From: Pelagomonas calceolata
Lineage: Eukaryota > Sar > Pelagophyceae > Pelagomonadales > Pelagomonadaceae
Length of the DNA stretch: 64,000 nt
NCBI GenBank assembly: GCA_918797485.1
Contig: CAKKNE010000006.1
Coordinates: 3,472,001 to 3,536,000, forward strand
Direction of reading: 5' to 3'
Positions 1 to 64,000 of the stretch are shown piece by piece. The number at the start of each line of letters is the position of its first letter. Position 1 is the stretch's first letter. Below the pieces are notes generated by a model, which saw only the letters and a program-made list of their open reading frames with translations, made no database searches and was not told where the DNA came from. Position numbers and translations under genes: made by a program.

Positions 1-3000
1 CGGAGCCAAGCGGCGAGCGGCCAGAGCGAGTGTGTTGTATGCGCATCTGGCAGCTTCTCGGCCAGCGCTGTTGATTGTGAGGCGTGCCCCGCCGGTCGGA
101 GTCAACCGGCGAGTGGCCAGAGCGAATGCAACACTGTGTGTCTTCCGGGAACCTACGCCCCCGCTGGGTCAGCATCCTGCGATCACTGCCCGTACAACAC
201 GTACAGCAGCAGCCCAGGAGCCGCCGCCTGTGATCCTTGCCCCGACGACTTGAAAGCTGGCCTTGGGCAGTCCTACTGCTCCAGGTGCCTTCCTGGCGAA
301 GCAGAGCACATCGCTGACGACGGTCTGAGCATTACGTGCTTGAAGTGTCAAAACGGCACGTTCAGCCCACTTGGGCTCTATTGCGAGGTCCCTCCGTTGG
401 GGTGGTACACGCCAGACGCGGTTCAGAGTCTGCCATGTGCCGCCGGGAGTTTTGCCAACGAGACCTACGCCACTTCCTGCACCGCGTGTCCTGCTGGTCG
501 AAGCCAACCGGCGAGCGGCCAAAGTGAATGTATCGGGTGCGCGCCGGAAACTTATCAGCCGGACGCGGGCCATTTAGGGTGCGAGCCGTGCGCGACGTTC
601 CAGCTCGGTCGCGGGTCGCGAAGCGGTGCAGTTTCGTGTGATTATTGCGGCGCGGGCTTATATCTGGGCGACGACGCCTCCTCGGCCGACGGAAAAAATT
701 GCTTCGCCTGCCCGGCGCACGCTGACTGCGCGGCGGGTACGACGCTGGCGACGCTAAACGTTCATCCCGGCTATTGGCGCACCGGCCGCACGTCTCCGAA
801 GCTCAAGCGATGTTTCCTCGAAAGCGCTTGCGTCGGCGGCAACGCGTCGCAATGCGCACCGGGCTACCACAAGACGCTCTGCGCGTCGTGCGAGCACAAT
901 TACTACCTGGAGGTCAGCACGGGCGAGTGTTATGAATGCGACGCAGCGGCGACGCGCCGGACGCGACATTTCTTCGGGCTGCACCTGTTCATCTTGCTTC
1001 TGTTCTGCGCGTCGCCCTTCATCGTCGCGCGATTTCTACGCGCTCGTGCCCACGATGCGGCGAAGCGGCGCTTCCGGGCTCGCAGCGGGCGGTGGTCGCG
1101 GAGCGCCAAGGCCCTGCTGCCAAAGGCAGGACGTGTCGTGCCCGACGGGGAGACCAGCACGTCGCGGCCGCCGTGGGGCAAAAACTTGGTCGGCACAGCA
1201 GTCAAGGTCCACGCCGTTGGGGCTTGGCTCAGAGCAGAGATTGTCGACGTGGAGACCGACTACAGTGGCGCGCGCGGCATTTGTATTCAGTACACGGACT
1301 ACCCGTCTGCCGACGAAGAATTTCACGATTACGAGAGCGAGGACATTATGTACCTGCCTCAATCTCAGACGCCCAAGAGCGATATACCTCAGCCTCAGGA
1401 CGACGCAGACCTTGCTCGCGAGGATATACCTCAGCCTCAGGACGACGCAGACCTTGCTCGCGAGGATATACCTCAGCCTCAGGACGACGCAGACCTTGCT
1501 CGCGAGACTCCAAAGATCCACCTGCGCGAGCTTACGAACGCGTCGCTCGACCTCGACGCCATTCTGCAGGAGATCCTTCCGGACCTGATGCCGCCGCAGC
1601 TGCGCATGACGTTTGACATTTGCGACCGAATCCCGGAACTAGCTCCGCTGCGGCTGAGGCTCCTCGAGGCGTCGTTCCGCGTCGCGGTGCCGCGCCTGCC
1701 GCGCCCGCGCCTGGACGAGCTTTTCGAGTTGCTGCGTCCAGATATGAAGATTCCCGCGGAGCTGGACCTCGATGTCCTCGTGTCATTGCTCGCTGAGGCC
1801 TTCCCGCGGCTTGACGCTCCGGACCTCGCGGTGATCCTCGACCTCCTCGACGGCGTACCGCGGCCGTCGCTCGACGCGAACGTGGCGAGCGTGCTACGTC
1901 TGATCGAGGAGGCTATTGTCGTGAAGGTGAAAATCGTGGTGACGTTTCTACAATGTCTGTGCTACTTGCCTGAAGTGTACTATGCGGTGACGTGGCCCAA
2001 GCAGCTCACGGGCCTGCTGAACGTCTTCAATCCGCTGAACCTCGACGTCTTCAGTCTCGTGCAGCTCGAATGCCTCGTGGGACGGCTCACGTTCTACCAT
2101 CGGCTACTGCTCGTGACGCTGGGTCCTATATTGGTCGCGCTGGCGCTTTGTGCGGCTGCCGTCGTCGCGAGGCGGCGCGGGCGGCCCGCGGGCGCCGCAG
2201 CTTTTATCGACCTCGTGCTGAAGCTCTGCTTCTTCGTGTTCGCGTCGACGTCCACCTCGATCTTCCAGGCCTTCGCCTGCGACGACACGTTCGATGACGG
2301 GAGAGCCGTGCTCGCGGCCGACTACTCCATCTCGTGTAAAACGGATCGATGGCGGGGCTTCGCGGCATATGCGGGCATCATGGTCGCGGTGTACCCTGTC
2401 GGCATCGTCTGTCTTTTCTCGGCTTTACTCTTCAAGCACCGAAAAGCCATCGACCCGCCCCTCGGCCCGCACGGCGCTAAGCTCCTCCGGCTCGAGGAGA
2501 CGTTAAGTGTCGAACGCGATAAACGCTGCTCGCTCGCCGAGCGCGCAAAGCATGCCCAGCGGCGCGAGGACGCCAGCCTGAAGAGCGTCCGGTTCCTCTT
2601 CGTCCACTACCTGCCCAGGTACTGGTACTTCGAGGCGATCGAGTCCGTGCGACGTTTACTTGTCACCGCCGTAGCGGTAACTGTCCAACCGGGCAGCAGT
2701 ACGCAGCTCGCCTTTGGGTTGCTGACGTCTATATTGTCCCTATTACTCTACGCGGCCACGCAGCCATTTATCCACCATGCGGACAATACCCTCGCAATTC
2801 TCGGCGCCACGGTTCTCACGCTCGCGACGTTTTCTGGACTGCTCCTATCCTCCGACGTTGTGGAGGATGATGGCTGGTCGGTGCTTGGTATGGGAACGTT
2901 TCTGGCCATTTGCACGGCCCTCGTCGTCGTCTTAGGCCTCGCGCTCGCCGTCCTCGAAGCGAAGCGGCTCCTCGAGAAGCTCGCCGCCGCGGCGTCGACG

Positions 3001-3030
3001 CGCCATCGGCGGTCCGTCGAGTACTTCTAG
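1..3030 (+). CDS. Cys-rich multi-pass membrane protein with ephrin-receptor/GCC2-GCC3-like repeats (5' partial)
   Basis: The reading frame is open from the first base, so the start lies outside the window. The first third is a ladder of Cys-rich modules with the spacing CxxCPxG...GxxxC seen in TNFR/ephrin-receptor-like (GCC2/GCC3) repeats; the phrase PAGRSQPASGQSEC occurs twice and a variant of it opens the window. A hydrophobic segment at about bases 967-1035 follows, then a cytoplasmic-looking part with a small Tudor-like stretch (about 1190-1350), a 14-residue tandem repeat, a Leu/Pro-rich helical region, and roughly seven further membrane segments to the end. This suggests an extracellular Cys-rich sensor domain on a polytopic membrane protein, as in large receptor-like proteins of algae. 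Ligand and function are unknown. Confidence 0.8.
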   Translation, partial: RSQAASGQSECVVCASGSFSASAVDCEACPAGRSQPASGQSECNTVCLPGTYAPAGSASCDHCPYNTYSSSPGAAACDPCPDDLKAGLGQSYCSRCLPGEAEHIADDGLSITCLKCQNGTFSPLGLYCEVPPLGWYTPDAVQSLPCAAGSFANETYATSCTACPAGRSQPASGQSECIGCAPETYQPDAGHLGCEPCATFQLGRGSRSGAVSCDYCGAGLYLGDDASSADGKNCFACPAHADCAAGTTLATLNVHPGYWRTGRTSPKLKRCFLESACVGGNASQCAPGYHKTLCASCEHNYYLEVSTGECYECDAAATRRTRHFFGLHLFILLLFCASPFIVARFLRARAHDAAKRRFRARSGRWSRSAKALLPKAGRVVPDGETSTSRPPWGKNLVGTAVKVHAVGAWLRAEIVDVETDYSGARGICIQYTDYPSADEEFHDYESEDIMYLPQSQTPKSDIPQPQDDADLAREDIPQPQDDADLAREDIPQPQDDADLARETPKIHLRELTNASLDLDAILQEILPDLMPPQLRMTFDICDRIPELAPLRLRLLEASFRVAVPRLPRPRLDELFELLRPDMKIPAELDLDVLVSLLAEAFPRLDAPDLAVILDLLDGVPRPSLDANVASVLRLIEEAIVVKVKIVVTFLQCLCYLPEVYYAVTWPKQLTGLLNVFNPLNLDVFSLVQLECLVGRLTFYHRLLLVTLGPILVALALCAAAVVARRRGRPAGAAAFIDLVLKLCFFVFASTSTSIFQAFACDDTFDDGRAVLAADYSISCKTDRWRGFAAYAGIMVAVYPVGIVCLFSALLFKHRKAIDPPLGPHGAKLLRLEETLSVERDKRCSLAERAKHAQRREDASLKSVRFLFVHYLPRYWYFEAIESVRRLLVTAVAVTVQPGSSTQLAFGLLTSILSLLLYAATQPFIHHADNTLAILGATVLTLATFSGLLLSSDVVEDDGWSVLGMGTFLAICTALVVVLGLALAVLEAKRLLEKLAAAASTRHRRSVEYF
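1381..1506 (+). repeat. Three perfect 42-bp tandem copies inside the receptor-like gene
   Basis: Three identical 42-base units (1381-1422, 1423-1464, 1465-1506) encode DIPQPQDDADLARE three times in frame. Identity at the DNA level implies recent expansion. The unit is acidic and Pro-rich and falls in a predicted cytoplasmic linker, where length changes would be tolerated. Confidence 0.95.
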
Positions 3031-3051
3031 TAATTTTTTAGTACTTGTAGT

Positions 3052-3165
3052 AACAGAGAACAGTAGTTAGACTCGGGGGAAAACGATAGCTAGCCGCGCC
3101 GCTTCGACAGCCGCCACGACCCCTCCGGATTGAATCTATCGTAGAGCGGCTCGATCTTCTGCCGC
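3052..3165 (-). pseudogene. Relic of a second PRP22/DHX8 gene: last 24-25 codons plus 3' flank
   Basis: This segment matches the 3' end of the PRP22 gene at 8674-8770, including the flank (AACAGAGAACAGTAGTTAGA) and the stop at 3090-3092; an extra 18 bases or so sit in the flank. Read on the minus strand it still encodes [13 protein letters not shown]...SKRRG and a stop. About seven bases differ over some 24 codons, and every difference I can see is silent. It is therefore a fragment of a gene that stayed under protein-level selection until recently, not an old decayed copy. It abuts the stop codon of the hypothetical gene at 3169-4170 and could serve as that gene's 3' UTR. Confidence 0.85.
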
Positions 3166-3168
3166 CTT

Positions 3169-4170
3169 TTACATCTTGAACGCCTTCTCTATTTTCTTTC
3201 CCCAACGATTCAGCTCCTTCGCGATCGCCTTTTTCACCTTCTTTTTCTTTTTCTTCATCTTCAGGCCCGGAATGGTGTGGACGCGGACGCGGTCGCCGAG
3301 CAGGTCGCTGTGCAGGTGCCGCAGCGCCTCTCGCTCCGAATCTAGGCTCAACTCCAATAGGCGGGAAAACAGGCTGGAATCCGACATCACCGAAGCCCCG
3401 TCACGGCCCGACCGGCTTCTACTCACACTCTCGCTTGGCGCCGCCTTCGCGATAATCCTATCCCTGGCCGCATTCACCGCGCCGAGCTCATCCGCTGCCT
3501 CGACGTAGCGGTCCGGGTCCACCGCGGCCTCGACGTAGCGGTTCCGCGCGTAACGGAGGAGCTCGTCCCAGTCCGAGAGCTCGTAGCCCTCGGCCGCAGC
3601 GCGCTCCATGATGGCCACGACCGTCGCGCGGGTGTCTTCGGGCAGGCTTGCGATTGTGGGACTGATTGTGTCCGGGTCCGTAGAATCTTCGTCCGAGGAC
3701 TCGCTGGCGACGCTCGCGGCAGCTTCTTCGGCGGCGGGCGGCGGCGGTGGCGGTGGCGGCGGCGCTACGTTGGCCGCTTCGGCGGCGAGAAGCCGGTTTC
3801 CCCAATCCAAGAGGTGCGCTCGCTTGAATTCCCTCCGGGCCTGTCCGGCGCGCGAGGCGCGACCGCCCGGCAAGAAAGCGGTGCGAGGCGCGTCCGACCG
3901 TCCGAGCCGTTTCGGGTCCGAGGCGCGGAATGCGTCCCTATAACCGTCAACCAGCCGCTGTCGCACGCCTTCGCGTCGCACCGGCGCGACCTTCTTCCAT
4001 TGACCAGAATCGTCGTACTCATCACGCCGCACACCCACATGCGCCCAGACCTTGTCGATGGCAGCTTGGTCCTGGGCCGTGATGGTCCGCTCTGCGACTC
4101 GTGATACCATCAGCACATGGCTCAACACGCGTGCCGTCGTCTGCGCCCAGTCGCCTTGGTGCCTGGACAT
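3169..4170 (-). CDS. Hypothetical protein with poly-Pro tract and Lys-rich C-terminus
   Basis: A 333-residue frame starts at an ATG (4168-4170). The N-terminal third is basic and charged. A run of nine prolines (around base 3750) leads into an acidic Ser/Glu/Asp stretch, then a helical segment in which the motif YVEAA occurs twice because of a short DNA duplication near 3499-3545. The last 30 residues are strongly basic with seven consecutive lysines and may bind nucleic acid or localise to the nucleus (inference). No family recognised. The start region faces the small gene at 4465 across about 294 bases, a likely shared promoter; that gap contains a GCTAGA...TCTAGC palindrome near 4320 that only weakly resembles the window-wide motif. 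Confidence 0.6.
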   Translation of the reverse strand: MSRHQGDWAQTTARVLSHVLMVSRVAERTITAQDQAAIDKVWAHVGVRRDEYDDSGQWKKVAPVRREGVRQRLVDGYRDAFRASDPKRLGRSDAPRTAFLPGGRASRAGQARREFKRAHLLDWGNRLLAAEAANVAPPPPPPPPPAAEEAAASVASESSDEDSTDPDTISPTIASLPEDTRATVVAIMERAAAEGYELSDWDELLRYARNRYVEAAVDPDRYVEAADELGAVNAARDRIIAKAAPSESVSRSRSGRDGASVMSDSSLFSRLLELSLDSEREALRHLHSDLLGDRVRVHTIPGLKMKKKKKKVKKAIAKELNRWGKKIEKAFKM

Positions 4171-4464
4171 CTTCTTCCCAGGGTGGATGCGCGAGCATCT
4201 CCGGAAGTGGGGCTGCCCTTGAGGCTAGTAGGAAGACGCGCGGCTGCCCTTTCTATACGTCCGAACATAGGAGTGCGAGAGACCTTCAGAAGATGCATGT
4301 GGAAATCATTAGTGCGCGACGCTAGAGCCATGATCTAGCATGGCATGCCTAGCAGTACCCCAATCCCCAAATCAGAGAGGCAGCCAGATTAAGGTGCACG
4401 TTCATCGCACTCGCAGCACACACACCGCAGCGCTGCTCCCAGGGCCGCAAAACCCAAATCCCCC

Positions 4465-4878
4465 ATGAATCCTTCTCACGAAGCACCTCATCACACCCAG
4501 GCACAAAACCAACGCAAACGCAACATGGCCGGCAAGACGATGATCCACGACAAGTCCACCGGCAAGACCTACGTCGGGTCCTTCACGCCCACGGCCACGT
4601 CCACCGCCCACCAGCAACTGGCCAGCGCCGCGGGCGTGTCGACGCGCAACGCCGTCGGCGGCGGCCTGCGCAAGGACACCGGTGGGAAGTGGCAACTTAA
4701 CCAGAAGTCCGAGTCGATCAACTCGCAGAACGGCTACAAGACGTACGGCGCGAAGAGCTGCGGCGTCGCGCACGGCAACCGCTTCGTGAGCGCCAAGTCC
4801 AACCTCAAGAACGGCAACTACTTCACCGTCTCCAACCGCGGCAGCGTCAACCGCGGGAGCAAGAAATATCGCCTGTGA
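4465..4878 (+). CDS. Small basic Gly/Ser/Asn-rich protein, strongly codon-biased
   Basis: A 137-residue frame. Translation may start at the ATG at 4465 or at the in-frame ATG at 4525 (MAGKTMIHD), which begins the part with the most extreme preference for C- and G-ending codons. The protein is rich in Lys, Gly, Ser, Asn and Thr, has no hydrophobic segment, and ends in GSKKYRL. Such codon bias in an alga usually marks a highly expressed gene (inference). I do not recognise the family; a nucleic-acid-associated or structural role is possible but unproven. It is intronless. Confidence 0.6.
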   Translation: MNPSHEAPHHTQAQNQRKRNMAGKTMIHDKSTGKTYVGSFTPTATSTAHQQLASAAGVSTRNAVGGGLRKDTGGKWQLNQKSESINSQNGYKTYGAKSCGVAHGNRFVSAKSNLKNGNYFTVSNRGSVNRGSKKYRL

Positions 4879-5218
4879 GGCGGGCCGCCCCTCCCACTCG
4901 CATCGCGCCACCCGCGCGCGCCTCCCACCTAGCACCCCAGTAATCATCAGACGCATCCTCCGCTGAGGCTTGTTCTAGAGAATCACGCGCAAAGGACCGC
5001 GGCCACGTGCCAACGTCCAAATGCTAGTATGTCCACAGAGATTCTCCCCTTTTTGGGCCTGTGGGTGGAGCTCGCAGCGCACGTTCGTCGTAAAGCAATA
5101 CACACCCGCAGCGCTCGCTCCCCAGGCTACGCACACCCTCTGTACCCCGCGGCACAGCTTCCGCATCAAAGGGCAGCGTTCTGCGCAGGAGATTGCCCTT
5201 AGAAGCAGCAGCACGAGC
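4879..5218. other. Intergenic, no gene seen
   Basis: About 340 bases between the small basic gene and the ankyrin-kinase gene. The kinase frame remains open upstream to 5021, but the N-terminal Gly-rich myristoylation-like start at 5219 is the better start, so most of this is probably 3' UTR plus promoter. I see no copy of the common palindrome here. Confidence 0.5.
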
Positions 5219-8200
5219 ATGGGCGGCGGCGTATCGTCTCTCCCGGAGCAGTTCACGCTTGCCGAGGCGAAGGAGCTCGCGGGCGACAAGTGGCGCTGGC
5301 AGTGGGCGGAGAGGTTCCCGAGATATCCGGGCGCCAGGATCACCAGGGCCGAGGCGATGCGCTGCTGGAACAAGGCCGAGGCCGCGACGGCCGCACCTGA
5401 GCCCGAGCCCGAACCGGAACCCGAGCCCGAACCGGAACCTGAGACGCCACTGCACATCGCATGCGCGAATGGCCGCCTCGACATGGTGTCGCGGTTGCTG
5501 GAATCAGGAGTGGATGTTAATCAGGTGGATAACAGCGGCTCCACGCCGCTGCACACCGCCTGCCGGAACGACTACGTCACCGTGGCGGGGCTCTTGATAG
5601 ATAAAGGCGCGGAGGTCGATCGGGCGAACCACTGCGGTTTAACGCCTCTGGACATCGCGAAAAGCAAAGGCCACGAACGCATCGTCGTGCTGCTCGGAGG
5701 GGAAATGTTTTTGCCCCGTAGCGCTATGCGTACACTTGCTGCGGCCATCACCGACGACGTCGGCGCAATCACGCAACTCCTCGACGACGGCGCCGACATC
5801 GACCAGACGACCCGTTGGCTATTCATCGCCTGCCAGATCGGCCAAGTCGATGCGGCGCGGCTGCTACTGGACCAAAGCGCGGAGGTCGATCGGGCGTTGG
5901 AGGACGGTCGGACGCCGCTGATCATCGCCTGCAAGAACGGCCACGCTGTCGCGGCGCGGCTCTTGCTGGACCAAGGCGTGGACATTAATCGGGCGGATAA
6001 GTACGGTGCAACGCCGCTGCTTGCCGCCTGCACGAAGGGCCACGTCGACGCCGTGCGGCTCTTGCTGGACGAAGGCGCGGAGGTCGACCGCTCGACGGAA
6101 GGCGGTCAGACACCGTTATTCATCGCCTGCTACAACGGCCACGTCGACGCGGCGCATCTAGTGCTGGACAAAGGCGCGGAGGTAGATCGGGCGAGCGAGG
6201 GGGGCGTGACACCCCTATGGATCGCCTGCAGCGAGGGCCACGTCAACGCCGCGCGGCTGCTGCTGAAACGCGGCGCGGAGGTTGACCGGGCGATTATGGA
6301 CGGTACGACGCCGCTATGGATCGCCTGCCAAGAGGGCCACGTCGATGTCGCGCGTTTGCTGTTGGAAGAGGGAGCAGATGCCGGCCGTCTGGCCATAAAA
6401 GGCGCAACACCGCTGGACATCGCGCAGATGCAGAAAGCCATCGTCGAGCTCTTCGATGAGATGGCCCTATACGACGACGACGGATCTAAGGAGACGGGCG
6501 TCGAGGAGACTAAGTCGGCCTCGGGTCGGCGCTGGCATGGAGTGGCGAGGGCACCGCGACGATCCCCGTTTCGAGTGCCAACTCGCTACACTTCGCCTCT
6601 AGGTCGGCAAAAGCCTTTCTGGAAGCTGGTAACAGCGGGCGGATCGGCGCCGGGCCCTATGGGCGTCGAGGATAACGCATTGGCCAAAATCCCTATGGGC
6701 GTCGAGGATAACGTATTGGCCAAAATCCCCATGGGCGTCGAGGATAACGTATTGGCCAAAATCCTCCAAGAAGAAGAAGACTTATGGGCCGCTCACCAAC
6801 TGGCGTCGACAGACAAGCGGCACTGGAACCCGGCGTCAACAAATAACACGAGCGGCTTGTTGACCGGGCCTGAATACTCGAGTGATGATAGTGGAGACGG
6901 GCCTCCGGTCGACGACGCGGATTTAGATGAACTGTCCCGCCGAGTCGCTTCCGATGATGTACGTGTATCGGCTATAGGACAAGAAGCTGCGTGCGAAGCC
7001 CTTTCGGACAGACCATCTCCGACCGCCTTGCACGTCATGGACGACGGAGGCAGGGACGAAGACGAGCACCTTGCACATCACCTTGCATCGTTGGACAAAA
7101 GACCCTGTAATCCATCGTCGTTTGACCAGCCCCGCCGCGCCGACCGCCGCATAGACATCCCGCCGGCCACGGTCATCGGCCGGAAGTACCGAATCAATCA
7201 AAGGATCGCCAGTGGATCGTCTAGCGAGATATATTCGGCCACGGTCATCGGCCACGGTCATAATTTTTGCAGCTGTACAAATTGCAACAAACAAGTCGCG
7301 ATCAAGTTCGAGAAGCGGTCGGCGCGGTGTCCGCAGTTACGGCACGAATTCAAGGTGTATCGGGAGCTCCAAGGCTGCACGGGCATCGGGCGGGTGATGT
7401 ACTTTGGCACGTACCGAGATTGTAACGTCATGGTCATGGAGTTGTTGGGACCTTCGCTCGAGGACTTGTTCAATCAGTGCGGCCGACGGTTCTCATTAAA
7501 AACGACGCTCCAATTAGCCGACAAACTGCTGGAGCGGGCGGAGACTTTGCACGAGAGCCACTTGATCCACCGCGACATATCACCTGCGAACTTCGTCGTG
7601 AGCCCGCGGGGCGACACGAAAATATTCTGTATTGATTTCGGGTTGTCTAAGCGGTATAGACATCCTCATACTTTACAACATATCCCTTACCGAGACGATC
7701 GTTCCTTGACGGGGACGACTAGATATGCCTCCGTGGCGAACCACCAGGGCGTGGAGACCTCACGACGGGACGACTTGGAATCAATCGGCTATATGCTGGT
7801 CTACTTTCTGCTCGGCAGGCTCCCCTGGCAGGGCCTCAAGGTGCCGCACGGCGTCGCCGGCACCGCTTCCCTGAAACATCGCCTGATCCTGCACAAGAAG
7901 ACAACGATACCCTTGGCCGAGTTGTGTCGCGGCTGCCCCGTCGAGTTCCAGGAGTTCATCCAGTACTGTCGGGAGCTCCAGTTCGACGCGAAGCCGAACA
8001 TGATTTATGTCCGAAATCTTTTTAGGGATTTATACCGGCGGCACGGCTTCGAGAATCCGCAGCAGTGGGACTGGGATGCCGCGAGGGCACCGCCCAGGCC
8101 GCTTTCCACAGAGACGGACGACAGACCGGGCACCGCGGGTGCCGTCGCACGGCCGGGCACGGCGGACACTCTCTCTACTTCGTCCGCGCCGACGCCGCAA

Positions 8201-8632
8201 TCGCAGAAGAACCAGGACCACGCGGCACGCATCGCCGACGTGCAGTGGAAAAAGGTCTACGCGGCGACATGTGTGGGGCCGACATGTGTGGGGCCACAAG
8301 CACAAGGTCTAAGTCTACGCGGCCCGGCCTGGCCCTGGATTTCGCGCCGTGGGACAAGCGAGCGGGCGAAGGGCCACGAACGAGACCTCGTGAACGAGCT
8401 CCACGACTACGAAACGAGCGGCGGTGATCTCGACTCCATCCGCCAGCACATCGACGACGCGGCGAGTGCGCACGTCTGGGACATGTTCTTGGCGAACTAC
8501 AAGTGCTTCTCCCGGACCGGGTTAACATATCCCGTCGACGGGACATGTTATACGGCACTCACACGTGGAGGTCAAATACGGCTCATCCCCGACCGCCCCC
8601 GCCTCGGGCCCCGCCCCAAACCCCGATTCTGA
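5219..8632 (+). CDS. Ankyrin-repeat/casein kinase 1-like protein kinase fusion
   Basis: I chose the ATG at 5219 because it gives MGGGVSS, a classic N-myristoylation context; an upstream ATG-less extension reaches 5021. A Glu-Pro dipeptide run precedes eight to nine ankyrin repeats (about residues 80-410; TPLHIAC/TPLWIAC cores, RLLLDxGAEVDRA ends). After a linker with a 12-residue triplicate repeat comes a CK1-type kinase domain (about residues 655-930): VAIK lysine, HRDISPAN catalytic loop, IDFGLSKRYR, and the CK1 signature LTGTTRYAS...RRDDLESIGY with LPWQG. The usual HRDIKPDN reads HRDISPAN, so the catalytic-loop Lys is Ser. A short insert with CSCTNC lies before the VAIK strand. The tail is disordered. 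Probable membrane-tethered signalling kinase; substrates unknown. Confidence 0.88.
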   Translation: MGGGVSSLPEQFTLAEAKELAGDKWRWQWAERFPRYPGARITRAEAMRCWNKAEAATAAPEPEPEPEPEPEPEPETPLHIACANGRLDMVSRLLESGVDVNQVDNSGSTPLHTACRNDYVTVAGLLIDKGAEVDRANHCGLTPLDIAKSKGHERIVVLLGGEMFLPRSAMRTLAAAITDDVGAITQLLDDGADIDQTTRWLFIACQIGQVDAARLLLDQSAEVDRALEDGRTPLIIACKNGHAVAARLLLDQGVDINRADKYGATPLLAACTKGHVDAVRLLLDEGAEVDRSTEGGQTPLFIACYNGHVDAAHLVLDKGAEVDRASEGGVTPLWIACSEGHVNAARLLLKRGAEVDRAIMDGTTPLWIACQEGHVDVARLLLEEGADAGRLAIKGATPLDIAQMQKAIVELFDEMALYDDDGSKETGVEETKSASGRRWHGVARAPRRSPFRVPTRYTSPLGRQKPFWKLVTAGGSAPGPMGVEDNALAKIPMGVEDNVLAKIPMGVEDNVLAKILQEEEDLWAAHQLASTDKRHWNPASTNNTSGLLTGPEYSSDDSGDGPPVDDADLDELSRRVASDDVRVSAIGQEAACEALSDRPSPTALHVMDDGGRDEDEHLAHHLASLDKRPCNPSSFDQPRRADRRIDIPPATVIGRKYRINQRIASGSSSEIYSATVIGHGHNFCSCTNCNKQVAIKFEKRSARCPQLRHEFKVYRELQGCTGIGRVMYFGTYRDCNVMVMELLGPSLEDLFNQCGRRFSLKTTLQLADKLLERAETLHESHLIHRDISPANFVVSPRGDTKIFCIDFGLSKRYRHPHTLQHIPYRDDRSLTGTTRYASVANHQGVETSRRDDLESIGYMLVYFLLGRLPWQGLKVPHGVAGTASLKHRLILHKKTTIPLAELCRGCPVEFQEFIQYCRELQFDAKPNMIYVRNLFRDLYRRHGFENPQQWDWDAARAPPRPLSTETDDRPGTAGAVARPGTADTLSTSSAPTPQSQKNQDHAARIADVQWKKVYAATCVGPTCVGPQAQGLSLRGPAWPWISRRGTSERAKGHERDLVNELHDYETSGGDLDSIRQHIDDAASAHVWDMFLANYKCFSRTGLTYPVDGTCYTALTRGGQIRLIPDRPRLGPRPKPRF
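6659..6766 (+). repeat. Three 36-bp tandem copies in the kinase linker
   Basis: Three nearly identical 36-base units encode MGVEDNxLAKIx three times between the ankyrin block and the kinase domain. They are in frame and differ by one to three bases, so they expanded recently. Confidence 0.95.
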
Positions 8633-8694
8633 AAAATTTAGGGTGAGAACTACAAGGCACCTTCGCGAAGACTAACAGAGAACAGTAGTTAGAT

Positions 8695-11600
8695 CTAGCC
8701 GCGCCGCTTCGACAGCCGCCACGACCCTTCCGGGTTGAACCGATCATACAACGGCTCGATCTTCTGCCTTCTCTTGGCGGTAGACAGCTGCCCGGCGTCG
8801 GCCCGCTTGAAGAAGCGCGGCGCCAGCTCGACGAGCCACTTCGGTTCAATCGCCATCACGTTCCGCATGTACTCCTTCGACGTTAAAACGAGTTCGTGGT
8901 ACACGAGCCACTCCGGATTTTTATTAAATAGTGCCGAAGAGGGATGAATCGACACCGGCGAGCCCTCGACCATGGTCCGGTAGCCCTCCTGCGGGTCCTT
9001 CTTGGCCGCATTGGTAAAATACCCAGCTACTATTGCTCTCCTCACCAAATCCCAGTCCCGGCCCGCACTCAACACGTCCATCTTGTACCTGTCTAAAATC
9101 GTGACGAGCTGCTTGCGCACGTCTTGGGCCCTCCTCATAGCTCTAGCTTGCAAATAATTCTCGTAGCACCACGGGTTGCTGAACTTGGCATTTTTCCAGG
9201 CCTCGTAGACCGCGAGTAACATCAAATGGTCGCCCTCGGACTGGAAGAACTTGGCCTTCTTCGCGTCGGCCTGCGCCTGCTTCTCCTTCGGCCGGTAGAA
9301 GGGCTGTTCTACTGAAAGCATGGCTACGACCGTCAGGATCTCCTCCGCGCATCGCAGGTCCGCGGCCGTGATGAGCATTTTTGACAATTGCGGCTCCAAG
9401 GGAAATTCGGCCATCTTCCGCCCGAACCGCGTGAGCAGCCCCTCGTCGTCTAGAGCGCCGAGAGCGTATAACGACTGCATGGCACCGACGAGCGTCGCGA
9501 CCGGTGGGGGATCCATGAAGTCGAACTTCAACAAGTCGTGGATGCCCATGGCCTTGAGCTGTAAGACCACATTTCCTAAATTGGTCCGTTGGATTTCTGG
9601 TATCGAGGTCGGGAGCATTTCGGTACGTAGAGCCGCTTCGGTATATAACCGATAGCATTTCCCAGGCCCCGTCCTGCCAGCCCTGCCAGACCTCTGCTTG
9701 GCCGAGGCTTGGGAGATGGGCGTGACGACCAGAGAATCCATGCCTAGTTTGGGGTTATAAGCTTTTTGTTTGCAAAAACCGGGATCCACGACGTAGTAGA
9801 TGCCATCTATGGTCAGCGAGGCCTCGGCGATGTTCGTCGCGACGACGCATTTTCTGGCGCCTGTTGGTGCGGGTTCAAAAATACGACTTTGCATCTCGGC
9901 TGGCAAAGCGCCATACACAGGTAAGATGATCAATTCCGGCGCGAGGTCGCCTAGTTGTTGCATTCTTGAGTACAACACCTCACAACAAGTATCAATTTCT
10001 TCCTGGCCCGTCAAGAATACAAGGATATCCCCAGCAGGTTCGGATAAGTGGATCTGCATCACGGTTATGAGAGCAGCATCCAAGTAGTCCTGCTCCGGCT
10101 CCTTCGTGTACAAAACCTCCACAGGAAATAATCGACCGGGGATCGTAAAAATCGGGCATTCGAAAAAATACGTCGAGAACTTTTCGGCGTCGAGCGTTGC
10201 ACTCGTGACGACTAATTTCAAGTCTGGTCTCTTTCGTACTAGATCCTTGAGTAAGCCGAAGAGCACGTCCGTGTGGATCGTCCGCTCGTGGGCCTCGTCT
10301 AGAATCAAGGCGGAGTAGCGGCCGAGGTCGCCGTCCTGCGCGGGGTGAGGCGTGATGTGTGCGGCGCCGCGGCGATGGCGTGCGGGCGGCGCTCCCGACG
10401 CCATCGACGCGGGGCGTGCCGACGACGCTCGCGAACGCCGTCGACGCGAAGAGTTCCACACTGACATGCACCGCCAAGTATTCTCTCATTAACATGCCGT
10501 CCGTCATGTACTTAATCACTGTGGAGGGTCCCGTGCAATCTTCGAACCGAATCGTGTACCCGACTTCTTGGCCGAGATCGCAACCGAACTCCTCGGCGAC
10601 TCGTTTGGCCACGGACATCGCCGCGACGCGTCGAGGCTGCGTGCAGCCGATCATACCTCTGGACGTCAGGCCCATCTCGGCCATGTACTGCGTCATCTGC
10701 GTCGTCTTGCCACTACCGGTCTCGCCGATCACCACTAAACATTGGTGGTCCCGGATCGCGTCCATCAACTCATTGCGTAGTTGCGCGATCGGCAGGCCCG
10801 CTCGTTGTTCTCTTATCGTTTTGGTGGAAACATGTCCGAACGACAACGCGGCCTTCTTCTGCTGCTGCTTCCAGGCGGACTCGACCTGGCTACCTGCCAA
10901 ATTCACGGAGCGCAGCTCCTGGGCGAAGTGCCGCTCGCCGGCCTCGGGCATCGGGTCCTCCCACGGCCGATTCAAATCTTTTGGAATGCCGTCGATGAGC
11001 GCGTTCGCTTGCGCCGTCTTCAGCTCGCGCCGCTCCTTCGCGAGCTGGCCCTGGGTCAGGGCGGCCCTCTGCAACGAGCCGTCGGGATTGGCGACGATTT
11101 TTATGGGCGAGGCTTCTCGTGCTATCGTCGACTGCCCTCGCAGAAAGGCCGGTTCGTGCGTATTCAATTCGATCTCGATGTCCTCCTCGACCTCCTCGCG
11201 GCCGCCCGCCGCGAGAGCGCCGCCCCGCTCGGCATCATATGTAGGTAATAGTTCCGGCGGCAAGACGCCAGAGGCAGCTAGTTGCCTCGCTTCGAACAAT
11301 TCCGGAGAGGTCAGTCGTTTCGGCGCTCGTCCGCCCGACTCTCTTTGTATGTCGTCTAGCCGCACGCCGGGGTTGATCATCGGGTTACTGCGCGTCTTCC
11401 GTTCCGTTTGGTCGTCGAGGAGCTCTCGTCGTCTCGGTTGCAAGTCTCTGCCCGATCGCTGGTCGCACTCCTTCATGGACAGCGACACGCGCTGCCCCGC
11501 TCGACCCACAACCTTCACGAAGACGCGCTGTCTCCTTTGTACATGTTGACTCGGATCCCTGATGCGTTCTCGACTTATCATGGAGACGTGGACCAAGCCT

Positions 11601-11992
11601 TCGGTTCTTGGAGACACGTCCTCCAATTCCACGAAACACCCGAAATCAGTAACTTTCGTCACGGAACCCGCATAGACCTCGTACAGCTCCGCGGGGCCGC
11701 CCGACGGCCGCGGGCGCTTCCGCTGCTGCTCTGGTTCCTTCGGCCTTGGTGGAGGCGGCGCCGCGGGCAGTGGTGTGGAAGCGTCCTCGACCAAGGCAAA
11801 AATCTGCCTTGATAAATCGTCGGAAAAGTCTGCCCCGTTCTTTGCGAGTGATTCCGTGAAGGCGACGGGCGTGCCCGCCTCTTGGGCCAAGTGGATGACG
11901 AACTCGGCTAATGTGCGGTCGCCGATGCCGACTTCCTCCTCGAGTCTTGACACGACTTTGTTGACGAGCTCTAAGCGGGCGAGCTCGTCCAT
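8695..11992 (-). CDS. DHX8: Pre-mRNA-splicing DEAH helicase PRP22/DHX8
   Basis: Two exons, 11992-10472 and 10335-8695, phase 0, giving 1053 residues. In order: N-terminal helical region; S1 RNA-binding domain (about 100-185, DFGCFVEL...GLVHVS); DEAH helicase core with Walker [10 protein letters not shown] (about 420), TQPRR, DEAH just after the exon junction, SAT, the FLTGQEEID block and QRSGRAGR; then winged-helix, ratchet and OB regions ending [10 protein letters not shown]1 plus DEAH identifies PRP22/DHX8, the spliceosomal ATPase that releases spliced mRNA. It lacks the long Arg/Ser-rich N-terminus of animal DHX8. Joining the exons gives [12 protein letters not shown], collinear with the family. 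It is divergent with the gene at 12368; a second copy of its 3' end lies at 3052-3165. Confidence 0.95.
10336..10471 (-). other. Introner-type intron of PRP22 (136 bp)
   Basis: Donor TTGGCG|GTGCAT and acceptor GCGCAG|GACGGC restore the frame in phase 0. The body holds GCGTCGACGGCGT, GCGTCGATGGCGT and, inverted, ACGCCATCGCCGCG. Confidence 0.85.
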
Positions 11993-12250
11993 GGTTTTTT
12001 GTTATGTCTGAGTTTCGTGTTCTGGCGCAGCGATGCGCACCGGCGTCGGCAGCGTAGGCGGGAGCCGTGCGCCGCGCGCGCGCGCTGTTTTTGCGCAGCA
12101 GGGCCTGTAAGTGAATCTGTGGAGCCGCGGCGCCGGGCGAGACGCAGCGAGGCGCGGCAGATAGGTGTGCCTTGCGGAGCTCTGCGTCCAGGGCGTTCCA
12201 GCCGATTAATTATGGGCTTTTACAAGCTGTTTGACGATGGGCCGCCTCTC

Positions 12251-12273
12251 GCTAGTGTCTTTGTGCCGCTAGT
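12251..12273 (+). promoter_or_regulatory. Common promoter palindrome, degenerate copy
   Basis: GCTAGTGTCTTTGTGCCGCTAGT lies 95 bases before the ATG at 12368 and 259 bases from the PRP22 start, inside the divergent 375-base gap 11993-12367. I see nothing else in that gap. Confidence 0.55.
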
Positions 12274-12367
12274 AAAGACCTCGTCAGGCAAATCAGCGGC
12301 CAAAGCACGCCATACGCTCGAAATATTGCATAACGTGCGAGCCGTACTCGTCCCACGCATACCTGCG

Positions 12368-12931
12368 ATGATGCCGAGGCATAGCCTGCGATTGCTTGCC
12401 TTGCTGGGCCTCAGCCAGGCCCTGCTTGCCCCGAGCCGCAGCGCTGTCAAAGCGCGAAGCGACGTCGTCGTGGCCTCGACGCCGGCGGAGGTCGCCATCG
12501 CGGCGCAGACGCAGCTCTTGTCGTTAGCGGCGGTGACGACGGGCGAGGGCCTCTGGTCGACGGTCTCGTTCGGCTTCAGCGTGGGACGGGCGATCCAGTG
12601 CCTGGCGCCGCCTTTATTAGCCTCGGTGGTCTTAGTAGGCGCGTCGGGCTCCGTCGGCTCGGGCGTCGCCGGCGAGATGGCGCCGGGATTATTAGCCTCG
12701 TCAGTCGCCACGCTCGGCCTCGTCGCGTCCTACGCTTCAAGACTGTCAGAGAAGCAGACGGGCGACGAGGGCGACGACCCGCCGAAGGAGGTTATAGGCC
12801 TGTTCGCTGTATTGGCATTCTTCGGCTTCGCGACGGCGACGCAAAGTCTCTTCGCGGCGGGCATCGTGGGCGTGCCGCAGCTGCCCGACTTCTTCGGGAG
12901 CGGGGAGCTGCCGGACGACCTCGGTCTGTAG
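12368..12931 (+). CDS. Membrane protein with N-terminal signal/targeting peptide
   Basis: The frame is open from 11999, but the ATG at 12368 begins a clear hydrophobic leader (MMPRHSLRLLALLGLSQ) ending near ALLAPSRSA, so I start there: 187 residues. Three or four hydrophobic segments follow (near LLASVVLVGAS, GLLASSVATLGLVASY and IGLFAVLAFFGFATA). The C-terminus has PQLPDFFGSGELPDDLGL. The leader resembles a signal peptide or bipartite plastid presequence of a stramenopile, without a clear ASAFAP motif. No family recognised; a plastid or secretory membrane protein is my inference. Confidence 0.6.
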   Translation: MMPRHSLRLLALLGLSQALLAPSRSAVKARSDVVVASTPAEVAIAAQTQLLSLAAVTTGEGLWSTVSFGFSVGRAIQCLAPPLLASVVLVGASGSVGSGVAGEMAPGLLASSVATLGLVASYASRLSEKQTGDEGDDPPKEVIGLFAVLAFFGFATATQSLFAAGIVGVPQLPDFFGSGELPDDLGL

Positions 12932-13113
12932 GCTTAACTTGGACTACTGCTAGGTGCGCGTTCCCCCTTCGTCGCGGGGCGCCCCAATCCGTTGAGCTAT
13001 CTGCATCGTCTGTGTTTGCGGTCGCGAGCGCGGCCGTTGAGAGCGGGCTTCGTATGAGTTCCGGTGCGCCGCCGGGCCCAGACCTCCTGCGCGCGATTCC
13101 TGGCGTGCTTTGA

Positions 13114-14352
13114 AGGGGGGCTAGGGAGGGGCTACAAGCTCGTAGGGTAAGAGCTTGGAGGGGGGGGTCCGCCGTTTTGATAGTTTGCATCAGTGTGTAT
13201 TTGCCTTCGCGCCTCGACACCGCAACCATTATCCCCCTCTGGGCTGCCCTCGGGGCACGGCCCGAACTCCCTGACCTCTCGCCGAGGTCGGAAGCGCGGC
13301 GGGCCGCCGGAACCGACGAGCCGGTTGAGCACCGGGCTGCCACCGGAGTCACTGCCGCGAGCGCACACCCGGAACCGTCGACTCGTCACCGGGCTGCCAC
13401 CGAGGTCACCCAGACGGTCACCCGGACGGCCGTAGAGCCGAGAGCGGAACCGTCGACCCTTTGGTCGCAGACGCGCGGCGGGCCGCCAGACCAAGAGCCG
13501 CTTGAGCACGCCGGGCTCGACGCCCTGCTGGCCGAGGTCGAGGCCGAGCAGGAGGCCCAGACGGTCGATCCCCGCGGACGGCCGCAGACGCAACCGCAGA
13601 ACCTCGCGGACGCGGCGCGGCCGGAGGTCACCCAGACCGCGCTCGCCGCACACAACAAGACGGAGGTCCTCTGCAACCACTGCGGGGGGCGGCTCACGCA
13701 CGGCGAGGCCAAGTGCCCCCACTGCGGCGGCCAGGCCACGCACGCGCTCCACTCGCCGCCCCCCAAGATGCAACACAGCATGGAGATGACGCCGCCCCGG
13801 AAACAACAAATGAAGCGCCCGCCGATGACGCCTAGGGTCAAACACACGACGGCGTTCGGGGCCGTATTGCACGTCCTGAAAGGCCAGCCGAAACCTCAGG
13901 GATGCTGCGGCAGCGAGCACCACGTCATGACGCTCTTCGAGGGCGGCATCCAGGCGCAGTCGACGGACACGCACTGCTGCGGCTGCTGCGAGCACGTCTA
14001 CGTCAAAGTGATCCCGAAGCACACGATCATCGGCGTCGACGTCAATTCCAAGAGGTACTGCTGCTCGAACTGCTGCAAGACCTCCAAGGTCCACTTTAAA
14101 GTGAAAAGGGACCCGTCGATGCAGGCGACGAAGGGCTGGTGGCACAAGGACGAGACTTCCGTCTATCTGAAGATCCGGGGCATCGCGAACACGCATTTAC
14201 TCTTCGACTACGTCTACGGCATCCTGGCCAAGTCCGGCGTCGGCGACCGGGCCCACAACCTCGCGCACATGATGGCGTCGGGGCTCTGCGACAAGGCCGA
14301 GGTCAATTTAGATCTGGGCTTCGGTGTGGATGGCGGGGGGATCGGCGCTTGA
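13114..14352 (+). CDS. Cys-rich zinc-ribbon-like protein, 5' end unresolved
   Basis: The frame is open from 13114 after an in-frame stop, yet its first ATG is only at 13768, after the best zinc-binding motif. A short in-frame ATG stretch at 13054 could be an upstream exon joined by an intron I could not place. The N-terminal half is Pro/Glu/Arg-rich with a repeated GLPP/HRAAT phrase. Then come CNHCGGRLTHGEAKCPHCGG, a typical zinc ribbon, and a second Cys cluster (CCGSEHH, HCCGCCEH, CCSNCCK) within a folded-looking C-terminal domain ending at 14352. No family recognised. Metal binding is strongly suggested; function is unknown. Its stop lies 8 bases from the convergent gene at 14361. Confidence 0.6.
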   Translation, partial: RGAREGLQARRVRAWRGGSAVLIVCISVYLPSRLDTATIIPLWAALGARPELPDLSPRSEARRAAGTDEPVEHRAATGVTAASAHPEPSTRHRAATEVTQTVTRTAVEPRAEPSTLWSQTRGGPPDQEPLEHAGLDALLAEVEAEQEAQTVDPRGRPQTQPQNLADAARPEVTQTALAAHNKTEVLCNHCGGRLTHGEAKCPHCGGQATHALHSPPPKMQHSMEMTPPRKQQMKRPPMTPRVKHTTAFGAVLHVLKGQPKPQGCCGSEHHVMTLFEGGIQAQSTDTHCCGCCEHVYVKVIPKHTIIGVDVNSKRYCCSNCCKTSKVHFKVKRDPSMQATKGWWHKDETSVYLKIRGIANTHLLFDYVYGILAKSGVGDRAHNLAHMMASGLCDKAEVNLDLGFGVDGGGIGA

Positions 14353-14360
14353 GTAAATAC

Positions 14361-14966
14361 TTACGCCTGACGCTCACGTTTTCGTCGTCGCGCAGCCTTC
14401 TTTCGTTCCATCCGCGCGTGCTTGTCGCCAGCGACCTGGCAGCGCAGCGCCGACGGCGAGAGGGGCTGGGCTGTTGCGACGGCGTCGAGAGCCGTCTCAC
14501 TTTGTAGAATATCGTCGCTCTGGCGCGCGAGTCGCGCCGCCAAGCCGCTTTTGGGGGATTGGTGCGGCGCGGGCGGCGGCGCGGGCGGCGCCGCCGGCGC
14601 CGACGCCCCGCCGGTCATGCGCCGCGCCAGCGACACGCCCGCCACGGATCGGCACGCCGGCGCAGCTCTATGCTTGCCCCGCGCCTTCTCGCGCTGCTCG
14701 CGCTTCCGTCGCGCCGAGGGCAGGCGCTGCGTCGACGCGGTGTCGTAGGATCTCCCTGTGGACGGCGCCGGCTCGGGCAGCGCCCTCAATTCCAAGTGCG
14801 GCACGCGGACCACCTCGTCGTCGGACTGGGGCTCCCTCGGCTTCGGGGCGTCCGCGCCCCAGGCGTCGTCGTAGGTTGTGTTCAGGGTGACACCGGCCTC
14901 GAGGTCCTCGATCGATGCGGGGGCGACGCGCGCGACGCTGCCCTCGTGGAAGGGATTAATAGGCAT
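14361..14966 (-). CDS. Hypothetical basic, Ala/Pro-rich protein
   Basis: Starting at the ATG at 14964-14966 (MPINPFHEG) gives 201 residues; the frame stays open upstream to 15137, but that part looks like leader DNA. The N-terminus is acidic (TLNTTYDDAWGAD, SDDEVVRVP), the middle is disordered with Ala/Pro runs, and the last 20 residues are almost all Arg/Lys. It may bind nucleic acid through the basic tail (inference). No recognised domain. Confidence 0.5.
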   Translation of the reverse strand: MPINPFHEGSVARVAPASIEDLEAGVTLNTTYDDAWGADAPKPREPQSDDEVVRVPHLELRALPEPAPSTGRSYDTASTQRLPSARRKREQREKARGKHRAAPACRSVAGVSLARRMTGGASAPAAPPAPPPAPHQSPKSGLAARLARQSDDILQSETALDAVATAQPLSPSALRCQVAGDKHARMERKKAARRRKRERQA

Positions 14967-15137
14967 GCTGTGGGAGCTGATCGCGGCGCGTTGGGCGCCC
15001 TGTAGACCGTCTGGGGCAGCACCTTCGCGCAGCAGCACGTTGGTTGGTCGGCGGTGGACCGGCCCTTGTTCGTCTCCACAGGCGTCTTTGGAGGCCGTAT
15101 ATGGATGCCCTTGGAGATCTCTACTCGTACGGCTCAC

Positions 15138-15165
15138 TTGCTAAGTGTCTTTACAGGTCGCTAGC
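15138..15165 (+). promoter_or_regulatory. Common promoter palindrome
   Basis: TTGCTAAGTGTCTTTACA followed by GGTCGCTAGC, in the 452-base divergent gap (14967-15418): 172 bases from the minus-strand start and 254 from the ATG at 15419. Nothing else was recognised in the gap. Confidence 0.7.
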
Positions 15166-15418
15166 CCAAGTCGTCTCGCGGCCTTTGTGCCTAATATACG
15201 CGCATTGCTACTCGCCTGTTGCTGAAAAGTGACGACATGTCGCCCTCATTGCTGCTACAGCCCAGAGCTGCAACGCCAGCGCGTGTACGTGCGCGCCCGA
15301 GGCGATAGAGTAAGGCACAAGAGATACCGCACGGACGCGAGCTCGCGCGCGAGGCCATCAATCCGCGCAAGCGGACCCAGAGGCAATAAGCGCCGCACCT
15401 CGACCGTCGAGAAGCAGG

Positions 15419-17830
15419 ATGGGAAAAAAGGCGCGCGGCCGCAAGGGCGGCATCGTGGCCGCCGAAAACGCACACAATCAACGGGTGCGCGCCTCGCGCG
15501 CTGCGACGGCGGCAGCCATGTTCTCGAATACCGACCGAAGCGCGGAGCGTTATCCGGGCTTCACGGCCTTCTCGAGTAGGGTCACCAGTCTCCTCGGGGA
15601 TGTGGTGGCCGGTCGTGACACTGACGCTACGTTCGAGCAGCAGGACGAAGTGCTCCGCCTCGGCCCCGGCGAGAAGAACTTCGCGGGCGCGGACCGGATG
15701 TGCACGCCCTGCCGGCGGTGCTCGGAGGCGTACAACGGCAGAGGCATCGTCTGCGACGTCTGCGGCGTCACGTGGTGGTGCAGCGCGCATTGCCGCGCGC
15801 TGGATGGCGACGGGCACAAGGCGACGTGCCACCACGTGAAGCTGCTCGGCGTCCAGATCAAGCGTGACGGCATGCGCGCGTTGCCCTTCGTCCAGGAGTC
15901 TGGCGACATTGGATGCTTGTTCGACCACCCGCGCGCGTCCGTCGAGACGGGCGGCGTCGCCTACGCCGCCGCGAACGGCGACGTCGCGGCCATCGACCGC
16001 CTGCTCGCTCAACACGGCGCGGCCGCGGCCGGGGCGACGACCGACGAGTCCCCGGTGCCGCCGATCGTCTGCGCGGCGCTCCAGGGGCACGCCAAGGCCG
16101 TGACGCGGCTGCTTAGGGCGGGCGCCGATCCCAACGCGGTGAGCCACCTCGGATGCACGGCCGTGTTCGGCGCCGCGCAGAACGGCCACGTCGCTGTCAT
16201 CGAGGCGCTGGCTGGCTCGGGCGCGGACTTCGACAAGCCGGACGCCGGGGCCATCACGCCGCTGGGCATAGCGATAGAACACGCGCATCCCGCGGTCGTG
16301 GACGCTCTACTCGCCGGAGGAGCGGACCCCGACCTCCGCTCGGGCCGGAACGCCTGTCCGCCGCTCGCGCTCGCGGCGACCCAGGCGGCAGAGAAAACGC
16401 TCCAGACGACGCGTCCGGGTTCGATGATTCGCGCGGGGACCCCCGTGCTGGACAAGAGCATCGGCATCGACGCGTCCGGCCTCGACGTGAGCGAGTCGGA
16501 CGAACCGCGCGTGCGCACCCTGGGGGCACCGCAGAATAGCAACGCGGTCACCTTCTTGATCGACATGCCCCTCGTCGACTACGTCTCGAAGCAGGCCGAG
16601 ATCACGGCGCGCCTCCTCGCCGCGCCGGGCCTCCGCGCCGTCGACGGCATACCGTTATTCGTCCCGCTCGTGGACTTTGCTACCGCGGCCGCGATGAACT
16701 GCGTCGCCGCCGCGCCGGCGCTCGCGGCCACGCGCGCCCTCATCGCGGCCGGCGCCGACCCGAACGCCGCGAGACGCGACGACAGGACCAGGGAGGACGA
16801 CAAGCTGACGATCATCCAGGGCGGCTCCGGCGACAAGGGCGTTCGGGGCCTGCTGCAGTCCAAATTCGGCGGCTTCCTCGCGCCGAGCGACGTCGAGCGC
16901 CTGGACCGGAGCGATGACATGAGCGCGTGCCTCACGCCACTGCTCGCGCTCTGCCACTTCCGGCGCCGCGTCGAAGCGCCGCGGCTCGAGCACTACCGCG
17001 CGCTGCTGGACGCGGGCGCCGACCCGGACCGCGGCGTCGGCTCTGTCCGCCTCTCGCCTCTCCTGGGTGCCGTGGTCCGCGACGACGCGGCCGTGGCTTC
17101 GGCGCTCCTCGCAGCCGGCGCCGACGCAAGCGGCACGCACGACCTCGTGCTCTTTCGGTGCGACCGCTTCGTCTACTTTGACCCGGAAGACGGCACGACA
17201 GGCGGCGGTCTGGCGCTCGCGTTGGACCAGGCGCGCGCGCGGCGGACGCTCTCGACGCTCGAGTTCGCGGAGGTCCACCGGCCGCGCTCGGAAGTGACGC
17301 GGCTCCTCCGCGCGGCGGCGGGCGGCGGCGGCGGTTACGATCGCGGCGAACTCGCGGCCATGGGCGTGAAGGCGCTCAAGGCGGAGCTCGCCGCGCGCGG
17401 CTTGAGCGCCGACGGCTGCTTCGAGAAGAAGGACCTCGTCGACCGCCTCGCCGCCGCGCCGGCTCCCGCGCCGGCGTCCCTGGCTACGGCGGACGCCGCG
17501 GCGGACTTTCGACTCATGGAGACCAAAGAATTGGCTGAGGGGCTCCCGGGCGCTCGGGCCGCGCGCGCCGTGCGCAAGATTCATCGGGCGCTCCGCGCGG
17601 CCGACGACGTCCTCGACGTCGACGCCTACACCGCGCCGGCGGCCGGGCCGGCGGCGGCGGAGGCGCGGCCCGCCTGCGCCAACTGCGGCAAGACCCGGCG
17701 CTGGGACAAGGTCGACAAGCCGCTCTCCAAGTGCGCGCGGTGCAAGTCCGTCGCCTACTGCGGCGCGGCGTGCCAGAAGGCCCATTGGAAGGCCCACAAG
17801 GCCGCCTGCCGCGCCGCGAGCGCCTCCTAG
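15419..17830 (+). CDS. Ankyrin-repeat protein with two MYND zinc fingers and a SAP-like motif
   Basis: 803 residues from an ATG at 15419, intronless. A basic N-terminus (MGKKARGRKGG) precedes a MYND finger (about 95-140: CxxC, CDVC, WWCSxHC, HKATC). A long ankyrin block follows (about 180-620; repeats such as GHAKAVTRLLRAGADPNAV and AALLAAGADASG). A SAP/LEM-like helix pair (about 640-685: LKAELAARGLS...KKDLVDRL) precedes a canonical C-terminal MYND finger (about 755-797: CANCGK...CARCKSVAYCGAACQKAHWKAHKAAC). MYND and ankyrin modules both bind proteins and SAP modules often bind DNA, so a nuclear scaffold or regulator is likely (inference). Its stop lies 41 bases from that of VPS8. Confidence 0.88.
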   Translation: MGKKARGRKGGIVAAENAHNQRVRASRAATAAAMFSNTDRSAERYPGFTAFSSRVTSLLGDVVAGRDTDATFEQQDEVLRLGPGEKNFAGADRMCTPCRRCSEAYNGRGIVCDVCGVTWWCSAHCRALDGDGHKATCHHVKLLGVQIKRDGMRALPFVQESGDIGCLFDHPRASVETGGVAYAAANGDVAAIDRLLAQHGAAAAGATTDESPVPPIVCAALQGHAKAVTRLLRAGADPNAVSHLGCTAVFGAAQNGHVAVIEALAGSGADFDKPDAGAITPLGIAIEHAHPAVVDALLAGGADPDLRSGRNACPPLALAATQAAEKTLQTTRPGSMIRAGTPVLDKSIGIDASGLDVSESDEPRVRTLGAPQNSNAVTFLIDMPLVDYVSKQAEITARLLAAPGLRAVDGIPLFVPLVDFATAAAMNCVAAAPALAATRALIAAGADPNAARRDDRTREDDKLTIIQGGSGDKGVRGLLQSKFGGFLAPSDVERLDRSDDMSACLTPLLALCHFRRRVEAPRLEHYRALLDAGADPDRGVGSVRLSPLLGAVVRDDAAVASALLAAGADASGTHDLVLFRCDRFVYFDPEDGTTGGGLALALDQARARRTLSTLEFAEVHRPRSEVTRLLRAAAGGGGGYDRGELAAMGVKALKAELAARGLSADGCFEKKDLVDRLAAAPAPAPASLATADAAADFRLMETKELAEGLPGARAARAVRKIHRALRAADDVLDVDAYTAPAAGPAAAEARPACANCGKTRRWDKVDKPLSKCARCKSVAYCGAACQKAHWKAHKAACRAASAS

Positions 17831-17871
17831 GTCTACTATAAGACTGTTACACAATACTCACAACAAACACA

Positions 17872-20800
17872 TCACTCGCCGCTCTTGGCCGCCCGCTTGA
17901 CGTAGGCCGTGAACGGCGACGCGTCCTCCTCCTCAGATTCCGACGAGAGCGTCCCGTCAATTAAACCTTTCGGTAACGACGCCGAGAACTTGGCCACGGC
18001 GTCCAAACTTCCAGGAGGCGCCCGCGGCGGCAACGGCACGCGCTCCCTCTCCGGCACCACCGCCTTGTAGGGGTCCTCCTCGGCGAATAACCGCATGCGC
18101 GCCGCGGGATCATCTTCACAATCCATGTACTTGTTATAATATCCAGGGTTCTTGACCTTCGTCCAGGCGCCCTCGATGTTTCGTGCGCGCAGCTTCCTTA
18201 AGTACTCCTCGCGCTTCTGGACACTTTCCTCGTCCTCAGGTAAGTAAGAATGAGCCTGCCAGGGCCCCAAGGGATCCTTCGGGTCGAAGGGCGTTAGTAT
18301 GAGTTCGGCATCGGGTGCCGTGCCCATCAGCGCGAGGTGGTTGTGCAATGCGGGAGGGTCGTCCTCAGTCAGAGGCCTCAGTGCTCTCCCGTCCAAGTGT
18401 GTCACGTGTCGGGGCCGATTGGCAAAAAACGCGTCCTTCTGCCTCCTCGAGAACTGATCTTGTTGCTGACACGTTGCAGCAGCGTCATACAAGGCCGCGT
18501 CGACGCGAGACATCGCTAGTGCACTTGTGAGGACGTCTCTGAAATCTCCTAATGTGGCGTCGGGGTGGTCCTTGAACAGCTTCGAAACGACATCTCGGAG
18601 CGGCACGCGGTCGGCGGCCGCCGTGAGGTAGGATCGCGCTAGGTCTCGCGCCACAGCTCGGACCTGCGATGCTGTAGAAGGTAATTCTCGACTCAATTTC
18701 AACGATCTCTGAGCCTCCAACAACGCATCTAAGGTAGCGAACCAAGCTCTTCGACTTTCGTGGTCCTCGCTTCTTCTAGAACACAGGCGAGTTGCCGCAC
18801 TTACGGAAGCCCGCAAATCAGCCTCAGCTTCATTCAGTTCTACTTTAGAACGAGCCGCGTCCCTCAGCACCTCGAAGCGCCTCCCGAGCCCGCGCAGGAT
18901 CAAATCCAACGCGCCATTACCATCACCCGTCTCCTCGAGCAGTAAGGCAGTCGCGTCGTCGATGCGATGCCGCCGACACAATTCTAGGGTTGCCTCCACG
19001 TCGTACCCGTCATGCGACGCTAAATAAGCGTGCACGCGGTGCGGCGCACTATCACAGAGCAACTCCACATACACAGCTCGTTCCTCGTCGTCGACACTCG
19101 CGTCCGTTCGAATCAGTTCATCTAGCACGACAAATTGCAGCGAAGGCTTCGCCGCCAAGGCTTGGCAGGCACCGGCCACATCATCCGGTAATACATTTGC
19201 GATGACTTGGGCCGTTTGTGACGCGTCTACTTGGGCTAGCGCTGGTAGCGCGTCCCGGATGGCTGCCGCTACGGTAGTATCCAGTCGTCGAGCCTTCTCT
19301 AGGAAGGAAGATATACTGGAAGTGATGAAGGCGAAGGCCCGCTTCTTCACGTCGAGATCCGCATGGGCTAACGAAGCTTTGATCGTTTGTGAAACGGCCT
19401 CGGCCGCTCGTTGTCGATTCTCGAGGCTCTTTTCTGATGCTAACGAATCAAGTAGTCGCGCGGCCTCGTACTCCAGGAGGATGATGGACGCTTCGCTTCG
19501 ACCCTTCGCAGAAGCTTCTTTTTGTAAGGTAGAAACGTTCGCCGGTTGTAGTACTCTTAAACATTTCGGGAGGGATGCCCATGCGTCAAGGTCGTCTTCA
19601 GTAGCATCGACGTCGTCGGTGCGACCCTCCAGCGCGAGGTACCTTAATACTTCTTCACTTAGTGATTGTGTAGGTACTAACACGCCTCGCGCCGCATGAG
19701 CGGCAAGATAGGCTAAGAATAATTTCTTCGTGGAGGCGTCGCAGGCCGCTTGAGGGCCGTCCACAAAGTAAGATGAGGGCGGATCCGTCGAAGGAGGCGT
19801 CACTGATGCTGATTGGACGTTATCATATGGATTTACTACTACGGTAGCATCATACGAAGTACGTTTTAGTAAATGAGCACTGAGTAAATCTAAGGAAGCT
19901 TGCGCATCGACAGTAAAGAGTAGAGATAGATGAGGGTACTCCTGATCACTGCCCGGCCGCTTTTTACGAAGTAAAAACCACAACACAGAGGTAGTCGGCT
20001 CCACAGCCGTACCAGACGGAAACGCCAGTCCCTCGAGACAGTAGCGAGCGTACAATAAAGCCTGCCCACCTCGGTGCCTTACATCAACGCCCTCGTGGCA
20101 GGCGTCTAGCGCAATTTCTAAAGGTGCCACGAAATCACCGAGCCCTTCCACGTAAATCCGATACGTTGCGGAGTGCAACCGATGCGTCTTGAGCAAGCGT
20201 GTAAGCATGTTGAAATCCAGCGCCGTCGGGTCGAGGTGCAGCATGCATCGCTCGACGTTTACGAGTTTCCCGTTCTCTCGGAACCGCTGCACAAAGGCTT
20301 GGAGCACCTCCGGCGCTAACCTTTTCAATTTGTCCGTTAAAATGTAGGGCTCCAGCAAATCTAGATAGACGTCGCTCCTCGACGCCTTCTGGAAGGCGTG
20401 GTAGACGTCGTCGAAGAGGACGTCGAGGACGTCGACCTGCGTTGATTGATACCGTCGCGACACGGCCGCGGCTCCCGCACGAGACCCGTAGACTCTCTCG
20501 CGGCCACGTCGACGGCGTCGCGGTGGCGTGATATCGTGGAGACGCCATCTTCACAAAGTTGTTGAAGTTCAGAAAACGTGAGAAACAGACGCTGAGTCAG
20601 TCACCGCGATGCAGAACTCGACGCACACGCTCGCGAGCATCTTGAAGTGCGACCGCGCCAGGTCCAGCTGCCGCGTCGCCGCGCGCCGCGCCGGCGCGTT
20701 CGCCACGGCCAGCGCGACGTACCTTCTCAGCAAATCGATGGCGTTTGCACTTTCCGAGGCATCGTCCCCAACCGCGTCGACCTGCGAACTCAGCGCCTCG

Positions 20801-22224
20801 AGCCACTCGCCCGCGTCGACGAGTGAGGCGATGCGTTGTTGCGCGGATCGCGCTTCTATTTGTTGTAATTCGTTCCCTTGGAGCGCATAGACCGTATCTC
20901 TTGTAGATGCTATGTAATCACTTGAGAACGACACGGCATCGAGCTGCCGCCCCTTCCGGTCGATGAGTCGTAACACATCATCCCTACCCAGAATCATGAC
21001 GCCTCGCGCGACGACGCATAGCGCGACCGCATTCGCAGGTAAGGTACAAGGCACAAAATCGACGGCCGCCCCTTCTTCTGTGGAGTTCAACGCATCCAAA
21101 TCACAACCCCAGGCTCTGATCAATATGCCATCATCATTTATAGAGACGACCGCATTGTCTACCTCTGATTGTGGACGGGGCCAGGTCACGGCCACTCGTA
21201 CCGAAGGCGCGAACGCGACGACGAACGAAGCACTCGTCGACGAGAACGCCGCGTAGGTCGACGACACGGATAACCAGGGCGTCACGTTCGACTTCGCATC
21301 TAGCAGACACTCGACTTCGTGGAGATACGAGCCACCCAATACTCTTTGTCGGAACACAATGCGATTCACAACACCTGATGAATCAATAGCAGCAACGGCC
21401 CGGTCGGACGCACCCCTACAGCAAAATTCGACCTTCTCTACTGACACGGCGAAGGCGTCGTCCACTTTACGTAGTTGTGAACCTTTTACCACGTCCCACA
21501 GTATCAAAGTACCAGACGCATGGCCTAGACAGGCCACGTCGTCCTCCAGTGCTACACACCGTACTGAGTCACTGGAAGCCGTCCCCAGGACCCGTCGCAC
21601 TTCCTGGAAGTGGTCGAAGACCAATGCCAGACCTCTAGATGTCCCGAGCGCCACGAACTTCGGAGAAGCCCCGAGCGCGGCGGGCGCGCCGGGGCCGAGC
21701 TCGGGCCGTCGGGCGTTGGCTGCGAGCTGCCTCGACGCCGTCTTGAGCGGTTCTACCTTGAGGGCGCCGCTCGGTTTTTGTTCTGAACTAGTAGTTGCTC
21801 CTCGCGAGAGGTCGATGGGTTTACTACGATTCCGACGCTTCGTCTCCAAGGGAGACGCCTCGATCGATTCATTCTGGGCCACTAACCGTCTCTCCCGCAG
21901 CGCGAAGGGCGCTAGTCTTTCACCGCGCCACAGGACGGGCCCGACCGGGGCCGCCTGGGGCTTCTTCTCATGATGTACAGGCGACTCCGGTACGGGCGGC
22001 TCCGGTACGACGTCGTCGTCGTCGTCGTCCTCCCGCAGGATCTGCTGGAGCACGGCCCAGTCCCGGGCGCTGTAGGACTCCTCGTTCGTCGTCGGGGCGC
22101 GGTACTCTTGTAATGGAGAAGAGGCGCCATCTTCTTTCAGGATGTCTTCTAGGGATAAGCCGCCTCCCTCTAAGCCGTCGTCGCTGTCCGATTCCGCTAA
22201 AATTGCTTCTAGGTCGGCGTCCAT
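17872..22224 (-). CDS. VPS8: VPS8, CORVET tethering-complex subunit
   Basis: Two exons, 22224-20605 and 20436-17872, phase 0, giving 1394 residues (family about 1400). Exon 1 has an acidic N-terminus then a WD-like beta-propeller (KFVALGTSRGLALVFDHFQ, CLGHASGTLILWD). Exon 2 opens with the conserved LFDDVYHAF...LLEPYILTDKL block and continues as alpha-solenoid. VPS8 is the Rab5-binding subunit of CORVET, which tethers early endosomes. Animal and yeast VPS8 end in a RING; here I see no Cys/His cluster, and the tail is instead a Pro/acidic stretch (QKREEYLRKLRARN...ESEEEDASPF). The start is the first in-frame ATG. A promoter palindrome lies 186 bases upstream. Confidence 0.9.
20437..20604 (-). 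other. Introner-type intron of VPS8 (168 bp)
   Basis: ATCGCG|GTGACT ... AACGCAG|GTCGAC in phase 0; a GC donor three bases earlier would also keep frame. It shares the block GACGCCGTCGACG(T/C)GGCCG and the following CGAGAGAGTC with SMC6 intron 1. Confidence 0.8.
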
Positions 22225-22409
22225 TGGCTCTGCTGTGAGTGCTGTGAGTGCTGCTGTATGTGATCTGCTATTTCTAGCGCTGCGGACGCGGTCCGGCCGC
22301 AGTAGCGCTTGCAGCAGGAGTGATACTGCTTGCAGCAGCGCAGATCTTGTGCGCTGCCGCGCTCTCGCACGCTTGATGCGGCTGGTCGCAAGCTCGTCCA
22401 AAAAGCTGG

Positions 22410-22436
22410 GCTAGCGGTCGTAAGACACTAGCAAGC
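22410..22436 (-). promoter_or_regulatory. Common promoter palindrome
   Basis: GCTAGCGGTCGTAAGACACT continuing to AGCAAGC, 186 bases upstream of the VPS8 ATG. The remaining gap to 23050 shows no gene that I can support. Confidence 0.75.
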
Positions 22437-23054
22437 ATAAAACGGCGAGACGTTTGTAAGCGCGCGATGCGTTCGAGCACCCATCCCTGCGCTGGAAGTA
22501 CGTGTTGCGCTCGCAGGGCCGTGTCTCGTATCCGTGATTGGCTTTGGCTTTACGCGCGCGCTCTCGCGGTGCGCGACATTCGTTGCTGCTAGAACCGGTC
22601 TCTACGAGTCCACCCAACCCTCCGTACCACAACTAAACTCTGAACTCCTCGCCCGGAATTATGATTTGAAACCCGAACATCGATGGTCCTGGCACAATCT
22701 CAGGGAGGTTTTGCATCACTGCTACGTTGTCGGGCTAACACGTGGATCTGAAGCGCTTTGGCGCAAGCCAATTAAACCGCTTTAACCGACAGGCGGGCTT
22801 GAACGCATCGATAAGAACCCATAAGAGCCATCAGAGCTCTTAACAACTGTGAATCGCAGAGTTGAAGCGAGAACCGCAGCGCTAAGCGATTTGTTCGGCT
22901 CTGTCTGATACAGCGCGCAAAGACATCTAACTCACCATCAACATTGGCCGCCGCCACAAGGGGCGACCTGCATTAACAACACCAAAAACACAACCGCGCG
23001 TTCACCGCGTCTCACCGCGCACCGCCCAATTCACAGTGCACAAAGTCAAATTTC

Positions 23055-23165
23055 GCGGCGCCGTCGCGGAATCGCCGCGGCGACCTCGACGCCATCGACG
23101 CGACGCGCGAAGGAGACGAGGGCATCCTCAGGAGGAACTAAACTCACCGCGGTTGATGCGCGCAG
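23055..23165 (+). other. Probable 5' leader introner upstream of the small membrane protein gene
   Basis: The sequence contains CTCGACGCCATCGACGCGAC and ends GCGCGCAG|GTACCTATGG, the same acceptor as the coding introners. No ATG occurs between about 22800 and this site, so the upstream exon is probably untranslated. The donor is not certain; a GCGCCG or GTCGCG site near 23055-23060 fits. Confidence 0.55.
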
Positions 23166-23171
23166 GTACCT

Positions 23172-23522
23172 ATGGGACTGCTCCGCACCATATTCCTCCG
23201 CTCCAACTCCGGCCGCCGCGACGCCGCTGTGCACTTCGTCAGCTCCCTAACGAAGGCCACGGCGGCGACGCCGACCTTTGGAGACTACACCTCGCCGCCG
23301 GGGTTCACGCGCGAGTTGCCGCCGGAACCGGAGAAGTCCTGGAGCTACTACACTCCATTTCTCATCTACGCGTTCGCGGCGCTGGCGTTATTTTTGGCCG
23401 TCTTCTTGCGCGGGAGCCACAATGTCTTCTTCCTCGGCCTCGTCAACGGCGCGGTGCTCGCGGCCTGCTGCTGCCTGCGTGACTCGCCGCGGAAGTCATA
23501 CCACAACCTGAGTCAACCGTGA
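23172..23522 (+). CDS. Small two-span membrane protein
   Basis: 116 residues from an ATG six bases after the probable leader-intron acceptor. The first half is soluble with an Arg/Ser-rich N-terminus. Two hydrophobic segments follow (YTPFLIYAFAALALFLAVFL and NVFFLGLVNGAVLAACCC), separated by a short RGSH loop; the tail is RKSYHNLSQP. Three consecutive Cys end the second span. No family recognised; possibly an organellar or endomembrane small protein (inference). Confidence 0.6.
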   Translation: MGLLRTIFLRSNSGRRDAAVHFVSSLTKATAATPTFGDYTSPPGFTRELPPEPEKSWSYYTPFLIYAFAALALFLAVFLRGSHNVFFLGLVNGAVLAACCCLRDSPRKSYHNLSQP

Positions 23523-23716
23523 CCATCATCATTCATCATCCAAGTGTCGCCACAAGGGCGACCGTCTGTCGATATTCCTCCTGCCGCCCCCTAGTTGCTT
23601 GCGTGCACATAAAGTGAGGCGCGGCCTCCTTCTATATATGTTCCTTGAGGGAGTGAGTCGCGTCGACGGCGTATAGGGAAGAATCCATGCACGAGATACT
23701 TAGAGAGGGAGAGGAC

Positions 23717-26700
23717 CTAGCCGCCCTGCGTCGTCCTTCTCTTCTTCGTCGCGAACCCGTCCAGCGTCTGCTGCCCTCGAATCGGGGCATTGAGCTTGAA
23801 CACCTTGAGGTGGTTCGACTGCGGCAGACTTGATAAATCCTGGGGCGTGATGAAGACGAACTGCCGGTTCGGCATCTCCCTCGCCATGTCGACCAATTCT
23901 TGCATCGCGACTTTACGACTGACCTGGTCCATGAAGACGTCGAACTCGTCCATCACGCGGAAGGGGCATTCTATGGTAGCACCCAGCGACACGAGCATGG
24001 CCAGCGTCGAGAAGGACCGCTCCCCGCCCGACAACGACTGGATGTTGTCGATCTGCGTCGTCTCATCTTGATTATCTTTTTGGTAGGTCATTTTTAGGGT
24101 CGCGTCTTCGTGGTCGAAGCGCAGAGCGCCACTTGAACCTTTTTTCTGCAGTATTTTATCGAATTCGCGGTTCGACATCCTGCAGATGTGCTTCCGGATG
24201 CGTCTCAGGCGGTCATAGCGCGCGTGCGCGTCCTCCCGGAGCTGGATCCCCTCCTGCTCGATCTGCTTGCAGCCGGCCTCCTTCTCCGCGTAGGCGAGCT
24301 GCGCCCGCTCCATCTTTTGTTTGGCGACTTCCGGGTCCGTCTCCTTGCCGCCGCGCTTCTCGAGCTGCTGCTCCTTCATTTTTTCGGTGTGGTTGATCTT
24401 CGCGAGGACCTGCGTTTGATCAATGTGTCGCGTCGGCGGCGTATGCGCCCGACGCCATCGCCGCGACCCGTGAAGATGGCTCTCTGTCTCTCGTGAGATG
24501 CGGACGCCGACTCAGGACCGCGTCCTCGTTCTTGAACCGCTTGATCTCGTCGTTGGGCGGTCGGTAGTCCTCGTCGTCCAGCAGCTTCTTCGTGAAGCGC
24601 CGGGCCTTATCCAGCACTTCCTGCAACCGCTTGTCCTCCTCCTTCACTAAATCCTCGCGCTGCGACACCTTCTTCTCGAGGTCGAGGCACGCGGCCTTGG
24701 CCTTCTCGAGGCGCTTCTTGAGCTTCTTCTGGCCCTCGAGGGCTTTCGTCATCTCCTGTTCCTTGGCGGCCTGGTCTCTATCGAGCTTGTCGTTTCTTTT
24801 AACCAAGTCGGCTCGCGCCTTCTCGAAGGGCCGCATCTTCTCTTTTTCCGCCTTCACATCATTTGCTTTTTGGGACCTGCGAGCGACGCGTGAGCCTGAC
24901 GCCATCGACGCGACGACGACCCGATAATTCTTCACGAAGTCTCTCGGCGACGACGCGGCCGTGATGACTGAATCGAGGGGTGTAAGACCCACACCGCCAC
25001 GCCATCAAGCAGGCGTCGCGGCGATGGCGTGAAAATGGGACGCCGGCACCCACAGCGTCTCCCTCGCATTTCGGATCTCGCGCTCCATGTCGGCGAGGTC
25101 GTCTTCGAGCGCCGACGTGTCGTCCAAAACTACCGCTTCGTCGGCCTTGTCCTGCACTTCTCTATGTTGCGCTTTCGCCTCTCTGGCATCTCGTTCCGCT
25201 TTGGTGTGGGCCTTCTTCGCCCGATCGACCTCGCGGATCGCGTTACTATCAGCCTTCTGGGCTTTATCAAAAGTTGCTCTAGCCGTCTTGGCCTTGGCCG
25301 CGGCGTCCTTGTGTCTCTTGGATGAAGCTTGGGCCGCCTTCTTGGCCGCCGGGATGTCCCTCGACGCGTCGACGCCGAGCGCGACGCCCTTGCGCGCGGA
25401 CGGCCGCTTCACATACAAGTTGCCCTTCTTCGCGCCTGTTATAGAGCCATCTCTCAGTACCAACATCTCAACACCTGGAGCATGGGACCAGACGCCCCTT
25501 GATTGCGTCATGCCCTTGCTCTCGGCTTCAGCCTTGTCCTCGAACACGCAAGTGACGTCCGCGCGCGCCATGTCTACCAAGGCATTGTAACAAGCATCAT
25601 CATCAACATTCAGTAAATCCAACATCGACGTCTGGTTCGGCGGCTTCCGCACGTTATGACGCGGACGAGGCTTCTGGATGATAATCGTGAGCCGCGCATC
25701 GCAGCGCAGCTTCCGCGCGATCTGTAGCAGTGCGGACCGATCCGCGGGCGTCGCCACGATCCAGTTCGAGAGGTGCCTTCCCACGATCTCGCCGAGGGCG
25801 GCGCCCCACTTTTTATGTTCCTTCTTTGCTAGTGTCACATGGGCACCAATAGGGCCGACGGGCCTCCTACTGAATGAGCGAGCAGCCTTATTGACTTCAT
25901 CAGATAAACGTTGTTGGTAGTCGCCGAACGCAGCTAACGGGTTTCTCGCGGTACTTTCAAGCATGGCCAGGTGGCGCTTATCATCATCAGCTTCCGCCCT
26001 CGCGTCTTTTTCCGCCTCGCGAGCGGCGCGATCGGCCTCCTCGAGATCACTCAAACCGCTTCGTAACTCATTCGCTTCGCGCTGCCGCTCCTCCAGCGCC
26101 TCCGCCCTCGCCCGCAGCGCTTCGTCACAATCAGCGACCTTCTGAGCCAACTCCGCCGCCCGCGCCCCCGCCGCGTTCTGGGCGTGCGCCGCCGTCCGCC
26201 GCTGGTTCTCCTTGCGCTTCTTCTCGAGCTCCTTGCGGATCTCGCCCTTGTCCTTCTCGAGACCCGCTAGTAGATCTTTTTGTTGCTTCTCGAGGCGCTG
26301 GGCCGCCTTGACGCACTTCTCCTGGGTCGCCAACGCCCGCGTCGCCTCCGTCGTCGAGTCGCGGCAGGCCTTCATCTCGTCGTTGCCCCTGGAGATGGCA
26401 TCTTCCAGCGCTTTTACTTGATCGTCGCCGCCGCTTTCTAGCGCGTCCTCGTGCTCCTTTTGCAAGGATTGGGCGTCCGTCAACTCCTGGCGCTTCTCTC
26501 TGACACCCTCTTCGGCGTTCTCCTTGGCGCGCTCGCAGCCGCGCACGGAGACCCAGCCGAGCAGGACCTGCGTCGCGGCGACCGCGTCACGCGTGGATCT
26601 GACTCTCCGACGATCGTGAAGACGACGGCGTGACGTCGCATCGACGCCATCGACGCGACCCGCTCACGCGTGGACTCTCTCGCGGCCGCGTCGACGGCGT

Positions 26701-27750
26701 CGATGCGACGCGGTCTCGTGACGACGCCATCGACGCGACGCGACATGAGACGCGGCACCGCGCCTTCAGGTCCCGGATCTCCTCATCATATTTAGCAAGA
26801 CGCATGACTTCTTCATATTCGCGTTGCGCGTTCTGCGCCAGCCGCGCGAACGATTCCAGCTTCGTCCGCTGGTGCTCCGCGTCGCTAATGCACTTGTCCG
26901 CGGCGTTCGTGGCCCGTTTAATGCGCTCCATCACGTCCTGAATTTCCGTCGCCCGCAAAAAAAACTTGTACTTGTCCTTGGCCTTGCCGCGGATGAAATG
27001 CTTCGAGTTCTCTTGATCTAGGACGCAGACGGGATTGTCCACAGAAATTTTGAGAGAATCTAACAAACTACGTAGCTCCTTTCTGTCGGACGTCACCTTC
27101 TCGTCGTTCTCGTTGAGCATTTCTAATTTACCACCGCCCTTCTTGCCGAAACTTCTTCTGATACCAATCGTGTCGCCGTAGGTCTCGTGGCGGAAGGCGT
27201 CCGTGCCCTCGTTGACGAGCTTGACAACCACTTTTGCAGTAGCATCGCTACCTTCCCTTACGAGATCGCCGAGCTTGTTGCCCCGATGCGTCTGTTTGGC
27301 CGAAGCGCCCAAACAGATCTGCATCGCCGCCAAGATGGCACTTTTCCCGGACCCGTTCGCGCCATTAATGAAGTTGATCCTCCTCCCGAGCTTAATTTCC
27401 AACTTCTTGTGGCACATGAAGTTCTCGCAGTATATTTCCTTGATGAGGCCTGCGGAACTCGAGTCCTCGGCGTCTTCTCTCGCTATGCGGCCGGCCAAGC
27501 GGCGCTCCGCGGCGTCCGCTCTGGCGTCCTCGTCCTCGTCATCCTCGTCGTCGTCGGCTCCTAGTTGTTCAAACTCCTCGTCTTCGTCTCTCGAGCGTTT
27601 CGAGCCCGTGGACGCGCGGCGGTCGACGGGGCCCGTGTCTCCATCGTCGTCGTCCTCCTCCTCGGGCGGCGGCGGCGGCGGCGCTTCGTCTAGTTCTTCG
27701 TCGTCGTCCTCCTGATAGACTACTTTGGCCTTCTTGCGGCGCGGCGGCAT
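23717..27750 (-). CDS. SMC6: SMC6, structural maintenance of chromosomes protein of the SMC5/6 complex
   Basis: Four exons: 27750-26764, 26567-25054, 24876-24519 and 24409-23717; 1183 residues. After an acidic Pro-rich N-terminus comes the SMC6-specific head ENFMCHKKLEIKLG with Walker A GANGSGKSA (about 128), a Gln-loop region (DQENSKHFI), long coiled coils around a hinge in exon 2 (SMLDLLNVDDDACYNALVD), then the signature LSGGERSFSTLAML and Walker B FRVMDEFDVFMD in exon 4. This ATPase partners SMC5 in DNA repair and replication-fork maintenance. The exon 1 donor is the least certain: frame allows AAG|GCGCGG (GC donor, best alignment) or CGC|GTCTCA twelve bases on. All three introns are introners. 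Confidence 0.94.
24410..24518 (-). other. SMC6 intron 3, introner (109 bp)
   Basis: GCG|GTCCTGAG ... AAACGCAG|GTCCTCGCG in phase 0. GTCCT at both junctions looks like a target-site duplication. GTCGCGGCGATGGCGT pairs with ACGCCGCCGACGCGAC, a short stem. Confidence 0.88.
24877..25053 (-). other. SMC6 intron 2, introner (177 bp)
   Basis: GAGACGCT|GTGGGT ... CTCGCAG|GTCCCA in phase 2, restoring RETLSQKAND. It contains ACGCCATCGCCGCGACGCC and GTCGCGTCGATGGCGTC. Confidence 0.85.
26568..26763 (-). other. SMC6 intron 1, introner (about 196 bp)
   Basis: Acceptor GACGCAG|GTCCTG; donor AAG|GCGCGG (or GT twelve bases later). It holds three ACGCCATCGACGCG-like arms and the CGCGAGAGAGTCCACGCG block shared with the VPS8 intron. 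Confidence 0.75.
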
Positions 27751-27942
27751 CCTTGCGCGCGCTTGTTTGTTTTACGGGCTCAGGCTGAGCCTTTGCTTCC
27801 CTGCTCGGCGCGCGACGCGGCGGCACGGGAACGCGTTAGCTGAGCGCTTGGGCGTATTTTGACAGCGCTCTGGGGTCCAGCGCGTCTCACAATGGTCCGC
27901 AGCGCGTTTAAATGCGAGGGTCGCGTCGATGGCGGGACCATT

Positions 27943-27968
27943 CTAGCGTGCCCGTAACACACTAGCAA
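27943..27968 (-). promoter_or_regulatory. Common promoter palindrome
   Basis: CTAGCGTGCCCGTAACACAC then TAGCAA, 193 bases upstream of the SMC6 ATG. The neighbouring gene ends here, so the element can only belong to the SMC6 start. Confidence 0.65.
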
Positions 27969-28035
27969 TCATTCGCGTTTGCAGAACAGGAATCCACATG
28001 GCTACGAACTTAAGAGGGGAGAGGAGGGACTACAA

Positions 28036-28437
28036 CTAGAGCTTCGCGACGGCCCCGAGCACCTTCGCCGCGTCGGGGAGCACGTGCACGACCGCGTCGT
28101 AGACGCGCGCCGTCTTTGCATCAAACGCCAGGGCGCGCAAGGCCCGCGCGAGGCCCTCCAGGTCGCCGTCGCTCCCGTTCGTCCCGACGCGCACCGCGCA
28201 CCGCGCGACGACGTCCGCTACTTTATGGAACGCGTCCGGCCCTGCGTTCACTGCAAAGCGGGACGCGACGCGTTCCAGCGCGCCGACATCCTCGGCGAGG
28301 GACCGGTCGCGGGGATCAACAGAATGAACGCCTCGACAGAAGCGCGCTAAATGACTGCGCAGGGCGTCGAGCGCCTGGCGGACGTCGGCGTGTTCCGGCG
28401 GCGCGACGACCGTGACCTTTTCGACGGGCGGCGTCAT
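28036..28437 (-). CDS. Small helical protein; 5' end uncertain
   Basis: From the ATG at 28435-28437 (MTPPVEKV) the frame gives 133 residues, largely alpha-helical with heptad-like Leu/Ala (VRQALDALRSHLARF, LEGLARALRALAFD). The frame stays open about 250 bases further upstream with plausible protein sequence (Pro-rich, ending in an ATG-less stop-bounded region), so a spliced upstream exon is possible. The helical C-terminus faintly resembles the SRA1/SEC31 C-terminal bundle, but I cannot confirm that. No other neighbour link. Confidence 0.45.
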   Translation of the reverse strand: MTPPVEKVTVVAPPEHADVRQALDALRSHLARFCRGVHSVDPRDRSLAEDVGALERVASRFAVNAGPDAFHKVADVVARCAVRVGTNGSDGDLEGLARALRALAFDAKTARVYDAVVHVLPDAAKVLGAVAKL

Positions 28438-29272
28438 GGATGGTGGAGGCGGCAGGCGGAAGCCCGGCCTCGACGGCGCCTTCTCGACGCGGCCCGCCAG
28501 AAATCCGGGCGCCGCCGTCGCTGTTGTGTCGAGGCGCCAGCCGACGGACGCGCCGGTCAACGCCTCGCTATAAGGCAAGGTCGGCACGCACGGCGCCGAG
28601 GGCGGTTTCGGCTTCCCGATGGCGTCGAGCCGCGCGACTTCGGCCGCGACGACTTCTCTCGCGCCGGGCCGGTCCTTGGGGCGGCCTTAATTAAAGCGCT
28701 CGCGGCTCCGGTGCGAGATCTGTGGGGCTCGGCGGCCGTTCACAGCACGGGGATAGTCGCCAGGCACGGCGCGCACCCCCAAAGCGTGGGGAATGGTGCT
28801 GAATTTTAGCGGTAGCGTAGGCGGAGTTAAGCTTCGACAGGTACCGTGCGGGGTTACCTCACTCCGTATCCGCTCAAAGAGGCGTCAAGGCCCACTCCTG
28901 TACGTGTCCTGCGTCACGCGCACCGGAATTGTACTGGTGTGGCGGACTTCGCCGGCCGTCTCGCGGCGCGATCGCATAACACGTACACCTCCGGTGCTTG
29001 TAGTATCACGTCGGTACCGCGAGCGTTCATATCGGTGCGGCTCGCACGAGCTGCGTGCGGCCGCCATTAATTGCGCGCGGGTTTTGCCCCCTCACAACCG
29101 AGGCCCTCACAGCCTCTACGCGCAGTAACGATGGTATACGGACTTTGCAACGAAGCCAGGAGCTCTTCGCACTGCAGCGACCCGAGAACAGTACTCACAA
29201 AGCATCCGTGAGCTCGACCAGCCCAGTGCTCTCCTGCAGTCTGCAGCTGCACTGCTCACAGAAACCGCATAA
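28438..29272. other. 835 bases without a supported gene
   Basis: Lies between the 5' end of the small helical protein gene and the VOC protein gene. Part of it may be an unrecognised 5' exon of the former. I searched for the common palindrome and tRNA-like folds and saw neither. Confidence 0.5.
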
Positions 29273-30455
29273 ATGCCGCGCAAGCGCAAGCAACCCTCGG
29301 AGAGCAACAGGACCTACAAAACACCAGCACCAATGCGATTACTCGTGCTGGCAACAACGGCACTCGCCAGGAAGACGACGCGCGAAGAGCAGCACGCCAT
29401 CGCCGCCCTGCCTACGGTCAGCGGCAACCCGCTCGTCTCGCTCGAGCACATCAATTTGAGCAGCGGCGACAAATGGAGTGAGCGCGTAGACGCCTTCTAC
29501 TTTGACGTCTTGCGATGCGCGCGCGACCCGCGGTCGCCGGCCGTGCTGGCCCGCACGAATAGCGCGCGCGCGAAGCAGAATAGGCCCGGCGTCGCGAATC
29601 AGAGCTGGGCCAATATTGGTTTTCAACAATTTCATTTACTATTTGGAGACGGTCTCGATGATGAGATGAACCAGCCGCCCCAGCAGAGACTACGAGGAGA
29701 GATCGTCCTCGCCTGGCCGCGTTCGAAGATGAAGGGGCTCTACGCGCGGCTGGCCGAGTGGGGCGCTTCGTTTACTGGTATCGGAACGTTTGAAGGTCCC
29801 TTCGGCAACCGCTTCCGGCTCGTCGCCGCCGACGAGTTGCTGGCACCCCTTCCGGACGCGACCGCGGACGATTTACCGCCGGGCGGCGACTCCGAGGGCC
29901 TCGGCATCCTGGCGGTGCGATTCGACGCGCCGCGGGGCACGAGCGGCGCGATCTGCGAGTTTTATAGTTCTGTGTTTGGGGCGACGGCGGAGGCGGGCGC
30001 CGGGCGGTGCGTTGTTTCCGTCGGCGCCGCGCAGACGCTCGAGTTCGTCGAGGCCGACGACGTGGCGGCCTACGACGGGCACCACATCGCGCTCTACGTC
30101 GACGGCGCCGCGTTCGTGCGCGGCTACGCGGCTTTGAAGGCACGCGGCCTCGTCTTCGAGAACCGGCGGTTTCTGCAATTCACGTGTCGCGCGGCGTCCT
30201 CGATGGGCGCCGGGCGCCGCCCATACGCCATCGCCGCGACCGAACACACTCCCTCGTCGCCGTCGACGCGGCCGGCCGTCTCATGGTCTCGCGCGCAGGT
30301 ACGGAACGCTCGCGGACGCCATGAAACACGACGAGTTCCGCGTCAAGGACATCGCCGGAAATGACAATCAAATTGTCTACGAGCTCGAACACGAGGTCCG
30401 GACGCTCAGGCATCCGGGCTTCGTCGCCAAGCGATGGACAAGACAAGAGCTCTAG
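29273..30455 (+). CDS. VOC-fold (glyoxalase/dioxygenase-like) protein
   Basis: Two exons, 29273-30183 and 30299-30455, phase 2; 355 residues, or 335 from the second ATG at 29333, where MRLLVLATTALA looks like a signal peptide. The body has two tandem VOC-like halves: LVSLEHINLS...FYFDVLRC with QFHLLFGD and WGASFTGIGTFEGPFGNRF, then ILAVRFDA...CEFYSSVFGA with HHIALYVDG. Such modules bind a divalent metal between paired beta-alpha-beta-beta-beta units; His and Glu candidates are present but I cannot assign a substrate. Exon 2 adds YGTLADAMKHDEFRVKDI, continuing the fold. Its stop is 58 bases from CKS1. Confidence 0.7.
30184..30298 (+). other. Introner-type intron of the VOC gene (115 bp)
   Basis: TTCAC|GTGTCG ... 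CGCGCAG|GTACGG in phase 2. It contains ACGCCATCGCCGCGAC and CGCCGTCGACGCGGCCGG. Confidence 0.88.
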
Positions 30456-30513
30456 TAACGGGGCAAATTTTTCTTTACTAACGATCTAGTTGGGGGTCAG
30501 GACGAAAGCGAGT

Positions 30514-30855
30514 CTACTTCATCTCGTTCTCGAGGTTCGTGTTGTCCTGGAGGTAGTTCATGTACTGGTCCTTCGCCGACCGCTCGAGCTCCGGGTCGAC
30601 CTTGCCCGAGAGCGGGTCCGTGCCCAGCGGCCGTCTGAACAAAAAGATGTGGCGCTCGGGCCGGTGGATCATGAAGTGCTGCCAGCCCCTCGACATCTGG
30701 ATGCCGGCGTTGCGCCACTCCTGCTCGCTCATGAGCGTCGACCGCGGCAGCGTCTTGGCGAGCTCCTTGGGCATGATCACGTGGCGGTACTCGTAGTTCT
30801 CATCATTATATTTCTCGGAGTACTCGATGCGGCTGATGAGGTCGGAGTTGACCAT
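30514..30855 (-). CDS. CKS1: Cyclin-dependent kinase regulatory subunit CKS1
   Basis: 113 residues from MVNSDLI. The family core is unmistakable: [55 protein letters not shown]1 binds CDKs and docks phosphothreonine sites of their substrates to drive the cell cycle. The C-terminus is about 20 residues longer than in yeast or animal CKS beyond the RRPLG block and is acidic. Upstream, CGCACGCAG|GTCC at 30919/30918 matches the introner acceptor, so a 5' leader intron is possible. Confidence 0.95.
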
Positions 30856-31420
30856 CGTTCCGCGGCCGGGCGACGCTGTACGTCGTGGGCCTTGTGCGTC
30901 GCGTTGGAGATGATGGACCTGCGTGCGGCGGCGGCGTGGGCGGGCTGCGTGGCTGGCCTCGAGTCCTCTCGCGCGTTGTCTGGCGTGGGGGGAGCGAGCC
31001 ACGTGCCGGCCGCCGCGGCCTCGCGACGCGCATCCCTCTTCGATGCGTGCGATCCGCGCGCGGCTGGCCGCCAGCCCTCTCGATGTGAGTTGTGGCTGGC
31101 GCGGCTGCTCGGCAGCGCCCGAGGCGCCGCTTAGCCGACTCCACGATGAGCAACCGCCAGATGCCAAAACCACTCGAAACGGGCTGGCGCCACAGCAGGG
31201 GCGGGCTGGCGTTAGCAGGCATCTGAGAGCAGCGAAAATATCACAGACACGGCTGGGCACCGGTTGGGGAATCCAGATTACCCAGCAAAAGCCGCGCCAA
31301 AAAACGACTAAAAAAAGCTAAACTAAGTGTGTTTACGCTAGGTGATTAACTTGCAACTCAACATGACAAGGGGCGCTACGAGCCCGCATGGCTCCGATAA
31401 CTCGTCGATAAGCAGCCAAG
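30856..31420. other. Divergent gap between CKS1 and the RING/Sel1 gene
   Basis: 565 bases. A possible CKS1 leader-intron acceptor lies at 30918 and a promoter palindrome at 31322. The rest shows no gene. Confidence 0.5.
31322..31340 (+). promoter_or_regulatory. Common promoter palindrome, short copy
   Basis: ACTAAGTGTGTTTACGCTA, 81 bases upstream of the ATG at 31421. It keeps the CTARTGTGT...CGCTAG skeleton with the shortest spacing. Confidence 0.55.
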
Positions 31421-32176
31421 ATGGCCAAGCGCGCCGTGCGCTGGGCGGAGGCCGTCGACGTCGAGCAGACCACGCGCCAGTGGGCAGCCCCAGCACCACC
31501 CGCAGCAGGCGCGGGCCGCCCTCGGGGCGTCGGCGGAGGAGGCGGAGGCGCTCCACCACCATCATCACCATCGTGCGCCGTGTGCGGCGGCAAGCCCACA
31601 GAAGGCGCCGCCCTACCGTGCTGCGCGCGGCCGCTCTGCGGCAGCTGCGGCGTGCCGCGCCGGTGTCCCCGCTGTAAGGCTCCGGTGCCGACGAGCGAGG
31701 CAGCCATCGCCGCAGCGCTGCAGCGAGCAGCGACCGACTGCGCATCCGCGGCGCGGCGCCTGGGCGTGGCCTACGCGAAGGGCGAGCTCGGCCTCGCGCA
31801 GGACGAGCGCCGCGCCGCGCAGCTCTACAAGGCCGCCGCGGCGCGGGGCGACGCCGCCGCGCAGCACAATTTGGGCTTGATGTACATGAGCGGCGGCAAG
31901 GCCCCAAAGGCCCTCAAGTGGTTCCGGGCCGCTGCGGCGCAGAACCACGCGCCCTCCGTGTACAACCTCGCGACGGCGTACGCGTTCGGCACAGGCGTGC
32001 CGCGCGACGCCGACGAGGCTTCAACGTTGTATCGGCGCGCGGCGATGCTCGGAAGCGCCGACGCGGCCTACGCGCTCGGGCGCCTCGAGCCCGACGCCGT
32101 CGCTGCGCGCGAGTACTTTGTGGTCGCGGCGCGGCGGGGGCACCGGCTCGCCGCGGCGGCGCTGCGTGAGGGGTAA
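31421..32176 (+). CDS. RING-like finger protein with Sel1 repeats
   Basis: 251 residues. A Pro/Gly-rich N-terminus leads to a compact Cys cluster (about residues 52-88: CAVCG, CCARPLCGSCG, CPRCKAP) resembling a degenerate RING. Four to five Sel1-like repeats follow (about 100-251; LGVAYAKGELGLAQDERRAA, LGLMYMSGGKAPKALKWFRAA, ATAYAFGTGVPRDADEA). Sel1 repeats form solenoids that bind proteins; with a RING this suggests a ubiquitin-ligase adaptor or scaffold (inference). A promoter palindrome is 81 bases upstream. Confidence 0.8.
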   Translation: MAKRAVRWAEAVDVEQTTRQWAAPAPPAAGAGRPRGVGGGGGGAPPPSSPSCAVCGGKPTEGAALPCCARPLCGSCGVPRRCPRCKAPVPTSEAAIAAALQRAATDCASAARRLGVAYAKGELGLAQDERRAAQLYKAAAARGDAAAQHNLGLMYMSGGKAPKALKWFRAAAAQNHAPSVYNLATAYAFGTGVPRDADEASTLYRRAAMLGSADAAYALGRLEPDAVAAREYFVVAARRGHRLAAAALREG

Positions 32177-32200
32177 TTTTTTGTGAATGTGAATTGTGGC

Positions 32201-32655
32201 TTATACCGACGGCGTCTCGCGGGCGCGGAGCGCGGCTCGCGCGTTTCGCAAATCCCGCTCAACCCCCGTTGTGAGCGGGTGCGCACCGCCGAGCAAACGC
32301 CGCACGATCGGTTCAATCTCCACGAGCGTCGTCACGGCCTCGCGGACATCGTCGAGCGTGGCACCGGGGTCTTTATAGAGCGCCGTCGCGAAATTCCACC
32401 GCATCTTGAGCGTGAGATCATCACTCTCTCCAAGAACGCGTCGCGCCACGGATACTGTTTTGCGGAACAGTGCCTTGGATTCTTCGAAGCGCTGCATTTC
32501 AATAAGGAGATTCGCGTAGTTGCTGGCCGCTCGGAGGGTCTCTTCCTGCTCTTCGCCATTGAGCTTCAAACGTCCGCGGTATACATCTCGCTCCATGCTT
32601 AGGGCCTTCTCATGGCGTCCAACCGCTTCATACGTGGCCGCAAGACAACTCTGCG
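32201..32655 (-). pseudogene. Truncated TPR gene: C-terminal fragment of a pelagophyte-type TPR family
   Basis: The frame encodes two to three kinesin-light-chain-like TPRs (CLAATYEAVGRHEKALSMER, NYANLLIEMQRFEESKALFR, ARRVLGESDDLTLKMRWNFA) and ends ARAALRARETPSV. From memory, this C-terminal block belongs to a TPR family with an N-terminal MYND finger that is heavily multiplied in pelagophytes. Here it begins mid-protein near 32655 with no ATG before MERDVY. The junction reads ACACGCAG|AGTTG, so a splice acceptor is also possible, but I find no upstream TPR exon. A fragment of a different gene starts at that point on the opposite strand. Confidence 0.6.
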
Positions 32656-33020
32656 TGTTTATCACGGACCTGCTCGGCGACGTGTTCACGGGCGGTGGTC
32701 CGAGGTGCTGGCCAGAATTTGGGTTGCAGTGGGCGCGCGAGAACGGGTTCGTGCCCGTCCGCGTGCAGCCGGGCGACCCGTGCGCCTACCAGTACCCGTT
32801 CCTGTACTTGTCGAAGCCGTGCAAGGCCGGGGCGCTGCTGGGCCGCGCGGGGCCCGTCGGCGCGAGCGACCTCGCGTACGCGTTCGACGACGAGGTCCTC
32901 CGCGGCCTCGACGTGCCGTTTCTCCGCGACGTCGATACACTCGTCGAGGCCATGGTCGCCGAAGATCCCTCGCTCGCCCGCGTCGCGCCGGAGATGGTTA
33001 CGCGGGACCTCTCTGAATAA
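32656..33020 (+). pseudogene. Orphan 3' fragment of an unknown gene
   Basis: From about 32656 the plus strand encodes VFITDLLGDVFTGG, WPEFGLQWARENGFVPVRV and, at the end, LDVPFLRDVDTLVEAMVAED...TRDLSE with a stop at 33018-33020. The composition is protein-like and the opposite frames are not, but no ATG precedes it: the upstream part overlaps the TPR fragment in antisense. I take it as a gene broken at the junction near 32655, or an exon of an unplaced gene. No family recognised. Confidence 0.4.
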
Positions 33021-33143
33021 AGTGCCCTTCTTTCCTTCCAGGCTCAGGCTAGTTACGTCGCGGGGCCCCCGTACCCCTCCCGCTCCCCCCGGGCCCACCC
33101 GTCCGGCTGGACTAGGACGCAAGGGGTGAGTCGCATGCTTCCT

Positions 33144-33168
33144 TCCTAGTGCCTTACAGGCCGCTAGC
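33144..33168 (+). promoter_or_regulatory. Common promoter palindrome
   Basis: CCTAGTGCCTTACAGGCCGC then TAGC, 225 bases before the GRC3 ATG, in the 372-base gap 33021-33392. Confidence 0.7.
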
Positions 33169-33392
33169 TAAAGCGCTTGAGCCGAGCAGGAGGCAAGTGG
33201 AAGCTACAGCGAGTGGCAACGTCTTTGATAGGCAGCAGTGCTGGTGAAAATCCACTCCGACCAAGCAGGCTCGTGATTGCCATCGCTGCCGACCGCTACA
33301 TTTTGAGCAGCTGCACACTGCACGCTGCACAACTGCACGCTGCACACACAGCTCGCTAGACGCCATCGCCGCAGCGCAAAAGCAAGCAAAAA

Positions 33393-34955
33393 ATGGCAAC
33401 AGAGCCCTTCGCCTGGGCCTCCGACGAAAGACTCCTCCTGCGCGTCGCCCCCGACGCGCCGCTCGCGCTGCGCGGCGCGGTGACGCTGCGCTGCCTCCGG
33501 GGCGCCGCGGCGTGCCACGGCCACGTCTTACGACACAATCAAACAGTCCTCGCGCACGCGACGAGCCCGGCGCTCGTGCTCCGCTACGAGCGCGCCGGCG
33601 ACGAGACGGTCGAGGACGCGCCGGCGTGGCTCTGCGATCATGTTGTCGTCGAGGTGACCGCGGCAACAAACCAACAATTGGCGGTCACTGAGGCGCCGAA
33701 CGTGGCCAACATCGTGCGTTTCGAGGGCGTGGCCGTGGCGCCCGTAACACATGCAGCCATCTGGCGGCCCCTCGCGGAGCCGCAGCCCTGGCGCGAGGCA
33801 GCATTAAGGTTCGCGTCCATCACTTCGGTGATGGCCCTCGGCGCGCAAAACGCCGGCAAGTCGACGCTCTGCCGTTATTTGGCGAACGCGTCCACACAAA
33901 AGGTCGCCTTGCTCGATTTGGATTGTGGCCAGCCCCTAAGCGGCCCGCCGGGCTTCGTCTCACTCAGACTGCTCGATGGCCCCTTCCTCGCGGAGACGGC
34001 CGCCGACAGCAATTTTGAGCGACGGATATATCTCGGCGCCACCACGCCCTCGGACGCGCCCGACGCCTACGTCGCGGCCGCCGCTTTACTAAAAGCGCAC
34101 TGGGCCGCACACTTACGAGACACGAAGCTCGTCGTCAACGCCTGCGGCTGGGTCACGGGTTTGGGTGCCGAGATTACCGCTGGTTTGATTTCCACCATAA
34201 CGCCGGACGCGTGCTGTATTTGTGGCGACGACGCCTTTTCTCGGAGGCCGCCGCTATGCAACGTGATCCCGAGCCGCATCGACTGCGGATCCATAATCTG
34301 CGAGAATCGCGGCGCGCCGGCGGCCGCGCGGCGCGTTTTGAGGCTCGCGGCCTACTTTTCCCAGAAACTGAACGTGGACACCGGCCCGCGCGACGCGAAC
34401 GGCGCGTTAGCCGACGCGACGGGCCGCGTCGCCGACGCAATATGTCGCGCGCGCGGGACGCGGCTCGCGCTCTCTTCTACTGTTTTGGTAATGGTCGGCT
34501 CCGCGCGCGACGACGCGCCCCGTTGTGGCGAGGAAGCCGTCGAAGTCTTGCGGGGCGCGTTGGTGGCGGTGGCTTCATCCATCGATGATGTGCCTTTGCT
34601 AATACGCGCGACGGCGGCGACGCCTGGAGTAGCTCTAGGCGGCGCGTGGAGCGACGCGTTACATTGCCGCGGCCTCGCGCTCGTGCGGGACGTCGGCCGC
34701 GGGTTCGTGGACGTGTACGCGCCCTTTGAGGTATGTGAGGGCGACCTCTTGCTGCGGGGCGTGCTGGCGCCGCCCGTCGAGCTGCTGTACCGGGGTCCCG
34801 ACCACGTGCGCTTCGACTTTTTGTCGTCGGAGTCGGTCGGTGCCGACCACGCCATGCGTGGGCGGGGCGGGATCATGCGCAAAGCGGCGAAGCGCGGGCG
34901 TGATGATGATGATGATGGCCGCGCGTCGCCCGGGCATTACGGGCCCGCCAGCTAA
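33393..34955 (+). CDS. NOL9: NOL9/GRC3-family polynucleotide 5'-hydroxyl kinase
   Basis: 520 residues, intronless. After an N-terminal beta-rich region (about 1-130) comes the P-loop GAQNAGKSTLCRYL (about 148-161), then LLDLDCGQPLSGPPGFVSL, the CLP1/GRC3-family motif where the family usually has DLGQ or DPGQ. KLVVNACGWVTGLG matches the lid region. Grc3/NOL9 phosphorylates the 5'-OH of ITS2 pre-rRNA with LAS1 during large-subunit rRNA processing in the nucleolus. The C-terminus has a beta module (LLLRGVLAPPVELLYRG) and a KR-rich tail with a run of Asp. CLP1 is the main alternative; the large C-terminal extension favours GRC3. Confidence 0.82.
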   Translation: MATEPFAWASDERLLLRVAPDAPLALRGAVTLRCLRGAAACHGHVLRHNQTVLAHATSPALVLRYERAGDETVEDAPAWLCDHVVVEVTAATNQQLAVTEAPNVANIVRFEGVAVAPVTHAAIWRPLAEPQPWREAALRFASITSVMALGAQNAGKSTLCRYLANASTQKVALLDLDCGQPLSGPPGFVSLRLLDGPFLAETAADSNFERRIYLGATTPSDAPDAYVAAAALLKAHWAAHLRDTKLVVNACGWVTGLGAEITAGLISTITPDACCICGDDAFSRRPPLCNVIPSRIDCGSIICENRGAPAAARRVLRLAAYFSQKLNVDTGPRDANGALADATGRVADAICRARGTRLALSSTVLVMVGSARDDAPRCGEEAVEVLRGALVAVASSIDDVPLLIRATAATPGVALGGAWSDALHCRGLALVRDVGRGFVDVYAPFEVCEGDLLLRGVLAPPVELLYRGPDHVRFDFLSSESVGADHAMRGRGGIMRKAAKRGRDDDDDGRASPGHYGPAS

Positions 34956-35016
34956 TGTTGTTTGTTCTCTTTTTCGGCTTTTAGTCGATGTTACGGTGCC
35001 TTTTTCCTTTTCGTCA

Positions 35017-35040
35017 GCTAGCGGTAAGACACTAGCAAGC
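35017..35040 (-). promoter_or_regulatory. Common promoter palindrome, shortest spacer
   Basis: GCTAGCGGTAAGACACTAGC then AAGC, 171 bases before the phosphatase ATG. Only ten bases separate the GCTAG/CTAGC arms. Here its orientation is opposite to the downstream gene. Confidence 0.75.
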
Positions 35041-35210
35041 AGCCGGCTTTGCGGCGGGCCTCGTAAAAGACCGCGCACGACGAACTATACGCGCATCGCT
35101 CGGCAACAGACTCTGGTAGTGCAACGCGGCCAGCCGCCGTATCGTCTTTGATACGTACGACGCTGCGCGCATCGCTGCAGCCGCACGCCATCGACGCGCC
35201 TCGTTGACAT

Positions 35211-36023
35211 ATGCCGCCCGCGCAAGTCGCGCCGGGCCTCTACCTCGGCGACCGGAAGGACGCCAAGGACCGCGCGGCGCTGCGGCGCCTCGGCATCCAA
35301 TCAATCGTCAACTGCACGCCGCCGAAGAGCGAGGATCCGGCCGCGGGCTGCCCGTCGTTTTTTGAAAGGGAGCTGCGTTATCTTAGAGTGCCTATATATG
35401 ACTCGCCGGCCGAGGACGCGGCCGAGCACTTCGCTGCCGTGCTCGACTTCATCGCCTCGAGGCTTCATTATGGGGGAGTTCTTGTGCACTGCAACCGCGG
35501 TGTTTCTAGATCGGCGACTTTCGTCGTCGCGCACCTGATGAAGACGCGGGCGCTCGACCCAGCCTCGGCGCTCGAGCTGGTGCGCGCCGCGAGGCCGCAG
35601 GCGGAGCCTAATGCGGCCTTCCTCAAGCAGCTCGACGTATTACATACGGAGCTCGAGGCGTCCCGGAAGCGCGACGCGCAGCGGATGGGCGGCCCGGTCG
35701 CGCCGGCGAAGCCTCCAGCGCCTCGCCCCGTCGCGGGACCGGCGCGGCCTGAACGACGCGCGGGCCCCGCGCCTCGACCGGTTGCCACGGCACCGGCGCG
35801 ACCAAAATGCGCCGGTCCCGCGCCGCGGCCACTCCCCACGGCGCCGGCGCGGCCCGAACGAGCGATCGGAGCGCCTCCGCGGCCCGGTGCCGACGACGAC
35901 GGCCGCGCGGAGGCGTTCGCGGCCGCGTTGGAACGCGTCGCGGCGGCGGCGGCAGCCGTCGGCCCCGAGAAGCGCCCCGCGCCAGGTGCGCCCCTCGGAC
36001 CGTTACCGAAGAAGCCAAAGTAA
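35211..36023 (+). CDS. Dual-specificity phosphatase with Pro/Ala/Arg-rich tail
   Basis: 270 residues. The catalytic domain fills residues 1-150: VAPGLYLGDRKDA start, general-acid Asp candidate in VPIYDSPAEDAAEHF, and the active-site loop HCNRGVSRSAT (about 92-102) matching HCxxGxSRS with nucleophile Cys. Afterwards the protein is a low-complexity tail of repeated PAPRPVA/TAPARPERA units built from near-identical DNA. Likely substrate phosphoprotein; the tail may be a docking region (inference). The leader just before the ATG contains CACGCCATCGACGCG, an introner-like arm with no clear splice pair. Confidence 0.88.
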   Translation: MPPAQVAPGLYLGDRKDAKDRAALRRLGIQSIVNCTPPKSEDPAAGCPSFFERELRYLRVPIYDSPAEDAAEHFAAVLDFIASRLHYGGVLVHCNRGVSRSATFVVAHLMKTRALDPASALELVRAARPQAEPNAAFLKQLDVLHTELEASRKRDAQRMGGPVAPAKPPAPRPVAGPARPERRAGPAPRPVATAPARPKCAGPAPRPLPTAPARPERAIGAPPRPGADDDGRAEAFAAALERVAAAAAAVGPEKRPAPGAPLGPLPKKPK

Positions 36024-36080
36024 ATTTGACACTATTATGTTTAAGACTGCCCGTCGGCGACGGCCAGCGACCCTATCCAA

Positions 36081-37112
36081 TCACGCGAGGGACTTCTCGA
36101 GCACCCACCCGTTCCAGGCGAGGTGCTCATCCGGGACTTTCTCCAAAGCGTCGGCCCACTCCGCCGCGATGCCGCAGCGGCGGATCAGCACCGCGTCGGC
36201 GGGCGACTCGAGGCGCTCGCCGTCGGCGGACGGCCGCGTCGCAAGCACTAAATCAGAAATGAAGGCGTCCGTGACGGAGCGGCGCGTCGCGTCGCCGCGC
36301 GACCAGACGTTGTGGCAGAAGAAGCCCTCGCGGTGCGCGCGCCACGTCCGCTCCAATTCCCGGTCCTCGACGTTCGCGAGGATGCTCTCGACGGCGAAGG
36401 CCGTGCAGAGCTGCAAGGCCAATTCATACGTTGCCGCGCGGAAGGGCGACGCCCTACTCCCATCGGCATCCCCCAGCCGCGACTCGTCGAAGGACGGCCG
36501 GTCCTCGTCGTACAACGCCCGCGCCTTTGAAAGTTCATTGTCCTTCCGCGGCAGCTCTCTCAAATCATCGATGAGTTCGCCCGAGATCTGCTCCCGGATC
36601 GCAAAGAGCTGCCGACAGATCGCCTTCGGGCGGATGTCCATCGTGTACTCGTGGTAGCGCTTCTGGAGGTAGGGGTTCACGCTCCGGTTGATGTACGTGC
36701 CCGTCCGCGAGTCGTACGACCGCGACTCGTGGCCGCCGCCGCAGCCCATCTCCTTCTTGATCAAGATCTCGATGTCCGGCTCCTCCAGTAATCTACAGAG
36801 GTAGTCCCTCGACGTAGATGTTGGTAACGCATCCACGCCGTGGTAGTCCTCGTCGAGCGGCGGCGCGCGCGTGCGATACTCGTCGTCGCCGGGGGGCGGT
36901 CTTAGATACTCAGCCAGGTAGTCGTGGCTCGTGCCGTCGGCCGTCAAGGAGAAATAGTAGAGCTGCTGCTGGACGCTGCGCTGCGTCACGAAGCGCGACA
37001 AAGCTTTGGGCTCGACCAAGTCCGGTGGCGGGCCGCGCTTCGCCCACCTTTCCGGCGGCGGCTGCAGCGCGGCGGCCGTCGCGAGCACGGCGAGCGATCG
37101 GAGGCAAACCAT
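36081..37112 (-). CDS. Secreted or plastid-targeted protein of unknown function
   Basis: 343 residues from the ATG at 37110-37112, which gives a clean signal peptide (MVCLRSLAVLATAAA). The mature part is soluble and mixed alpha/beta with a conserved-looking core (DIRPKAICRQLFAIREQISG, ELIDDLRELPRKDNELSKAR, TYELALQLCTAFAVESILANV). I recall similar proteins of unknown role in other photosynthetic stramenopiles, so a plastid role is possible but unproven. No catalytic motif seen. A promoter palindrome lies 282 bases upstream. Confidence 0.65.
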   Translation of the reverse strand: MVCLRSLAVLATAAALQPPPERWAKRGPPPDLVEPKALSRFVTQRSVQQQLYYFSLTADGTSHDYLAEYLRPPPGDDEYRTRAPPLDEDYHGVDALPTSTSRDYLCRLLEEPDIEILIKKEMGCGGGHESRSYDSRTGTYINRSVNPYLQKRYHEYTMDIRPKAICRQLFAIREQISGELIDDLRELPRKDNELSKARALYDEDRPSFDESRLGDADGSRASPFRAATYELALQLCTAFAVESILANVEDRELERTWRAHREGFFCHNVWSRGDATRRSVTDAFISDLVLATRPSADGERLESPADAVLIRRCGIAAEWADALEKVPDEHLAWNGWVLEKSLA

Positions 37113-37393
37113 TCTGTTTCTGGCGGTTTTTTCGCGTCGATCGCGTCGAGGGCTGACAAGCAGACGTGTGTGTGCTTGCTTCGTCCCTCTACGCGCGGCG
37201 AGACGGCTGGAAATATGAAAAGAATTTGGAGCTCTCTGCCTTGTTGGGAGCCCTGCCGCGTCGAGAGCCAACCAAAGGCTGCCAACGTGTTGCAGAACAC
37301 AAGTTGGCAGTCTCCTGGCTGCTCCTACAGTCCTAGGACGGCTGCCAGCTCGCAGCGCGTCGAGCGGCGGTTTTTTTGAGGCTAATCCCCGTG

Positions 37394-37421
37394 GCTAGCG
37401 GTATGTAAGACACTAGCAAGC
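37394..37421 (-). promoter_or_regulatory. Common promoter palindrome
   Basis: GCTAGCGGTATGTAAGACAC then TAGCAAGC, 282 bases upstream of the ATG at 37112, within the 425-base gap 37113-37537. Only that gene starts in the gap. Confidence 0.75.
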
Positions 37422-37537
37422 GGAGCTTATCGTAGATTTGTCCTAGCACCGTAACTATAATAGGTTTGATATAGCGATGGTGCGTCCGGACCGTTCAATT
37501 TCAGAAACAACGTAAGGTACAAGTCAAAACAACAAAC

Positions 37538-38332
37538 TTACGAGCCCGGTGGCGCCGAGGCCGCGGCCCGCTCGGCCTCCTGGATCCTCCGCGGCGCCCA
37601 GGACCCGCAGGAGACGCCCGCCGCGGCGGCGGCCGCGTCGTCGAGCGGGATCGTCTCCGGCGCGTCGAGCCACCCCCCCAGCTGCGCGCGCGCCGCGGGA
37701 GTGGGCGCGATGCGCGGCCGCCACTCTTCTCTTAAGTCCCGGAGCTCGCTTTCGTCGAGGTCGCCGACGAAGTGCGGATACCAGTCGAAGATCCTGGACA
37801 ACACAAGCGCGGTTGCGACCGACAGGTTGAGCGACGACGTGAAGCCGCGCAAGGGAAAGTAGACTTTCTGCGTCGCCGCGGCCAGGAACGCCGGGTCGCA
37901 GCCGTCCGCTTCTCTTCTGATCACGACGGCGACCTTCGCCGGGGTTAAATCAGGCGGCCGATCGCTTCCGAGCTCGACGGCGCCCTCCCCGTCCGCCGCG
38001 CACCAGATGTCCCAGCCCTCGACGCGCAGCGCCGACACGCACGACGCCACGTTATCAAAACGCTGCAGGCTCAGCCATCCATCAGCTCCCTTCGCTACAC
38101 TCTTCGTGTCGCGCTTCGGCCGCTTCTTCTGCGGTTGGAGCGGCGGTGCGACGGTCCACACGTGCTGCACACCCAGCGCCTCGGCGCAGCGGTGCGCCGC
38201 CGCCTCGTTGTGCGGGTCCGTGATTCTATCGAGGACTAACAAAACGGACTTCGTTCGCTTTCGCAGGACGCGCTCGCAGCGGATGACGCGCGGTGGGCAT
38301 TGGTCTGTTGCAGCGGTGTGCTCTGCTTGCAT
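37538..38332 (-). CDS. SpoU/TrmH-type RNA 2'-O-methyltransferase
   Basis: 264 residues. It opens with the family start (VLLVLDRITDPHNEAAAHRCAEALGV), has an insert rich in Lys/Arg, and ends the SPOUT fold with PLRGFTSSLNLSVATALVL, equivalent to the knot motif MxGFxxSLNVSVAxA that binds S-adenosylmethionine. Members methylate ribose in tRNA (usually G18) or rRNA. The methionine/glycine start of the knot motif reads LRGF, a mild variation. The C-terminal 60 residues are Ala/Glu-rich and family-unlike. The promoter palindrome at 38521 lies 189 bases upstream. Confidence 0.85.
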   Translation of the reverse strand: MQAEHTAATDQCPPRVIRCERVLRKRTKSVLLVLDRITDPHNEAAAHRCAEALGVQHVWTVAPPLQPQKKRPKRDTKSVAKGADGWLSLQRFDNVASCVSALRVEGWDIWCAADGEGAVELGSDRPPDLTPAKVAVVIRREADGCDPAFLAAATQKVYFPLRGFTSSLNLSVATALVLSRIFDWYPHFVGDLDESELRDLREEWRPRIAPTPAARAQLGGWLDAPETIPLDDAAAAAAGVSCGSWAPRRIQEAERAAASAPPGS

Positions 38333-38520
38333 CCTGTTGATGTTGCGTTAGCACGCACTGTGTGAGGAGCAGTGCTAATATTGGCCACTAAGCCACGTAT
38401 CGGTTGCGGCTTTGCCTGCAGCGTGAATGGTGTGACTGATAACACCTTTTCCTGCGCACAATGATCTCAGCAGCGTCTTAGCGCTTGCGTACGGCCTCAG
38501 CTTGCTTGCCTGGGGCATCC

Positions 38521-38543
38521 CTAGTGTCTTACAGGCCGCTAGC
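38521..38543 (+). promoter_or_regulatory. Common promoter palindrome
   Basis: CTAGTGTCTTACAGGCCGCT then AGC. The gap holds the start of the SpoU gene (189 bases away) and only the 3' end of the EF-hand gene. Confidence 0.7.
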
Positions 38544-38599
38544 GGGCCGAAGCGCGGCGGTACCCCTCGCCTCGCCCGGACGCATTATAGTACCACTCC

Positions 38600-39088
38600 T
38601 TACGCATTACTCTCCGCAGAAAGCAGCGCGACGTAGTCCTCGTAGTAGATGCGCCCCGTTTCTTCATCTTTAGCAACTTCCATGAAGGCCTCGATCTCCT
38701 TCTCGCGGAAGGGCGTGCCCTTCGTGATTAAGGCTTCCCGCAACTTCGTGGCTTCGACGTAGCCCCTACCTTCCTCGTCGAAGGCGCGAAAACATTGCAG
38801 TAGTGTTTCATCGCTATCGGGCTCGAACTCGCCTCCAGCTAATAACTCAAGCATCTTCGGTTCAAACGTTTCGTACTTCACGAAGGCAGAAGCTTCTTCC
38901 CCCATCATGTCCGGTAGAATCTCCTTTACGACGGCTCTCTCCGTAGGATAAGCCCCAAGGTACCGCATGATCGTGGCCACTTCTTCTTGCACGACGCAGC
39001 CCTTCCGGTCCTTGTCGAAGAGTTGAAACGCTTCCCGGATGCGTTTTTTGGTTTCTAAATACCAAGTTTCATCGCGGGGCTCCCCCAT
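38600..39088 (-). CDS. DRC8: EF-hand protein, dynein regulatory complex subunit 8-like
   Basis: 162 residues. Two EF-hand pairs: a near-canonical first loop DKDRKGCVVQEE (residues 25-36) followed by ATIMRYLGAYPTE, a degenerate second loop, a third FDEEGRGYVEATKL, and a last DEETGRIYYEDYV. The order and the phrases MRYLGAYPTERAV and ITKGTPFREKEIEAFM match EFCAB2/DRC8, a nexin-dynein regulatory complex protein of motile cilia, better than calmodulin or centrin. It implies a flagellated stage or a retained axonemal gene. Confidence 0.8.
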   Translation of the reverse strand: MGEPRDETWYLETKKRIREAFQLFDKDRKGCVVQEEVATIMRYLGAYPTERAVVKEILPDMMGEEASAFVKYETFEPKMLELLAGGEFEPDSDETLLQCFRAFDEEGRGYVEATKLREALITKGTPFREKEIEAFMEVAKDEETGRIYYEDYVALLSAESNA

Positions 39089-39459
39089 GGCTGCCTACCG
39101 TACTCTGGAGCAAGTTTTTGGGGCAGCACAGTCTCCCTTGGTCCGCCGCGCGTCGTTTCAGCTGCAGCGGTGCGTTCGGTGAGTCCTACCGGGCGGCAGG
39201 CGCGCCGACGGCGTGTGGCAGGGCGTTTATAGGCTGCCCTGCGCTGTGCCCAGCAGGCGGGCTCACCGCTAGGGACCGCGCCGTCCTCCGGGCCGGCGTC
39301 CGACCTCTCGCAGCCCTCGCCGCGCGCGGTAGGACGTCTGTCACGCCGCGGAACAACCGGCGCAAACCCGTCACACGATCTCACATGCACTTTTGCAGAG
39401 CAGCCGAACAAACTGCCCGGAGCTCCGCCGGGGCAGCTCCATTCGCGGCGTCGCTGACC

Positions 39460-40201
39460 ATGGCCATGCGCGTCGGCCTCGTCCTCCTGCTCGCGCACTG
39501 CGCCGCGCGCCCGGCGCCGCCGCGCCCTCTTGCACTGAAAGGCGGTGCCAAAAAAAAGGCCATCAAGCATGGTAAGTCATGCTTCCACGCCATCGACGCG
39601 ACGCCAGCTCGACGGCGTAGCGGCGTGGTTCTCACCGGTCGATCTGCGCGCAGGCTTCCGCCACCGGATCCACCCCATCCATCTGGGGATCACGGGCTAC
39701 GCTGGGTACGTGGCCCTCAAGGAACTGAACGAAGAGCTATACGACCTGGGCCACCACCACGGCCTCGCGATGCTCGTCGCGAGTCGCTTGTGCCGAACGC
39801 TAGCGACCATAGAAGACAAGGCCATGCACGAATTACCCTCATTAAAAAAGATGTTGGTTGCGCAGACCACCATGCATATACTATGCGCGGGCGCCGTCGT
39901 CGCGGCGGGCTGGGAGGTCTACAACGACCTGAAGCCTGGTGGGCACCATGGCATGGTGTTATTGGCGATCCACGAGGTCCACGAGCTCCTCGAGGAGGCG
40001 GACTGGGATCCCAAGCATCATAAAGCATTGCACTCGGCTACCTTGAAATTTGTGATCGCGGGCGGGGCGTTGGCCTGCGCCGTGGTGGAGCTCGTCGAGG
40101 ATTTGGTGCCGGGCGCACATCACGGCGTCGCTTTACTAGCAGCGTCGCACGTGTGGTCGTCTATTGGTTTAATTCGCGCGGCGCGGAAAGCGCGGTCGTG
40201 A
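39460..40201 (+). CDS. Secretory/plastid-leader membrane protein with three His-His-Gly repeats
   Basis: Two exons, 39460-39571 and 39654-40201, phase 1; 219 residues. Exon 1 encodes a signal peptide (MAMRVGLVLLLAHCAA) and a Lys-rich linker. The mature protein has three copies of a motif of the form ELxxDLxxGxHHGxxLLAxxHV: ELYDLGHHHGLAMLVASRL, VYNDLKPGGHHGMVLLAIHEV (last 17 shown in part) and ELVEDLVPGAHHGVALLAAS. Each repeat follows or begins a hydrophobic helix. The paired His on helices could bind haem or metal, or chlorophyll (speculation). No family recognised. The intron is an introner with a strong GTAAGT donor. Confidence 0.72.
39572..39653 (+). other. Introner-type intron (82 bp)
   Basis: CATG|GTAAGTCATG ... 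GCGCGCAG|GCTTCC in phase 1. The body is almost only the paired arms: CCACGCCATCGACGCGACGC and GACGGCGTAGCGGCGTGG. Confidence 0.92.
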
Positions 40202-40278
40202 GGGTTCCTAAATCAATTCATTTTACCCAACCCGTCGTGTCGACGGCGTGGGAGCATAGATAACACAACACATAGAAA

Positions 40279-41897
40279 TTAATCCGGCTTGGCGCGGCGG
40301 CCCTCCTCGTCGCCCGGCGCGGGCTCCTCCTTCGTCTCGCCGTCGCCGCGACTTTCGACGCGCGCGTAGGTGGACGAGCTCTCCCGCTCGACGACGCGCG
40401 CGAGGCTCGACAGGATCGCCGCCGAGCAGAGCTGCAAGCCGGCCGTGATTAAAAATGTAAATCGGTACCCATACAAGTCGACGAGGTGGCCGCCGAGCAC
40501 GGCCGAGCCCGACCAGCCGAAGCGGTTGATCGACTCCGCCGCGTTCCACCTCGCACGCTCGTCCTTCCTTACATAATCGTTCAGGATGCTCCTTGTTAAA
40601 CCGGAGCAGCAGTTCGCGAGCCAGGTCCGCAGCAAATACAGCACGATGATCAACGGTCCGTCGTCGACGCGCGTCATGACGGCCAGCAGAATGCACGCGC
40701 AGACTTTCGTGCAGACGGTGACCCAGACCCGTCCTATTCTTTTTGAGAGCTTCTGGGCGACGAACGCGCAGCAGGCGATGCCCGTCGGAGCTGCCACGTA
40801 GATGACCTGCACTTTGATGGGCGAGAGGCCGACTTCCCTCCAGAAAAATAGCGGGAAGAACTTGACCGTCATGCCGCTCCCGAGCATGGACACGACGTCC
40901 GAGACGCAGACCGTCGCCGCGATCCGCAATTCTTGTTGTCGTCGCTCGGTCGCGTCGCCGTCGTCGGCGAGGAGCGGCCGGCTCAATTCACCCAAAGTCT
41001 GCTTCTCCGACAGCGCCAGGGCCTGCGTGGACACGCCATCGACGCGACGTCGTCCCCGTGACTGCATCTGCCGATCTCCACGCCATCGACGCGAGATTGC
41101 CTCCATTCGTGCGTCTGCAATAACCTAACTCACAGATTGACTTCCACGCGGGCCAAAACCAACAACGCCGGACAAAAAAACAAACAAGCGCCGCACGCGA
41201 TGACGATCTCGAGCTCGCCCTCGCGCCAGTGGTCGCCCACCGTCGCGAAGACGACAACAGCTAACAGAGGCCCCGCGGCCGTTCCCAAAACGCGCAGCGA
41301 CTGCTTCCTGACATATAACCTACTTCGCGAACCGGAAGGGATCGAGTCCCCAAAAATCGCCTCGACGGCCGACGACTGCGAGCCGACGAAGCAGCCGACG
41401 ATCGCCGTCGAGGCGCAGATGCACAGGAACTGCTTGTTTGCATGGATATGGTCGCCGAGGACCACGGACGCGACTAAGGAGCAAAAACCAAACGCTCCGA
41501 TGATCACGGCCGTCCGAATCACGGCCGTCCGCGACCACCGATCCGCTAACCACGCGGCGGGGAACGCGGCACACAAATTCGCGACGCCCATCGCTCCCAC
41601 GGCGTAGCCGACGCGCGCGTTGCTGCCCGTTCGTAACAATACGTAGGCCGCCAGGGGTGATGCCGTGGCGAGCGACGTGCAGACGTTGAGCGACGGCTGG
41701 TAGCAGAGCGTGATCTTCACGTTGCGGTTGAGCGGGCGTTTTGGGGCTGATAGCTCGTCCGTGTTGCCCTGCTCCGCGTCGGCGGCGGCCTGTCGCAGCG
41801 GGTTGCGAGCGGTCCCCTCCTCGGTACCATCGCTGGGGTCCGCGTCCGTCCGGGCCCACTCCGGCTCGGCGGCGCTGGCTGCTGCAGCCTGCCTCAT
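40279..41897 (-). CDS. Major facilitator superfamily transporter
   Basis: Two exons, about 41897-41154 and 41022-40279 (phase 0), about 495 residues. The N-terminal half has a hydrophilic start then six spans with the MFS loop motif WLADRWSRTAVIRTAVIIG between spans 2 and 3; the second half has six more spans, with AQKLSKRIGRVWVTV as the matching loop. The C-terminus is acidic. A plasma-membrane or organelle transporter; the substrate is not evident. Three in-phase donors are possible for exon 1: GC at 41153, GT at 41147 or GT at 41141. The GC choice gives a GCCC duplication at both junctions. The good-looking GTGAGT at 41133 breaks the frame. Confidence 0.82.
41023..41152 (-). other. Introner-type intron of the MFS gene (about 130 bp)
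   Basis: Acceptor CCACGCAG|GCCCTG. The body has two direct copies of TCGCGTCGATGGCGTG. If the donor is TTG|GCCCGC, the intron is GC-AG with GCCC repeated at the acceptor; alternatives are GT sites a few bases inside. Confidence 0.75.
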
Positions 41898-42345
41898 CTG
41901 TGTTAGCGCTGCAACTTTTGGCCTTCAGGCGCTTGTGGTCGCTGTATGGCCTCAATGCGGCTATTTTGCTGACGAATAGCTGAGTTTTAACCTTGTTTTG
42001 GCGCACTGCTGCACGATAATCGATGCTGCAGCGTGCGGGGTCCCCGAGACGAAAAACGACGGAGGTGTCTTGGAGTAATCCTCCTGGATGATTGTAAATA
42101 CGAACGCTCCAAGAGCGCGGATTGCCCAGCGGAAGCATGCTCAGTCTTCACACCTGAGCGCAATTGCAGTGCTAGCCGCTTGGAAGGGCGCTATCAGGAC
42201 AGAGATAGACTCTCGGAGCTCTTCTAGATCACATCTCTCCAGCACCCGTCGCTCTGAACGCGCCGCGCCCTGGGGCCGGGCACAGAGACAGTGCACACCC
42301 AGAGAAGTGTCAGCTGCAGTAACGCCGTCGGCGCGCACCTAGACG
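41898..42345. other. Divergent gap, no gene seen
   Basis: 448 bases between the starts of the MFS gene and lipoyl synthase. I do not see the common palindrome; the closest sequence is GTGCTAGCC near 42169. Confidence 0.5.
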
Positions 42346-43458
42346 ATGCGCCGCCTCCTCTCGAGCTGCGCCACCAGGGCCGCGCCAGCGACCCAGCCGC
42401 GCCTCGCCGCGCTCCGCGAGACCCTGAAGAAGGAGGCCGCCACCCCGGCGAAAGCGCGCAAGCCCGCGTGGCTCAAGGCCCCGGCCGCCGCCGGCGCGAA
42501 CTACGAGCGATTGAGAAGTACGGTGCGCAAGCAGAAGCTCGCGACGGTCTGCGAGGAGGCGCGGTGCCCGAACATCGGCGAGTGCTGGGGCGGCCGCGCC
42601 GCGGCGGGCGACGAAAGTAATGAGGAGCACACGGCCACCGCCACCATAATGATCATGGGCGACACGTGTACTAGAGGGTGCCGATTTTGTTCGGTCAAGA
42701 CGTCGCGGCGGCCCGATGCCCTGGATCCCGAGGAACCGTCGAGGACGGCCGACGCCGTGAACCAATGGGGTTTGGATTATGTCGTCGTGACGTCCGTCGA
42801 TCGCGACGACGTCCACGACCACGGTTCTTCACATATCTCCGAGACCGTGCGCCAGCTGAAAGCGAAGACGCCGCATTTGCTCGTGGAAGTACTCACACCG
42901 GACTTCGGCGGCGTCGTCGAGCGGGTCAACGAGGTCGCATTGAGCGGGCTGGACGTCTTCGCGCACAACGTCGAGACCGTGGAACGCCTCACTCCTAGAG
43001 TGCGCGACCGGCGCGCGGGGTACCAGCAGACCATGAATGTCCTGCAAGCGGCCAAGGCCGCGAATCCCGCTCTGGTGACGAAGTCGTCGATCATGCTCGG
43101 GCTCGGCGAGACGGACGACGAGATTTTGCAGACGCTCCGCGACCTGCGGGCGCACGGCGTCGACGTCGTGACCTTCGGCCAGTACCTGCAGCCGACGAAG
43201 CGGCATCTGAAAGTGGTGGACTACGTGACGCCCGAGGCCTTCGACCGCTGGCGCGACGCGGCGCAGGCCCTGGGCTTCCTCTACGTCGCGAGCGGGCCGC
43301 TCGTGCGGTCGTCGTACCGCGCGGGCGAGCTCTTCGTGAAGAACGTGCTGCGGGGGCGGAAGCCGAAGAAGGCCGACGTCGGGGCCGCGGCCGAGTCGCT
43401 CGCCGCCGCGGCGGCGGCGTCCACGGCGGCGGCGGCGGCGGCGACCGCTGCTGCGTAA
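42346..43458 (+). CDS. LIP1: Lipoyl synthase, mitochondrial or plastid radical-SAM enzyme
   Basis: 370 residues. An N-terminal Arg/Ala-rich presequence ([13 protein letters not shown]) precedes the family core. The auxiliary [4Fe-4S] cluster cysteines are [12 protein letters not shown] (69, 74, 80) and the radical-SAM cluster is CTRGCRFC (108, 112, 115). [27 protein letters not shown] and GLGETDDEI are all standard. It inserts two sulphur atoms into octanoyl groups to make the lipoyl cofactor of pyruvate and 2-oxoglutarate dehydrogenases and glycine cleavage. The C-terminus ends in an unusual run of Ala codons (GCG/GCC expansion), probably neutral. The presequence is compatible with a mitochondrion. 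Confidence 0.95.
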
Positions 43459-43600
43459 GTAACTATGTGTCTAGGACGCCGCCAGGATTAGTGACGTGAT
43501 TAGTGGGCGGAGCCCTGGGGGACCGTGCCTAAGCCGTGCGGGTTCGTTCGTGTTCCACGGCTAAGCGCGGCTTCCAGGGCTCCCGCGCTTTAGGACGTGG

Positions 43601-43627
43601 GCTAGCGGCCTGTAAGACACTAGCAAG
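43601..43627 (-). promoter_or_regulatory. Common promoter palindrome
   Basis: GCTAGCGGCCTGTAAGACAC then TAGCAAG, 127 bases before the ATG at 43754 and opposite in orientation to that gene. Confidence 0.75.
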
Positions 43628-43753
43628 AAAAAGGAACGTAGTGGAGATAATAAGGAGGATCAAGGTGAACGCGTAAACGAGCCCACGGCGCGAGCAGATC
43701 AGTGCTCGCTACAAAGCGGTTACATCTGAATAGCATAGCAATAAACTTACACT

Positions 43754-44281
43754 ATGGACCAGCGTCGCGGGGTCGCCGTGGTTTCTGCGCTGAGCACGGG
43801 CCTCGAGTTCAGTTGGGACATCGCGGAGACGAAAGGCCAGACGCTCTCTTCGTCGCATGATGCAAACGTGGCTGACGCATTGGGAGGGGAAGCTGGAGGC
43901 GGTTTTAACATCGGGCGGCGGCGCCTGGAGTCCACGGAAAAAGGGGTGCCCGGCTACGCCTACCCCGTCTCGGGCCGAGTGCTAGCCGTGTCCAAGAAGC
44001 TACTAGAAGTGACGCCGGATTCGCTAGATGAGCGGCGGCGGCTGCTGCAAGCTTCCGATGTGACTGAGCGGCGGCGACTAGAAGAATGGTTTAGCAAGTC
44101 CGTTAAAGATAGAATCGCATTTTTTGAGAATGGAGGCCCAGGGAGCGGCGGTTCGCAAGCGGCGGAAGGATCCGGAGAAGAATCGCAAGCAGGAGCCAGC
44201 AAGGGCGAGGCCGCAACGAAAGAAGAATCTGTCGAGCGCGGACGGGCGCGGGGCGACCTCGGAACGTACGAAACGATATAA
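43754..44281 (+). CDS. Hypothetical acidic protein
   Basis: 175 residues. The first half has a folded look (VAVVSALSTGLEFSWDIAE, GVPGYAYPVSGRVLAVSKKL), the second is charged, helical and low complexity (DERRRLLQASDVTERRRLEEW, GSGEESQAGASKGEAATKEE). The GYAYPVSGR stretch is the most family-like, but I do not recognise it. The stop lies 13 bases from the convergent DUF2470 gene. A promoter palindrome is 127 bases upstream. Confidence 0.55.
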   Translation: MDQRRGVAVVSALSTGLEFSWDIAETKGQTLSSSHDANVADALGGEAGGGFNIGRRRLESTEKGVPGYAYPVSGRVLAVSKKLLEVTPDSLDERRRLLQASDVTERRRLEEWFSKSVKDRIAFFENGGPGSGGSQAAEGSGEESQAGASKGEAATKEESVERGRARGDLGTYETI

Positions 44282-44294
44282 TTATGCACAGATC

Positions 44295-44975
44295 CTACTC
44301 CTGCTTCCCCGCGAAACTCCCCGCCAGCGCCCGCGCGTTCGCGAGGCGGTTCAGCCGCCCGAGCGACGCGACGCCGACCGCCAGCGCCGCCGCGGCCCAG
44401 CCGAGGGAAGCGCCCCAGCCGAGTTTGAGTTTTTTCTTGGCGACGTAGAGCGCGTTCAAGGCCTCGATCGCGTGACAAAAAAGAAGCAGCCCCGCGAGCT
44501 GCTTCAGGCCCTCCTTGTGGGGGAACGCGAGCATACAAAAGTCGCGCAGCGGCTGGAGGAAGCCTACCGACGTCAACCCGGCCAGGAGAACGACCGCCAT
44601 AACTACAAAAACGACCGCCCCCGCGGGCTGGTCCGCCGCCGGCCGCAGGACGCGGTGGTGGATCGCCACGAGTCGCACGCGCGCTTCGCCCGCGTCCGCG
44701 AGCGGCGGGTCGAGCGGCCAGACGAGCGCCCGCCGCTTCGGGACCTTGCCGTCGACGACGTCGAGCGTCACGGAAGTTTTCGTGATGGAGCTCATGCGCG
44801 CGCGTTTCGCCGTTGGGTCCAGCGCCAGCGCCATGGCGAGAACGCTGGCCGCATGATCCTGGTTCATATGCTCGCAGATGCGCTTGTTAACGTGTGCTTC
44901 GAAGGTGTCTTTGCCCTCGGCCATTTCTTTCTTCGTGCACGCTGCGCTGGTGCCGTCGTAGAGGTGCAGGGGCAT
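44295..44975 (-). CDS. DUF2470 domain membrane protein
   Basis: 226 residues from the ATG at 44975 (or 209 from MAEGKDTF at 44924). The N-terminal half is a DUF2470 unit: ICEHMNQDHAASVLAMALAL with the conserved HMNxDH pattern, and AKRARMSSITKTSVTL. In haem-utilisation (HugZ-like) and plastid proteins this domain folds against flavin- or haem-binding modules. The C-terminal half has three hydrophobic segments (AVVFVVMAVVLLAGL, LLLFCHAIEALNALYV, GWAAAALAVGVASL), so the protein is membrane anchored. Localisation is unknown. Confidence 0.75.
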   Translation of the reverse strand: MPLHLYDGTSAACTKKEMAEGKDTFEAHVNKRICEHMNQDHAASVLAMALALDPTAKRARMSSITKTSVTLDVVDGKVPKRRALVWPLDPPLADAGEARVRLVAIHHRVLRPAADQPAGAVVFVVMAVVLLAGLTSVGFLQPLRDFCMLAFPHKEGLKQLAGLLLFCHAIEALNALYVAKKKLKLGWGASLGWAAAALAVGVASLGRLNRLANARALAGSFAGKQE

Positions 44976-45095
44976 GCGTCGCGGCGGAGGCGCGCAGTGC
45001 TGCTGTGCTGCGTCGCGGCAGAGGCGTGCAGTTACTGTGCTGCGGTCGCGGCGGAGGCGTACGGTTACTAAGCTGCGGCCGCGGCGGAGGCGTGC
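44973..45095. repeat. Imperfect GC-rich tandem repeat in the leader of the DUF2470 gene
   Basis: Three to four degenerate copies of a unit of about 36 bases with the shared core CGCGGCGGAGGCGTGCAG and intervening CTGTGCTGC. It begins at the start codon and runs upstream, so it lies in the 5' leader or promoter. Confidence 0.7.
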
Positions 45096-45252
45096 AGGAC
45101 ACGTGCGTGCTGCTGTGCTGCAGTGCTTGCTTGCTGCTGCTCGGGATGCGACGAGGCCTTGCGCAGTGACACAGCAGTATCGGAGAATGCAATACTTCTC
45201 TCGTGTGAAAAGCGCAGCGCGCCGGAGAATTGGGGACGACCGGCATTTTGCA

Positions 45253-45279
45253 GCTAGCAGCTTTAAGGCACTAGCCAGC
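45253..45279 (-). promoter_or_regulatory. Common promoter palindrome, diverged copy
   Basis: GCTAGCAGCTTTAAGGCACT then AGCCAGC, 278 bases upstream of the DUF2470 gene start. Confidence 0.5.
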
Positions 45280-46728
45280 AAACCCGGAACGCGCATGCAG
45301 CTATTTGAGTATCCTTCAGTTCGCTACTGGTCCAAAGAGATCAATGGGACACTTAATGGGGGCCAAAAAATTAATTTTTTTAATTCGCGATATTGACGCC
45401 GCCGCCATGGCGGGCGCGTCGATGGAATCCTGTCGATTCGTGGCCCGGAGGTCTCCCTGGGGTCGTTTTTGGGTCGGTAGTGGTCGCGTGCAATCGCCTA
45501 CGCCGCATGCGCGGGCGCTTCCAGCGGTAGATAGATATGGCAATTCTCTTAGCCAGGCACTTCGTTTGCCCATGATTTGCCAAAGATTTCGATCCAGAGC
45601 TCTCTGGGGAGCTCCAAGTACGAGCGCATGCGGCATAGGCGACTACCCGACCCCAGACCTATCCCAGAGGGGGTCCCAGAGCCGATCAGCCCCCGAAAAA
45701 AGTGTGTAATTTGGACCCGATGGCGCCCCGTTCCCGTAAAAAACGTCAATTACCCGATGGCCCCCAGTAGTCGCCGTAGCGGTCTCGTTGGACCCTATAC
45801 TACCCCACCGATAGTCAACTACAAGTATATGACATCTACACCACGAGAAGGGTACTTTTGGCTGCCCACGCTCGGGACGTGAACATCTTGATCTGGAGCT
45901 CGCGCAAGTCAGTCGATCATGGAACAAATGATCGCGCCATGGTCCATGGTGATGGTACACGGGCTGATGGTCGTAGGTCCGTGCCTTGTGTCCAAATTAT
46001 TGAGATAACTCGGCCGCGAGTCCGACGAGCCGCCGGGAGCTTGAGGGACAGTAAATCAAATGTGTGACCGCTCAGGCGATTAGGCTGACCCGTCCCACTA
46101 TTAAAGCGCCTGAAACGCGAATTTATTTTATAACTCACCGGTCTGGGGCCAATTCAGTGCCCCGCGTACGTACCGTCGTCCGCGGAGAACGGGCAAGTCG
46201 GTCGATTGTGAGTAGAACAACGGCGTTATGGCCCAGCTATATAATGGCGTCGCTGATAATCGCGAGTCTAGGCTTCGAGCCTGTTTAGGGATAAACGTGG
46301 GGTCGCGAAGTCGACGAATCGCGAGGCTTTAACGGAGTACATGATCATGCTGGCCGATGTCCAGGCGGACTGGATGACATCTACCCCCAACAAACGGATG
46401 GAAACGAACATAAACTCGGGAGTTGTCTAGTAGAATTCTTCTCCCGCCCTCCGAGCGCGCGCCGTCGGCTCCGGTTCCGTCCAACTTGTATGAAAACTGG
46501 GCTGGAGTTGATATAATGTCCTATCTGGACGGTAGAGGGCGGCGTCAATCGCTGGTCTACTTTGGCAAGCCGGAAGACTCATCCGTGAATGTCGCGGGCG
46601 GTGCCTTCCGGGAGGCGCGAGGGTATGTTCCCGGGCCGCTACTCTGAAATATTTGGTCGCGGCGAACGACTAGGATGTATTCTGAATTTGGGTCATTCTT
46701 TTGACGCTATCGAAGCGTATCTTTGAAT
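45280..46728. other. Gene-poor 1.45-kb stretch of lower GC content
   Basis: Every frame I checked is short, lacks a convincing ATG start, and has no codon bias or domain. The base composition is visibly less GC-rich than the surrounding genes. It contains the inverted repeat at 45494-45642; otherwise I see no repeat unit, transposase, tRNA or rRNA. The nearest gene starts are at 44975 (minus) and the relic at 46816. Confidence 0.6.
45494..45642. repeat. 19-bp inverted repeat with 111-base spacer
   Basis: Left arm 45494-45512 TCGCCTACGCCGCATGCGC; right arm 45624-45642 is its reverse complement with one mismatch. Flanking bases (GGTCGGTAGT and ACTACCCGACC) also pair partly, extending the arms outward. 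It could be a hairpin or the termini of a small non-autonomous element; no clear target duplication was seen. Confidence 0.7.
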
Positions 46729-46752
46729 TTGCTAGTGTGTAGTTACGCTAGC
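46729..46752 (+). promoter_or_regulatory. Common promoter palindrome in front of a gene relic
   Basis: TTGCTAGTGTGTAGTTACGC then TAGC, only 64 bases before the ATG of the truncated MYND gene. It shows that the element stayed attached to a gene family's 5' end after the body was lost. Confidence 0.7.
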
Positions 46753-46815
46753 TTTCTTTCTTCCTTTCGACCGCGCGAGTAAAGGCCGGACCCTCACAGA
46801 CCCGGCCAACGCAAA

Positions 46816-46893
46816 ATGATCCTCACAAATTGCGCCGCCTGCGCCGCCCCACTGGCCCACAACGCGCCGCGATGCGTTAGAGGCGAAATCTGA
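46816..46893 (+). pseudogene. Truncated N-terminus of a MYND/TPR family gene
   Basis: MILTNCAACAAPLAHNAPRC then VRGEI and a stop. From memory this is how the pelagophyte MYND-TPR family begins: CAAC is the first half of a MYND finger, with the rest missing. Its C-terminal counterpart is the separate TPR fragment at 32201-32655. Confidence 0.5.
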
Positions 46894-47057
46894 AACCTTA
46901 CGCCGACGCGCCCGTGCACAAATCGCAACTCTTTGCGCAAAACGCGATCCGGCGGGCGCCGCTCGTCTCGATCCCGACGCCGCCCTCCTTGCATCCGCTG
47001 GTGACGCAGACGAGCTCGGACATGATCGGCGCCGCGCTGAAGCAGGAACTGTCGTAG
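46881..47057 (+). pseudogene. C-terminal remnant of an unknown gene
   Basis: Overlapping the MYND relic in another frame, 58 codons encode YADAPVHKSQLFAQNAIRR, then APLVSIPTPPSLHPLVTQT and SSDMIGAALKQELS before a stop at 47055-47057. There is no ATG start. It looks like the end of a protein gene fused to the MYND fragment by rearrangement. The gap from here to 47284 shows only a G-rich run near 47239. Confidence 0.35.
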
Positions 47058-47284
47058 TTTGCACATGCCTTCCCCACGCGACTGGGCCCGCGCGCTATGA
47101 GATAACTTGAACCCGTATATAAGTCCTGGAGGCGTCGTCGTCGATGGCGTAATCGCCGAGGGAGTCCGTCCCTGGGTCGTCGCCATAGACCCGCCGTAGG
47201 ACGCGCCGGGACCGGACGAACAGGGGATCTCGTTAGGCGGGGGGAGGGCGGGAGGGGCGGGGCGGGGGGGCAGCGGCGAATTGT

Positions 47285-49001
47285 CTAGGCCTGGTCGTCG
47301 CCCGGCGGCGTCGGCGGCAGGTCCGGAGGGGCTTCTTCGGCCTCGAACGTGTCCGCCAACATGGCCTTGAGGCGCTCGCGCTCCGCGATCTTCTCGAGGA
47401 CCGACGGTTTCGTGGAGGCGTAGTCGTCGCCGTAGACCTTCGTGATCTTGCCCAGTTCCACCAAACCACTGGTGGTCTTGTCGCCGATGAGCTGGAGGTG
47501 GTCGCCGACGCCGCCCTCGCCGAACTTCTTCTGCCTCGCCTCTTCGGGCAGTTTCAGGTCTTCCTGCTGCTTCGAGTAGACGGCGGCGGCCATGGCCGCG
47601 GGCGACGACTTCCGGATCAAATCCGAGCCTCGTAAGGCCACGACCGTAGGATTGCCCTTCGACTTGGACCGCACCAAGCCCTTGAGGCCCTCACCACTTC
47701 CTAGTCGGGAATTGTCGATGAACGTCGAGTTGATCGAATCCAGGTCGCTCCACATGCTGTTCGTCATCTTCTCCAAAGGTAAATCCGAGTCGTCCTCGCC
47801 GTAGGGGTCGTCCAATTCGAGCGACACGATGTGGATCACGGAGAAGAAGGCAATCACAATGGCCGTCAAGACCAAATACCAAATCACGAAGAAGCCGTTG
47901 GACTTGTCCCACAACAAATTCATTTTTTCTTGCGTCCGGTTGAGCTTCGTCACCATGTTGTAGGCCATGAACTGGGGGAAGAGGATGATGCAGAAGGCGA
48001 AGCGCATGATGAGCGTGACCGTCTGGATTCCTGAAGGTACATGGGTGGTCTTGATCTTCATGCTGCTGTAGAAGCATCCCAATAAGGTGCCCTGGCATTC
48101 GAGGGCCGCCTGCTGCTCGAAGTTTCTGAGAAGGCCTAGGTCCGAGCAATTTCTAATGGCATGGGCTAACCAAGAATGGCACAACAGTATTCTACGGTCG
48201 CTCCGAGCTAGTAGTCTCGCTCTTTCTTGTCCTAGTGCCCTTAGTTCATCCTTGTCCAGCTCCTGTAAGAGTTTCCTCACGGACTTCGAGGACCGTAGTC
48301 TCTTCTGGTCCGCACTTTGAGCCGCTTCCTGGACCAAGATGTCGATCATCGTCGCGACGTGCAGCTTACACACTAATCGCAGCTCCAACAAAGCCATGGC
48401 CTGGTCCATGGTGGGGGCATCGGAGTTCGCCGTGATCATGCTTGCTAAATTGCGCATCTTCGTCATCGCCGTGCCGATGAGACCTCGGGCCTCCCACCAG
48501 CGGCCAAAAGACCAGGACAATCTAAACACGAGGAGGAAGGAGAGGGCCGAACCCATAATAGAGGTAGCGGTCCCGATGGCCGGGATCTCGGGCCAGCCCG
48601 CAGCCACGACCACGGAATTCTGCGTGCCCATGGGGAAGTGGCGTTTTTTGGCATAGTACCACATCATCAGTAACCCAAACCCGACGCCGAAGATCTCGTA
48701 CCAGAGGATGTTCATGAACCTGCGTGATGATGGACGCGTCGATGGCGTGCGGCGGGAGCCGCGCCGCTGGCGGCGGAACGTCGCGAGTCGGACGCGCGAA
48801 CAAGGACGCAGCGTCGCACCAGTAGATCATGTTGGCCGACGCCCCCAGCTTGTGGCCGAAGAAGTTGATGTCGAGCTTGTTCGCGCGCCCGACCCAGCGC
48901 CAGGCGAGGATGCCCGGCCAGCCGTGCCAAGGTCTCGATTCGACCTCGTCCTCGAGGCGCTGCGCCGTCGTCGAGATGTGGGTCTTCATCTTGGCGTGCA
49001 T
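47285..49001 (-). CDS. Bestrophin-like (UPF0187) anion channel
   Basis: Two exons, 49001-48820 and 48719-47285, phase 2; 538 residues. Exon 1 encodes the first amphipathic part (WPGILAWRWVGRANKLDINF) and joins ...MIYW to FMNILWYEIFG, giving an unbroken first membrane span. Four hydrophobic segments follow, with the bestrophin phrases SALSFLLVFRLSWSFGRWWEAR and LELDDPYGEDDSDLPLEKM (the acidic Ca2+-clasp-like region). The C-terminal 150 residues are cytoplasmic and disordered. Algal bestrophins carry HCO3-/Cl- in thylakoid or plasma membranes; location here is not evident. The intron is an introner. Promoter palindrome 190 bases upstream, shared with VPS13. Confidence 0.85.
48720..48819 (-). 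other. Introner-type intron of the bestrophin gene (100 bp)
   Basis: TACTG|GTGCGACG ... ATCACGCAG|GTTCATG in phase 2. It contains CACGCCATCGACGCG near its 3' end. Confidence 0.88.
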
Positions 49002-49190
49002 GCTTGAAACGCCGTTCGGGCAGCCCCTCCTGCGCGCGCCGCGCCGCGGAAGAAAGCAAAAGCTCGCGATGGGCTTTGGCAAGCGAGCTGGCAACTAGAG
49101 GGAAAACACAGGAGCTCGGCGGTTCGTGTGGATGTAGAGGCACCGGAGACCGGTCGGAGGGCTGCCCCGCGCGCGAAGCAGGGGTCGCTT

Positions 49191-49216
49191 GCTTGCTAGT
49201 GTCTTACGCCGCTAGC
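49191..49216 (+). promoter_or_regulatory. Common promoter palindrome, divergent promoter
   Basis: GCTTGCTAGTGTCTTACGCC then GCTAGC, placed 190 bases from the bestrophin ATG and 142 bases from the VPS13-like ATG. Confidence 0.8.
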
Positions 49217-49357
49217 CTCGTTTCCAAGCACCACCAACGAGCCGCCTTTTAGCGCTTCTAGCGCACGCCTGTGGCTCAGAAGTACAAATTGTAAGCTCAC
49301 GGTGGCGTCTGAGCAAGCTCCGGCCACCGATTGCAGCAATGACGCACCACAGCTAGG

Positions 49358-52300
49358 ATGCGGGTGCTAGGCTTAGCACGCTTGTTAAGGGCCGTCTGCC
49401 GGCGCTGGCTCGGCGGCTTGATTGTGGTAGACGACGTCCAGCTCTCGGTCTTCACGGGCGAATTGGAGTTGGTGGACTGCGAGCTGGACGGGCCGAAGCT
49501 GACGCGGCTCCTCGCGAGATTAGGGCTGCGCTGCCGCGTCGTGAACGCGCGCGCGGCGAAGGTGTCCGTGTCGCTGCCGATCACGTGGCGCCGCGGCGCC
49601 CGGATTCGAGTCGTCGTGGCGGACCCCGGCGCTTCCCTCGAGCTTGACGACGCCGAGCACGAAGAAACGCCGCAGAAGCCGCGCCGCGCGCTCTGGCGTA
49701 GATTAGCGCTGCGCGTGGCCGAGGCCGTCGACCTCGAGGTGCGGAACGCGGCGGCGCGCTGTTTGTTGAAGGACGGCGCGGCCTGCGGTGTGGGTCTGGG
49801 CAGCGCCGCGATCGCCGCCACCACACCAGACGGCGAGACCTGGCGCAAGCGTGTCGTGATAAGCGGCCTCTACGCTTATTGTGATGAGGACGCCGCCGAG
49901 TGGGACGCTCAAGACGCTTACGCACTTTCTGCTGCATTAGTTGCGGACGCGGCAAATGCGTTGTCTGTGGAGGAGAACGTCGTGCTAGCGCCGGCTTCAC
50001 TCACAGGATCGGTGGCGCTGACGCGATCTTCAGAAGGATTGCGCCTCGATCTAGATGGAGAAACTTCACACGTCTGGCGCGCGACCGCCTCCGCGAAACG
50101 ACTGATGGAGGCCGTCGCGCAGCACACGCCCGTCAAGCGCTCTTCCTCAAGCCAGTCCCTCGACAGCGTCGGCGACGCCGGCTCCGTCAATAGCGAGGAT
50201 TTGCATGAGGATCAACAGCTGAAAAGGGACATCAACGCTGCCTCAAAAATTATCATAGGCGGTTGCCTGCGGGGCGCCCTGCGTTTACAAGTGCGCGACC
50301 GTTCCGATCGGTTATTTTGCCACGTCGGCGGCTCGTTAGATTTGAGAGGGAAATGTGAGGTGGACGAGACTGGTCTGCGAGACTATGCCGTGGAAGCAGC
50401 GTTGGACGATGTTTATGTGGGTGACGCCTCACCATGTACGTCTGCGACGAAGCGGTGGCGCCATTTGGTAAGGAAGCGGCGCGACCCGTCTCCCTGTGAC
50501 GAGCATGCTATTGGAGAGGCGTGGCTCTCCCAATCTCCAGCTGTCGTGAAGCTGACCGCCAGACCCGGTCTTAGGATCGAAGTCTACTGCCGCCACCTCG
50601 ACGTCGTGCTCCATTACCCTTTGATCGGACGATTGAAGGGTGCCTTCTCCGGTGAAAGTCAGCCGTTCACGACTTCCCTAAGGGTCGAGTTCGCGACGTC
50701 CGATTGCACGGTCGAGCTGCCCTACGACTGGGATGTGGATCGAGGCTCGGCGCGATTAGGGTGGCATGAAGCTGTGGGTGCGTTGGATACGTCTCGGAGC
50801 GACCCTACAGTCAATGACGACTTTGACACGGACTTCGCCCAGTTCTGCGCCCGACGCTTAGATGACGCATACGACGGCCTCATCCAAAAGACGCTCTTCG
50901 GGGCCGACTGTAGAAGTACGGGCTTCTACCTTCATGAGAGGGCACCTTTGGATTATGATTTTCGCGTCGATCGAGCGCGGTGCTCGTCGTTCCTGGCATC
51001 GTCGGCAAATATAGCACCCGTCGTCGCGACGTTGGAAGGCGCCTACCTCGCGCTCGGTGTTTCGCGCTTTGCCGAGCCCGGTAGGCGCATCGGGCTCAAG
51101 GCTGGGACGGACACAGCCTGTAAACTAGTTGTGGACGGGCCGCGACTCGCTCGCATCTTGGCTGTTGTCGGCAAATACCTAGGAGGCCCGCCGCCTTTGG
51201 ATTCGGACGGGCGCCGCTTGCCGCCCCTCGAGACGGATGAAGCGCCTCGGACGAATCAGGTCGACGTGGCGTTGGACGTACCACTTTGTAGGGTCGTGTT
51301 GTTGGGGCCGGAGGCCTCCTCAAGATGTCTGGTCGTGACGGTGCGCGACTTATGTGTCAGGTTTAGACAAAGAGGCCACGGCGACCGGGGCTTCCGGGCG
51401 CAAACGTACAGATTCCGGGACGCGACGATCGCACTAGCGAAAGAGCGCGACGCCCACGTCAACCCGTCGCGGGACAGCGCGAAGACCATTGTGAGAGGGA
51501 CTTCTGATGGTGCTTTTGAATACTTGTCAAGGTGGCCCGCGCAGCAGCGACCACAAGGTCCTTTAGGAGACGTGTGTGCGGATGCTTTATCATCATTATT
51601 CGGTGATGCGCCGTCCGAGCAATGTCGCGCGCCCGACGGTCTGAAACGGCTCGTTGTGGATCAACCTATTGTCAGGTGCGCGGTCTCAGAAGCTTTATTT
51701 GGCTTCCGCTGCCTGCTGGCGTTCCTGAAGGGCTTCCAGGCGAGAATCAGGTGGGTCGCCTACGACCCCACCGAAGAAACCGTACCGATTGTCAATGCTA
51801 CGGAGCGGACGATCGCGAGGATAGCTGGAAAAGTAGACGTGTCCTCGGCCATTAAAAAACGAAGAGATCAATTACTACAGAGGGCCGCGTCTCGAACGTC
51901 GCGAGAACTGAAATCGGAAGTCGTGGAACGCATCAATTCGTTCTCTGCTGATGATTTGAGATTTGTCGCTAGGCTCGAGTATGATCTGCGACGGTACGAC
52001 GTGGTCCTGACGTCGACAAATGATCGGCGGCCTCTGGTGAGGTGTCGGGGCGACGCCGTGTACACGACGGACGACGACCAAGTGAGTCAGCTGGAACGGG
52101 TCGTAAGGTTAGATGCAGTGCGCGTCGATGCGTATCGCGTGCGCACCGCGAGGTGGGAACCACTAGTAGAACCCGGTTTAAGTGGCACGGCGTGCACTTC
52201 CGCCAAAGCGGGCAAGCCTTCTCGGTGTTGCTTGGCCTTTGATGATTCTGCTACGGTGGAAGCTACCCTTACAAGAGATGCTGCTTTAGCTTTGCGAGGT

Positions 52301-55300
52301 CTGTTGGACGAAGTCAAGGGCGCTCACACTTCACATCTCACGATGAAGGACGACCAGGTGCAGACGCGTCTTCTTAATAAAACTGGTGTCGATGTGCTGC
52401 TGGACGTCTTCGACCACGAAGGATCGTTCCTCGAGAAGGTCCGCGTTTCTAGAAATTCGGAGGGGACGTTGTCTCCTAAATCGGCTCATGCCATTATCAG
52501 TCTGAGAGACGGCGAGACGGCCTGGACCGTGGAGCGGCCGTTGCCTTGTAGGACGGCGGCGCGCGTCGTAGCCTCGACAACAGCTGGTACACGACGTCCA
52601 AAGAGCCCCTCGCACACGCGTCGTCGAGGAAGGATTGGCCCGCCCCTGACCTGGTCCGGCGCCTTCGACGGGCGAGGCTCTTTACAACTCACTGTCCGAA
52701 GTTCATTAGTAGCTTCCAACGCGTGCGGGTGTGATGTGGTCGTGAGCGCCGGTGGGAGAGATTCGGTCATCGAACGAGGGCCACCCGATAACCCAAAGGA
52801 GACGTCGTTGGCGTGGCCCTTGGCCGACGCTTTGTATTTCAATGATGACGATGACGAAGATGCACCGAGGAGATTGCCGAAGCTGACGGTGGGTGCCGGG
52901 CCAAGAGCTGCCTTGTTGGATGCCAGGACTTCCCTATTAGACGCGCCCTGGCGGCTGGCGCGGGCTTCCGTGCTTAAGAGGAGGTGGGTCCTGTGCAGGG
53001 TCGTCGCCGACGGAAGCACGAATATGGTCCGGGGCGCTCGGCTCGAATTGCGGGCTCCGCTCATTGTGAGGAACCACCTGCCCGTTGCTGTGGATTTACA
53101 AGTCATGCAGCAGCAGGGGACTGATAAAAAATGTGCCGCCGAGAGTCATTTACGACCTGGCGAATCTCTGGCCGTGTCGTCGGTCGACGTAAGGGACTAC
53201 TGCTGGCTCAACACCCGAACTGATGGGAAGTGGGTTTCTGCTAAAATTAATTCGCGGAGCTGGCGAAGGGCTGTTGCGGCCTCGAGAGCGCTGGGGCGGA
53301 GACCTCCCAAAAGACGCAAGGCTTTGGAGGCCTCATCGTCGTGTGGCTACGTGCTCGATGTCGCCACGCCCGACGGGGATTTGAGTCTGGGGCCTTTACT
53401 CTCGACCGGTTCGGCGCCGGCCGTCGCGCTCGAGTGCACACTACGGGCCCCCTGCGTCGTCGTCGACCGGTCCGGTTTAAGCGGCTTGGTCTTCAGCGCG
53501 TCGTCCATTTCATCTGTGTCATCTCTAGAAGCAGGAGAAGCACTCGTCGATGCGACTACGTCTGTCGTAGTACCTTCATCATTACGTTTTGCGGCGTACT
53601 CTGCTGTTAGTACAAGACCCCTCTCGTCGAAAAGGAGAGCGTCAGCAAGGCACGAGGGTTTATTCTGGGTGCCCGACGGCGACGGGGCCTTCCTGAGGCA
53701 CCCTTGTACGAGGCAACTCATGACCTGTGGCACTGATCTAGTTGATACTGACTTCACTCTATCAGTTGTAGCGCGGAGCGCTTGTACCATTTTAGTAGCC
53801 TGCGACATGGCACCGACGTGGCTTAATAACAAGGGTTTCGCGCGGAGCGGCCACGAAAGACATAAGATCCTCCACGCGCGATCGGATACAACCTTGACGG
53901 CCTTCTCCCTCTATCAGAAAGAGCTACAAGAGGGCGAAGCCTTGACACTCCTACAGGCTAGTGGAAGGTACATGTACGCCGCCTTCTGTACGACGCAAGA
54001 CGATGAGGGATATGCCTCTGCAAGGTCCGAGGAGGAGGAGGACTTCTACGAGTGCGTCACGGAGGAGGCGTCGCCCGTACACGTGCTGAACGCGTCGCAA
54101 TCATTGGTCGTGTCGCGGGATGGTCTCAGTACTTCCGTTAGGTTGGCCGACGCCGCGTCGCTGGGGGGGCCGGTGCCTTTGGACCTTGGCGGCGCTAAAT
54201 TGGCGATCTGCGTCGTGGCGGAGGGGCCCACGCGTGTGGCCACGGTCGTGCCTCGGGTTGTCGTGGCGAACGCTCTTGGTTGTTCCTTGTTGTTGCACGG
54301 TCTGACCATACCATCAAACGGTATGGAGAGCTACCACGGGTCCCTTACTTCATTAACAGTAGGCGCATCTACCACGGGTGACCTACGGTTAGACAGACAC
54401 GGCAGCCAAGCCGTCGTCTTATCGCCTGAAAGACGTACAGTGTCTTTGAAAGATGCGTCGGTGTTACGGGTCGAAGCGAGGCCTCGATTGGACGGAGACG
54501 ACTTCGCTACTTTGTGTTGTGTGGGTAGAGATAATGGCGACGCGCCTTTACTATCGGTTGCGAACGAGACCGACGTCTTGGTGGCCTGCTGGCAATCAAA
54601 GGTCAAAGACGCGCCCGTCTGGCTCGTCGAGCCGCGTTCAGCCTCAGCCTTCGGCTGGAGCGAACCTGAACTCAGTAAGAAGCGGATTTGCGTCGTGGCG
54701 TTTGCGTCTCGATCTACGAGTGACGCTGAAAGTGTCGTCGAGTCTCAATTCGCCAAACTAGTCAAAGCAGCAAGGGCGCTGCGCCTGGACGCCGCCGAGG
54801 AAAAACGATTACCTCTACCACTCATAGACGCTTCCGTTGATTTCCAAGTGTTAGATGGACCCTGGGGCGTCGACGCGCGCGTCGACCAAAGAGCTGGGGG
54901 GAGGGTGCTGCGGTTGTGTGCGAAGAGCGAAAGTGCTTATGATGTTGACCTCGGAGACGCTTCACTATCAGGAGAATTTGCCTTTCGCGCGCCCCGGGCG
55001 TCGTTGTCGATTGTGCTCGATGATAGTGAAGGGAAGGCTCGGAGGGAAGCCCTGTTTGGCCAAGTCAAACGTGTGGACTTGAGCTGTCGGAGCGCGTTGG
55101 ACGCCTCCGGTAAACATGGGGCCGCTCTGGATTTGACCGTTGGGGATGTGCGCGTCGAGTCCCACGCGCGGAACGCCCGCCTGAGAGTTGTGCTGGAGCG
55201 GGACGACCAAAATGACGAGGATGTGCTACATGCGTCGCTCGCGCGGCAGCGCGACGGCGCCGCGGAGGTCTGGAGGTATGCTGGTTTACATGTTGCACCT

Positions 55301-56980
55301 CTAGCAGTGGCATTGGATAGAGCCACGCTCGCCGCTCTCTTCGACACCTACTCGTCCATCGTATCACTAGCTCTAGGGAAACAAGGCGATACGTCAATAA
55401 CAACGTGGGCCCGCAACCTCACGGACCGTGATTTGAGGAAGAGGACCGGCGACGCGGCGTCGCTATTCAAGGCCTTCTCGAAAGAACCCAAGTTATTTGT
55501 GGACGCGGTCGAACTGGATCCCACGGAGCTGAGGTGCACGTTGGCGCTGGCAGCTACCGCATCATCCGACGATCATTTGGACCACATCGATTTGGTGGCG
55601 CCGCTGGCGGCCATGTCCGACGCGTCGTTTAAGGCCTCTCCCTTCATATTGAGGCAGGCGTTATTGCCCGCGAGACAACTTAGATCCGCTCTAGTAGCTC
55701 ATGCTCGCCGAGAGTTGGTGAGACAATTGTTCGGCGTCGTGCTAGATGTCCCTCAAACGTTACTCCATGATCTCGGCGGCGGCGACGTTATATCAGGAGT
55801 GACCAATACTATGGCGGTTCCTACCACAGTCATCAGTTCGGGCGTCACGGCATTGGGCGACCGGTTAGCAGGAGCGCACGCCTTGCTGAGCGGCGACGCG
55901 GCCTACTTCTGTGAAAGAGCTCGAAGAAGGCGTCGTAGGAGACGACGGGCGGACCGGCGCGACGTCGGCCTCGCGGGCGGGCTGAGAGCGGCCGCAAGGG
56001 ACGTGGCGCGCGGCGCTGCCGGTGGTCTTGAGAGTTTGTTGTTGGACGCACCGAGAAGCAACGATGCGAGGGACCTGTGCGGGGCGCTGGTTGGTGCAAT
56101 AGTCAAACCAGCGGTCGGTGCCGCCGACGCGCTGGCTGCGGTGGCCGCTGGTATCACGCATGATTGCCGCGGCGGCTCTCATCATGAAAGACGGCGATCA
56201 TCCATACAACAAACGGAAAGGCGCACGGCTCGAAGACGAGCCCTGCCGGCTTTACCAGACGGCGCCGGACCTCGAAGATTAGTGGCACCCTTCTCGGCTA
56301 GAGGGGCGGCGGCCCAGGCCCTGTGTCGGGGCGCGTTCCCGCGGAAGCACGACGAACTCATGTCGCCGTTGGCACGAGCGATTCGAGTCGATCGACCGCG
56401 TAATGACGACGACGACGGCGGCGGGCTGAGTCTTGGAGGGGCAGACGCCGACGACGACCGGGGCGACGTCGCGGCCGACGGCGAGCCCTACGTGTGGCAC
56501 TGTTCCTTGGCGGACGGGGGGTTAGTCGCTCTAGCGACGCCTGGCGTTGTGGTGCTGACACAAGATATCGGCAAACCTTGGGTGGCCCGGTGGCGCGACG
56601 TGCGGTGCGCCCAGGACGGTGTTGCGTCCATAAAATTTGAATCGGGGCGCCACGACCCTTTTACGAGTTCTATCAACGAGTGTCGCGTCGAATGTACCGA
56701 TGTGCGAGGGGCGGCGCGGCTGCGCGCTTCTTTACGGGCCGTCGGTATATTAGTGGACGGCGGCGGCGACGACGGCGACGCGGCCTTTGATGATGTATCG
56801 GACGGCGACGCGCCGCTGCCGCCTTGGTTGGAAAGTGCAGCCAGGGAGGCCACGGCGCCTCCCGAAAGGCGCAATTGCTTGAGGGAGCGGTGCAAGGATG
56901 CGCCCTGGCGCCGCCATCCTGTCGAGGCTGATGATGATGATGTGCCCTCGCCTGGGTCTACGCCTCGCGCACTGTTGTAG
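49358..56980 (+). CDS. VPS13: VPS13-like bridge-type lipid transfer protein
   Basis: 2540 residues in one uninterrupted 7.6-kb frame. The N-terminus is chorein-like (residues 1-110: LARLLRAVCRRWLGG, VQLSVFTGELELVDCELDG), although the usual first residues are shortened. A long beta-rich groove region follows. The VAB/SHR-like part has repeated Asn-initiated beta modules (APLIVRNHLPVAVDL near 1230; VVVANALGCSLLLHG near 1630). The C-terminal ATG2_C-like stretch has the Gly-rich helix pattern (GGGDVISGVTNTM, GLAGGLRAAARDVARG, near 2140-2260), followed by a PH-like end (VWHCSLADGGLVALA to VECTDVRGAARL). VPS13 proteins move bulk phospholipid between organelles at contact sites. A run of Arg near residue 2190 is unusual. 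Confidence 0.88.
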   Translation: MRVLGLARLLRAVCRRWLGGLIVVDDVQLSVFTGELELVDCELDGPKLTRLLARLGLRCRVVNARAAKVSVSLPITWRRGARIRVVVADPGASLELDDAEHEETPQKPRRALWRRLALRVAEAVDLEVRNAAARCLLKDGAACGVGLGSAAIAATTPDGETWRKRVVISGLYAYCDEDAAEWDAQDAYALSAALVADAANALSVEENVVLAPASLTGSVALTRSSEGLRLDLDGETSHVWRATASAKRLMEAVAQHTPVKRSSSSQSLDSVGDAGSVNSEDLHEDQQLKRDINAASKIIIGGCLRGALRLQVRDRSDRLFCHVGGSLDLRGKCEVDETGLRDYAVEAALDDVYVGDASPCTSATKRWRHLVRKRRDPSPCDEHAIGEAWLSQSPAVVKLTARPGLRIEVYCRHLDVVLHYPLIGRLKGAFSGESQPFTTSLRVEFATSDCTVELPYDWDVDRGSARLGWHEAVGALDTSRSDPTVNDDFDTDFAQFCARRLDDAYDGLIQKTLFGADCRSTGFYLHERAPLDYDFRVDRARCSSFLASSANIAPVVATLEGAYLALGVSRFAEPGRRIGLKAGTDTACKLVVDGPRLARILAVVGKYLGGPPPLDSDGRRLPPLETDEAPRTNQVDVALDVPLCRVVLLGPEASSRCLVVTVRDLCVRFRQRGHGDRGFRAQTYRFRDATIALAKERDAHVNPSRDSAKTIVRGTSDGAFEYLSRWPAQQRPQGPLGDVCADALSSLFGDAPSEQCRAPDGLKRLVVDQPIVRCAVSEALFGFRCLLAFLKGFQARIRWVAYDPTEETVPIVNATERTIARIAGKVDVSSAIKKRRDQLLQRAASRTSRELKSEVVERINSFSADDLRFVARLEYDLRRYDVVLTSTNDRRPLVRCRGDAVYTTDDDQVSQLERVVRLDAVRVDAYRVRTARWEPLVEPGLSGTACTSAKAGKPSRCCLAFDDSATVEATLTRDAALALRGLLDEVKGAHTSHLTMKDDQVQTRLLNKTGVDVLLDVFDHEGSFLEKVRVSRNSEGTLSPKSAHAIISLRDGETAWTVERPLPCRTAARVVASTTAGTRRPKSPSHTRRRGRIGPPLTWSGAFDGRGSLQLTVRSSLVASNACGCDVVVSAGGRDSVIERGPPDNPKETSLAWPLADALYFNDDDDEDAPRRLPKLTVGAGPRAALLDARTSLLDAPWRLARASVLKRRWVLCRVVADGSTNMVRGARLELRAPLIVRNHLPVAVDLQVMQQQGTDKKCAAESHLRPGESLAVSSVDVRDYCWLNTRTDGKWVSAKINSRSWRRAVAASRALGRRPPKRRKALEASSSCGYVLDVATPDGDLSLGPLLSTGSAPAVALECTLRAPCVVVDRSGLSGLVFSASSISSVSSLEAGEALVDATTSVVVPSSLRFAAYSAVSTRPLSSKRRASARHEGLFWVPDGDGAFLRHPCTRQLMTCGTDLVDTDFTLSVVARSACTILVACDMAPTWLNNKGFARSGHERHKILHARSDTTLTAFSLYQKELQEGEALTLLQASGRYMYAAFCTTQDDEGYASARSEEEEDFYECVTEEASPVHVLNASQSLVVSRDGLSTSVRLADAASLGGPVPLDLGGAKLAICVVAEGPTRVATVVPRVVVANALGCSLLLHGLTIPSNGMESYHGSLTSLTVGASTTGDLRLDRHGSQAVVLSPERRTVSLKDASVLRVEARPRLDGDDFATLCCVGRDNGDAPLLSVANETDVLVACWQSKVKDAPVWLVEPRSASAFGWSEPELSKKRICVVAFASRSTSDAESVVESQFAKLVKAARALRLDAAEEKRLPLPLIDASVDFQVLDGPWGVDARVDQRAGGRVLRLCAKSESAYDVDLGDASLSGEFAFRAPRASLSIVLDDSEGKARREALFGQVKRVDLSCRSALDASGKHGAALDLTVGDVRVESHARNARLRVVLERDDQNDEDVLHASLARQRDGAAEVWRYAGLHVAPLAVALDRATLAALFDTYSSIVSLALGKQGDTSITTWARNLTDRDLRKRTGDAASLFKAFSKEPKLFVDAVELDPTELRCTLALAATASSDDHLDHIDLVAPLAAMSDASFKASPFILRQALLPARQLRSALVAHARRELVRQLFGVVLDVPQTLLHDLGGGDVISGVTNTMAVPTTVISSGVTALGDRLAGAHALLSGDAAYFCERARRRRRRRRRADRRDVGLAGGLRAAARDVARGAAGGLESLLLDAPRSNDARDLCGALVGAIVKPAVGAADALAAVAAGITHDCRGGSHHERRRSSIQQTERRTARRRALPALPDGAGPRRLVAPFSARGAAAQALCRGAFPRKHDELMSPLARAIRVDRPRNDDDDGGGLSLGGADADDDRGDVAADGEPYVWHCSLADGGLVALATPGVVVLTQDIGKPWVARWRDVRCAQDGVASIKFESGRHDPFTSSINECRVECTDVRGAARLRASLRAVGILVDGGGDDGDAAFDDVSDGDAPLPPWLESAAREATAPPERRNCLRERCKDAPWRRHPVEADDDDVPSPGSTPRALL

Positions 56981-57003
56981 TAAATATGAATTGTCTGTTC
57001 AAG

Positions 57004-57912
57004 TTAGCTACTCCCTTTACTAAACTGCGCCGCGTTCCGCGCGTGGTCGAGGAAGTCTCGCGCCGGGTCGATCCGCACGACGCCGCGCGCCAGAATCTCG
57101 GCGTCGTCGAAGAGCGGCTCGAGTGGTGCTTCGGCGGGCAGAGGACATATTGTGTCTGGCCGCGGCGGGTTCTCGATCGCGTTATACGCGACGATGAGCG
57201 ATCGTCGCCAGCTCGGCGACTCGTTCGGCGCCGAGCTGTGGAGCAGATTCGAGTGCGTGAATAATACATCGCCTGGCCGCATCGTAGCGTAGACCAGGGG
57301 AAATCTCTTCACCGCTCTCCCCAAGGCCTCTTGGTCGACGCCCGCTTGTTCGCCACTCACGCCGTGCGCTAAACGGCCGACCCGATGCGAGCCGCTCAGG
57401 AGTTGCATGCAGCCGTTCTCAATAGTGTGGTTGTCCACAGCTAGAATCGCCGACAGCATTTTGTCGGGCTCGAGGCAGCCGACCTGATACCAATAACCGA
57501 AATCTTGGTGCCATTCCCACGTGCCGCCCACTCGCGGTTCTTTCAACATGACTTTTGTGTGGAAGTGATAGATTGGAGATCCAATCAAACGCCTCGCTGC
57601 GTTCACCCATCGTCTGCCACGAGCGAAATATCCGAAGGTGTCGTTGCCTGCTTGATTCCAGAGCGTCAACTTCGACCGCGCTCCAGCACTGTCGACCATC
57701 GGCATGTCATTTGACGCGACGAGCGGGTCCGTCTCGATCGCTCGTCGCAGCACGTCGGCCTCGGCGGCAGAGAAGAGGTTTCGGATGATGACGTAGCCGT
57801 CTCTCTTGTATCGCTCCACGTCTTCTATCGCAAGCGACGACGCGCATTCATCGGTCGCATCGGTCGCGCGTGCCAGCGCCGCGCACAGCAGCAGTGCAGC
57901 CGCAAGCTTCAT
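57004..57912 (-). CDS. Phytanoyl-CoA dioxygenase (PhyH) family, secreted/ER
   Basis: 302 residues with a signal peptide (MKLAAALLLCAALARA). The Fe(II)/2-oxoglutarate core is complete: the HxD metal pair in WEWHQDF (H135, D137), the distal His in LLHSSAPN (H225) and an Arg (236 or 237) for 2-oxoglutarate. The N-terminal DGYVIIRNLFSAAEADVLRRA is typical. PhyH relatives hydroxylate acyl-CoAs or small secondary metabolites; the secretory leader makes a peroxisomal phytanoyl-CoA role unlikely, so the substrate is open. Only 23 bases separate its stop from that of VPS13. Confidence 0.92.
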   Translation of the reverse strand: MKLAAALLLCAALARATDATDECASSLAIEDVERYKRDGYVIIRNLFSAAEADVLRRAIETDPLVASNDMPMVDSAGARSKLTLWNQAGNDTFGYFARGRRWVNAARRLIGSPIYHFHTKVMLKEPRVGGTWEWHQDFGYWYQVGCLEPDKMLSAILAVDNHTIENGCMQLLSGSHRVGRLAHGVSGEQAGVDQEALGRAVKRFPLVYATMRPGDVLFTHSNLLHSSAPNESPSWRRSLIVAYNAIENPPRPDTICPLPAEAPLEPLFDDAEILARGVVRIDPARDFLDHARNAAQFSKGSS

Positions 57913-58038
57913 TTTCTGCTCTCAAAGCTGCGCGCGACACGGCATCGCTGGCTCATCGATCGCAGCGATGGATGCAAAGCTGAACACGTCACAGGAGCTC
58001 TGTATCTGCGTGTTCGGCGCAACTTTTGGCCGATCGGA

Positions 58039-58066
58039 GCTAGCGTCATGTAAGACACTAGCAAGC
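58039..58066 (-). promoter_or_regulatory. Common promoter palindrome, divergent promoter
   Basis: GCTAGCGTCATGTAAGACAC then TAGCAAGC, 127 bases from the PhyH ATG and 174 bases from the thioredoxin ATG. Confidence 0.8.
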
Positions 58067-58239
58067 AAGCCTGGCTCGAGCTCAATCTGCCCACAATTAG
58101 GCTCGTGGAAGCTAATTGATCAACCAGCAGCTCTTTGGCATTGATCTAAAACCACTGCGAAGCTTGTGGCTTGGACTCCGCAATCCGTGTTACACAACAG
58201 CTACAAGCCTCTCAAGGCAAAGCCAAGATCGCACCAATC

Positions 58240-58974
58240 ATGCTACGCGTTCTCCTCTCCGCAGTGATTATTGGCTCCAGCCACAGCTTCTGTCCGGCCG
58301 CAAGAAGTGCGTGTCAGCGGCACGGCATTAGTGCGGAACCGGACGACGCGGTCGGCGACGATGCCACGAGCGAGGCACTATCCACCAGCGACATCGCCAC
58401 AACCGCGACTGCGGCCGCCGCCGGCGCGACGGTCGCAAGCACAGTCGCCACCGCGGCCGGCACCGTCTGCGCCACCGGCGCGTGCACGGCGGCCGGCGCC
58501 GCGGCAACGGCGGCGGCTACGGGAACTGCTGGCGCCGCGGCGGGAACCGCCGGGGCGGGCCTGCTTTCACAACTGGCGTATCCTATCGCCGCGTTGGGCC
58601 TCTCGGGCGCATTAGCCCTGCAATCCGGTCCCGAGGCGCTCATGGACCAGGCGGCGCACAGCGCGCTCTACGCCGACGCGATGCGATCGAACCACCCCGT
58701 GGTGCTCGAGTTCTACAGCAACGATTGTCGCCATTGCCGGCACGCGGCGGCGTCGCTGGCCGAGACCGCCGCCGCGCACCCGGGCACCGACTGGGTGATG
58801 GTCGACTGCCAAAAGCCGGAGTCGCGGTCCCTCGTGGAAAAATACAACGTCGGGCCGATCCCGCACTTCGCTTTTCTGGACGAGTCCAAGACGTTGCGGC
58901 GAACAGAAGTCGGCGAGAGTGGCGCGAAGAGAGCCGATGCCGTTCTCCGCGCGCTTGAGGGGTCTTCTTCGTAA
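58240..58974 (+). CDS. Plastid-targeted membrane thioredoxin, HCF164/TxlA-like
   Basis: I start at the ATG at 58240, whose product begins with a signal peptide and a Phe-containing cleavage motif (IIGSSHSFCPAARS), the ASAFAP-like signature of stramenopile plastid proteins; 244 residues. A long Ala/Thr/Gly-rich hydrophobic stretch (about 50-140) precedes a thioredoxin fold with active site CRHC (163-166, in EFYSNDCRHC) and the cis-Pro in VGPIPHFAFL. The thylakoid protein HCF164 and cyanobacterial TxlA have the same order, anchor then domain, and pass reducing power to the lumen for cytochrome b6f assembly. The Ala-rich segment is low complexity and long for an anchor. Confidence 0.78.
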   Translation: MLRVLLSAVIIGSSHSFCPAARSACQRHGISAEPDDAVGDDATSEALSTSDIATTATAAAAGATVASTVATAAGTVCATGACTAAGAAATAAATGTAGAAAGTAGAGLLSQLAYPIAALGLSGALALQSGPEALMDQAAHSALYADAMRSNHPVVLEFYSNDCRHCRHAAASLAETAAAHPGTDWVMVDCQKPESRSLVEKYNVGPIPHFAFLDESKTLRRTEVGESGAKRADAVLRALEGSSS

Positions 58975-59008
58975 CTTGAACAAAATTTAAATTTACTAGA
59001 CAGAACCA

Positions 59009-59776
59009 TCACGCCCCCATGCCGCCGACGACGATTCCCGCGAAGACCACGACGAGCGCCACCAACTCGGCCACCGACAGCCAATACAACTCGCCAAACC
59101 GCACCCAGAACGAAAACGCGTAGAAAACGAGAAAGATCGCCCCGAAGCTGGCGTACGTCAAGGTACAGAACGCGTCCCTCAACGCCTTCGACGCGATGGC
59201 CTTTGGCACCGTCGCGACGACCAGCGCCTGGTAAGCAGCGAGCATCAGCAAAAACGCGAGAGTGGAGAGCGCGTGCTCGCCGCGCATTTTAGACATTGGC
59301 GTCGCGGCGACAGTCACGATGCCGTGCACCGTGAAGCACGCAATGATGACCCGGGCGAGTCGCGCCGGTGCGGGCCGCGCGAGCTCCAGCAACGGCAGCA
59401 GGTCGAGACTCAGCGCGAGCCCGATCGTGGCGAGCTCCGTCGCCGGCGGCCGGTCCCACGCAGCTGAAAGGCGGTAGTCGTCTTCTGTAAAACCGGGTAA
59501 ATGACCATAGTACGAACTGACCGCGTACGTCAGCGCGATGACCGCGACGGCGCCGCCGACGGCCGCGATGCTCAGCCAGCGCGTCCACGACGCGGGCGGA
59601 CCTGTGGAGACGCCGACGACGACTCCGCACGCGTACCAGATAAATCCCACCAAAGCGAGCGCGTTCAGCCGGTAGGCGAAGACGACAACCGACGAGAGCG
59701 GCGGGCTTTCCATGGCGTACTTGTAGGTGCGCTCGAAGGACGCGCGGAAGGCGTCATTCTCCTGCGGTGTGGCCAT
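59009..59776 (-). CDS. Polytopic membrane protein, six to seven spans
   Basis: 255 residues. Hydrophobic segments are near FAYRLNALALVGFIWYACG, WLSIAAVGGAVAVIALTYA, ELATIGLALSLDLLPLLELA, VIIACFTVHGIVTVAAT, TLAFLLMLAAYQALVVA, ASFGAIFLVFYAFSFW and a last one near LVALVVVFAGIVVGGM. The spacing resembles the Frag1/DRAM/Sfk1 family, but no signature residue confirms it. It is convergent with the thioredoxin gene (34 bases) and shares a divergent promoter with the methyltransferase fusion. Confidence 0.65.
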   Translation of the reverse strand: MATPQENDAFRASFERTYKYAMESPPLSSVVVFAYRLNALALVGFIWYACGVVVGVSTGPPASWTRWLSIAAVGGAVAVIALTYAVSSYYGHLPGFTEDDYRLSAAWDRPPATELATIGLALSLDLLPLLELARPAPARLARVIIACFTVHGIVTVAATPMSKMRGEHALSTLAFLLMLAAYQALVVATVPKAIASKALRDAFCTLTYASFGAIFLVFYAFSFWVRFGELYWLSVAELVALVVVFAGIVVGGMGA

Positions 59777-59927
59777 GGTTGCTGACTGTACGTCTCTTGT
59801 GCCGCGTCGATAGCGTGATTGGCCTTACGTAGCACCAGTTCTGCCTTGTGAGATGCAGTGCCTGAATTTGCGCGGCAATCTGTTGCACGCAGACAGCTCT
59901 GAGGTGGTCAAATCTCAACGAGAGCTG

Positions 59928-59954
59928 TTGGCTAGTGTGTCAATAGACGCTAGC
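59928..59954 (+). promoter_or_regulatory. Common promoter palindrome, divergent promoter
   Basis: TTGGCTAGTGTGTCAATAGA then CGCTAGC, 152 bases from the membrane-protein ATG (59776) and 133 bases from the ATG at 60087. Confidence 0.7.
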
Positions 59955-60086
59955 AGCGAGTTTTGGCACAGGGCCTTCAACAGGGCGCAAGGAGGTTAAG
60001 GAGGGTGCAGTATAGCAGCAAGCGGTAGCATTGATCGCAGCGGCAGCGCTGCGCCACCCATTCGTACGCATTCGAGACATGCACCC

Positions 60087-61672
60087 ATGAACGCAGCAGA
60101 GCAGCCTCCACGGCGCCTGCAGCTAGTTGGCGAGGGCGACTTCACGCTCGCCCTATCCTTGGCGACACAACTGAAACACGTAGCAATAACTGCCACCGGT
60201 TTCGACGCCCATGCAGACTTGATAAAAAAATACCGCGACGCTCCAGCGACGCTGCGGCGCCTTCAGGCCGCCGGCGCAATCGCAAAACACGGCGTCGACG
60301 CGTGCGCGTTACAAGGGTCGTTTGACGAGGTGCACTTTGGCCACCCGCACCTCGGCGTCGAGAACGCGGCCGCGCACCACCGATTACTCGCGCACTACTT
60401 CCACAGCGCTAAACAAGTCGCGCCCGTCGTGCGCGTCACGCTCGCGAGCGACCAGGCCCAGCGCTGGCGCTGCGACGCCGCTGCAGCGCGGGCGGGCCTC
60501 GCGCTCAAGGACGTGGCGCCGTTCCACGACGACGCCTTCCCGGGCTACACGCGGCGGCGGTCTTTGAGTGGAGGCAGCTTCCGCGCGCGGACGGCGGAGG
60601 CGTCGGAGACGCGGACCTACGCGGCACGAGACGTCGAGGTCGCGCCGGTCGCGTGGGCGGCGCTCCCGCGGCGCTCGGAACAAGTGAACTGCCCGACGTG
60701 CGGCAAGCCCTGCCGCGACGCGCGGGGCCTCGCGATGCACCTCCGCGACGCGACCTGCGCCTACGCGCCGCCGCCTCGGCCGCCGTCGCCGCCGCCGCTG
60801 CCGGCCGACGACCCGGCGGGTTGTGAGATTTGCGGGGCGTCGCTCCCGTTCGTTGCCGCGCGGAAAGTCGAGGGGCCTTCGCGTCGATGGCGTTCGTTCA
60901 GGCCCAGGCTGACGACACACCACGCAGGCACCCGCCCCTACAACCGGTCGCGCCGGCGGGCCTCGCCTGCGCCGTCTGCGCGCGGACGTTCAAGGACGAC
61001 CGCGCCTTGCGCCAGCACGCGGCGACGTGTTCGCGCAAGCAACGGCGCATCAAGATCCACTACGTCCACGGTTTGGAGGCGGGGCCGAATGCCTTCAAGG
61101 CCCGATGTCTCGCCAAGGTCGGCGACGTCACATCTCCGGCCATGGCCACGTCGCTCTGGAACCCGTTCTGCGAAAACGCGTTCCTCGGGCGCTTCCTGGC
61201 GCACCTGTCGTGGGGCGCCGCGGCGCGGGACGTGCTGGACCGATGTGTTTCGATCCAAAAAGACGCGCTGGCCGAGCCGGACGTCGTCGTCGCGTCGTCG
61301 TGGGGCGCCGCCGTCGCTTTGAAATTGTTGGCCGATCGCGCCTGGACGGGGCCGACCGTGCTGTTGTGTCCCGGCCACCGGCGGCTCCTCTCCTCTCAAG
61401 ACGCCGACGCGCTCGTGACCGCGTTCCGGGCGCTGCCGAAGAAGACTTTGAGACGCGTCGTGCTGGTCCACGGCACGGCCGACGCCACGGTGCCGATCGC
61501 GGACTCGCGCGAGCTCGCCGCAGATAGGGCGCGGTTGGTCGAAGTCCCCGGCGGCTCGCACGGCCTCGGCGCCGCGGCGGCGGACGGGCTCATTTCGTCT
61601 GTGGTGGTTGATGTGCTGGCGAAGAAGTATGGGGCTGAGCGAGTGGGGGAGGTTTTTTTGCTCGATAGTTAA
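60087..61672 (+). CDS. BMT5-like rRNA methyltransferase (DUF2431), zinc fingers and alpha/beta hydrolase in one polypeptide
   Basis: Two exons, 60087-60847 and 60928-61672, phase 2; 501 residues. Residues about 10-170 are a DUF2431 domain: QLVGEGDFTLALSLA, the SAM-binding start, and DEVHFGHPHLGVENAAAHH, equivalent to the FNFPH motif of BMT5-type 25S rRNA uridine-N3 methyltransferases. Two or three C2H2-like fingers follow (CPTCGKPCRDARGLAMHLRD, CEICGASLP, CAVCARTFKDDRALRQHAAT). The last 215 residues are a small alpha/beta hydrolase: HGLEAGPNAFKA, nucleophile elbow VASSWGAA, acid LVHGTADATVP and catalytic His GGSHGLG. The intron is an introner placed between the fingers. The fused arrangement is unusual; missed separate genes are unlikely because frame and phase agree. 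Confidence 0.82.
60848..60927 (+). other. Introner-type intron between zinc fingers (80 bp)
   Basis: CTCCC|GTTCGT ... CCACGCAG|GCACCC in phase 2, with CGCGTCGATGGCGTTCG inside. It is the shortest intron found. Confidence 0.8.
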
Positions 61673-61782
61673 GTTGTTTAAGAATGTAATAATAATTGTA
61701 ATAATGTAATAATGTAATTTTGTAATTTTAGTCAGTCAGTCGCGCGGGGAGGAAAAGGAGAAGGCACTTCCGTGGTGAGCAC

Positions 61783-62952
61783 CTAATAGCTGAGACGGTA
61801 GTCCGGCGGCATGGTCCAGAACACGTCGCCCTCGACTTCGGAATCGCCGTCGCAGTTTACGCCAGAGCAGGCTGAAAGAGTGAGCCAAGACGCCGCTTTT
61901 GCGAAAAAATAAAAAGACGCCTAGGCCTCAACGCAGGCCGCCTACGACAGGTCCCGGATGGGTGCTTGCGCCTTAGGGCGGCAGTTACGCGTAGGTTGCT
62001 GCGCGTTCCGAGCGCGCGCGATGTGCGTAGCATAAGAAAAGAATTACTCACCAAGGCCGCGTCGACGCCACCGCGCGAGACGCGGCCGTCGCCTCCGTCC
62101 GCATCGACCCGCGCGACGCGACGGAGCCACGAGACATAAGGGACCGGTCGTCGCGCCATTGCGCCATGACCGCGTTGCCCTCCTCCGCGTCCTCAGCCAC
62201 GGAGTATTTTGAGAGCGTCGCCTCGAGCAGCTCCTCGTCGCCCGCGCCGCTCAAGACCGACCGCAGCTCCGGCTCCCGCAGTCCCACACGACTGGACCGT
62301 TTTCCGGCGGCGCGCTTCTGCGCGCGTCTATCCCTTGATAAGTCAGTAGACCTCGCGAAGAGCTTGGGCTTGCCGCCCTTGCGGCCCTTCTTCGCCATCG
62401 CCGCCTCCGAAGCCCGCGTCGCGGCGTTCACCTGGGCGCGATACGGCCCGAGGTCGGCCCACTCCTTCTTGTGCGGCACGGGGAACGGGTTCGTCATCTC
62501 GTTCGCGCCTGCGTTTGTCAAAGGTGGCGCGGGGGAGGCGAACTCTCGACGACTCGTCGCGGCGACGGCGTGGCGAGCTCTCGAGGTGCCAGCACGCCAT
62601 CGACGCGATCCTTTCGGGACGTGTGGAGTACGCTCGACGACGTCTCGTCAACGTCCGCGCCGTCGCGCAGACACGGGTACGGATTCGGACGCCGCCGCGC
62701 GCAGTGGTACCTCCCAGCTACGGACGTCGTGGAGGCGAAGTGGGCCGAGGCGTCGTAGGCGGGCCGGCCGTCGTAGGCGCCCTGCGTGTGCTTCGTGTCC
62801 CACTGCAAATGGGACGAGCCGAGCAGCGACTTCATCGTGTTTCCCGATTCGTTCTGTCGAAACAGCTGCGACTGGCGCACGCAGGGTCTCGAACCGAGCT
62901 GATTGCCCTGGTTCTGGGTCGCGGCGCTGGGGTCGTGCCAGTGGCCGGCCAT
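61783..62952 (-). CDS. Spliced hypothetical protein, basic middle region
   Basis: Exon A 62952-62661 (first in-frame ATG, MAGHWHDP; the frame is open further upstream), exon B from 62508, exon C 61871-61783 ending DVFWTMPPDYRLSY. Exon A has a Gln/Asn/Ser-rich start and SGNTMKSLLGSSHLQWDTKH; exon B has NPFPVPHKKEWADLGPYRAQ, then a Lys/Arg-rich run (KKGRKGGKPKLF) and an acidic part. The A-B intron is an introner. The exon B end is not settled: GTGAGT at 62051 is a good donor but puts exon C out of frame; a GT at 62130 fits phase 1 and gives 252 residues in total. Family not recognised. Confidence 0.5.
61872..62130 (-). other. Candidate second intron of the hypothetical gene (about 259 bp)
   Basis: Acceptor CTCTTTCAG|CCTGC with a pyrimidine tract, unlike the introner acceptors. 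Donor TCTC|GTGGCT at 62130 is chosen only by phase; GTGAGTAAT at 62051 is stronger but frame-breaking. Confidence 0.35.
62509..62660 (-). other. GC-AG introner with matching junction repeats (152 bp)
   Basis: GACG|GCGCGGACG ... AACGCAG|GCGCGAACG in phase 1. GGCGCGNACG at both ends looks like a 10-base target-site duplication. CGCGTCGATGGCGTG pairs with CACGCCGTCGCCGCG. Confidence 0.8.
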
Positions 62953-63355
62953 CTGTTCCGGCGCCTGCTCGATGGCGTGCAGGGCCTCCCGAGTCTGAAG
63001 GGTTAGATTGCCCCGCAAAAGTGGTCGACGACGGGTCGCAGCTAGGCGCGTCGTGGTCCGCCGGGGCAGCCGATTCGTCGGTCGCGGAGAGGGCGCCTGT
63101 TACTGAACCTGTGGGCTGCCCGCAGCGCTGAATCGATAATCTGATAGCGTCGACACACATACTAGCTTAACCGAGCTTCGGCAAAGCTCGAACCCGCACG
63201 CGCTGCTCCCTGCGCATGCTCAGAGGTCCTGCCTGGGGCGGCCAACTCATCAGCCAGGCGTATGTTAACAAAAGACGGGCCTCCGCCAGATACCACGAGC
63301 CCTCCCCCTAACGCCGACGACGAAGGAAAGCCGCACATACTTTCACAATCAATTA
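62953..63355. other. Gap of about 400 bases, no gene certain
   Basis: The exon A frame of the neighbouring gene remains open into this gap, so part may be coding. A weak palindrome copy, TAGCGTCGACACACATACTA then GC (63145-63166), lies here. Otherwise nothing recognised. Confidence 0.4.
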
Positions 63356-64000
63356 CTACAGCTCCCCCGCGTCGAGGTCGATGACGTCCTCCTCGCCGTC
63401 GTCCTCCCCGACCGCGTCGTCGACGGCCTCCTCCTCCACAACTTCCTCCTCTTCCGGCGGCGGCGGCGGCGGCTTCGACGCCTTCTTCTTCGGCTCCGGC
63501 GGCGGCCTCCGGTCAGATAACAAAGTAGGGAACTTCGCCGCCAGTCGCAATACGAGCTGCGCGAACTTCGAAGGCGTGTCCGCCTTTATCAGCAGTTCGT
63601 CGACCTTCGACACGTCACCGTCGTACCGCTTATAAATATGAGATAAAGTCTGCCGCCGCCGTTCCTCGGCGTCCTTCCGACCTTGACACATACACGCCTT
63701 CTTCTGCTCTTCACTATGCCAAGAACAGCCGCCGCGCCAGGGCCAGTCGCTCCCGATCTTCCCGTCTTTCAGGCACTGCTCGTGTTCGTCAAAATCGTCG
63801 ACCTCGTCGCACTCTTTCACATAACACTCGTCGAAGGCTTTCTTACAAAGTTCTTCCGTGATACCACAAATGGTAGCGCAGGCGTCCCGCTCGGCGCAGC
63901 ACTTCGCTAGGTGTGGGGACGCGCCCTCCGGGCAGGCGCCAGTACCTCGAGGCGCGAAGTACGGCGACCGCGGTGCGGGATCCTTTCTTCCATAACATTT
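63356..64000 (-). CDS. Group XII phospholipase A2-like protein, probably non-catalytic (5' partial)
   Basis: The frame is open to the window edge; the 5' end lies beyond base 64000. The Cys pattern follows secreted PLA2 group XII: CCAERDACATICGITEELC, then AFDECYVKEC and, after a gap, GGCSWHSEEQKKACMC. In active enzymes the second motif reads CCxxHDxC; here the catalytic His is Arg (CCAERDAC) while the Asp stays. PLA2G12B of vertebrates likewise lacks the His and acts in lipoprotein assembly rather than hydrolysis. A helical region (HIYKRYDGDVSKVDELLIKA) and a Pro-rich then acidic tail follow the domain. Secretion or ER residence is likely, but the signal peptide is outside the window. Confidence 0.7.
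   Translation of the reverse strand, partial: KCYGRKDPAPRSPYFAPRGTGACPEGASPHLAKCCAERDACATICGITEELCKKAFDECYVKECDEVDDFDEHEQCLKDGKIGSDWPWRGGCSWHSEEQKKACMCQGRKDAEERRRQTLSHIYKRYDGDVSKVDELLIKADTPSKFAQLVLRLAAKFPTLLSDRRPPPEPKKKASKPPPPPPEEEEVVEEEAVDDAVGEDDGEEDVIDLDAGEL

What the first reader, a model, noticed from the sequence alone, without database searches (positions are those of the whole stretch)
12251..59954. A dispersed palindrome marks about half of the gene starts in the window
At least 15 copies of one imperfect inverted repeat occur: arms GCTAG and CTAGC around a core that reads GTAAGACA next to one arm, often followed by AGC at the outer end (consensus one way: TTGCTAGTGTCTTAC, variable gap, CGCTAGC). 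Copies start at 12251, 15138, 22410, 27943, 31322, 33144, 35017, 37394, 38521, 43601, 45253, 46729, 49191, 58039 and 59928. All lie in intergenic spaces that contain a gene start, none inside a gene, and each is 64-282 bases from an ATG. Both orientations occur, and five lie between divergent genes. The genes share no function, so this looks like a general core-promoter or insulator element, or a hairpin at transcript starts. I know of no description of it.
Basis: partly seen in the sequence, partly recalled or inferred. Interest (0 to 1): 0.85.

Follow-up and report, generated by a model that had tools for sequence, protein, structure and literature searches.

The report
Shared palindrome at half of promoters
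In the genome of a tiny ocean alga, one long mirror-image DNA signal sits once in about half of the spaces where genes start and was not seen between gene ends, so it is most likely the landing site of one still unknown protein that helps open promoters in both directions.

Summary
All 15 listed sequences are there; 13 fit a two-block matrix, 15138 fits once indels are allowed, 31322 does not exceed controls. The assembly matches Pelagomonas calceolata RCC100. Genome-wide, GTAAGACACTAGC occurs 1741 times, its reversed control 0 times. In 234 kb there are 48 sites against 1 in control. Of the 46 strongest, 31 lie in 31 of 49 divergent gaps, 15 in 15 of 65 tandem gaps, none in 48 convergent gaps or 177 kb of predicted coding sequence. 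They lie a median 179 bp from an ATG, without strand preference. The site is a 20-24-bp imperfect inverted repeat without longer shared flanks; arm changes are not compensated, which speaks against a hairpin. In contigs of relatives, 6 of 7 sites recur in the matching P. calceolata promoter, one weakened and one flipped. Best reading: the dimeric site of a general promoter factor working both ways, like yeast GRF sites or the vertebrate CGCG element. Factor and chromatin effect are inferred. I saw no description in print.

The parts
12251..12273 (-). palindromic promoter element, spacer 3, 24.9 bits; divergent gap
15140..15165 (-). palindromic promoter element with two 1-bp insertions, 28.0 bits only when indels are allowed; divergent gap
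22410..22432 (+). palindromic promoter element, spacer 3, 34.5 bits; divergent gap
27942..27966 (+). palindromic promoter element, spacer 5, 26.6 bits; tandem gap
33145..33168 (-). palindromic promoter element, spacer 4, 30.6 bits; tandem gap
35017..35036 (+). palindromic promoter element, rare spacer-0 form, 33.2 bits; tandem gap
37394..37417 (+). palindromic promoter element, spacer 4, 36.4 bits; tandem gap
38520..38543 (-). palindromic promoter element, spacer 4, 34.6 bits; tandem gap
43601..43624 (+). palindromic promoter element, spacer 4, 36.4 bits; tandem gap
45253..45275 (+). palindromic promoter element, spacer 3, 23.9 bits; tandem gap
46731..46752 (-). weak palindromic element, spacer 2, 18.1 bits (left out of the 46-site statistics)
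49195..49216 (-). palindromic promoter element, spacer 2, 33.9 bits; divergent gap
58039..58062 (+). palindromic promoter element, spacer 4, 36.4 bits; divergent gap
59931..59954 (-). palindromic promoter element, spacer 4, 28.9 bits; divergent gap

Best explanation
It is a duplex-DNA binding site for one sequence-specific protein, probably bound as a dimer: in its commonest form a 24-bp imperfect inverted repeat of an 11-bp half-site, merged GCTAGYGKCHT, whose right half is stricter and is often followed by AAGC. It serves as a general promoter element. Bound once per promoter, about 180 bp upstream of the start codon, it would hold nucleosomes off and let transcription start on either side; between divergent genes one site serves both. 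Shown: sequence anatomy, genome-wide abundance, confinement to promoter gaps and single copy per gap in the sample, use in both orientations, recurrence in orthologous promoters of relatives. Inferred: protein binding, dimer, nucleosome depletion, effect on transcription.
For: 1741 exact 13-mers vs 0 control; 48 sites vs 1 in 234 kb, information near background from about 6 bp outside. 31 sites in 31 of 49 divergent gaps, 15 in 15 of 65 tandem, 0 in 48 convergent, 0 in 177 kb coding; divergent vs convergent gaps p = 7e-13; convergent gaps are shorter, but with their share of non-coding bases 0 of 46 still has p = 0.0017; no gap in the sample held two (Poisson p about 0.001). Tandem gaps of 250 bp or more 14 of 41, shorter 1 of 23. 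Central in divergent gaps (mean offset 0.108, 0.25 expected; KS p 0.005), tandem orientation 7 same / 8 opposite, distance to ATG 173 vs 185 by orientation, p 0.54. In the 66 of 100 listed copies with spacer 4, two spacer columns match the mirrored right half (C 73%, T 77%; 31% and 19% expected). 6 of 7 elements of relatives have a counterpart in the orthologous promoter; further contigs of one relative: 3 of 4 divergent, 6 of 13 tandem, 0 of 4 convergent gaps (contigs chosen because they hold the 13-mer). Pfam hit in 19 of 36 genes with it, 17 of 36 without.
Against: No binding, chromatin, start-site or expression data were available. 16 of 49 divergent gaps have no site even with indels allowed (18 by matrix, 2 recovered), so it is not universally needed. 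Gene models are my own ab initio calls on 0.7% of the genome. The mirror is imperfect: columns 6, 8 and 10 of the left half mostly differ from the right half (identity 0, 29 and 11%), and the spacer varies. Three of the six conserved pairs have flanks that are also 88-96% identical, one own counterpart is weak (16.5 bits) and one element has none. The binding protein was not identified.
Confidence: 0.74

Rival explanations
1. Strand-specific core promoter element that fixes the transcription start (Inr- or TATA-like).
For: Confined to gene starts, one per promoter in the sample.
Against: No orientation bias (7 to 8), distance to ATG spread over 91-277 bp (10-90%), central between divergent genes, flipped in one orthologous promoter.
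Confidence: 0.06
2. Remnant or target site of a mobile element (MITE or solo terminal repeat) that inserts near promoters.
For: Palindromic, dispersed, thousands of copies; a separate repeat of about 150 bp lies beside two elements in L038.
Against: No shared flank beyond about 6 bp, variable spacer, one copy per gap, none in 48 convergent gaps, kept in orthologous promoters.
Confidence: 0.05
3. Hairpin in RNA or extruded DNA cruciform at transcript starts.
For: Arms GCTAG/CTAGC can pair; one of four tested strands folds better than shuffles at z -3.5.
Against: 21 one-sided pair-breaking changes and no compensation in 48 sites; the GTAAGACA part of the loop is about as conserved as the arms; the other three strands z -1.0 to -1.8; no strand preference.
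Confidence: 0.04
4. Insulator or chromosome-architecture site (CTCF-like) separating neighbouring genes.
For: Long, information-rich site (30 bits), as such sites are (recalled).
Against: None in 48 convergent gaps; one per promoter.
Confidence: 0.06
5. Replication-origin (ORC) or DNA-methyltransferase recognition site that happens to lie in open promoters.
For: Promoter regions host such sites in other eukaryotes (recalled).
Against: One per about 5 kb in the sample is dense for origins, and a 30-bit split site is unlike methylase targets (both recalled yardsticks); not tested here.
Confidence: 0.05

Closest known systems
Yeast general regulatory factor (GRF) sites such as Reb1, Abf1, Cbf1; PMC2897762
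   Same: Sites tied to promoter nucleosome-free regions; the set of factors is swapped between lineages (passages seen), so a lineage-specific site is plausible.
   Different: Sequence unlike Reb1/Abf1 sites (recalled); here one 30-bit inverted repeat covers about half of the sampled gene starts; nucleosome depletion not shown.
Vertebrate CGCG element TCTCGCGAGA; PMC6192621 (BANP as reader: abstracts listed)
   Same: Palindrome in TATA-less promoters; one copy drives reporters both ways, imperfect palindromes work too (passages seen).
   Different: 10 bp with CGCG core and mostly within 50 bp of start sites; the present element is 20-24 bp, split, with a flexible spacer and no shared sequence.
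Oomycete INR, FPR and DPEP core promoter elements (Phytophthora infestans); PMC3599244
   Same: Genome-wide promoter elements in another stramenopile (abstract and passages).
   Different: INR maps just upstream of the start site and DPEP is mostly forward in oomycetes; sequences unrelated; the word 'palindrom' does not occur in that text.
Promoter motifs of the compact sponge genome of Amphimedon (Sp1/GC-box, Nrf-1); PMC4773876
   Same: Common motifs in bidirectional promoters of a gene-dense genome (passages).
   Different: Known factors and sequences; the commonest is in 29-36% of promoters.

Membership tests
General regulatory factor (GRF) site | Located in promoters of many unrelated genes | tested here: met
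   46 of 46 strong sites in divergent or tandem gaps; Pfam hit rate 19 of 36 vs 17 of 36
General regulatory factor (GRF) site | Used irrespective of strand | tested here: met
   Tandem 7 same / 8 opposite, equal distances; flipped orthologue
General regulatory factor (GRF) site | Nucleosome depletion in vivo | not testable with these tools
   No chromatin data held
General regulatory factor (GRF) site | Bound by an identified DNA-binding protein | not testable with these tools
   No binding data; of protein classes only C2H2 was searched
Bidirectional palindromic promoter element (CGCG-like) | Palindromic and sufficient for two-way transcription | tested here: inconclusive
   Imperfect inverted repeat, central in divergent gaps; sufficiency needs a reporter assay
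CGCG/BANP element | Core TCTCGCGAGA | tested here: not met
   Consensus of the commonest form GCTAGCGKCMTGTAAGACACTAGC
Core promoter element (TATA, Inr type) | Fixed strand relative to the gene | tested here: not met
Transposon-derived repeat (MITE) | Shared sequence beyond the terminal palindrome | tested here: not met
   Flank information near background from about 6 bp out, 48 sites
RNA hairpin | Compensatory changes in the stem | tested here: not met
   The one double change does not pair; 21 one-sided breaks in 240 arm cells
CTCF-like insulator | Boundary between contact domains | not testable with these tools
   Hi-C not held; 48 convergent gaps empty

The most novel reading that the evidence does not exclude
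Pelagomonads run about half of their genes from promoters built around one lineage-specific, 24-bp, 30-bit palindromic hub, read by a single unidentified (perhaps new-family) dimeric factor that both clears nucleosomes and fires transcription in both directions in place of classical core elements; orientation is free, so the site can flip in evolution without loss.
Probability: 0.3. Interest if true: 0.82.

Novelty: new member of a known kind. Interest (0 to 1): 0.64.

Why it matters
I found little in print on promoters of stramenopile algae. [quoted passage not shown] Its information (30 bits, against about 13 needed to mark 6,600 places in this genome) and its split, nearly symmetric form are unusual for a general promoter site (recalled yardstick of about 12 bits for eukaryotic factors), and make it a clean case for how a lineage rewires its promoter code.

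Tried and rejected
RNA families and tRNAs in the window: none. Motif in IMG/VR viral contigs: none for the 17-mer GTAAGACACTAGCAAGC or the two-block form with spacer 0-6 (records very near the own genome may be left out there). GCTAGCG alone is not enriched (7372 vs 9534 reversed). Gene-class bias: Pfam hit at E up to 0.001, some below the curated cut-off, in 19 of 36 genes (sampled from 62) with the element and in all 36 without 17; 4 of those 36 border the two gaps that hold an indel form. A word special to element-free promoters: none stood out in 18 gaps, not tested formally. Fixed partner sequence within 60 bp: none. Other pelagophyte genomes (Aureococcus, Chrysophaeum) were not available to me.

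Dropped or against: two weak hits (46731 at 18.1 bits, C1:1142316 at 19.9 bits) were left out of the 46-site statistics; coding segments under 150 bp were ignored; an eighth, 15.5-bit hit in L038 was not followed; the 13-mer at G002:C146:9633 lies at the contig end and could not be scored. The 10 kb left of the window, the first 10 kb of contig 1 and 10 kb each of plastid and mitochondrion hold no site of 18 bits or more, and one of 16 fetched 3-kb loci (L013, picked for GCTAGCG alone) has none. In one search the 13-mer with one mismatch exceeds its control clearly in one bin (G002, 8 vs 3), not in the others (1 vs 1, 3 vs 3, 2 vs 1), as expected if only single stray contigs are there. In divergent gaps 21 sites lie on the minus and 10 on the plus strand of the assembly, probably chance.
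Full report
Where it is. The window is C6:3472001-3536000 of an assembly of 32,445,274 bases in 8 contigs, two of which are 90,574 and 39,373 bases. The Pelagomonas calceolata RCC100 genome paper reports six nuclear contigs of 32.4 Mb, a 90-kb plastid and a 39-kb mitochondrial contig, 16,667 genes and 0.45 intron per gene (PMC9481584, passages). I take the organism to be that pelagophyte alga; no tool named it.

The observation. GTAAGACA occurs 7 times in the window against 0.75 expected, with none of 100 shuffles reaching 7. A two-block matrix (GCTAGCG, spacer 0-7, GTAAGACACTAGC), learned on the window, its two 10-kb neighbours and 150 kb of contig 1 (234 kb in all), finds 48 sites against 1 in the reversed sequence. 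Thirteen of the 15 are among them; 15138 appears with 28.0 bits when indels are allowed; 31322 does not exceed controls. Genome-wide, the exact 13-mer occurs 1741 times vs 0 for the reversed pattern, with up to two mismatches 4347 vs 298, and the exact two-block form with spacer 2-6 1291 times vs 0. Scaling the 48 sites gives about 6,600 in the genome (arithmetic).

Anatomy. Information is 30.0 bits, 10.7 in the left and 19.3 in the right block, against about 13 bits needed to mark 6,600 places. Outside the element it is near background from about 6 bp on; the right side favours AAGC. Of 100 listed genome copies, spacers are 4 (66), 3 (27), 2 (4) and 5 (3); spacer 0 has 29 copies and spacer 1 one. 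In the 66 copies with spacer 4 the spacer mostly reads [G/T] C [C/A] T, so that the left half, GCTAGCGKCMT, resembles the right half read backwards, GCTAGTGTCTT. Columns 1-5, 7, 9 and 11 agree (the last two in 73 and 77% of copies); columns 6, 8 and 10 mostly do not (0, 29 and 11%). I read this as two unequal inverted 11-bp half-sites, 2 bp apart.

Placement. I predicted coding segments with a phase-specific Markov model trained on long ORFs. Of 46 sites of 20.5 bits or more, 31 are in 31 of 49 divergent gaps, 15 in 15 of 65 tandem gaps, none in 48 convergent gaps and none in 177,040 coding bases. Divergent against convergent gaps: p = 7e-13. Convergent gaps are shorter (mean 153 against 525 bases); given their share of non-coding DNA, none of 46 has p = 0.0017; no gap held two (Poisson p about 0.001). 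Double sites exist elsewhere: two exact 13-mers start 37 bp apart at C1:575887 and 575924. Tandem gaps of 250 bp or more hold one in 14 of 41, shorter ones in 1 of 23. The first ATG lies a median 179 bp away (middle half 134-227, 72 of 77 starts); in divergent gaps the site is central (mean deviation from the middle 0.108, 0.25 expected; KS p = 0.005); tandem sites point towards the gene in 7 and away in 8 cases. With indels allowed, 2 of the 18 remaining divergent gaps, 5 of 49 remaining tandem and 0 of 38 convergent gaps (those of 40 bp or more) rise above the best control. The listed 10 kb left of the window has no site, so density varies.

Relatives. A scan of GTDB genomes for the full form found four contigs in bins named Spirochaeta (two), proteobacterium and Desulfobacteraceae, from marine samples by their names (recalled). 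About 3 chance hits would be expected from the size of the collection (my estimate), so I tested them. L038 encodes a decarboxylase 95% identical to own C6:2244568, with DNA pieces at 82-94%; L037 matches own C1 around 2154785 at 96 and 88%, but only from position 2043 rightwards; L040 encodes a protein 97% identical to own C2:3221661, DNA 94%; L039 matches own C6:3207604 at 89% over 0.34 kb. I conclude that they are contigs of relatives of P. calceolata binned with bacteria. The seven elements of 19 bits or more on these contigs, against the own promoter at the same place: L037 and L039 identical, 24 of 24; L040 21 of 22; L038:4290 21 of 22, next to a left flank that hardly aligns; L038:2198 kept with an inserted base and two changes, 16.5 bits; L038:5352 has its counterpart at the same place but on the other strand, 35.0 bits; L038:461, the weakest at 19.7 bits, has no counterpart of 9 bits or more. 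So 6 of 7 recur. The L037, L039 and L040 pairs say less, because their flanks are also 88-96% identical. Five stretches of the bin of L038 (27 kb with L038, chosen because they hold the 13-mer) have 10 sites of 16 bits or more vs 0 in control, none in coding segments, in 3 of 4 divergent, 6 of 13 tandem and 0 of 4 convergent gaps; one lies beyond the last segment.

What it is not. Not a repeat family with longer flanks in this sample. Not a hairpin by covariation: among 240 arm cells there are 21 one-sided breaks and one double change that does not pair; folding of four strands gave z of -1.0, -1.8, -1.0 and -3.5. Not a class-specific regulon as far as Pfam tells: 19 of 36 sampled genes with it and 17 of 36 without it have a domain hit. 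Not seen in viral contigs.

Mechanism. Use in both orientations, single copy, central place and presence at about half of the sampled gene starts fit a protein site that opens promoter chromatin and supports initiation on both sides. Yeast GRF sites and their replacement between lineages (PMC2897762, passages) and the palindromic CGCG element, one copy of which drives both directions in reporters (PMC6192621, passages), are the closest working models. Binding, dimerisation and chromatin effect remain inferred; the factor is unknown, and of protein classes only C2H2 was searched (two single matches with a short model).

Literature. The species with 'motif' gave 7 papers and with 'chromosome-scale genome' 9 listed. 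I looked up terms in three P. calceolata papers: 'promoter' and 'palindrom' do not occur in the main texts of the genome, nitrogen and iron/light papers. The 8-mer GTAAGACA stands in 406 papers, of which I saw 20 titles, none on this subject; the 11-mers TAAGACACTAG / CTAGTGTCTTA stand in 7, titles unrelated, not opened. Aureococcus with promoter and motif gave 31, 12 listed, passages of two seen; stramenopile core promoters 82, 12 listed, passages of two seen; pelagophyte with start site and promoter one, on a diatom. In what I saw nothing describes this element; supplements and most subscription papers were not searched.

Noticed in passing
divergent gaps of window and C1:1.00-1.15 Mb: A second word, GGCTGCCC/GGGCAGCC, occurs in 19 of 49 divergent gaps and in none of the same gaps reversed; it is the top-ranked 8-mer of that scan, in promoters with and without the palindrome.
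   Followed up: partly
L038:286-460 and 2050-2172; L041:3082-3237; L003:1346-1466; C1:1126253 and 1107977: A dispersed repeat of about 150 bp in intergenic gaps; in L038 it lies directly beside the palindrome at 2198, where P. calceolata has no such insert.
   Followed up: partly
L037-L040 (GTDB bins labelled Spirochaeta, proteobacterium, Desulfobacteraceae): Public bacterial bins hold contigs of Pelagomonas relatives, one with DNA at 82-94% identity, perhaps an undescribed sister species.
   Followed up: partly
L037:2043: Similarity to P. calceolata stops about 100 bp left of the palindrome: a rearrangement within a promoter or a chimeric contig.
   Followed up: no
window 5021-8632 and 15419-17830: Ankyrin-repeat protein kinase and ankyrin-MYND proteins; one ankyrin-bearing query found 97 matches in the genome, a large family.
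   Followed up: no
G000 whole genome: Only two single C2H2 zinc-finger matches over threshold in 32.4 Mb; few for a eukaryote, but the 23-residue model misses weak fingers.
   Followed up: no
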